The position numbers and the translations under genes are program-made. 29,957 nucleotides of DNA from assembly GCA_043822065.1 (NCBI GenBank), contig JBDRCC010000013.1, positions 1 through 29,957 on the forward strand, in the 5' to 3' direction. This DNA is from JBDRCC01 sp043822065 [NCBI: archaeon]. GTDB lineage: Archaea > Undinarchaeota > CAZHTU01. The notes beneath the pieces are model-generated. The model saw only the letters and a list, made by a program, of their open reading frames with translations, did not search any database and was not told the origin of the DNA. The first letter of the stretch is position 1. Each line of letters begins with the position of its first letter. This document shows, in pieces, positions 1-29,957 of this stretch.

Positions 1-869
1 GTACTGCCGAAGAAATAAAGAAGGATGAGAGACTGTTTACCCACTTCATTGAAGGCTTGGTCAAATATGCGCCTAAAGATTATGATGAAGGCCTCGGTAC
101 GGTTTATGAAAGGTACGTCATGGATAAGTATCTAAGGGGAATAAAAAGGAAATATGAAATAAGCTCAGTTTTAGAGGGCCCGAGCGACGGGATTACAGGA
201 ATCCGTGGAATAAACTCCCTCCCATTCGCAGAGGAGGGCGCCAATGTGACATACTTAACGCCGTCAACGAATGAAATAGCCTATGTCAGCAAGGCGCTCA
301 AAGACCTCAATAGCAACGCCAAAATTGAAATCAAAAAAGGCGGGCCGCTGAAGTTCCCTTTCAAAGACAACACGTTTGACCTGACGTGGAACTTCTGCAT
401 AATTGAGCACTTTATGAATCCGTATCCGCTGGTGGAGGAAATGGCGCGGGTTTCCGGAAAATACGTCCTTCTGATGAACCAGAACAAGTACAATGTCGGA
501 ACTTATCCGCATATTCTTTACCACAAGCTTAAGAAGCAGGAGTGGGATCATGGATCCCTCAAGTGGATGAGTGTTGCCGGACTGAAAAAACTTGCAAGAC
601 ATGCCAACCTGGAAGTTCTCGAAAAGGGCGTTATCGACGTTCCACTCTGGCCCGATACCTGGGACATGCCGGTCAGGGGCATTTTCAAGAGAGTGGTTGG
701 CAGATTCGGCAAGAAGTGGGAGTGGAGCACCATGACCACCCTAAAAAAGAAAGAACATATCCCGCCGGCATTGAAGTTTTTTGAGAAAGTAGAGAATCTC
801 CCGGTTCCGGACTTTGTCAAACTTCCAATAACGCATCACCTGTATTTGCTGTGTAAAAAGATTGAGTAG
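1..869 (+). CDS. Class I SAM-dependent methyltransferase-like protein, 5' end cut by the window edge
   Basis: The frame is open from base 3 to the TAG at 867-869, so the gene probably starts left of the window; the first in-frame candidate start inside is TTG at 57. Numbered from that TTG, the chain has a SAM-binding-like strand around residues 38-46 (VLEGPSDGI, a loose version of the usual D/ExGxGxG), then FKDNTFDLTWNFCIIEHF near 102-119. That second block matches the post-motif/acidic loop of Methyltransf_11-type enzymes, where 'D.V....EH' precedes a helix leading into the 'ARVSGKYVLL' strand. The C-terminal part (W- and P-rich) is not diagnostic. The next gene begins 1-2 bases after the stop, suggesting one transcript with the nucleotidyltransferase and phosphodiesterase. 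Inference: it methylates a glycan or lipid intermediate. The poor motif I leaves open that it is a non-catalytic relative. Confidence 0.75.
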   Translation, partial: TAEEIKKDERLFTHFIEGLVKYAPKDYDEGLGTVYERYVMDKYLRGIKRKYEISSVLEGPSDGITGIRGINSLPFAEEGANVTYLTPSTNEIAYVSKALKDLNSNAKIEIKKGGPLKFPFKDNTFDLTWNFCIIEHFMNPYPLVEEMARVSGKYVLLMNQNKYNVGTYPHILYHKLKKQEWDHGSLKWMSVAGLKKLARHANLEVLEKGVIDVPLWPDTWDMPVRGIFKRVVGRFGKKWEWSTMTTLKKKEHIPPALKFFEKVENLPVPDFVKLPITHHLYLLCKKIE

Positions 870-870
870 A

Positions 871-2187
871 ATGAAGTTTTGCAGATTAAGCAAAGAAGTG
901 AATGAGAAGATTGAAGCGATTTTAGATATTGTTATTGACGAGATAAGGAAGGACATTCCGGACCTGAAGAGTGTCATTGTTGGCGGAAGCTTCGGAAGGA
1001 AAGAGGGGAGCGTTGTCGTCGACAGGGAGGGGATACATCCCATAAATGATTTTGATGTTTTTGCCATAACCGAGAAGCCATATCCTGAAGAGGTTCTGAA
1101 CAGAATAGGGCTCAGGGCTTCAAAGAAGATAGGAAAGAAAGGGATCATCTCATTCAAGAGATTCGACAAGCGAAAATTAGCCGATCTTAGAAAGTATTTT
1201 TATGTTGATCTCAAGGCAATCCCACTTGAGAAATTAAAAAAACTGCCACCCATGATTCGCTATTATGAGTTAAAAAATGCCTCGCTGACTGTTTACGGTG
1301 ACGATGTCTATGACAAGTTTCCGGATTTCAAAATTGAAGACCTGCCCCTTGCAGAGGGAATCCGGCTATTGTTGAACAGGATGAGCCATCTTATTGAGTT
1401 TTTCTTCCCTGAGTTTGTAACCAAGGAAAAGAATGAGATTGCACACCAGCATTTCTTGATGCACGCGATTAAGATATTCAACGATTCTGCCGGCGCCCTG
1501 CTGCTTTTGAACGGGAAGTATGTTCCGACTTACGTTCAGCGCGCACAGATGATAGTAAAGACGTTCGACAAGGATTTCCCTCAGCTCAAGAAAGTTATGC
1601 CGAGCTATACTAAAAGAGTCAGGGAGTTTTCTAACCTAAAAGTCAAGATGGACTTTTCTGCTTACAGTAATAAGGACTTTGAGTTGTGGACGGATTCAAG
1701 ATTTTACATAGGAGAAGTCGCCAAGTATTATGTCTCAAAGTTTACAGGAAAGGATATATGGGACTGGGACGAGTTCTCGAAAGTCTTTTACAGGGACGTT
1801 GTCAAGAATTACTACAAACCATACCTGATGTATAGCTTCAGAATCCCTGGTTTCGTTGCCGCAGTGTTATCTCCGTTTGTTCAGTACTACTTGAATATAC
1901 TCTACTTCCTAAGAATAAAGAGGGAATTCGGCAGGGTTCACCTGCCATGCTTGTTGAAAATCAGGTCTCCGGAACTGACCTTCTTCTCTGCAGCACCTCT
2001 AATAATATTCTCCTTGAAAGACGATGGTACTGTTGATCTCGAGATGCTAGAACGAGGTAGGAAGCTTCTTGGAAAGACCTTTCCGGTCGATGCAAAGTAC
2101 AAAGGAGCTGACATCAAGTACTGGGAGGAAATAGCGCACTCCTACGCAAATGCATATATCCTATTTGCGTTTTTGAAGATAGTATGA
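871..2187 (+). CDS. Nucleotidyltransferase of the DNA polymerase beta-like (NTase) superfamily
   Basis: The 438-residue product has the hallmark NTase signature near its N-terminus: GGSFGRKEG at residues 38-46 followed by NDFDVF at 59-64. Asp60 and Asp62 are the expected metal ligands. This family (Pol-beta/MNT/kanamycin nucleotidyltransferase fold) moves NMP onto a hydroxyl or phosphate acceptor; the substrate here is unknown. The C-terminal two thirds are helical and match no family I can name. I chose ATG 871, which lies one base after the upstream stop. A TTG at 862 would add three residues and overlap the upstream gene by 8 bp. The 3' end overlaps the next gene by ATGA (2184-2187), a typical translational-coupling junction. 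The setting between a methyltransferase and a phosphodiesterase suggests attachment or turnover of a nucleotidyl/phosphodiester group on a cell-surface molecule, which is inference. Confidence 0.85.
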   Translation: MKFCRLSKEVNEKIEAILDIVIDEIRKDIPDLKSVIVGGSFGRKEGSVVVDREGIHPINDFDVFAITEKPYPEEVLNRIGLRASKKIGKKGIISFKRFDKRKLADLRKYFYVDLKAIPLEKLKKLPPMIRYYELKNASLTVYGDDVYDKFPDFKIEDLPLAEGIRLLLNRMSHLIEFFFPEFVTKEKNEIAHQHFLMHAIKIFNDSAGALLLLNGKYVPTYVQRAQMIVKTFDKDFPQLKKVMPSYTKRVREFSNLKVKMDFSAYSNKDFELWTDSRFYIGEVAKYYVSKFTGKDIWDWDEFSKVFYRDVVKNYYKPYLMYSFRIPGFVAAVLSPFVQYYLNILYFLRIKREFGRVHLPCLLKIRSPELTFFSAAPLIIFSLKDDGTVDLEMLERGRKLLGKTFPVDAKYKGADIKYWEEIAHSYANAYILFAFLKIV

Positions 2188-3338
2188 AAAAGACGCTGAT
2201 AATCTGGCTGGACGCAGTATCGCCCGACTTGATTCAGGGCAACATGCCGTTTTTGGAGAAGCTGAGGTCCGGTTCCGAGTTCCGAAGGTTTAAGACGCAC
2301 CTTGGGTTCTCGACCAGCCTTGGCGCTACGTTTTTTACGGGGGTTACTCCGGATCGGCACAACCAGTTTTTCCTGTTCAAGAGAGGAAGCAACTGGACGT
2401 ACCGACACTTTTGGTGGATGCCGCAGATGTTCATGGATGGGCTAAACAACATTGTCCGGCTCTTGGAGGGAAAGTCTTATTTCTACATGGCTCCAAAGGG
2501 AATTCCGCGACGACTCTTGAAGTTCTTTAGCGGCTCGGTGGACGAAAACTACTGCGCTCCAGGCTCCCTGCCGGTTCCGACGCTTTTTGACAAGCTGAGG
2601 GAGAAAGGGCGGAGGTTTGTGTACCTGAAGTGGCCGGTTTTCGGCACGGAGGAGAGGACGACGCTCACGTTCTCTAAAAACAGCGACGAAAGGCGGGCGA
2701 TGTCCCTGATTTCGACTTTCTCGGATGAAGTCGACCTCTATTTTGCGTATTTCGTTGACATGGATGTAAAGGGCCACCTAATAAAGGGGGATAATGAGTA
2801 CCTTTCCGAGCTGACGGAGGAAGACAGGAGAATACGGCAGGTGGTTTCTGAGTTCCGGGGCAGGTTCCCTGACTCCAACGTGATAATATGGGCAGACCAT
2901 GGCATGGTGCGGGTTAAGGAGAGGGTCGACATTATGTCTAAGCTCAATGCCCTGGCACCAGGAGCTGTCCTGGGCAGCAATTACCTTTGCTTCCTTGACG
3001 CCACGGTCGCTAGGTTCTGGTTCATGGACAAGAAGTCGGAAAAGCTTGTAAAGGGTGTGCTTTCCGGAATAAAAGAAGGAAAAATCCTTAGCCAAATGGA
3101 GCTTAAAAAATTTGGGGTCCCTGCCGATGATGCATATGGGCAATTATACTTCTTATTGAAGCCGGGCTATTTGGTGCACCCTAACTATTTTACAGGGAAG
3201 CGGGAGCTTTACAGGATGCACGGCTATTCGCCTGAAACTAAAGAGATGGAAGGGTTCTTTTTATACAGCGGCAGGGCGAAATGCCCGAAAATGAAAGACC
3301 TTAAGGACTGCTACAAGTTTCTGCTTAGGCTGCTTTAG
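2184..3338 (+). CDS. Alkaline phosphatase superfamily protein (type I phosphodiesterase/nucleotide pyrophosphatase-like)
   Basis: The 384-residue protein shows the metal-site order of the type I phosphodiesterase/nucleotide pyrophosphatase family. Asp10 lies in IIWLDAVSPD. A Ser/Thr cluster at 43-45 in GFSTS sits upstream of FFTGVTPDRH, with Ser43 at the usual spacing for the nucleophile. Further ligands are Asp194 and His198 (DMDVKGH), Asp238-His239 (WADHGM) and His346 (RMHGYSPE, followed by EMEGFFLYSG). All expected ligands are present, so it should be an active two-metal phosphoesterase or phosphotransferase. I see no signal peptide or membrane helix; the substrate may be a cytosolic nucleotide-activated or phosphodiester intermediate. 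It overlaps the nucleotidyltransferase by 4 bp and its end overlaps the convergent rSAM gene by 14 bp. An NTase that adds and a phosphodiesterase that removes or transfers a phospho-group is an attractive but unproven pairing. Confidence 0.88.
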   Translation: MKKTLIIWLDAVSPDLIQGNMPFLEKLRSGSEFRRFKTHLGFSTSLGATFFTGVTPDRHNQFFLFKRGSNWTYRHFWWMPQMFMDGLNNIVRLLEGKSYFYMAPKGIPRRLLKFFSGSVDENYCAPGSLPVPTLFDKLREKGRRFVYLKWPVFGTEERTTLTFSKNSDERRAMSLISTFSDEVDLYFAYFVDMDVKGHLIKGDNEYLSELTEEDRRIRQVVSEFRGRFPDSNVIIWADHGMVRVKERVDIMSKLNALAPGAVLGSNYLCFLDATVARFWFMDKKSEKLVKGVLSGIKEGKILSQMELKKFGVPADDAYGQLYFLLKPGYLVHPNYFTGKRELYRMHGYSPETKEMEGFFLYSGRAKCPKMKDLKDCYKFLLRLL

Positions 3339-4773
3339 TCCGTCTGCGGTAGATGTACTGGATTGCCCTTATCTCAACAGGCAATGCCCAGAACTGGCGC
3401 CTCCACCTGAATTGTTCGAATTTGTGAAGCAAGTAGCCTGCATACCTAAGTAACGGATTTTTCAGGAAACCCTCCATTCTCGAGAACTGGAAAGCGAGCC
3501 TAGATATCATTGCGAGATCCTGTAAAAAGACCTTTTCCCTTTCACTTAGCCAAGGGCGCGCTATTGTGCTTGTTGGGACATACTCTGCCCACTTTTCAAG
3601 AGAATCTGGAGGGACAAAGCCATGCTCTTTACTCGTTTCATAGAGCTCGGTCCCTGGGAAGGGGGTGAATATTGCAAGTGCGACTTGGGCGTTATCGTCT
3701 ATCTCCTGAAGCTTGGTCATGAGAGATGTGGTCTCGGCCCTTTCTTCTGGAGTCTCGGTCGGGAATCCTGTCATGAAAGACAGGATTGGTGATATCCCAT
3801 ACTGCTTGCAGTATTGGACTGATTTAACTATTTGCTCAACTTTTGTGTCTTTTTTAACAAAATCTAGAATTCTCTGCGAACCGGACTCCGCGCCGAGAAA
3901 CACTGCAGTACACTTGGAATCCCGCATCTTGTTGAGGAAGTCTTCTTTTAACCTAGACATCAAATCGGGCCTTATGTCGGCTTCCCATCCGATGCCCTGG
4001 TCCTGGAGTGTCTTGATTATGTCCTCGCTTCTCAGGAGGTTCACAAAAAAGTTGTCGTCCCAGAAGATAATCTTCCCGATTTTCGTCTCCTTGCGAATAG
4101 CATCTAGTTCCTCTACGAATCTTTCAGCACTCATCGCACGCCAGGAGCGCTTATTGAATTCGCAGTTGTAGCAGTAAGTACACCTAAACGGGCAGCCCCT
4201 GGACGTCTGCATTGCGATAACGCTGCCAGACTTCTCTGAAACGTATTTTTTGAAGTCTATTAAGTCCCAGGGAAGTATGTCGAGCTCGTCTGAAGGGAGG
4301 AACGCCCGTTGCCGGTTCAGTATTAGTTTCTTGCCTTTTGAGTACCCTACACCATCAACGTTCTTTGGCTCCTCGCCCTTTTCGATTTTTCTAACAAGTT
4401 CTAGGAACGTCTGCTCACCTTCACCAACGACGACATAATCAACATACTCATGCTCAAGGGTTTGTTTTGGAAGGAGGGATGGATGGACTCCCCCCCAAAC
4501 AATGGGTATGTTCGGGTTCTCTTCCCTGACTGCTTTTGCTATCCGGATTCCGTGCGATATCTGCGTCCCCGTCATTGCAGAGATGCCAATTACAGTACCG
4601 TTCTTTGAAGAGGCGAGTACTTTCTCCAGGTACTTATCTTCAACCCTGGTATCAACCATCTCAACCGAGTATCCCTCATTTATTACTGGCGATGCAACGG
4701 CCATGATTGAAAGTGGCTGCCTTGCAAACTCGTCCATTCCAGTTTTGGGATAGACTAGGGTTATGTCACTCAT
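3325..4773 (-). CDS. B12-binding-domain radical SAM protein (1 of 4)
   Basis: The 482-residue product starts at MSDITLVYPK. ATG 4773 is preceded by GGTGAT, a good archaeal Shine-Dalgarno match, four bases upstream; a longer in-frame start at 4812 would lie deep in the upstream gene. Residues 1 to about 150 form a cobalamin-binding-like Rossmann domain (IVWGGVHPSLLP near 91-102, VVVGEGEQTF near 114-123). The rSAM core follows, with SRGCPFRCTYCYNC giving Cys194, Cys198 and Cys201 for the 4Fe-4S cluster. The WDDNFF and FLGAESGSQ blocks are typical of the B4-type family (BchE/class B methylase-like). No DxHxxG motif is seen, as in many members. Possible roles are methylation of an unactivated carbon or another radical rearrangement on a glycan or lipid; the substrate cannot be read from sequence. 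It overlaps the upstream flippase-like gene by 8 bp, so the two are probably co-transcribed. Confidence 0.9.
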   Translation of the reverse strand: MSDITLVYPKTGMDEFARQPLSIMAVASPVINEGYSVEMVDTRVEDKYLEKVLASSKNGTVIGISAMTGTQISHGIRIAKAVREENPNIPIVWGGVHPSLLPKQTLEHEYVDYVVVGEGEQTFLELVRKIEKGEEPKNVDGVGYSKGKKLILNRQRAFLPSDELDILPWDLIDFKKYVSEKSGSVIAMQTSRGCPFRCTYCYNCEFNKRSWRAMSAERFVEELDAIRKETKIGKIIFWDDNFFVNLLRSEDIIKTLQDQGIGWEADIRPDLMSRLKEDFLNKMRDSKCTAVFLGAESGSQRILDFVKKDTKVEQIVKSVQYCKQYGISPILSFMTGFPTETPEERAETTSLMTKLQEIDDNAQVALAIFTPFPGTELYETSKEHGFVPPDSLEKWAEYVPTSTIARPWLSEREKVFLQDLAMISRLAFQFSRMEGFLKNPLLRYAGYLLHKFEQFRWRRQFWALPVEIRAIQYIYRRRTKAA

Positions 4774-5704
4774 TTTTATCACCAAGGAGCTTGAAAGTGA
4801 AGAGCACGCCAACGAGAGCCGGGAATATGGCCAGTGTGAAATAAGAGACTATTGAGAATGAAACAGTTGCGGCAGGTGGGATAGCATAGATGGAATAGAT
4901 GAAAACCAGCGTTGCCTCCCGCGTGCCAAAGCCTGCGATGGTTATTGGTATTAGCCCGACCAGACTGGCAATGGGCGTTGCTGTTATGAAAAAGAGATAG
5001 GGAAGTTCGATAGAGAACGCATGTGCCACTATGTAACCCTGAGTGTAGACGGTGACGTAGTAGAGAAGTGAGAGCAGGAAAACAGGGAGAACGTCCGAGA
5101 TCTTCGGCAGATTTTTGTAGAATGACTCAAAGGACGCTTTAGCCATTTCCTTGTAGGACGCTGGAACAAAGTGATGATAAAATACCCTAAGGATTGGTTT
5201 TGAGTATCTTTGCTCCATCAGGATAAAGAAGCCAGTGACGAGGCCAAGGAACAGGAAGATTACCAGATAGAGGAATCCTGCAAAGTAGTTTATCAGCAGT
5301 AGGAGTCCTATCGTGCCGAAGCTGCACAGCGCAATCAAGTCAAGGAGGCGGTCAATGATAACGCTCGAACTGCACTCCGGCATCGTTTTTCCGGTTGCTT
5401 TCTGGAGATAGGGTATCTTTACCAGGCTGCCGAGTTTCGCAGGACTTATGTTACCATAAAAAAGGCCAATAAGCTGGATTTGGGCAAGGTGCCAGAAGCT
5501 AACTGATATGCCCTGCTTTTTCAGGAGAAAGTTCCACTTGTAAGTCATTACCAGAATGGCAGGTATGGAAAGGCATAATGCGTAAAGAATGTACTCTACC
5601 TTAGAGGCAAGGACAGTTGCCATTAGCTGAGCAGGCCCTATGGACCAGACTATATAGGCAAGTAGTATGAGGCCTACTGGAAGGAACAGCCGGATAAGCT
5701 TCAT
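4766..5704 (-). CDS. UPF0104/AglD-like polytopic membrane protein (LPG synthase TM / flippase-like domain)
   Basis: The 312-residue protein has about eight hydrophobic helices and the signatures of the COG0392/PF03706 family. These are a loop with GNISPAKLGSLVKIPYL (usual form PGxxGExxR), SSVIIDRLLDLIAL (usual xxVxxERxxDxxAL), and near the C-terminus GFGTREATLVFIYSI. Relatives include the membrane domain of lysylphosphatidylglycerol synthase and haloarchaeal AglD; members are often found beside glycosyltransferases and are proposed to act on lipid-linked sugars or as flippases. Here it lacks any attached GT2 or aminoacyl domain, so it is the stand-alone form. ATG 5704 sits about 24-25 bp downstream of a TATTTAAA box, indicating a leaderless transcript. 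It is the first gene of a two-gene unit with the rSAM protein. Exact activity is unknown. Confidence 0.85.
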   Translation of the reverse strand: MKLIRLFLPVGLILLAYIVWSIGPAQLMATVLASKVEYILYALCLSIPAILVMTYKWNFLLKKQGISVSFWHLAQIQLIGLFYGNISPAKLGSLVKIPYLQKATGKTMPECSSSVIIDRLLDLIALCSFGTIGLLLLINYFAGFLYLVIFLFLGLVTGFFILMEQRYSKPILRVFYHHFVPASYKEMAKASFESFYKNLPKISDVLPVFLLSLLYYVTVYTQGYIVAHAFSIELPYLFFITATPIASLVGLIPITIAGFGTREATLVFIYSIYAIPPAATVSFSIVSYFTLAIFPALVGVLFTFKLLGDKNE

Positions 5705-5724
5705 AAGTTAAATACGTGTACCCA

Positions 5725-5732
5725 TATTTAAA
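5725..5732 (-). promoter_or_regulatory. TATA box for the flippase-like gene
   Basis: On the minus strand the sequence reads TTTAAATA, centred about 24-25 bp upstream of the ATG at 5704. This matches the archaeal TATA-to-start spacing for a leaderless mRNA. It shares the 116-bp divergent intergenic region with the promoter of the rSAM gene at 5821. Confidence 0.6.
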
Positions 5733-5788
5733 GACATTTCGATAAAGAAATTCAAAATGGGATTTATTCAAAGACAATTGCAATAAGT

Positions 5789-5797
5789 GTATATATA
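5789..5797 (+). promoter_or_regulatory. TATA box for rSAM gene 2
   Basis: GTATATATA lies about 27 bp upstream of ATG 5821. There is no Shine-Dalgarno sequence between it and the ATG (the 5' context is AATAATAGAAA), so a leaderless transcript is likely. Confidence 0.6.
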
Positions 5798-5820
5798 TGA
5801 ACCGTCTAAAATAATAGAAA

Positions 5821-7206
5821 ATGCCCAGCAAGATTGCACTTGTTTGTGTCAGGCCAAAGGAGGAAGCGAGGGGCACGTCTATGCCTCCCCTTGGCATCGC
5901 ATATTTAGGTACTATTCTGGCAGCTAAGGGATATACTACGAAACTCTTGGACCAGTGTTTTAATGATTCTCAGGAATTGTTTGAAAAATTAAAGAAGTTC
6001 AACCCAGATGTCATCGGCGTAAGCTGCATGAGTCCCTTTTATCCAGAAGCTGTCAAAATACTTGATTTCGCAAAAAAGATTGGAGCCGTTACGATCATTG
6101 GAGGACCGCACATAACGGTAAAGCCGGAGGATATCCTTGTCGACAAGTCTGCGGATTTTGCCGTGATTGGAGAGGGGGAAGAGACAATTCTTGATCTGCT
6201 CGAGAATCTTGATAATCCTGAAAAAGTGAAGGGAATCGCATTCCGCAATGGGGACAAACTGCACATTGCGCCTCCGCGTGAGCCAATCGCAGACATCGAT
6301 GGCATACTCCACCCGGATTTTGATTTGCTGGACGATCTGAATCAGTATTTAAAGAGTAACGAACTCCCGCTACTGTCATCCCGAGGCTGTGCATTTCGGT
6401 GTAGTTTCTGCCAGCCAGCCACATCTAAGATATGGGGGAAGACGGTGCGGTTCAGATCCCCGTCTGACGTCGCGGATGAAATTCAGTCCCTGATGGAAAA
6501 ATACAACATCAAGCATTTTACCTTTGTGGATGACAACCTGACACTAAGAAAGGACACACTTGAAGAATTTTGTAATAAAATTGAACAATTCGAGATTACG
6601 TTTTCGGTGAATTCCAGGGTTGACACGCTAAATGAGGAAAAAATAAAACTACTAAAGAAGGCAGGATGCATCGGCATAAGTTTTGGTGTCGAGTCTGGGA
6701 GCCAAAAAATATTGGATACGCTCCGTAAAGGAATAACCATTGAACAGATAAAAAATACTTTCGCGCTCTGCAAGAAATACAAGATGCCGACCAAGGCATA
6801 TATCATGCTTGGGAGTCCTGGGGAAAGTCATGATACCTTGCGAAGAACTGAGGAGTTATTAAAAGAGATAAAGCCGAACAGCGTTTCTTTTTCTATTACG
6901 ACCCCCGTGTTTGGATCATATCTATACGACGAGGCAAAATCAGAGGGAAGTTTAGCAAGTATTAGCTATAAATCCCATGACTACCGAGGGGAAGCCCATA
7001 AATTTCAAACTGAGACCCCAATAAAGCTCGAAAACCTCACACTTAATGATTTAATACAGTTCAGAGAAAGAATCATAAGGAAGCGGAGAAAGGCATACTT
7101 ATTCAGGGGAATGTTGAAGGTATTAAAAAACTTTATTCGAAGACCTTCAGTATCGTATCTTAAGGATAGGTGGAGAGAGTATCATCAGCTCAAATACATG
7201 GGATAA
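5821..7206 (+). CDS. B12-binding-domain radical SAM protein (2 of 4)
   Basis: The product is 461 residues. The N-terminal Rossmann domain covers about 1-150, with PPLGIAYLGTIL near 22-32, IIGGPHITVKPEDIL near 92-106 and FAVIGEGEETI near 113-123. A CxxxCxxC cluster follows in SSRGCAFRCSFCQPA (Cys190, Cys194, Cys197), then FVDDNLT and FGVESGSQKILD. This is the standard class B (cobalamin-domain) layout; no DxHxxG is seen. The C-terminus ends in a basic helical tail (RKRRKAYLFRG and beyond). ATG 5821 follows a TATA box by about 27 bp. It is distinct from its three neighbours in the post-cluster residues (CQPA here, against CYNC, CHNH and CYKS), which hints at different substrates. Function is likely methylation or other radical chemistry on a glycan or lipid precursor; substrate unknown. 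Confidence 0.9.
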   Translation: MPSKIALVCVRPKEEARGTSMPPLGIAYLGTILAAKGYTTKLLDQCFNDSQELFEKLKKFNPDVIGVSCMSPFYPEAVKILDFAKKIGAVTIIGGPHITVKPEDILVDKSADFAVIGEGEETILDLLENLDNPEKVKGIAFRNGDKLHIAPPREPIADIDGILHPDFDLLDDLNQYLKSNELPLLSSRGCAFRCSFCQPATSKIWGKTVRFRSPSDVADEIQSLMEKYNIKHFTFVDDNLTLRKDTLEEFCNKIEQFEITFSVNSRVDTLNEEKIKLLKKAGCIGISFGVESGSQKILDTLRKGITIEQIKNTFALCKKYKMPTKAYIMLGSPGESHDTLRRTEELLKEIKPNSVSFSITTPVFGSYLYDEAKSEGSLASISYKSHDYRGEAHKFQTETPIKLENLTLNDLIQFRERIIRKRRKAYLFRGMLKVLKNFIRRPSVSYLKDRWREYHQLKYMG

Positions 7207-7211
7207 GCGTA

Positions 7212-7301
7212 ATGGCAGAGACCTGTAAGCCGTATAAAACGTCAACACATAAAGTTTATGAGGCGATAAAAGAAATAGGTAAAGACGAATATGAGAGTTA
7301 G
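7212..7301 (+). CDS. Possible 29-residue small ORF between two rSAM genes
   Basis: An ATG at 7212, six bases after the upstream stop, opens a 29-codon frame. It ends at TAG 7299-7301 and overlaps the start of the next rSAM gene by 11 bp. The peptide is hydrophilic and helix-prone (for example KVYEAIKEIGKDEYES). No clear ribosome binding site is visible and no family is recognised. It could be a coupling leader ORF, a gene remnant, or chance: A-rich promoter DNA readily gives such frames. Confidence 0.2.
   Translation: MAETCKPYKTSTHKVYEAIKEIGKDEYES
7263..7271 (+). promoter_or_regulatory. Candidate TATA-like element for rSAM gene 3
   Basis: GCGATAAAA is centred about 23-24 bp upstream of ATG 7291. 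A second candidate, GTATAAAAC, lies at 7232-7240. An AGGT at 7277-7280 could instead act as a weak ribosome binding site 10 bp before the ATG, so independent initiation is only a possibility. Confidence 0.3.
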
Positions 7302-8706
7302 CTTTCTACAGAACATGGGCATTGACCAGTTTGGAGTCATGTATATCTCTGCAATGCTCAAGGGGCAGGGGCACAAATGCGAGGCTTTTATCGATGGAGT
7401 GGAGAAAAATTTCATGGATGTGGTCGTCAAAAGCAAGCCGGACGTTATAGCTATTTCTTCGTCAACATCTGAGCATAAGTGGCTTAGAAGAACAGTTGCA
7501 ACTGTAAAAGAGCAGTTAGATGTGCCAATCATCGTCGGAGGGCCGCATGCAACATTCTATCCTGATATTTTAGAAAAAGACAAAAACATCGATGCAATCT
7601 GCATCGGGGAAGGTGACGAGGCAGCAGTAGAGATATTCGATAGGTGGGAGTCTGGCAAAGACGCCACTAAAGTCAGGAACATGTGGGTGCGGAAAGACGG
7701 AAAGATGCACCATAACCCTGTGCGCAAGTTAAACGAAGACCTTGACTCGCTGCCGTTTCCAGACAGGGAGATATACTATAGCAAATACAAGTATATGCGC
7801 AATGTTAGTATAAAGAAATTTCTTGCCGGCCGTGGCTGCCCCTATGACTGTTCCTACTGTCATAATCATCAGGAAAAGGACCTGTACAAGGGACACGGGA
7901 AGTATGTGCGCTACCGTTCAGTAAGCAATGTAATCGAGGAAATCAAGGACGTGGAAAAAAAGTATGGCATGAAGCGCCTTACGTTTTCCGATGACACGTT
8001 TATCATCAACCGAAAATGGCTGGAGGAATTTCTGTCCGAATACAAAAAAGAAGTCGGAATCCCATTCAATTGCAACGTTCGCGCGAATCTTATTGATGAG
8101 GACCTTGTCAAGAAGCTGAAAGATGCTAACTGCGTCAGTGTCGCCATGGGCACTGAATCAGGAAATGAGGAGCTGCGCGACAGAGTCCTATGCAAGCACA
8201 TAACAAACGCGCAGATACTGGATTCGTGCAGGCTCTTCAGAAAATATGGAATTAAGTATAAGAGCTTTAACATGATGTGCCTCCCAGACGAGACCATAGA
8301 GCAGGGTTGGGATACCGTAAGGTTAAACGCACAGATGAAGGCAGACATGGCCACCTGCCTGATACTTCAGCCATACCCGAGGCTCGCCATCACAAATTAT
8401 GCCATCTCGAAGGGTTACCTGCCGAAAAACTACAACGTTGAATTCCTGGACGAGCTTAAGCATTCATACGCAGTGATTGACTCTCCGGATAAAAAACTGC
8501 TGGAGAACCTTTCAGCTTTCGTGATGATTTGTGCAAAGCACCCGTCCCTTATCCCGTTTGTCAGGCCGCTGATAAAGCTCCCCCCAAACAAGCTTTTCAA
8601 ACTTTTCTCCAATGTGACATATGCGTATTACACCCTGAAGATGTACGAACTGGGCATGCGTGAGGTAGTTGAATACGCCCTGAACTCGCGCTATCGCACT
8701 CAATAG
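7291..8706 (+). CDS. B12-binding-domain radical SAM protein (3 of 4)
   Basis: The 471-residue product has an N-terminal cobalamin-type Rossmann domain of about 150 residues, with IIVGGPHATFYPDIL near 80-94 and AICIGEGDEAAVEI near 102-115. The cluster motif is AGRGCPYDCSYCHNH with Cys183, Cys187 and Cys190, followed by FSDDTFIIN and VAMGTESGNEEL in the TIM-barrel part. The C-terminal 130 residues are mostly helical (PPNKLFKLFSNVTYAYYTL). No DxHxxG B12 ligand motif is apparent. It follows rSAM gene 2 on the same strand after 84 bp. The organism therefore encodes two adjacent, non-identical rSAM enzymes here, which suggests successive steps or alternative substrates. Methylation or C-C bond chemistry on a surface glycan or lipid is an inference from the neighbourhood. 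Confidence 0.9.
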   Translation: MRVSFLQNMGIDQFGVMYISAMLKGQGHKCEAFIDGVEKNFMDVVVKSKPDVIAISSSTSEHKWLRRTVATVKEQLDVPIIVGGPHATFYPDILEKDKNIDAICIGEGDEAAVEIFDRWESGKDATKVRNMWVRKDGKMHHNPVRKLNEDLDSLPFPDREIYYSKYKYMRNVSIKKFLAGRGCPYDCSYCHNHQEKDLYKGHGKYVRYRSVSNVIEEIKDVEKKYGMKRLTFSDDTFIINRKWLEEFLSEYKKEVGIPFNCNVRANLIDEDLVKKLKDANCVSVAMGTESGNEELRDRVLCKHITNAQILDSCRLFRKYGIKYKSFNMMCLPDETIEQGWDTVRLNAQMKADMATCLILQPYPRLAITNYAISKGYLPKNYNVEFLDELKHSYAVIDSPDKKLLENLSAFVMICAKHPSLIPFVRPLIKLPPNKLFKLFSNVTYAYYTLKMYELGMREVVEYALNSRYRTQ

Positions 8707-8738
8707 ATTCAAAATCTGCGCACCGTATGGCGAAAAGC

Positions 8739-8748
8739 ATTTTATAGG
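8739..8748 (+). promoter_or_regulatory. TATA box for the interrupted GT39 gene
   Basis: ATTTTATAGG is centred about 24-25 bp upstream of ATG 8768, in a 61-bp gap after rSAM gene 3. The promoter still looks intact even though the gene it serves carries nonsense codons. Confidence 0.5.
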
Positions 8749-8767
8749 GGTAGAAAATAGATAAGGC

Positions 8768-9226
8768 ATGAATTTTGATTTTAGGAGGCTTGTGAGGAAT
8801 CCCCTGTTCTGGATTTTAGTCCTTGCCCTCGCCTTTCGGCTGGTAAACATAAACGCCCCGTTTACTGGGCACCACGGATGGAAAGAAGTGCAAATCAGCG
8901 GAATGGCCGCAAGGTTTTTGGACGAGGGCAGCTGGCTTGTACCCAGGAATTTCCAGGCAAGCCCGCAGAGCGGCCCGCTCCCGCTTGCAGCGTGGATAAT
9001 AGCAGGCTTCTGGATGGTATTCGGAATTGCTGAATGGTCAGCAAGGCTCCCCATGATGTTCATGGGCGTCGCGTCAGTTTACTTTATCTATCTCCTTGGG
9101 AAAGAGGTTTACTCGGAAAGGGCAGGCCGTTATTCAGCGCTATTCCTCGCAGTTTCCCCCATGGCAGCGTATTTTTCAAGGATAACTGCAGAGATATCGA
9201 TTGTGACGCTCTGCACAATCCTGTAG
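8768..9226 (+). CDS. GT39/PMT-like membrane glycosyltransferase, N-terminal part (ends at in-frame TAG)
   Basis: This 152-codon stretch encodes the first part of a polytopic glycosyltransferase. It contains a first membrane helix (FWILVLALAFRLV), then the first outer loop NAPFTGHHGWKEVQISGMA, where archaeal/bacterial GT39-like (dolichyl-phosphate-sugar dependent) proteins carry their catalytic and substrate residues. Further helices follow, up to YSALFLAVSPMAAYFSRITAEI. The frame stops at TAG 9224-9226 but is open again in the same phase beyond a TGA at 9245-9247. So the stretch at 9296-10237 is the continuation of the same gene, not a separate one. Alone, this fragment would lack most of the membrane domain and all of the C-terminal domain. 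Probably a pseudogene, unless the two stops are sequencing errors or are read through. Confidence 0.75.
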   Translation: MNFDFRRLVRNPLFWILVLALAFRLVNINAPFTGHHGWKEVQISGMAARFLDEGSWLVPRNFQASPQSGPLPLAAWIIAGFWMVFGIAEWSARLPMMFMGVASVYFIYLLGKEVYSERAGRYSALFLAVSPMAAYFSRITAEISIVTLCTIL

Positions 9227-9247
9227 GTGCTTTTCTACATCAGGTGA
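9224..9247 (+). other. Two in-frame stop codons inside the GT39-like gene
   Basis: TAG at 9224-9226 and TGA at 9245-9247 lie 21 bases apart in the frame shared by 8768 and 9296. The residues between and after them (VLFYIR, then IRDNSRQAGLASAFFLMVAAL) continue a plausible membrane helix and loop. A Trp (TGG) at the TGA would give the common 'FYIRW' pattern. No frameshift is needed to join the halves. Confidence 0.85.
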
Positions 9248-9295
9248 ATACGGGATAACAGCAGGCAGGCAGGCCTGGCATCGGCCTTTTTCCTC

Positions 9296-10237
9296 ATGGT
9301 GGCTGCCCTTGTCCAATACACCCCGCTTTACCTCTTCCTTCCGATTGGAGGGTATCTCTTTTGGAAAAGGCGGGACAGGATTGACGTGCGGCTCATGCTT
9401 GCATATCTGGCGATTGTGCTCGTGCCGCTTGCAGCGTGGATGAGCTATTCGTCGCAGTTCAGGCCGATGTGGGGTTCTAGTTCATTTGTTTCGCTGGTAT
9501 GGTTGGCAAACTTTGGATACTATGTCATCACGTCTGCAAGAATTGGATGGGGCGCCAACCCACTGGTTGCCATTCTCGCACTCTACTTTTTAGTCTATGC
9601 AAAAAAGAGGGAGGATTATTTCACGAAGCTTTGGCTACTTGGCGCGGCATTATACCTATTTGGAGTCATGCCGAAAGCCATGGGAAACAACTACTATGTT
9701 GCTCAGACCATGCCGGTATTCTGCTTCGCGGCAGGGATTGGCCTGGACAGGATAAAACTCAAGTTCCGGAAGGAGTACCTGCTGGTGCTGGCATTGTTGG
9801 TTTCCGCCCCGCTTGTCTACGTCCTTTACGACGTTGAGTACCCGTACGCTGACGCTGGCATTTATTTGAGGGATAGACTGGAGGCAGGAGACACCATAGG
9901 GTGGGTTGAATCTGCAGTTCCTTGCTATTATGCAGAAGTTCTGTGTGCCTACGTCCATCCGCTAGATAACCTGATACGTGTAGGGGAGGGGAAAAACTAC
10001 GTTGATGTTGCCTTGGGTAGAGCTGATTTGCCATATGCGCCAGAGACCCGGCATCTTAAGTACGTCGTCATACCATCGACCTATGAGAAGAACTATCAGA
10101 CAGAAGACTACGGACAGCATTTAGAACAGAACTATGAGCTTGAAAAGACCATTGAGGGAAAGGTGAACCTCCTTGGCGGAGATTATCGGAGAAAAACAGA
10201 GAAAGAGTACGTAAGGATATACCGGAGAATAGAATGA
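9296..10237 (+). CDS. GT39/PMT-like membrane glycosyltransferase, C-terminal part (after the stop codons)
   Basis: This is the in-phase continuation of the gene starting at 8768; the frame is open from 9248. It encodes several membrane helices (LVQYTPLYLFLPIGGYLFW, LMLAYLAIVLVPLAAW, PLVAILALYFLVYA, YLLVLALLVSAPLVYVLY). A soluble C-terminal domain of about 120 residues follows. The motif order, membrane helices then a PYADAGIYLRD helix, resembles GT39-type proteins in which a globular domain follows the membrane part. ATG 9296 lies within a membrane helix and has no ribosome binding site, so it is unlikely to be a genuine start. The end overlaps the following methyltransferase by ATGA (10234-10237), so translation to this stop would normally couple the next gene. 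Readthrough or reinitiation would therefore matter for the downstream gene. Confidence 0.7.
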   Translation: MVAALVQYTPLYLFLPIGGYLFWKRRDRIDVRLMLAYLAIVLVPLAAWMSYSSQFRPMWGSSSFVSLVWLANFGYYVITSARIGWGANPLVAILALYFLVYAKKREDYFTKLWLLGAALYLFGVMPKAMGNNYYVAQTMPVFCFAAGIGLDRIKLKFRKEYLLVLALLVSAPLVYVLYDVEYPYADAGIYLRDRLEAGDTIGWVESAVPCYYAEVLCAYVHPLDNLIRVGEGKNYVDVALGRADLPYAPETRHLKYVVIPSTYEKNYQTEDYGQHLEQNYELEKTIEGKVNLLGGDYRRKTEKEYVRIYRRIE

Positions 10238-10941
10238 TTTCTGCTGAGATCTCAACAATCTGGAGGTACCAGGCAACTGAGAAAATAAAGAGGCTGCCAC
10301 GAAAGCTGAAGACGTTGGAGGTAGGCTGCGGCTCTGCGCCCTATTCGGAATTGTTCAAGGACTACACCGGATGTGACATTGACGGGGGCAGGTTCCCGAA
10401 GAAGGGGAAGTTCGCAGTCTGTGACGCGAGGGACATGAAGTTCAAGGACAATGAGTTTGAGTTCATACTCTGCTATGCCCTGCTAGAGCACGTGGCGGAG
10501 CCGGAAAGGATAGTTTCAGAGATGCACAGGGTTTTGAAGAAGGGAGGACGGGCATTTTTGACCTGCACCGCAAGGACTGGCTCTTATTTTGAAGTTTATC
10601 CGGTGCTTAACAAGTATTCCGGAAAGGGCTTTAAGAAGCTTGTTGAGGCGCCAGGCTTCAGGGTGGAGGAGTTCGGAACGCTGTGCGGTGGCTCGATAGC
10701 CTACCTGTTCGAGCTTGTCGATTTCACCATATTCAAGCTCCTGCTGAAGTTTGCCCCATCGCTGGTCCCGAAAAAGATTAGAGACCAGTTCAAGCTTGAG
10801 AGGCTTTCGAAACAGGAACTGAAGCGGGAGTACGGCGGAGTAATGGGCGCAAGGGCGGACCTGGTTAAAATCCTGTACAGGATAGAGTCAAAAATCCCTA
10901 CGCTAGTCCCAGTAACGTACTACGCCGTTGTAGTGAAGTGA
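10234..10941 (+). CDS. Class I SAM-dependent methyltransferase (Methyltransf_11 type)
   Basis: The 235-residue protein has a good motif I, LEVGCGSAPYSELF (28-41), and an acidic residue pair at CDIDGG (47-52). Next come CDARDMKFKDNEFEFILCYALLEH and then EMHRVLKKGGRAFLTC, the classic order of the Methyltransf_11 fold. The C-terminal 90 residues are helix-rich and basic and may recognise the acceptor. It starts at an ATGA overlap with the GT39-like reading frame and ends exactly where the convergent GT2 gene ends (10941/10942), with no spacer. Likely role: O-methylation of a sugar hydroxyl or a lipid carrier, inferred from the surrounding glycosyltransferases. If the GT39 gene is dead, its expression must rely on reinitiation or on readthrough across the stops. 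Confidence 0.88.
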   Translation: MISAEISTIWRYQATEKIKRLPRKLKTLEVGCGSAPYSELFKDYTGCDIDGGRFPKKGKFAVCDARDMKFKDNEFEFILCYALLEHVAEPERIVSEMHRVLKKGGRAFLTCTARTGSYFEVYPVLNKYSGKGFKKLVEAPGFRVEEFGTLCGGSIAYLFELVDFTIFKLLLKFAPSLVPKKIRDQFKLERLSKQELKREYGGVMGARADLVKILYRIESKIPTLVPVTYYAVVVK

Positions 10942-11844
10942 CTACTTCTCCTGGATTTCCTTTCTTAGGTAGGTTATAGAGTCTGCCAGAACCCCAAACA
11001 GGAATATCTGGAGGCCGGAAAGCATCAGCAGCACGCTGAACAGCAGAAGCGGCCTTCCGCCTATTGCCTGCCCGAGGAAGAACTTCTCATACAACAGGTA
11101 GACTCCAAACAGGAAACCCAAGCCGCCGATTACGCCGCTTACGATGGTATAAAAGACCACCGGAGAGTCGTCAAACTTCAGCCTGAATTTTAGCATCGCG
11201 AGGGTGAGAAACCCGATAAGGAGGCGGGTAATTCCGTACTTCGATTTTCCGTGCGCCCGGGGGTGGTGGTTTATTTTCACTTCCCCGACGGAGTAGCCCA
11301 TTTCAGACGCGAGGATTAGCAGGTTCCTGTGCTCGTCCTTCCTAAGGTTCATCCGGTCGGTGACCGCCCTCCGGAATGCCTTCATCCCGCAGTTAAAGTC
11401 GTGGACTTTTATCCCAAACAGGAAACGGGCGAGCCGGTTGTAGAGGTAGGAGGAGAATTTCTTTCCCATGGGGTCCTTCCTGTCCGCCCGCCAGCCGTTG
11501 ACCACGTCATATTTTTTCAGCAGGCTTATGAACTTTGGAATGTCCTCTGGGTCCTGCTGGAGGTCGGCATCAATGAACAGGACATAGTCCCCTTTTGCCG
11601 CCCGAAATCCCTTCGTGAGGGCTGCGGATTTCCCGATGTTTGTTTTGTTGGCCAGCACCCTAACGCCCCGATGCTTGGATGCGAGCTCCTTTGCGAGCGG
11701 GAGAGTCCGGTCGGTTGAGCCGTCGTCTACGAGTATTACCTCTCCGGAAAGGCCGGCTTTCTTGAAAACTGCAAGGAGTCTGCTGGTTATCTCCTGGATT
11801 GTATGCTCCTCATTGTATGCCGGAACTATGGCTGAAAGCTGCAT
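10942..11844 (-). CDS. DPM1/GtrB-like polyprenol-phosphate glycosyltransferase (GT2 with two C-terminal membrane helices)
   Basis: The 300-residue product begins MQLSAIVPAYNEE and has VDDGST (39-44), then FIDADLQQDPEDI (90-102) with the DxD at 92-94, and HDFNCGMKAFRR (148-159). An HGKSKYG basic loop (198-204) is followed by two membrane helices at about 232-252 and 266-290. This is the layout of polyprenol-phosphate mannose/glucose synthases (DPM1, GtrB), which load one sugar from a nucleotide donor onto a lipid phosphate on the cytosolic face. The lipid-linked sugar could be the donor for the GT39-type proteins nearby. The start is ATG 11844; longer frames reach 12150 but run inside the upstream gene. 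A TATA-like box 27 bp upstream supports independent, leaderless expression. Confidence 0.93.
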   Translation of the reverse strand: MQLSAIVPAYNEEHTIQEITSRLLAVFKKAGLSGEVILVDDGSTDRTLPLAKELASKHRGVRVLANKTNIGKSAALTKGFRAAKGDYVLFIDADLQQDPEDIPKFISLLKKYDVVNGWRADRKDPMGKKFSSYLYNRLARFLFGIKVHDFNCGMKAFRRAVTDRMNLRKDEHRNLLILASEMGYSVGEVKINHHPRAHGKSKYGITRLLIGFLTLAMLKFRLKFDDSPVVFYTIVSGVIGGLGFLFGVYLLYEKFFLGQAIGGRPLLLFSVLLMLSGLQIFLFGVLADSITYLRKEIQEK

Positions 11845-11866
11845 ACGCCATATAATCAGACGCTGG

Positions 11867-11875
11867 TTTTTAATA
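11867..11875 (-). promoter_or_regulatory. TATA box for the DPM-like GT2, overlapping the 3' end of the fusion gene
   Basis: The minus strand reads TATTAAAAA, centred about 27 bp upstream of ATG 11844. It includes the stop codon (11870-11872) of the upstream nitroreductase-methyltransferase gene. The DPM-like gene thus seems to have its own promoter inside the operon. Confidence 0.55.
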
Positions 11876-13165
11876 CTTGTGCCCTTCGACCACGGCAATG
11901 CTTCTGGGGAACAGGAACCGGGTCGCATGGGAGGCTGCAATAATGAGCCCCTTGTTTTCCACCGGCTTTCTGTGCAGGAATGACGTCCCTCCAGAGAGGC
12001 GGAACTGCCTGAACAGCGCCCAGTAGTCCTTGAAGACTGGTGGGATGAAGAACGCGGATTTTTGTCTTGCCTTGAAGCCTTCAAGCTTGATTGAATTGAG
12101 TGGCTTGTATGGGCCAAAGAAGTAGTACACCGCCGTCCGGGAGATATCATCCCCGCGGACTAACCGCAGAAGTGTGTAAAAAGTGCCGTAGAGCGAAAAT
12201 GCTTTCCGGTAGGCAATAAAAAGCCTGCCATTTTTTTTCAGGACCCGCCGGCACTCGGAGATTACTGCCTTGCGCTCTTTGGAGGGAATCCGCTCGAGCT
12301 TCAGGAGAATTGTGACTGCGTCAAAGGAGCCGTCCTTGAATGGAAACTTGGGGGTTTTGGAGACCTTCCTTGAAATCTTCCTGCCTGCAGCTGCCTGGGT
12401 GTATTCAGATGACTGGACTGAAAGGTCAAGTGAGGTGAGCTGGCACCCATTGGGAAAACAGCTTAGGAGGCTCCCGTCGTAGGAATACACATCAAGAACG
12501 CTTCCGCGCAAGGAAGCCAGCTGGCTAGCGATAAAATCGCGTTCCAGTGGGTTTGTGACCATCATGGGGGTTCCAGGGGACGTCTTCCTTGAGACTAAGT
12601 CCTGGTGGCGGGCGATGCCGTCGAGCGACCAGGAGTCCGGGTTGTGCTTCCGGCTTCCCCCGTCATGTGAAAACCGGTTCAGGCTGAGTATCTGCTTCAC
12701 GTCAGCCCGGCGCGGAGCCGTGGGCATTTCGGCGGAGTAGCCGAGGAGTACAAGGCACACCAGGTAAAAGTCCTTTGGCGCATTCAGTATCTTATCAATG
12801 CGCTTCCGGTTTCCAACGGATGCAACCCACAGGGAGCCAATGCCCTCAGCCTCTGCCGCGAGGATGAGGTTCTGGACTGCGGCGGACGCACTTTCTATGA
12901 AGTCAGGGTAGTTCCCCTTTTTGTAATAGACTGCGATGACATGGGGGGCGCTGCGGACTATGGTTGAGGTTCCTGCCTCGTCCACCATCCTGCTGACTAT
13001 TTTCTTGTCGTCAATTACGACAAATTTCCATGCCTGCTCGTTGCAGGCGGAAGGTGCCCACTGGGCGGCGCCAATAAGCTTTTCGATTTTCTGCATCGGG
13101 ACCTTCTGCGGCGTGAACTTCCTTGTGCTTCTGCGCCCCTTGAGTGTCTTCCAAAACTCAGGCAC
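11870..13165 (-). CDS. Nitroreductase-methyltransferase-like fusion protein
   Basis: The single 431-codon frame joins two domains. Residues 1 to about 165 are a nitroreductase-family flavoprotein: RRSTRKF at 11-17 and AQWAPSACNEQAWKFVVI at 34-51 are FMN-site motifs, AAEAEGIGSLWV at 103-114 is conserved, and VCLVLLGYSAEMP follows. Residues about 215-325 look like a class I methyltransferase core: SVLDVYSYDGSLLSCFP, FPFKDGSFDAVTILLKLERIP, ECRRVLKKNGRLFIAYRKAF. Its motif I is VLDVYSYDGS instead of DxGxGxG, so SAM binding is doubtful. GTG 13165 is the start: GGAGGT lies 8 bases upstream, and the frame overlaps the upstream gene by 8 bp. The stop is TAA 11870-11872. A flavin-dependent reduction or desaturation coupled to methylation of a sugar or lipid is possible. 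I know of no named family with this fusion. Confidence 0.85.
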   Translation of the reverse strand: MPEFWKTLKGRRSTRKFTPQKVPMQKIEKLIGAAQWAPSACNEQAWKFVVIDDKKIVSRMVDEAGTSTIVRSAPHVIAVYYKKGNYPDFIESASAAVQNLILAAEAEGIGSLWVASVGNRKRIDKILNAPKDFYLVCLVLLGYSAEMPTAPRRADVKQILSLNRFSHDGGSRKHNPDSWSLDGIARHQDLVSRKTSPGTPMMVTNPLERDFIASQLASLRGSVLDVYSYDGSLLSCFPNGCQLTSLDLSVQSSEYTQAAAGRKISRKVSKTPKFPFKDGSFDAVTILLKLERIPSKERKAVISECRRVLKKNGRLFIAYRKAFSLYGTFYTLLRLVRGDDISRTAVYYFFGPYKPLNSIKLEGFKARQKSAFFIPPVFKDYWALFRQFRLSGGTSFLHRKPVENKGLIIAASHATRFLFPRSIAVVEGHKY

Positions 13166-14768
13166 TTATGGATACCTCCAGCTTCTCTGCCTTGATGTCC
13201 AGCCGCTTCTCGACAACGACCTTTCCGGAATTCAGCTTACTAGATAGGTTTTCCATTGGAAGCTCCGCCGAGAGCTCCTCCTTCAGGAAGTACTTGCTTG
13301 AAGGTATAAAGCTAACGGAAAACTTGTCAGACATGTAGAGCTTGGAGAGGGGATGCTTGCCACTGTTTCGCAGGGTGTCCCGTACCACCAGGACGTCACC
13401 CGGCACGATTTCCCGCGTGAGAGTGACCCCTGCGCGCCGTGACTTTGTTATCAGCATCCGCCGGAAGGCCGCTTTCACTGCCTTCTTCGAAGGAGAGAGC
13501 ATATTAAGCTTCATCGCCGCGCGCAAAGCAAGGACATTAGAGGTCTTAGGCAGTGGATAGCTCTGGTAGAAAAGGCTCGTATCCGTCTTTACTGAATTGC
13601 CAGCCTCGGTTTTGGCGCACTCGTCAAGGACGGATGAGCCAATCCGCTTCCCGCTTTTCAGCGCCCCGTAGTACCCGCAGTCAGAGAGAAGGAGCTTTGC
13701 CGGCTTCTTCTTGTAGACCTTCAGCGAGCCCTTTTTAGCGCTGTATATGAGGTAGGCGTTCTTTGAGGAGTGGACGTAAAGCCCGGATGAGCTGAAGTAT
13801 TTTGTGAACTGGGTGGAGTGCGGCAGGGGGGGCGGGTTCAGCTTTCCGGCATCGGAGTACGCCTGCAAGTAGGTGTATAGATTGTAAGCCAGATACCGGT
13901 CATCAATGTTGAGGCCTTCGGAGGATAATGATTTGCGGATGCTACTGGAGATTGCTGCTGCAGGAGGGTGTTTTTTTGCGAGAATTTCGAAGCCGTGTGG
14001 GATTAGGTATTCGGTGTTCCTGGAGCCATATTCCCCGCCTGCCGAGCCGGTCGGGTGGATAAAGTAGCGTATAAAGTCAACGGCTCTGGAGAGGGAGTTT
14101 AAGAGCCGGCCATCTCCGCTCTCCTTGTAGTACTTTGACAGGTAGTCAATAGCGAGGCTCAGGTATCCGATGTCCGCACCGCCATATTCGCTGAACCAGC
14201 CCTCCTTGTCTTGTTTGGAGAGCAGGGCGCCAATCTTTGATTTCGAGAGCTCTGCGTACTTTTCCTCGCCGAGCGCAGCGGAAGCCTTCAGAAGGGCGAG
14301 CGCGGCGCCGCATTCCTGGTTCGTTGCCTGGAACTCCCCATACGTGGAGATGAATTTTGCGGATTTAGCTATTGCATTAAGTGTGGCGTCGTCCGGTTTG
14401 ACGCCAAGGAGGCGGATGGATTCGCAGACGGCATACAGCGAAAAAGCGGTGGCGACGTAGCTGCCCTCGTTAGGATACCATTCGTTGAAGGAGCCGTCCC
14501 GGTTTTGTATGCCTGACCAAAAGGATATTCCGCCATTTGCGAGGCCGAGAATCTTTTCGCTTCTGTACCCTGCGTTTGGGGTTTTGTAGAGCAGCGCAAG
14601 AGTGAGCACTGCCTCCTGCATCCTTGAGCAGGGAAAGTCAACGACGCGGTAGTGCCAGTACTGCCTGTCAAAGCAGCCGTATGTCGGCGAGTTGGGGTTC
14701 CGGTCAGCAAGTCCCAAGAGCCGCGGCGCCTGCGAGAGAGCGGTACGCAGGTATACTTTAGAGTCCAT
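13158..14768 (-). CDS. Predicted alpha/alpha-toroid protein, heparinase- or cyclase-like; function unknown
   Basis: The 536-residue protein begins MDSKVYLRTALSQAP. ATG 14768 is placed about 25 bp after a TATA box; a longer frame to 14876 lies in the preceding gene. Residues about 25-280 show paired helices with recurrent aromatic/Gly/Asp motifs: YGCFDRQYWHY 30-40, NRDGSFNEWYPNEGS 89-103, EYGGADIGYLS 194-204, GEYGSRNTEYLIPHG 245-259. These resemble (alpha/alpha)n toroids of polysaccharide lyases (heparinase II/III, alginate lyase) or glucuronyl epimerase/terpene-cyclase-like folds. The C-terminal third is beta-rich (VTLTREIVPGDVLVVRDTL), as in lyases with a beta-sandwich. No signal peptide or membrane helix is seen, so it likely acts inside the cell, perhaps epimerising or trimming a lipid-linked glycan. 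It overlaps the fusion gene by 8 bp. The family assignment is by resemblance only. Confidence 0.8.
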   Translation of the reverse strand: MDSKVYLRTALSQAPRLLGLADRNPNSPTYGCFDRQYWHYRVVDFPCSRMQEAVLTLALLYKTPNAGYRSEKILGLANGGISFWSGIQNRDGSFNEWYPNEGSYVATAFSLYAVCESIRLLGVKPDDATLNAIAKSAKFISTYGEFQATNQECGAALALLKASAALGEEKYAELSKSKIGALLSKQDKEGWFSEYGGADIGYLSLAIDYLSKYYKESGDGRLLNSLSRAVDFIRYFIHPTGSAGGEYGSRNTEYLIPHGFEILAKKHPPAAAISSSIRKSLSSEGLNIDDRYLAYNLYTYLQAYSDAGKLNPPPLPHSTQFTKYFSSSGLYVHSSKNAYLIYSAKKGSLKVYKKKPAKLLLSDCGYYGALKSGKRIGSSVLDECAKTEAGNSVKTDTSLFYQSYPLPKTSNVLALRAAMKLNMLSPSKKAVKAAFRRMLITKSRRAGVTLTREIVPGDVLVVRDTLRNSGKHPLSKLYMSDKFSVSFIPSSKYFLKEELSAELPMENLSSKLNSGKVVVEKRLDIKAEKLEVSISA

Positions 14769-14788
14769 AGCAGGAAAATAGGCGCGAC

Positions 14789-14796
14789 ATATAAAT
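14789..14796 (-). promoter_or_regulatory. TATA box for the toroid protein gene
   Basis: The minus strand reads ATTTATAT, centred about 25 bp upstream of ATG 14768 and just downstream of the stop codon of the GT39-type gene (14800-14802). It suggests an internal promoter in the 31-bp gap. Confidence 0.55.
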
Positions 14797-14799
14797 AGG

Positions 14800-16479
14800 T
14801 TATCCGGTGAATTCGTAGACGCGGTAGCTGTAAGGGGCGCCCTCGAAGGTCCTAAGGTGTTTGAAGGCAGGGCCAACCGGCTCTTCCCGCAGGGTTATGA
14901 GCAGCCGGACGTCATTCTCCCTTGCTTTCACGAGCACCGTGTCATAATACGGCTCCTCGGTGCTGTCCTGGGTAAAAACCGTCCTCTCGCCGTAGAGCCC
15001 CCCCTGAACCAGGTAGTATTGCAGCTGGCTTGGCATGTCGCAGAGGATGTTGCCGTCAGTGTATGTCCCTGCAAACTGTGCGATTTCACTCCAGGGTTCT
15101 TCGAACCTCGCAGACCATGCGTAGCTGGCTATGTATTTTTCAGACGGGAGGTGGACAACGCCGAAGAGCACAGTAAACGCAAGGAGGGCATTCAGAACGG
15201 TCACGACAACGAGCAGCTTGTGGAACTGCGGCTTGTAATTGTCGCTCAGGACTTTCAAGAGATAAACTGTGAGGGGGATTACCGCAAACAAGACATACCG
15301 CACTGCTGGAACGTTTACCATTAGCATGTAGAGCACGAGCCACCCGATGCCCAGGGTTAGCGGGGTCATCCTGTCGAATTTCGTCCTGTTTTTTGCGTCG
15401 AGGTAGATGGCGAGGAGTAGGGGGATACAAGCAAAGCCGATGTCAAAAGCCAGACCCACCGGTTGGGGGTAATGCATAAGAAAAGAGGTCTCTGCACCCT
15501 GCAGACCCTTGGACCAAAAGAATGTGAAGTAGGGGACCTTGTAGAGCGCTAAGTAGCTCCACGGGAATACCAAGAGAAGGAAGCCAAGGAGCGTAACGGA
15601 AGCCTGGCGTATCGCCCGAAACATGCCTGTCTTGTATCCATGCCAAAGGACTATGATTGCGATTGGGGCACCGATTATTCCAACGTCATACTTCGTCAGG
15701 AAGCCTAAAGCCAGCGGGATTGAAAGGAGTAGCCAGTTGTCGTATGATGGGCTCCTAAGGGTTCTAAGAAGCTGGTACATGGAAAGTGTTAGGAAGAAAG
15801 TCAGCGGGATGTCAAGCATCGGCCGTCCGGACCAGTAGTAGACGGCTGGCAGGAAATATGCGAAAAGGGGCGTCAGTTTTAGAATTTCCTTGCGCACGCC
15901 ATAAAGCTTGCAAGTGTAATAGACTACAATAGAAATGCCAACGCCGCAGGCGAATGGAAAAAGCCGGGAAGTAATGGGGTTGACCCCAAAGGCGTAGAAC
16001 AGCCCGCTCCCCACAGAGTAAACGGGGGGAAACTTGAGAAAAGCTGCGGCAAAAACGCCTTTGTGGTGCGACACCAGGTACTGCAGTGCCTGGCTTATGT
16101 GGGGCATGGAGGAGAGGATTTTCATGAAAAAGTATCCGGCTAATGCGTGGATTCCCTCATCAATTTCGGATATGCCATGCATGAAGTTTGGCAGCTCGAG
16201 CAAAAAGGCGATCGGCAGGACTGTGACTAAAAGCTCTTTCAGTTCGATGAGATTGAGCTTTAGCTTAGTGGTTCGCTCATTCCAGTCTATTAGGAAGTAT
16301 ACTAAGGACAGCCCTACCAGCTCGACAACACCTATGACCAAAGAGTCAGTGAGCGTAAACCTGACTGCCCAGGTGCTGTATTCGCTATAATTGAACTCGC
16401 TGCCCGCTATCAGGAGGGAAAACGCAAAGCTGACGAATCCCATAACGGCTATGAAGGTAAGGGCTTTTTTCGTTTTCAT
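14800..16479 (-). CDS. GT39/PMT-like polytopic membrane glycosyltransferase
   Basis: The 559-residue protein has about 12 hydrophobic segments and a C-terminal soluble tail of roughly 110 residues. In the first large outer loop, ISEIDEGIHALAGYFFMK carries the Asp107-Glu108 pair expected for the catalytic site of GT39/ArnT/PMT-type enzymes. After a membrane segment, FLPAVYYWSGRPMLDIPLTFFLTLS shows the typical 'D.PL..F' pattern. These enzymes use polyprenyl-phosphate sugars as donors on the outer membrane face. The DPM-like GT2 in the same gene run could supply that donor. The start overlaps the upstream rSAM gene by ATGA (16476-16479). The gene is intact, in contrast to the GT39-like gene at 8768-10237. 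The acceptor is unknown; it could be a lipid-linked glycan, glycolipid or protein. Confidence 0.88.
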   Translation of the reverse strand: MKTKKALTFIAVMGFVSFAFSLLIAGSEFNYSEYSTWAVRFTLTDSLVIGVVELVGLSLVYFLIDWNERTTKLKLNLIELKELLVTVLPIAFLLELPNFMHGISEIDEGIHALAGYFFMKILSSMPHISQALQYLVSHHKGVFAAAFLKFPPVYSVGSGLFYAFGVNPITSRLFPFACGVGISIVVYYTCKLYGVRKEILKLTPLFAYFLPAVYYWSGRPMLDIPLTFFLTLSMYQLLRTLRSPSYDNWLLLSIPLALGFLTKYDVGIIGAPIAIIVLWHGYKTGMFRAIRQASVTLLGFLLLVFPWSYLALYKVPYFTFFWSKGLQGAETSFLMHYPQPVGLAFDIGFACIPLLLAIYLDAKNRTKFDRMTPLTLGIGWLVLYMLMVNVPAVRYVLFAVIPLTVYLLKVLSDNYKPQFHKLLVVVTVLNALLAFTVLFGVVHLPSEKYIASYAWSARFEEPWSEIAQFAGTYTDGNILCDMPSQLQYYLVQGGLYGERTVFTQDSTEEPYYDTVLVKARENDVRLLITLREEPVGPAFKHLRTFEGAPYSYRVYEFTG

Positions 16480-17909
16480 TTTAGGACGACATGCAGGCCT
16501 TTTCGGACTATGCGGACAAATGAGTGCGGGCGCCGGAGAGTCTCCCGCAGAACCTTGGATATCAGGATGGGATTCAGATAGAAGAGCTTTCCGTACTTCT
16601 TTTCGTAGAGGCTGCGGCGGAGGTAGGCGTCAAGGTCCATGGAGTGCATGAAGCCCTTGTCGAGGTCGTTCCCCACTAGCCCGGCATATTCTCTTGCACC
16701 TTCCCACCACGGGCGTTTAGCTTTGTTCTCCTTTTGGGCGAGCAGGTATAGCTGCGTGTTTGGATATGGAATGGCAAGGGTGAATCCGAAGCTTTCTGCA
16801 ATTTCAGTCTCCGCTAGGAAAGCTATTGAGTTTTCTATTGAACCCATCGTTTCGCCGGGCAAACCAAGCAGGAAAAATGCGTATGGCGTGATCCCTGAAT
16901 TTTTTGTTATTTTAAAGGCGTTTTTTGCCTGTTTAAGGGTTATGCCTTTTTTAGTCATGTCCAAAACGCGCTGGTCGCCGCTCTCGAGGCCGTAGTAGAT
17001 ATACTCGCAGCCGGCGGACTTCATTTTCCCAAGCAGTTCCTCGTCGACGCTCGTTACCCGGCACGTACATCCCCACCTGAGCTTCAATGGAGCGATGAGA
17101 TGGCATATCTCAATAGCCCGCTTTTTGTTTAGTACAAATTCAAGGTCGCCGAAGTAAAATGACTTGAGCCCGTATTCTTCCTTGAGCATTTTCAGCTCCT
17201 CGAAAACGGAGGACGGCTTTCTATAGCGGTAGCCTGAGCCGTAGAATGACTTGTAGCAGAAGGTGCACCGGAACGGGCAGCCCCGGCTCGAGAGGAGCCT
17301 GACAAAAGGCGTTGACTTTAGCATAGCGTCACCGTACAACTCCATCCGGAGGAGGTGATATGCCGGGCAGGGGAGGGAATTGATATCCCGTATGAGGGGG
17401 CGCTCTGGATTATGGCGTATTTTCTTGCCGCGGAAGCTTAAGCCCTTTATGTTGTCAACGCGCTTGCCAGTATTTAAGGCAACCACCAGCTCTTTGATTG
17501 TCATCTCCGGCTCGTTTCGGACAATGTATTTTACTTGTGGAAACTTGCTAAAGAAGTACTCCGGTTCTGTAGTGGGGTGCGGGCCCATAAGGCAGACTGA
17601 CTTGAAGAGCCGTATGGTGTCCTCGACCGGCTTGATGTCGAGATAGGGGCACTGCCACCTGTCGAACGGGGCAGAGCTTATGACGATGAGGTCGGCGGAG
17701 GATTCTGTGACTTTTTTCTTTAGCTCATCGAGGCTTAGCCTCTCTGCATTTGCGTCGATTATGGAAACTGCATGCCCCTCCTTTTCGAGAATTGCCGCTG
17801 GGTAGGCTAGGTCGAGCGGGGGGACGACGCGGTTTGGAAAGACCAGGTTGACGTTAATCTTGTTTGCGTATGGGTACTCATATGCAGGGTTGATGAGGCA
17901 GACTCTCAT
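16476..17909 (-). CDS. B12-binding-domain radical SAM protein (4 of 4)
   Basis: The 477-residue product starts MRVCLINPAYEYPY. It has a cobalamin-type Rossmann domain of about 150 residues (VPPLDLAYPAAILEKEGHAV near 29-48, VCLMGPHPTTEPEYF near 105-119, YIVRNEPEMTIKEL near 128-141). Next is SSRGCPFRCTFCYKS with Cys211, Cys215 and Cys218. FGDLEFVLN and IYYGLESGDQRVLD follow, then a helical C-terminus of about 100 residues. Where the sisters have GEGE, this one has RNEPE (131-135), so the loop differs. No DxHxxG is apparent. It overlaps both neighbours by 4 bp (flippase upstream, GT39-type downstream), so it is firmly part of a glycan-export operon. Methylation or rearrangement of a lipid-linked sugar is a reasonable but unproven role. 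Confidence 0.9.
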   Translation of the reverse strand: MRVCLINPAYEYPYANKINVNLVFPNRVVPPLDLAYPAAILEKEGHAVSIIDANAERLSLDELKKKVTESSADLIVISSAPFDRWQCPYLDIKPVEDTIRLFKSVCLMGPHPTTEPEYFFSKFPQVKYIVRNEPEMTIKELVVALNTGKRVDNIKGLSFRGKKIRHNPERPLIRDINSLPCPAYHLLRMELYGDAMLKSTPFVRLLSSRGCPFRCTFCYKSFYGSGYRYRKPSSVFEELKMLKEEYGLKSFYFGDLEFVLNKKRAIEICHLIAPLKLRWGCTCRVTSVDEELLGKMKSAGCEYIYYGLESGDQRVLDMTKKGITLKQAKNAFKITKNSGITPYAFFLLGLPGETMGSIENSIAFLAETEIAESFGFTLAIPYPNTQLYLLAQKENKAKRPWWEGAREYAGLVGNDLDKGFMHSMDLDAYLRRSLYEKKYGKLFYLNPILISKVLRETLRRPHSFVRIVRKGLHVVLK

Positions 17910-19444
17910 TTGTACCCGCCCACCGCCTCTAGGTATTTTATCCCGATGGACATCAGCCTGCCGAAGGGCCCGAAGAAGGTGGAAATCTGCTTCAGTATCC
18001 GGATATCCTCCTCCTCAAAGCCGTGCAGGAGGGATAATGCGGTAAAGTAAACCAAGGCGCCGCTCCCCACTGAAAAAACAAGCCAGTAGGGCGAAACAAG
18101 GTTCCGCTGGAAGTAAAGGAATGCGCCCATCAGTGCGCTAGCTATCAGGGGCTTTGCAAATACGCCGCAGAGCCTAGCCTCCGTTGCGTGCGAAATGAGG
18201 GCGTACATAAGCAATACGCCCAGCAGGTTTGTGGCGATTAACGCAGAGGCCGCGCCATAGACGCCGTAGCGGGGAACGAGGTACAGGTTCAGCGCAAGGT
18301 TGAGTGCCAGCTGGATAAGGACTATTTTTGAAAGGGACCTGACTTTGCCTAAGCCTGCTATTGAGAAGGAGAAGACCTGGCTGAAGGAGTAAAGCACGCC
18401 GGAGATTGCGAGCATCCAGAGTATTTTTATCGTCACGTCATAGCTCCCTGTAAGTATTACGACTACGGCCTGGGTGGACATTACTGCAAGGTATACCGCT
18501 ATGGGGAAGTTGAATATGGACATGAACTTGCATATCCGCGTAAGGTTCTCGCGGACTGACTTCATGTCCTTCCTAAACTTGTGGGACGCCATCGTCGGGA
18601 AGATGACGTATATGAGCGCGAGCGGGATAAGAGACAGAAGCATGATGAATGAGATGCCGATGTTGTATGAGCCGACCTCGGCGTAATTCCTAAATCTGCT
18701 TAGGAAAAGGATGTCCGTCTTCGTTATGACGAACGCGAACACGCTGTTTATGAAGAAAAAGAAGCCGTAGTTCAGGAATTTCTTCAGGTAGGGCTCTGTG
18801 CGTTTCTTCTCTCCGAGATAGTCGGATAGGACCTTTTTGTGGAAGAAGTAGTAGGAGAACATAAGGGTCAGGAAAAAGCCCGCTATCATCGCGCCGAGCG
18901 CGCCCCAAACGCCGTAGCCGAGGATGACAAGGCCTATTGCGGCTGCCGTTTTGAGGAGTTCGCCGGATATTCTAGAGACAACGAGGTATCTAAACTCCCT
19001 AAACCCAGTAAAGGTGGAGAGGATGTAGTCCACAAGGGCTACTATGAGAACCATTGCGGCAACGGCATAGAGATACCTTGGGTCCGGGATACCAAAGTAA
19101 AGCGAGAGCGGTCCGGACGCGAGGACGATTATTGCGGCCAACAGGATTCCCATCACAGTTTTGATTATCCCGCCAGTGACTATGCAAGCCCTGACATCCG
19201 CGCTCTTCCCTTGGGCGAGGTTGCCTGCAATGAAATAAACTAGTGAGCCGTTGATGCCAAGATCGGATACCTTAGTAAAGATGAGGTGGAATGCCAGGAG
19301 GACTGCAAGTATCCCGTACTGCTCAGGGCCCAAAAGCCTTGCAAGGACTATGCCAAAAAGCACGCCGAGGAAGGTTATGACGACGGTCTGGGAAAACATA
19401 TACCCTGATTGCCTTATTCCCTCAGAAACCTTCACCCTAGTCAT
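17906..19444 (-). CDS. Wzx-like polysaccharide flippase (MOP superfamily)
   Basis: The 512-residue protein has about 12-14 hydrophobic helices and the N-terminal pattern of Wzx/RfbX-type transporters: FLGVLFGIVLARLLGPEQYGILAVLLAF near residues 24-51, followed by SDLGINGSLVYFIA. Such proteins move lipid-linked oligosaccharide units from the cytosolic to the outer face. It is the first gene of the long minus-strand run and overlaps the rSAM gene by ATGA. ATG 19444 lies about 26 bp from a TATATA box, and there is no ribosome binding site, so the mRNA is probably leaderless. With AglB and the glycosyltransferases in this window it gives a full build-flip-transfer route. Confidence 0.92.
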   Translation of the reverse strand: MTRVKVSEGIRQSGYMFSQTVVITFLGVLFGIVLARLLGPEQYGILAVLLAFHLIFTKVSDLGINGSLVYFIAGNLAQGKSADVRACIVTGGIIKTVMGILLAAIIVLASGPLSLYFGIPDPRYLYAVAAMVLIVALVDYILSTFTGFREFRYLVVSRISGELLKTAAAIGLVILGYGVWGALGAMIAGFFLTLMFSYYFFHKKVLSDYLGEKKRTEPYLKKFLNYGFFFFINSVFAFVITKTDILFLSRFRNYAEVGSYNIGISFIMLLSLIPLALIYVIFPTMASHKFRKDMKSVRENLTRICKFMSIFNFPIAVYLAVMSTQAVVVILTGSYDVTIKILWMLAISGVLYSFSQVFSFSIAGLGKVRSLSKIVLIQLALNLALNLYLVPRYGVYGAASALIATNLLGVLLMYALISHATEARLCGVFAKPLIASALMGAFLYFQRNLVSPYWLVFSVGSGALVYFTALSLLHGFEEEDIRILKQISTFFGPFGRLMSIGIKYLEAVGGYK

Positions 19445-19450
19445 CGACTT

Positions 19451-19473
19451 TTTATAGAATATCTCCGTATATA
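19451..19473. promoter_or_regulatory. Interpenetrating divergent TATA boxes in a 34-bp intergenic region
   Basis: The start codons at 19444 (minus, flippase) and 19479 (plus, GT2) are separated by only 34 bp. TTTATA at 19451-19456 is about 25 bp upstream of the plus ATG. TATATA at 19468-19473 is about 26 bp upstream of the minus ATG. Each box therefore lies between the other box and the other gene's start, so the two initiation complexes should not be able to sit together. Confidence 0.6.
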
Positions 19474-19478
19474 AGGGT

Positions 19479-20462
19479 ATGGACTTGTCCGTTGTTGTTT
19501 GCTGCTATAACAGCGAGAAGATAGTTGGAGACTGCCTGAAAGCCCTAAATAACCAGAGCTATCCAAAGGAAAAGTATGAGGTAATCGTAATTGACGACGG
19601 GTCAACTGACGGGACTTCTAAAATCGCAAGGGAGGCAGGCACAAGAGTAATTAAGAACAAGGTCAACATGGGGCTTGGCTATTCGCGCAAGCTGGGGATC
19701 AATATCGCCAGGGGAGACGTCATTGCGTTTACTGATGATGACTGCATCCCGGACAGAGATTGGATTAAAGAGCTCCTTGCTGGATACAAGAAAGGCATTG
19801 ACGGCGTAGGGGGCATGATTCTGCCGTATAGCCTTGATTCGATTTGGGAGATTTACGCGTATTATTCTAGAACTCCCCTTTACTCGCACTCGCCGTATCT
19901 GGGCGGGAGGCGGATATTCGAATACCTAAAAAGGTTTTTAGGCTTCAGGCTTAAGGCGGAGAACAGCCAGCGGATGGAATCCCTCATGGGGGCAAACTCA
20001 TCTTTTAGGAGGTCGACTCTCCAGTCAGTCGAAGGGACGAGCAAGGACCTTAGGAGAGGCGTTGACTGGGACCTGAACCTGAGGCTTAAGGAAAAAGACG
20101 CGAGGCTTGTTTACCTGGAAAAGCCGAAGGTGCGGCACAGGCACAGGCAGGGCGCAACGTCGTTTCTGAGGCACATTTCCGCCTACGGCGAGGCGTATGC
20201 GCGGCTGTCGAGGAAGCACGGCGGGCTGCCAATACCCTATCCGACGCCGCTTGTTTTATTGCTGCTTGCGGCAGCTGGGTATTTTTCCCTTGTCCCGCTC
20301 TATGCGTTTGCTGCGTTTCTGTTCCTGCGCGAGGTCCCGAATTGCGCGGCTGTGTTTGGGAAAGTAGGGAAGCTCAGGATTTTTGCCTTGTTCCCGGCAA
20401 TAGAGGTCCTGCGCGAAACAGTTTATGACTATGGAATACTAAAGGGCCTTCTCAAAGGATGA
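19479..20462 (+). CDS. GT2 family glycosyltransferase with C-terminal membrane segment
   Basis: The 327-residue product begins MDLSVVVCCYNSEKIV, a GT-A fold first strand. VIVIDDGSTDGT lies at 35-46, then ARGDVIAFTDDDCIPD at 77-92 with the DDD metal/nucleotide site at 86-88. GANSSFRRSTLQSV and a GVDWDLNLRLKEKDARLVY acceptor-side motif follow. A hydrophobic stretch at about 248-285 (LVLLLLAAAGYFSLVPLYAFAAFLFL) is one or two membrane helices that may anchor it at the cytosolic face. It likely transfers a sugar from a nucleotide donor to a lipid-linked chain. It has its own divergent promoter shared with the flippase. Donor and acceptor are not predictable from these motifs. Confidence 0.92.
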   Translation: MDLSVVVCCYNSEKIVGDCLKALNNQSYPKEKYEVIVIDDGSTDGTSKIAREAGTRVIKNKVNMGLGYSRKLGINIARGDVIAFTDDDCIPDRDWIKELLAGYKKGIDGVGGMILPYSLDSIWEIYAYYSRTPLYSHSPYLGGRRIFEYLKRFLGFRLKAENSQRMESLMGANSSFRRSTLQSVEGTSKDLRRGVDWDLNLRLKEKDARLVYLEKPKVRHRHRQGATSFLRHISAYGEAYARLSRKHGGLPIPYPTPLVLLLLAAAGYFSLVPLYAFAAFLFLREVPNCAAVFGKVGKLRIFALFPAIEVLRETVYDYGILKGLLKG

Positions 20463-20515
20463 GCCAACGCAGGGGCGCGGGTGAGCTGAAGGTAAAGGCG
20501 GCGCGGATGTGGCCG

Positions 20516-20641
20516 TCACGCCATATTTCGGAGAACATCCTCTATCCTGGGAATTGCCAGTATATTCTTAAGATTTGTCCCGGGAAGCGGCTTCCGGTTA
20601 GGCATATCCGCTTCAGTATCAATGGTTATTACTAGGCCCAT
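20516..20641 (-). pseudogene. Remnant of a polysaccharide deacetylase-like gene (5' end only)
   Basis: On the minus strand ATG 20641 opens a 41-codon frame beginning MGLVITIDTEADMPN and continuing TNLKNILAIPRIEDVLRNM to a TGA at 20516. The opening 'xVITIDTEAD' plus 'xNIxxIPRxxxxL' is how many polysaccharide-deacetylase (NodB-fold) proteins of glycan loci begin, the Asp being part of the metal site. The rest of the roughly 250-300-residue domain is missing. Shifting the frame by one base near the stop gives VTAT, the next expected strand, and then similarity is lost. This suggests an indel followed by deletion. A TATA box remains about 25 bp upstream of the ATG. Identification rests on about 40 residues, so it is moderate at best. 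Confidence 0.5.
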
Positions 20642-20662
20642 AAGCAAAGTTACTTTAAAGAA

Positions 20663-20671
20663 ATTTAAATA
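20663..20671. promoter_or_regulatory. Palindromic TATA box between the deacetylase remnant and the ATP-grasp gene
   Basis: ATTTAAAT (20663-20670) is self-complementary. It lies about 25 bp from the minus-strand ATG at 20641 and about 27 bp from a plus-strand ATG at 20694 (19 bp from the ATG at 20685). It can serve either direction. A second A/T box, CTTTAAAG at 20653-20660, sits 28 bp from ATG 20685. Confidence 0.5.
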
Positions 20672-20684
20672 GTTTGGTATATTA

Positions 20685-21269
20685 ATGGCTGGCATGAGAG
20701 TTCTCGTTACGGACGCCGGCCTGCGAGCAGGGTTGTCCGCCATCTGGAGCCTTGGCAGGGCTGGGGTCAAGGTTATTGCAGCTTCGGAGGACATCAACGC
20801 ACCTGGGCTGCAATCAAAGTATGCCTGGAAGCAGTTCGTATACGTTTCGCCCAAGGAGAACGTGAAGGGGTTTCAGGACGGCTTGTTAAGGTACGTAATG
20901 GGGGAAAAGCCGGATGTGGTCCTGCCAGTTACCGACCTGACGATACTACCCATACTCAAGATACGGCAGGAATTGGAGAAACATACGAAGCTTGCGGTGC
21001 CTGAGGGAAGGATACTCAAAAAAAGCCCGGACAAGCTGGAGAGCCTGGATATCGCGAAAAGGGGCGGATTAGCTGTTCCTAAGACATTCTTTCCACGAAA
21101 CATTTCTGAAGCGTACAGGGCGGCGGAGGGAATTAGGTATCCAGTCGCCCTGAAGCCGCGGTTTTCAAAGGAGATTGCAGACAATAAGGTTGTGCCGCAC
21201 GATGTCAGGTATGCAATGAACCGGGGCGAGCTGAGCGGGAAGTACATGATTGTCGGGGAGGTGCGCTGA
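20685..21269 (+). CDS. Truncated ATP-grasp protein (N-terminal half only)
   Basis: The 194-residue product begins MAGMRVLVTDAGLRAGLSA and matches the start of carbamoyl-phosphate-synthase-like/PylC-like ATP-grasp proteins. Residues 1-95 form the pre-ATP-grasp Rossmann domain (PDVVLPVTDLTI 76-87). ILKKSPDKL (110-118) and YPVALKPR (152-159), with the ATP-binding Lys157, then begin the ATP-grasp domain. The family is normally about 300-420 residues. This one stops at GKYMIVGEVR, just where the next beta strand should run on, so the metal-binding Glu/Asn residues and the acceptor site are missing. The end coincides with the ribosome binding site (GGAGGTG 21257-21263) of the next gene. It is likely a decayed gene. 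MRVLVTDAG at ATG 20694 is an alternative start with better TATA spacing. Confidence 0.7.
   Translation: MAGMRVLVTDAGLRAGLSAIWSLGRAGVKVIAASEDINAPGLQSKYAWKQFVYVSPKENVKGFQDGLLRYVMGEKPDVVLPVTDLTILPILKIRQELEKHTKLAVPEGRILKKSPDKLESLDIAKRGGLAVPKTFFPRNISEAYRAAEGIRYPVALKPRFSKEIADNKVVPHDVRYAMNRGELSGKYMIVGEVR
21257..21263 (+). promoter_or_regulatory. Strong ribosome binding site for the methyltransferase at 21269
   Basis: GGAGGTG lies five bases before ATG 21269, a near-perfect archaeal Shine-Dalgarno sequence. It fixes this start and shows that the methyltransferase is translated efficiently even though the upstream ATP-grasp frame is truncated. Confidence 0.7.
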
Positions 21270-21991
21270 TGGCTAAGAAGGAATACTGGGATAAAAAATG
21301 GGAGAAGGTTGACTTACGAAGGCAGATTGCAGACGCGGATAAGCACAGTATTGGAAGGGCGATAAGACTGTGTATGAAAAAGTACCTCGGCAAGGATATA
21401 CGACTTCTGGAAGCTGGCTGCGGGCTTGGGAAGTGGAACTTTTGGCTCGCAAGTGACGAACGGGTGAAAAAATCTGCCGGCGTAGACTTCTCAGATTCGG
21501 TAAGGATTGCGGAGAGGTACGCCAAGGAAAATTCTTATGACATAGACTTTCGCAAGGCAGACATAAGGAAGCTCCCTTTCAAGGATGCTGAATTCAACTT
21601 TGTCTTATGCTTAGGCGTCCTTGAACACTTTGAGGATCCTGTGGCGCCGCTGAAGGAGCTTAGGAGGGTACTGCAGAAGGATGGCGTGATATTCGTAAAC
21701 GTACTGAACAAGGGCGTTAACCGCTTCAGGAAAGAAAAGATTGAAGAGCATGAGGACCTCTATTCGCCAGAGGAGTTTGCAGCGGTTATGAAGCGCGCAG
21801 GTTTTGAGGTTCTCGACGCGTATTCCCTGGACTTTGCAGCATCCCTTTTCGAGTGGATAAAGCCGAAGGAGGACACTATGTTTAGGCCTTGGTGGTCATT
21901 GTCATATGCTGTGAAATTGCTTAGTTCCCATTTAAATCCCCTCTTTGACAGAAGGTATGGCTTATACAGCGTAGTGGTGGCGAAAAAATGA
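21269..21991 (+). CDS. Class I SAM-dependent methyltransferase (Methyltransf_11 type)
   Basis: The 240-residue protein starts MAKKEYWDKKWEKVD, a common opening for small-molecule methyltransferases of this type. Motif I is LLEAGCGLGKWNFWLA (46-61), with GVDFSDS as the acidic strand. DIRKLPFKDAEFNFVLCLGVLEHFED is the post-motif segment and ELRRVLQKDGVIFVNV is the motif III region. It is intact and canonical. It starts with ATG overlapping the TGA of the ATP-grasp fragment (TGATG) and ends in an ATGA overlap with the GT4 gene. It probably O-methylates a sugar or lipid-linked intermediate, judged only from neighbours. Confidence 0.92.
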   Translation: MAKKEYWDKKWEKVDLRRQIADADKHSIGRAIRLCMKKYLGKDIRLLEAGCGLGKWNFWLASDERVKKSAGVDFSDSVRIAERYAKENSYDIDFRKADIRKLPFKDAEFNFVLCLGVLEHFEDPVAPLKELRRVLQKDGVIFVNVLNKGVNRFRKEKIEEHEDLYSPEEFAAVMKRAGFEVLDAYSLDFAASLFEWIKPKEDTMFRPWWSLSYAVKLLSSHLNPLFDRRYGLYSVVVAKK

Positions 21992-23085
21992 TTACGTACG
22001 TAACGAGCAACTACCCGAACTCAGAGGAACCTACCAAGGGGATTTTCGTTTACGAAAGGATAAAACACGTAGTCAAGAAACACAAAGTAAGGATGGTCGC
22101 GGTTCTGCCGTTCCCCAAGGGAAAGAGAAAGAACATACACCCTGAAGTTGACACGGTCTTTATCCAGTACCTGCGGGTGCCTCTGCTATCCGGGCTCCTC
22201 TTCATTTTGAGGGTGCTGCTGCACCTTGCAGGAGAAAAGCAGGAGGGGCTGCTGCATGGGCATTTTCTTTACCCGGACGGGTTCTCGTGCTGCCTTGCAA
22301 AAAAGTTGGGGATAGTAAGGGGTCCGGTATTTGTTACCGCCCATGGCAGCGATCTGCGGCTTATGCCAAAAAACCCGGTCTGGAGATTTTTTATAAAAAA
22401 GACGCTCGAGTGGGCCGATGAAGTGATTGTCGTAAGCGAGGAGCTGAAAGAGCAGGTAATGCGCCTTGGCATAGATCGGAGGGTAAACGTCATACCAAAC
22501 TGCGTCGACACTGATTTGTTCAAGCCAGCAGATTCAAGGGCTTGCAGAAAAATTTTAAGGCTGCCGCAAAAAAGGAAAATCGTTCTCTTCGTGGGGCGGC
22601 TTGTCCCGACAAAGAATTTGGGGACTCTAATCAAAGCGATGGCGGAAGTAGACTGCGCAGTCCTAGCGGTCGCCGGCGACGGGAAGATGGGCGCAATGTG
22701 GAAAAACGAGGCAGACAGCGCAGGAATAGATGTGGTATTCGGGGGGGACGTGAAGCACGATGACATCCCCTGCTGGATTAATTCTGCAGACGTCGTAGTC
22801 CTGCCCTCCTTAAGTGAGGGGCTGCCGACCATCTTAGCGGAGGCGATTGCCTGCGGGAAAAGGATTGTTGCGAGCGACGTGGGCGGGGTCGGGGAAGTCC
22901 TGACGAGCGAAGAGATGGGGTATCTTGTCAAAGACCCCATGGACCACAAAGAGTTTGCCAGAAAGATAAACGACGTGCTGGATGAGAAAGCAGGTTATGA
23001 TTACCGCAAATACCTCAAGCGATTCTCGGGGGAGAGCTATCTCAGAGAGTACGAAAAGCTGTTGAAGGGGGTTAAAGCGACTTAA
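21988..23085 (+). CDS. GT4 family (GT-B fold) glycosyltransferase
   Basis: The 365-residue product begins MITYVTSNYPNSEEPTKGIF. Its GT4 features are HGHFLYPDGF (90-99), a TAHGSDLR loop (117-124), VNVIPNCVDTDLFKP (166-180), VLFVGRLVPTKN (199-210) and the C-terminal SLSEGLPTILAEAIACGKRIVAS. In that last block Glu277 and Glu285 form the EX7E pair that binds the nucleotide donor. The N- and C-terminal Rossmann halves are complete. It ends with a 14-bp overlap with the convergent GT4 gene. GT4 enzymes of this type extend lipid-linked glycans in the cytosol; the sugar used is not predictable. Confidence 0.94.
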   Translation: MITYVTSNYPNSEEPTKGIFVYERIKHVVKKHKVRMVAVLPFPKGKRKNIHPEVDTVFIQYLRVPLLSGLLFILRVLLHLAGEKQEGLLHGHFLYPDGFSCCLAKKLGIVRGPVFVTAHGSDLRLMPKNPVWRFFIKKTLEWADEVIVVSEELKEQVMRLGIDRRVNVIPNCVDTDLFKPADSRACRKILRLPQKRKIVLFVGRLVPTKNLGTLIKAMAEVDCAVLAVAGDGKMGAMWKNEADSAGIDVVFGGDVKHDDIPCWINSADVVVLPSLSEGLPTILAEAIACGKRIVASDVGGVGEVLTSEEMGYLVKDPMDHKEFARKINDVLDEKAGYDYRKYLKRFSGESYLREYEKLLKGVKAT

Positions 23086-24154
23086 GTATTTTTGCGTAGT
23101 CTGCTGCTATCCTGTCCCAGGAAAAATTAGCTGCTTTTGCAAGAGCCCGCTTGGACATCACTTTGTGAAGTATGTCATCTGAGAGAATCTTCCTCAGAGA
23201 TTCCCTGAGCGCGATGACATCTTTGGGGGGAACGAGAAACCCGTCCTTTCCGTTCTCCACAATCTCAGGTATTCCGGCTACGTTTGAGGCGACAACAGGC
23301 AGCCCGGACGCCATTGCCTCGAGGATGACCAGGGGACAGCCCTCCATTATTGAAGGAACAGCTAAAACGTTGGCAATGTTGTAGTACTCCTCAACTTTTG
23401 CTTTAGTCCCAGGAAGAATGAGCTTAACGTTCAGCTTTGAGGCAAGTTTTTTTATCTTCGGGAGTTCTGGACCTTCGCCAACAATCATAAGGATGTAACC
23501 AGTGTTCGCAAGGGCGCGTACGAGGTATTTAAGGCCTTTGATGTCTATGACCCTGCCGACAAATAGCACTACGCCATCGTTTGCCAAACCGAATTTTATC
23601 CGCATTCGCGAATGCCTCTTTTGGAATCTCTTGAGGTCAACGCCCGAAGGGACGACCTCTACCGGCGCAGTTATGCCCAATTTTTTCGCGATTGGCCTGA
23701 ACGCCGCGTTGCTAGATACTATCAGGTCGTAATGGGGGCTCGTAAGGCTGTAGTTTTCAATCGATTTCCTAAAAAAAGCGGAGAGCGGATTCTGGAACTC
23801 CTTCCAGCTGTCCCCCCAATAGGCGAAAACATTGCAGACGAACTTCGAATCTCCCTTTATCTTGCCGGCAACGAACCTCGAAACAGGCGAAGTAGAGCAG
23901 ATAACGTCGAAGTTTAGGTTATATTTTCTAAAAGCCCGCGGGGCATTGATTAAAAATGGAAGTTTTTTTGATGAAACATTCATCCGGTGGATTTTAATCC
24001 TGTCAATTGTTTCCTCCAATGGCAGGCCGCTGACTCTGGAGGTGAAGACATGTACGTCGTGCCTTTTGGCAAGGCGCTTCCCAACCTCGAGGCAGAATAT
24101 TTCCCCGCCGCCAATGACGGGATAAAATACCTCATCAATAAATGCTATTTTCAT
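23072..24154 (-). CDS. GT4 family (GT-B fold) glycosyltransferase, last gene of the aglB operon
   Basis: The 360-residue product starts MKIAFIDEVFYPVIGGGEIF, with the Gly-rich N-terminal loop of GT4 enzymes. It then has VEVVPSGVDLKRF, VVLFVGRVIDIKGLKYLVRAL and PSIMEGCPLVILEAMASGLPVVAS; the last holds the EX7E pair Glu271/Glu279. I chose ATG 24154, one base after the aglB stop. A TTG at 24163 would add three residues and overlap aglB. It overlaps the convergent GT4 gene by 14 bp. Placement directly downstream of aglB and a sugar-phosphate nucleotidyltransferase makes a role in assembling the N-glycan plausible. No ribosome binding site is visible, so coupling to aglB translation is likely. Confidence 0.93.
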   Translation of the reverse strand: MKIAFIDEVFYPVIGGGEIFCLEVGKRLAKRHDVHVFTSRVSGLPLEETIDRIKIHRMNVSSKKLPFLINAPRAFRKYNLNFDVICSTSPVSRFVAGKIKGDSKFVCNVFAYWGDSWKEFQNPLSAFFRKSIENYSLTSPHYDLIVSSNAAFRPIAKKLGITAPVEVVPSGVDLKRFQKRHSRMRIKFGLANDGVVLFVGRVIDIKGLKYLVRALANTGYILMIVGEGPELPKIKKLASKLNVKLILPGTKAKVEEYYNIANVLAVPSIMEGCPLVILEAMASGLPVVASNVAGIPEIVENGKDGFLVPPKDVIALRESLRKILSDDILHKVMSKRALAKAANFSWDRIAADYAKILKSL

Positions 24155-24155
24155 T

Positions 24156-26573
24156 TTAGTCAAAGTGAATTCTGTAGAGCTTGATGCTTGGAGTCTGGTG
24201 GACCAGCTCGAAGTGCTCCAAGCCCTGGCCTTGGAAGAGGAACGTCCTCGTCAGGATGTTGTCCTTGAGCGTTCCTGGCATGAATATCGCTGAACTCATA
24301 TCCGGCTGAACCCAAACCATGCCATCAAGACCCTCCTGCAAGTCAATCCGCACTATCTGGTTTCCAGAAGGATATGCAATCTCCCGTATGGGCTGGCGGT
24401 AATCGCCCTCAAAAACATACGGCCTCAGCAAACCGCTGTCTTCTTTGCCGACAACGATTGCTAGTTGTTCATTTGCTGGGTAGACGTAATACGTCGTGTT
24501 TTCAACCTTCTGCTCGCCTGCCTTGTTTAGGAATAGGTAGTTCTGGCTTTGTCCGGTGCTGAAGAACGAAAGCCACGTAAACTTCCCAAGGAGGTCGGCG
24601 GAGGATATCAAGTACATTTCAGATAGGTTCCCGATATAATATGACATCCTCTCGAGGCTCTCCGCCTCGCTCGTCGTAGTGAACATATAACCAAAGTCGT
24701 CTATGCGCTTGTTTATTGGCCGCGGACCGCCCATATAATGGGCGCCGTCTGCGCCGGAGTACCTCTGAGTCATGGCAGTTACCCAGTGCCCAGGATCCCA
24801 CCAAGATATAGTCGTTGTGTCATGGGGCGTGTTCTCTTTTATCCACGTCAGCGATTCATGCCAGTCCTGAGTCACGGAGGAGCCGGAACCCCTGCCTATA
24901 GCCACTGCAATTGGGGCATAGCTAAGCAAGAGGAAGAGCAGTACAATGGTGAATATTAATGGCGAAAGCTTCTTGGAGAATACCCCAACCGCGCGGATTA
25001 GCTTATCTAAAAAGATCCCGCTGGCAACGCAGATGGCGGGCGACAGGACCATGATAAACCGCAAGCCAAGGGTGGAAATGGCAAAAATCATGCTTCCCCA
25101 CATAAGGACGAACAGCATCCCGCGGGCATGCCGTTCATCTTCAAAGAACACTTGAGAGGTTCGTATTAGATACTCCTGCTTGTTTGCCAGGGTGGTAAGA
25201 AAGAAAAATGTGGCCATGCCTAAAAGGAGCTTTACTAGGAGAGGGGCAACAAGTATTTTTGAGAGGTAGGTTATTATCGCAGCTACAAGGAATAGTACAG
25301 ATACGATGTAGCCAACAAGTTCGGCCTTTTCCCGTTTAATGAACCTAAAGGCTATCAAAGCCGTGCCTAAAGTAAACATAAGTAACGCCAAGTAAATCGA
25401 ATAACCAAGCTGTGCTGGGTACGAACCCCAGGAGGGGGCTTGAAGCTCAGCTACGGAGATAAAAACGTTATAATCTCCGACACCCGCACCTTGCCCTTTG
25501 AGACCGGATACTATGTGAGAATAGCTCAGAAAGGTGTTTACCAGGTTCCATATACTCGCAAAGAACTGGCCAACGGCGCGCTTGGGACCTATCTGGAATA
25601 CCGGGGCCAGGAGGTAAGAGCTCAAAAGGAAGGTTATGGTCAAAACGAAAAAGGATTTTGCCTTGCGGGAAGCTGAGACTGCGCGAGGCAGAAGTTTTCC
25701 GTCTGAAAAGATGAAGTAGAAAGCCAGCAGCACAAATGGAAAAACGAAGATTACATAGGTTATGTAATTAGCAGCGTTCCAGTTATTTGCAAACGTTACG
25801 TAAGCGAGTATAGTGCAGATTAAATAAACTATCGAGGATTTCGTTATTTTTCCATCCTTGATGGACTCAATCATGTAGAGGTAAATCATTACGACGACGA
25901 GGGTGTAAAATATGACAATTGAATCAGTATCTGAGAATCCGGCAATCGTCCTGCCTAAAATTGCTGGAGACGCGCCAACGAGAAAGGCGGACAAGAGCCC
26001 GGCGTACTCGCTGGAAACCTTTTTCCCTATAAAGTAAGTTGGAAATATCGTAAGTGCGCCAATGAGCGGCGGGACTATAAGGGTAGTCTGCATTATCGTC
26101 ATTGATGGGATAAATGCCTTGAATAGCAGGTAGAAGAGCCCCAGTGTTGCCGGGAACCAGGTAGCAGTTTCAAAGTCGCGTCCTGGGGGATAATAGCTGT
26201 AGGGGTCGAAATCGGGAAAGTGAAGGCCGTTGGTTACGAACAATTTCGCGTACCGATACCAAAAGAATGAGTCGTATTCATGGAGAATCCCACTAGTGCC
26301 TGGAAGGAGCCTAACCCAAAGCGAAAACAAGAATATTGCAATAAGAATGGAAAAAACAAGAAGCCGCTTGTGGGATGAGAGTGCGGAATAGATGCCGCTC
26401 AGGTCGAATTCCACGACATCGTCTTCCTTTTTTTGTTCGGAGCCATCCTTATTTTTTGAGCTGAAAATGGACTTCAGCTTGGATAAGTCTATCTCAAGCT
26501 CTTCTTCTTTTTTAGATTCGACCGGTGGTGCGGCCTCAATCGCTTTGTGTTTCTTTTTTCTGTGTCGCGCCAA
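24156..26573 (-). CDS. aglB: Oligosaccharyltransferase AglB (STT3 family)
   Basis: The 805-residue protein has about 13 membrane helices and a C-terminal periplasmic-type domain. Seen motifs: HEYDSFFWYR (98-107, first metal-site Asp101), GFSDTDSI (212-219, second DxD-like site Asp215/Asp217), ISVAELQAP (372-380, equivalent to the SVSE/TIXE loop), GLRFIMVLSP (503-512) and SWWDPGHW (590-597), a WWDxG variant with Pro at the usual Tyr position. These fix it as the N-glycosylation enzyme moving a lipid-linked glycan to Asn in N-x-S/T. The start is a TTG at 26573 with an in-frame stop two codons upstream; it overlaps truD by 38 bp. The first 65 residues are Lys/Glu-rich and cytosolic, an unusual extension, and a shorter start (GTG inside DDVVEF) cannot be excluded. 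It lies in one operon with a sugar nucleotidyltransferase and GT4. Confidence 0.96.
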   Translation of the reverse strand: MARHRKKKHKAIEAAPPVESKKEEELEIDLSKLKSIFSSKNKDGSEQKKEDDVVEFDLSGIYSALSSHKRLLVFSILIAIFLFSLWVRLLPGTSGILHEYDSFFWYRYAKLFVTNGLHFPDFDPYSYYPPGRDFETATWFPATLGLFYLLFKAFIPSMTIMQTTLIVPPLIGALTIFPTYFIGKKVSSEYAGLLSAFLVGASPAILGRTIAGFSDTDSIVIFYTLVVVMIYLYMIESIKDGKITKSSIVYLICTILAYVTFANNWNAANYITYVIFVFPFVLLAFYFIFSDGKLLPRAVSASRKAKSFFVLTITFLLSSYLLAPVFQIGPKRAVGQFFASIWNLVNTFLSYSHIVSGLKGQGAGVGDYNVFISVAELQAPSWGSYPAQLGYSIYLALLMFTLGTALIAFRFIKREKAELVGYIVSVLFLVAAIITYLSKILVAPLLVKLLLGMATFFFLTTLANKQEYLIRTSQVFFEDERHARGMLFVLMWGSMIFAISTLGLRFIMVLSPAICVASGIFLDKLIRAVGVFSKKLSPLIFTIVLLFLLLSYAPIAVAIGRGSGSSVTQDWHESLTWIKENTPHDTTTISWWDPGHWVTAMTQRYSGADGAHYMGGPRPINKRIDDFGYMFTTTSEAESLERMSYYIGNLSEMYLISSADLLGKFTWLSFFSTGQSQNYLFLNKAGEQKVENTTYYVYPANEQLAIVVGKEDSGLLRPYVFEGDYRQPIREIAYPSGNQIVRIDLQEGLDGMVWVQPDMSSAIFMPGTLKDNILTRTFLFQGQGLEHFELVHQTPSIKLYRIHFD

Positions 26574-27750
26574 CTTTCATCAACTCTTCCAAAAGCACTG
26601 TCGCATAGGAGCCTGCTGGAATCTCAAATTCTGCCACGCGGTCCTTGCCAGAGGATATGACGTTAAAATTCTTAAAGCTTAGCATTGCCTCGCGCCTTAT
26701 GCCTTTGCCGCTAGCTTCAGGGATGGATTTTATCCTGAAGTCTTCGAGTGCCAGGCCCTCCTGTTCGAGAGCCTTTTTCTCGATTTCCCCGGCTTGGCCG
26801 CCCAGGAGCTTGCAGTCATAGCCGTAGACGGGGCAAGTAAGCGGGGCATCATCGCCGTCCAGCTTTGTTCCGACACCGAGCTTTACACGCTCCGAGAGGA
26901 CAAGATTAAACAAGTAAGACTGGTAGGCATGGACGAACATCTTGAACAGCCCCTTCGGGAGCCGGCGGAGGGCGTTGGCGTAGTCGTTCGGGTGGATGGA
27001 AAGGTGGCTGAGGAGAGTCCTTTCCGGACGTGAATTTATGGGAAACTTGTCAAGCGCGGCCTTGAACTCGCCCCAGTTTTCGGAGAGCCATATGCGAGCC
27101 TCACGGCTTTTTTCCCCTTCGGAAGGCGTGGACTCCGCAAGGTAGATGCGCACCGCCTCTTCCAGGTTGCCCTTCAGGATTTGCTTTCCGACCGAGTGTG
27201 AATTCAGGCGGGCGCCAAACCGTTGTATTCCGTAGAAATTGGGTATGCCTTTTTCAGCCTCCGTGAGGAACTCTGAGACTGTGTCACGCTCAATATCCCG
27301 TATGCGTATTGTGAATCTGTTTCCGCTGTGGTCGCCCAGTTCCATCCTCTTTTCTGACAGGAATGCGTCGTATACCCATAACCCGCCTGCGCCAAAGCGG
27401 TAGAGCTTTTGGAGGTCTATTTTCCATGCGCAGAGGCGCTGGGCAGTCACTGCAAACTTGTCCTTTGTGCCGGCGTATGAAAAGCGCTTTCTTGAGACGT
27501 TGCAGAAGTCGGCAAGGTAGCGTATTGCCTTGAAGGAGTCCCAATCCTTTTTTTCAAGGGTGAACCAGATGTAGTCGCCCGTTCCGGTTAGCTCCCCTTT
27601 GGGCATTTCCTTGCCGCGGAAGTTTTTTGCCTCAACAACACCATCGTCCCAGACCTCCTCAACGACGAAGTCTTCCGGCTCGGATTTAATCCTGCCGCCA
27701 GTCCCTTTGGATTTTGTGGCGTAGCAAAGAATGCCTATCTTGTCAAGCAT
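26536..27750 (-). CDS. truD: tRNA pseudouridine(13) synthase TruD
   Basis: The 404-residue protein has the TruD signatures. GRIKSEPEDFVVEEV lies near the N-terminus. FSYAGTKDKFAVTAQ is the catalytic loop, with Asp98 as the nucleophile-region acid. NFYGIQRFGARLNSHSVGK is the conserved RNA-contact block. HAYQSYLFNLVLSERV and EAMLSFKNFNVI follow in the TRUD-specific insertion and the return strand. Its job is to isomerise uridine 13 of tRNA. It is a housekeeping gene embedded between a sugar-phosphate nucleotidyltransferase (5 bp upstream) and aglB (38 bp overlap), so it is probably co-transcribed with glycosylation genes. Its ATG 27750 shows no good ribosome binding site. Confidence 0.96.
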   Translation of the reverse strand: MLDKIGILCYATKSKGTGGRIKSEPEDFVVEEVWDDGVVEAKNFRGKEMPKGELTGTGDYIWFTLEKKDWDSFKAIRYLADFCNVSRKRFSYAGTKDKFAVTAQRLCAWKIDLQKLYRFGAGGLWVYDAFLSEKRMELGDHSGNRFTIRIRDIERDTVSEFLTEAEKGIPNFYGIQRFGARLNSHSVGKQILKGNLEEAVRIYLAESTPSEGEKSREARIWLSENWGEFKAALDKFPINSRPERTLLSHLSIHPNDYANALRRLPKGLFKMFVHAYQSYLFNLVLSERVKLGVGTKLDGDDAPLTCPVYGYDCKLLGGQAGEIEKKALEQEGLALEDFRIKSIPEASGKGIRREAMLSFKNFNVISSGKDRVAEFEIPAGSYATVLLEELMKVGATQKKETQSD

Positions 27751-27755
27751 AGTGT

Positions 27756-28520
27756 CTATTTCGGTGTCTTCCGCCCGGAAGATTTCTTAGGTTGCGTTGG
27801 GCGGTCCCACACAAGCTTGACTTCCTTGAGCCGCTCCGGCGTCCCAACGTCAAACCAGGGGCCGGAGTATTTGTAGCAGTAGAGGCTGCCCTCGGCGGCG
27901 AGTTTTGGAAATACTTTGTATTCTATCATTGACCTGCCCTGCGGGACGTAGTCAAGGACTGCCGGGTCAAGAAGGTAAAATCCTGCGTTTATCAGGTTCG
28001 ATGGCGCCTGCTCCCGCAGGGGTTTTTCAACGAATTCGGTTATGCGGTCGCTGTTGTCTTCGGCAAGCCTTGCCACCCCGTAGCTTGAAGGGTCTTCCAC
28101 GCGGACAAGGGTTATGGTCGCCTTGGCAGAGTATTTCTGGTGTATGCCTTTGAGGGTGGAAACCGGGATTTTTGACATGACGTCGCCGTTGAGCATAAGA
28201 AATGGGGATGACAGCTTTCCGCGGAGAAGGTTCAGTGGTCCGGCTGTGCCGAGGGGCTCGTTCTCCTCGAGGTATTCTATCTTGACTCCCCATTTTCTCC
28301 CGTCGCCGAAATAGTGCATTACTTTTTCCTTTAGGTAGCCGACAGAAAAGTAGAAATGGGTTATTCCCTGCGAGATTAGGTGCTTCAGGATGTGCTCAGT
28401 TATCGGCGTGCCCTGGACCGGGATAAGGGCTTTTGGAGTGGTTAGTGTGATGGGCCTGAGGCGTGTCGCCTGGCCGCCGACCAGGAGAAGGGCGGTGTTG
28501 ACCTGGAGAGGGGTTCCCAT
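27756..28520 (-). CDS. Sugar-phosphate nucleotidyltransferase (NDP-sugar pyrophosphorylase)
   Basis: The 254-residue product has LLLVGGQATRLRPITLTTPKALIP (starting at residue 11), the nucleotide-binding loop of the GGxGTRxxP family with Ala in the third Gly position (GGQATRLRP). It also has EPLGTAGPL, LNGDVMS (113-119, Asp115 as metal ligand), FVEKP and INAGFYLL; GPWFDVGTPERL closes the domain. There is no left-handed beta-helix or second domain, so it is the short form. It makes a nucleotide sugar from sugar 1-phosphate and NTP. Whether it makes GDP-mannose, UDP-glucose/GlcNAc or dTDP-glucose cannot be told from the motif. It heads the operon with truD, aglB and a GT4, with a TATA box about 26 bp upstream of ATG 28520. 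Confidence 0.93.
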   Translation of the reverse strand: MGTPLQVNTALLLVGGQATRLRPITLTTPKALIPVQGTPITEHILKHLISQGITHFYFSVGYLKEKVMHYFGDGRKWGVKIEYLEENEPLGTAGPLNLLRGKLSSPFLMLNGDVMSKIPVSTLKGIHQKYSAKATITLVRVEDPSSYGVARLAEDNSDRITEFVEKPLREQAPSNLINAGFYLLDPAVLDYVPQGRSMIEYKVFPKLAAEGSLYCYKYSGPWFDVGTPERLKEVKLVWDRPTQPKKSSGRKTPK

Positions 28521-28542
28521 ATCCTAAAGATTGCGAAGAACG

Positions 28543-28548
28543 TATATA
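28543..28548 (-). promoter_or_regulatory. TATA box for the nucleotidyltransferase-truD-aglB-GT4 operon
   Basis: TATATA is centred about 25-26 bp upstream of the minus-strand ATG 28520. There is no ribosome binding site before the ATG, so the four-gene mRNA is probably leaderless. The first copy of the 21-bp repeat begins within this element. Confidence 0.6.
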
Positions 28549-28567
28549 ACTTTGTCGGAAAACTTAA
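28547..28567 (+). repeat. 21-bp direct repeat, copy 1
   Basis: TAACTTTGTCGGAAAACTTA followed by A; identical to 28647-28667, the copies being exactly 100 bp apart. This copy overlaps the TATA box of the minus-strand operon. Confidence 0.9.
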
Positions 28568-28598
28568 TTTTTGCCGAGCGGAGCGAGGGCTATGGTAG

Positions 28599-28640
28599 TT
28601 TTCTTTTTCGCCAATGTTTTTCTTTTTCTAAAAGAAAAAG
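28599..28640 (+). other. T-rich segment with small hairpin
   Basis: TTTTCTTTTTC occurs twice (28599-28609 and 28618-28628). CTTTTTCT (28622-28629) and AGAAAAAG (28633-28640) form an 8-bp stem with a 3-base loop. It could be a T-tract terminator, but no transcript seems to need one here because both flanking genes point away. It lies between the two 21-bp repeats. Confidence 0.45.
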
Positions 28641-28646
28641 GTTGTT

Positions 28647-28667
28647 TAACTTTGTCGGAAAACTTAA
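28647..28667 (+). repeat. 21-bp direct repeat, copy 2
   Basis: Identical to 28547-28567. This copy runs into the TATA-like TTAAATA (28664-28670) of the plus-strand lipoprotein gene. Confidence 0.9.
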
Positions 28668-28670
28668 ATA
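28664..28670 (+). promoter_or_regulatory. TATA box for the lipoprotein gene
   Basis: TTAAATA is centred 26 bp upstream of ATG 28693. GAGGTG lies only two bases before the ATG, too close for an ideal ribosome binding site, so leaderless initiation is the simpler reading. Confidence 0.5.
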
Positions 28671-28692
28671 GGTTTCAATTCTAAGAGGTGGC

Positions 28693-29595
28693 ATGCGGGG
28701 TTATTTAGCCATACTGCTTGCAGTTTTGGTTTTAGGCTGTGTTAGCGACGGCGCTCCGTCCCAGCCTGGGACGGTAAACGTCAAGGACACGTTCAATCCG
28801 CAGCTCCCGAGCCCGGATGGGTACTACATCAACACAATACTCTATATCGAGACGCCCTCGGAAAATCTCGACAAGACAACATATAAGGTGGAGCAGGGCG
28901 TGTACCTAGGCGAAGAGCTCGAGCCGTTTATTTATACCAAGCAGTGGCTCAGGGAGGGGGCGAAATTTGACTTCGCAGGCCTCCAGACTAGGGACATTGC
29001 TGGGATAACCGCGTATCTAGATTATAGGGATGTCATACCCATGGTGTCTGCCCAGCCCTACAATATACTATGGGTGTCTGGCAACGTTGTCCACGCGATT
29101 AGCGGATTCAACCAGTCAGTTTCCATAAATTCTGCAGAGGCAGTCCTGGGCACCACTAAGCTGGCGAACGCAGCAGAGCTGGAGTTCGCAGACATAATCA
29201 GAATGCTGCCAGACCCGGCGGAAGGGTGGAACCTGTATATGGTAACGCCAGGAATGTATTTGTCCAGCTATACAAATACGGTTGGGTATTACATACGGGA
29301 GGTGACCAACGAGACGCGCGAGACTATGGAGGTCTTGGTGGTGGAGGGGGACGGCTCGGTAAGGTATATTGAGGGCAAAATAAACTCGCTGGAGAACAGG
29401 AAAGGCGCGACCATGAACGGCAAGGCTGTCTATGAGGGCTCAGGCATGGGCATATTCGGGCCAGACTACAAGATGGTATATTTCTCAGAGAGCCGGAACA
29501 CAGGTATGGTTGTTTCCATCCCGCTTGAGAACAAGGACTCGCCAGTGCTTGAAGAGACGTTTATAAGAGGGATAAGCCAGATTGAGTCTCAGTAA
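28693..29595 (+). CDS. Predicted secreted lipoprotein of unknown function
   Basis: The 300-residue protein opens with a short hydrophobic signal, MRGYLAILLAVLVLGC, ending in a lipobox-like LVLGC with Cys16 as the predicted lipidation site. A Ser/Gly/Pro-rich linker (VSDGAPSQPGTVN) follows. The remaining 270 residues are beta-rich with many Tyr, Asn and Thr and contain sequons such as NQS and NET that AglB could modify. I recognise no family. It would sit outside the membrane, tethered by its N-terminus. It is transcribed divergently from the aglB operon across a repeat-bearing promoter region and ends with a 7-bp overlap with pth2. The secretion signal is seen directly; any role in the envelope is inference. 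Confidence 0.8.
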   Translation: MRGYLAILLAVLVLGCVSDGAPSQPGTVNVKDTFNPQLPSPDGYYINTILYIETPSENLDKTTYKVEQGVYLGEELEPFIYTKQWLREGAKFDFAGLQTRDIAGITAYLDYRDVIPMVSAQPYNILWVSGNVVHAISGFNQSVSINSAEAVLGTTKLANAAELEFADIIRMLPDPAEGWNLYMVTPGMYLSSYTNTVGYYIREVTNETRETMEVLVVEGDGSVRYIEGKINSLENRKGATMNGKAVYEGSGMGIFGPDYKMVYFSESRNTGMVVSIPLENKDSPVLEETFIRGISQIESQ

Positions 29596-29948
29596 AGCGG
29601 AAGGCTGCCGGTAATCCTGTCAATTTCTTTCCCGTCAGCTGGGCCAATGGCAAGGGCAGTTAGCGTACCCGGCTCCAGCTCTGTCCTGCCGGCATCCTCG
29701 ATAATGGCGCTGCAGAGCCCAGCCATTTCTGCCTTTTTGTGCAGCTCCCTGAGGCTGCTTTCGCTCCTAGCGGAGACAACTACCTTCTTCTGCCCGCTCT
29801 CGAGCCATTTGGAGGCCGCCTCCTGGCTTGACTTCTTGCACTGGATGAAAGCCGAAACTGACGCGTGCGAGGCCTGTGCTGACGACTTCCCTTTTGACAT
29901 CTTAAGGTCAGACCTCAGGACGATGACCTGCTTGACTTCGCCATACAT
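29589..29948 (-). CDS. pth2: Peptidyl-tRNA hydrolase, archaeal/eukaryotic type (Pth2)
   Basis: The 119-residue protein matches Pth2 over its whole length. KQVIVLRSDLKMSKGKSSAQ (6-25), ASHASVSAF and ESGQKKVVVSARSESSL precede the C-terminal IIEDAGRTELEPGTLTALAIGP and the DRITGSLPLY end. It releases stalled peptides from tRNA, a housekeeping role unrelated to the glycan genes. Family proteins are about 115-120 residues, so this is complete. ATG 29948 is 10 bases from the window end, so its promoter is out of view. Confidence 0.96.
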   Translation of the reverse strand: MYGEVKQVIVLRSDLKMSKGKSSAQASHASVSAFIQCKKSSQEAASKWLESGQKKVVVSARSESSLRELHKKAEMAGLCSAIIEDAGRTELEPGTLTALAIGPADGKEIDRITGSLPLY

Positions 29949-29957
29949 TGCGGAATT

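What the first reader, a model, noticed from the sequence alone, without database searches (positions are those of the whole stretch)
3325..17909. Four different B12-type radical SAM proteins inside one glycan locus
Four complete proteins (3325-4773, 5821-7206, 7291-8706, 16476-17909) each show a cobalamin-type N-terminal domain and a CxxxCxxC cluster, but differ in the residues after the last Cys (CYNC, CQPA, CHNH, CYKS) and in surrounding loops. They are interleaved with flippases, GT39/GT2 enzymes, methyltransferases and a nitroreductase fusion. Class B rSAM enzymes methylate unactivated carbons or make ring and C-C bonds. Four in a surface-glycan or lipid island suggest a multi-step, oxygen-sensitive tailoring of a sugar or membrane lipid that I cannot match to a described pathway. 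Two are cotranscribed with membrane transport proteins (UPF0104-like and Wzx-like).
Basis: partly seen in the sequence, partly recalled or inferred. Interest (0 to 1): 0.68.

Follow-up and report, generated by a model that had tools for sequence, protein, structure and literature searches.

The report
Radical enzymes in archaeal glycan island
A stretch of archaeal DNA holds four distantly related vitamin-B12-type radical enzymes among sugar-coat genes, a pattern that recurs in other small-genome archaea and suggests that they chemically remodel their surface sugars in ways not yet tested.

Summary
All four ORFs are intact at the stated coordinates, have B12-binding and radical SAM domains over Pfam cut-offs and a CX3CX2C motif, and are 26-33% identical. 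They are not one local duplication (AU p 1.5e-15), and none passes a curated NCBIfam cut-off. The window is archaeal; its genome is not held and its phylum stays open. There they cluster (70 of 128 within 15 kb of another, 12 expected) in islands rich in glycosyltransferases (55 of 239 neighbours against 0 of 202 control ORFs). The ten best hits of R2 and of R4 (16 distinct genes) are all linked; R1 (10 of 14) and R3 (4 of 6) are mixed. The flippase pairing is not above chance. Best reading: oxygen-sensitive sugar tailoring, most likely C-methylation, of glycan precursors; no substrate is shown. A puzzle: none of the 87 genomes has a FecCD/BtuC-type importer, so the cobalamin source, or its use at all, is open.

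The parts
3325..4773 (-). R1, B12-type radical SAM protein (482 aa), CX3CX2C-YNC
   Evidence: supported clade of 9 rows with homologs of five genomes
4766..5704 (-). TIGR00374/PF03706 flippase-like membrane protein, overlaps R1
5821..7206 (+). R2, B12-type radical SAM protein (461 aa), CX3CX2C-QPA
7291..8706 (+). R3, B12-type radical SAM protein (471 aa), CX3CX2C-HNH with a longer loop shared by its clade
8768..10237 (+). PMT-type glycosyltransferase gene interrupted in frame by TAG (9224) and TGA (9245)
10234..10941 (+). class I methyltransferase
10942..11841 (-). GT2 glycosyltransferase, nearest models of the polyprenyl-phosphate-sugar type but below their cut-offs
11870..13165 (-). nitroreductase-methyltransferase fusion
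13158..14777 (-). unnamed protein (CYC), no Pfam match; homologs in two other B12-rSAM islands
14800..16479 (-). PMT/GT39-type membrane glycosyltransferase, overlaps R4
16476..17909 (-). R4, B12-type radical SAM protein (477 aa), CX3CX2C-YKS; weak B12 domain score
17906..19444 (-). Wzx/MOP-type flippase, overlaps R4
19479..20462 (+). GT2 glycosyltransferase
21988..23085 (+). glycosyltransferase, GT4-like (my reading of the sequence, not scanned against a family library)
   Evidence: homologs in islands
23072..24163 (-). glycosyltransferase, GT4-like (my reading of the sequence, not scanned against a family library)
   Evidence: homologs in islands
24156..26573 (-). AglB/STT3-type oligosaccharyltransferase, below the curated cut-off of its only matching model
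   Evidence: TIGR04154, 128.1 bits, cut-off 450

Best explanation
R1-R4 are four separate enzymes of the class-1 cobalamin-type radical SAM kind that tailor sugar units of an archaeal surface glycan. Each would cleave SAM at its 4Fe-4S cluster, take a hydrogen from a sugar carbon of a nucleotide- or lipid-linked intermediate with the 5'-deoxyadenosyl radical and, most likely, deliver a methyl group from methylcobalamin, giving C-methyl-branched sugars. The glycan would then be flipped by the Wzx-type or TIGR00374-type protein and extended or transferred by the PMT-type and AglB-type enzymes. Shown: domains, motif, fold of R4, separate ancestry, and glycan-island linkage of most best relatives. 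Inferred: glycan target, methylation, order of steps, cobalamin use.
For: B12-binding and radical SAM domains over cut-off in 4 of 4. The R4 model matches OxsB, MgmA, AprD4, CysS, TsrM and TokK at Z of about 20-24, with MiaB next at 17.5. Non-rSAM ORFs around relatives: 55 of 239 GT-like and 15 of 239 methyltransferase-like against 0 of 202 in control regions of the same genomes. Linkage of best hits: 10 of 10 (R2), 10 of 10 (R4), 10 of 14 (R1), 4 of 6 (R3). Two kinds of rSAM gene recur together in islands of three genomes at 62-77% identity, side by side in two of them. Class I methyltransferases are next to rSAM genes more than shuffling gives (17 against 9.8, p 0.007 before correction for eleven classes). 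Methylation is the commonest reaction of this subclass (PMC13142503, passages read), and GenK and GenD1 methylate sugar carbons in gentamicin (PMC5461906, passages read).
Against: No substrate, no product. An R1 relative in G050 (PCNA, primase) and R3 relatives in G070 and G072 (peptidase S51; FtsZ, TBP) lie outside glycan loci. No importer of the FecCD/BtuC kind in any of 87 genomes. Nearest solved structures include the non-methylases OxsB and AprD4. rSAM genes are next to epimerase-like genes less than shuffling gives (5 against 10.1). One PMT-type gene of the island is broken, so part of the locus may be decaying. The profiles were trained on window and island genes, which favours the case set; the 20 case regions were chosen mostly from contigs with several rSAM hits.
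Confidence: 0.42

Rival explanations
1. The four act on glycan sugars but not as methylases: they dehydrate, oxidise, epimerise or contract sugar rings, as AprD4, OxsB or HpnJ do, giving deoxysugars or carbocycles.
For: The best solved-structure match by sequence for R3 and R4 is AprD4 (2e-16, 8e-24); the R4 fold matches OxsB and AprD4 as well as methylases; HpnJ is the best-scoring NCBIfam model of R4 (209 bits).
Against: AprD4 shows CX3CX3C in the alignments, all four have CX3CX2C; the HpnJ and AprD4 cut-offs are far off (577.6 and 500 bits).
Confidence: 0.25
2. They modify membrane lipids or the polyprenol carrier, not the sugar, as calditol synthase, GDGT ring synthase or ladderane enzymes do.
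For: Radical SAM enzymes act on archaeal lipids (PMC8941075, passages read); R1 and R4 overlap genes of flippase type, one of which is in PF03706, named after the membrane region of lysylphosphatidylglycerol synthase.
Against: Relatives keep company with glycosyltransferases. Apart from PF03706 no lipid-pathway family appeared among the window proteins that I scanned (three proteins were not scanned).
Confidence: 0.13
3. The families are general-purpose; R1 and R3 at least act on proteins, RNA or cofactors, and their place in the island is incidental.
For: R1 homolog between two PCNA genes and the primase genes; R3 homologs beside FtsZ and TBP or beside peptidase S51. MgmA, the Mcr glutamine methylase, is the best solved match of R1 and R2 (named).
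Against: 10 of 14 R1 and 4 of 6 R3 best hits do have glycan genes within 8 kb, while 0 of 202 control ORFs are of these kinds.
Confidence: 0.15

Closest known systems
Class-1 cobalamin-dependent radical SAM enzymes (OxsB, TsrM, TokK, CysS, MgmA)
   Same: N-terminal B12-type Rossmann domain, radical SAM core, CX3CX2C; fold of R4
   Different: R4 is 17-20% identical over the aligned fold; substrates of R1-R4 unknown; the residue under the cobalt position is Met (R1, R2), Ser (R3), Ala or Pro (R4) by my alignment, not Asn, Arg or Trp as in OxsB, TsrM and TokK
HpnJ (hopanoid cyclitol enzyme, TIGR03471)
   Same: Highest NCBIfam score of R4 (209 bits)
   Different: Far below the cut-off of 577.6; R4 is outside the HpnJ group in the mixture-model tree, though a FastTree run put it close
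AprD4 (radical SAM sugar diol dehydratase)
   Same: Best solved match by sequence of R3 and R4; acts on a sugar
   Different: CX3CX3C against CX3CX2C; scores 65-96 against cut-off 500
GenK and GenD1 (sugar C-methylases of gentamicin)
   Same: Expected chemistry (PMC5461906, passages)
   Different: No sequence comparison could be made
B12-rSAM genes in bacterial polysaccharide loci (Lawsonia and Solidesulfovibrio plasmids; TIGR04295 locus in Azospirillum)
   Same: rSAM genes between glycosyltransferases and sugar-nucleotide genes
   Different: Bacterial, one or two per stretch seen; function not given in the records

Membership tests
Class-1 cobalamin-type radical SAM protein | B12-binding domain N-terminal to a radical SAM core | tested here: met
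   PF02310 and PF04055 over cut-off in 4 of 4
Class-1 cobalamin-type radical SAM protein | CX3CX2C cluster motif with an aromatic residue before the third Cys | tested here: met
   CTYC, CSFC, CSYC, CTFC
Class-1 cobalamin-type radical SAM protein | Overall fold | tested here: met
   R4 only, 1 of 4: Z of about 20-24 to OxsB, MgmA, TsrM, CysS, TokK; model pLDDT 62.5, weak at both ends
Class-1 cobalamin-type radical SAM protein | Binds cobalamin | not testable with these tools
   GGxH signature kept in R1-R3, partly in R4
HpnJ (TIGR03471) | Curated score cut-off 577.6 | tested here: not met
   157.3, 173.5, 131.2, 209.2 bits
BchE (TIGR02026) | Curated score cut-off 481.35 | tested here: not met
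   165.7, 199.3, 133.4, 158 bits
AprD4 (NF033070) | Curated cut-off 500; CX3CX3C motif | tested here: not met
   72, 65, 69.3, 96 bits; motif differs
B12_rSAM_oligo (TIGR04295) | Curated cut-off 400 | tested here: not met
   70.6, 92.1, 68.1, 110.7 bits
Mcr glutamine methylase, MgmA (TIGR04014) | Curated cut-off 360 | tested here: not met
   120, 124, 81.3, 93.9 bits
GrsA/GrsB/Cds archaeal lipid enzymes | Clade membership with characterised enzymes | not testable with these tools
   No sequences could be obtained; S. acidocaldarius rings as a control genome for the HpnJ model, without loci
GenK/Fom3 methylases | Clade membership | not tested
   No sequences at hand

The most novel reading that the evidence does not exclude
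Small-genome archaea have turned the B12-type radical SAM fold into a serotype-like toolkit of surface-sugar chemistry, up to nine such proteins per genome, and at least part of it runs without cobalamin of their own making or import: the B12-type domain would serve another role (as recalled for AprD4), or corrinoid would come from a partner cell.
Probability: 0.17. Interest if true: 0.82.

Novelty: new variant of a known kind. Interest (0 to 1): 0.52.

Why it matters
None of the papers listed by ten searches of the held library ties B12-type radical SAM enzymes to archaeal surface glycans (the listings of 38 and 92 were cut). If the reading is right, glycans of these archaea carry sugars that the usual sugar-nucleotide pathways are not known to make, and the islands are a stock of new radical enzymes on sugars. 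The absence of a FecCD importer in 87 of 87 genomes makes the cofactor question directly testable.

Tried and rejected
AglB as query for genome contigs found no relative; in 21 genomes reached through TruD loci it matched in 14, weakly. TruD found relatives at 33-45% in several archaeal groups, so the window's phylum stays open. Gene order around TruD: 8 of 80 loci held more than two window gene types at 1e-8, none in the window's order; loci with two types were not printed, so a TruD-Pth2 pair is not judged, and four of the eight have an R2- or R4-like gene within about 10 kb. A conserved rSAM-flippase pair was tested and rejected (in one search Wzx, TIGR00374-type and PMT classes gave p 0.85, 0.19 and 0.17). 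Local duplication of R1-R4 rejected. A close tie of R4 to HpnJ and to L095 4291-5769 in the FastTree run was not kept by the mixture-model tree (quick search, as the careful search did not finish). Structure of the unnamed protein 13158-14777: pLDDT 37.5, not used further; its Pfam scan and those of two homologs gave nothing over a cut-off. Phylum of G002 with R4 alone at 1e-40: 0 of 19, without a positive control. Phages: 6 weak records for R2. Fold search with R4: families not listed there are not excluded.

Full report
What is there. By my reading of the ORF list the window carries 25 genes, the broken one counted once, among them archaeal markers: an AglB/STT3-type oligosaccharyltransferase, TruD and, by sequence only, a Pth2-type protein. 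No tRNA and no Rfam family was found, and no whole genome is held for it. The four proteins of the finding are intact and have both domains. None of the four reaches a curated NCBIfam cut-off, although each matches 22 or more of those models weakly, as members of this superfamily do.

Where it comes from. In the phylum that holds genome G010 (that of a record labelled Ca. Diapherotrites; it also holds one labelled Ca. Micrarchaeota) 79 of 87 genomes have TruD at 1e-40, at best 45% identical. So the window is archaeal and DPANN-like, but its phylum is not settled.

Four lineages, not one. In a tree of 69 proteins R1 falls with eight homologs (support 99) and R3 with three to six (96, 99); R2 and R4 have no supported partner (a quick search in place of an unfinished careful one). 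Holding the four together is rejected (p-AU 1.5e-15). No listed match to any of the four exceeds 40% identity.

How common. With a profile of the four (E up to 1e-40) 57 of 87 genomes of the G010 phylum have a match, 23 of 87 at least four, at most nine. In the phylum of G011 (Fermentimicrarchaeum), of which 146 genomes were drawn from a larger group, 10 of 146 match, at most two each. In the phylum of G004 (Altiarchaeota) 20 of 29 match, 3 of 29 with four or more and one with 13. The profile comes from the window's own proteins, which favours its kin. Of 128 listed R4 hits in genomes with two or more, 70 have another within 15 kb, 12.3 expected by random placement in unbroken genomes of the rounded sizes. 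With the profile 73 of 150 listed hits have such a neighbour, and 6 of 50 genomes hold three or more within 15 kb, the densest five. Both lists were cut at 150 rows by the tool.

Glycan linkage. Twenty regions chosen from rSAM hits, mostly contigs with several (295 ORFs of at least 100 aa, 334 kb), were set against 20 contig-start regions of the same 16 genomes (202 ORFs, 221 kb). Best-matching window glycosyltransferases: 55 of 239 non-rSAM ORFs against 0 of 202 (Fisher p 9e-17); methyltransferases 15 of 239 against 0; Wzx 5 against 0; nucleotidyltransferase 10 against 2; rSAM 56 of 295 against 0 of 202. The choice of regions bears on the rSAM count but not directly on the others. Several control regions are short because contigs are short. 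For the best hits of each protein, the number with at least one GT, Wzx, PMT or TIGR00374-type gene within 8 kb was 10 of the 10 best for R2, 10 of the 10 best for R4 (four genes are in both lists), 4 of the 6 best for R3 and 10 of the 14 best for R1, out of 52, about 150, 21 and 35 listed hits. The R1 misses include one contig with three ORFs (L164); several R1 hits share an island. The profiles were trained partly on island genes. Pfam scans confirm the Wzx labels of L091 and L095 and the PMT labels of L105 and L106.

Against it. The R1 relative of G050 lies between two PCNA genes, next to the primase genes. The R3 relatives of G070 and G072 lie near a peptidase S51 and an epimerase, and near PfkB, TBP and FtsZ. 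Inside islands rSAM genes are not next to flippases more than chance (6 pairs, shuffled mean 4.5, p 0.28). Over 33 regions and eleven classes they are next to methyltransferases more (17 against 9.8, p 0.007) and to one another (28 against 18.1, p 0.03), and next to epimerase-like (5 against 10.1) and unlabelled genes (37 against 51.2) less.

A recurring pair. Two kinds of rSAM gene stand divergently side by side in G041 (L103 7280-8632 and 8708-10120) and G053 (L104), and both occur in one island of G037 (L097) some 7.6 kb apart, at 62-77% identity among these three genomes; both also occur in G088 (L093), at 38-41% and 66-72%. Such upkeep argues for a real function.

Structure and chemistry. 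A model of R4 built from the four window proteins (pLDDT 62.5, pTM 0.66) matches OxsB, MgmA, AprD4, CysS, TsrM and TokK with Z of about 20-24, too close together to choose. [quoted passage not shown] By my alignment that place is Met in R1 and R2, Ser in R3, Ala or Pro in R4; this is a hint only. R4 has the weakest B12 domain (35.0 bits, cut-off 32.1) and lacks the first Gly of GGxH. Known non-methylases of the kind are OxsB, HpnJ, PbsB, ladderane synthase and BchE (PMC13142503, passages).

The cobalamin puzzle. PF01032 (FecCD, the permease family of BtuC) has no match in any of the 87 genomes of the G010 phylum, while 13 of 14 control genomes ring. So either corrinoid enters another way, perhaps from a partner, or some of these proteins do without it. 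That AprD4 lacks cobalamin is recalled, not from a call.

Elsewhere. Plasmid records show rSAM genes of this type in bacterial polysaccharide loci too: Lawsonia (two radical SAM genes among five methyltransferases and several glycosyltransferases), Solidesulfovibrio, and a TIGR04295 locus of Azospirillum. The kind is therefore not confined to archaea; its multiplication in one archaeal phylum is the new part. Ten paper searches listed none on B12-rSAM enzymes in archaeal glycan loci (listings only, cut in 38 and 92). Of four papers I read passages.

Verdict. Real, recurrent, and unassigned. The glycan target is likely (my estimate 0.65), C-methylation the likeliest chemistry given that (0.6), both inferred.

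Noticed in passing
window 8768-10237 (+): PMT-type glycosyltransferase gene broken in frame by TAG at 9224 and TGA at 9245; the locus may be decaying or the assembly faulty.
   Followed up: yes
window 11870-13165 (-): Nitroreductase fused to a class I methyltransferase; nearest NCBIfam model is BluB, well below its cut-off (63.8 against 150).
   Followed up: partly
window 20685-21269 (+): Only the N-terminal part of an ATP-grasp protein (carbamoyl-phosphate-synthase-like) before the next gene starts.
   Followed up: no
window 13158-14777 (-); L095 2660-4222; L098 10076-11824: Unnamed protein family without a Pfam match over cut-off, found in three B12-rSAM islands; in L095 it lies beside a fused zinc-dehydrogenase/GFO-IDH-MocA oxidoreductase.
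   Followed up: partly
window 1-9000 against 10501-19500: G+C rises from 43-48% to 51-55% per 1500 bases, which may mean a mosaic island.
   Followed up: no
L109 1796-4881: A B12-rSAM gene of the R1 family stands between two PCNA genes, before the primase genes.
   Followed up: no
G053:C10:4558-5997: R1-family homolog read through two in-frame TAA codons.
   Followed up: no
G285 (phylum of G004): One Altiarchaeota-phylum genome with 13 B12-rSAM matches.
   Followed up: no
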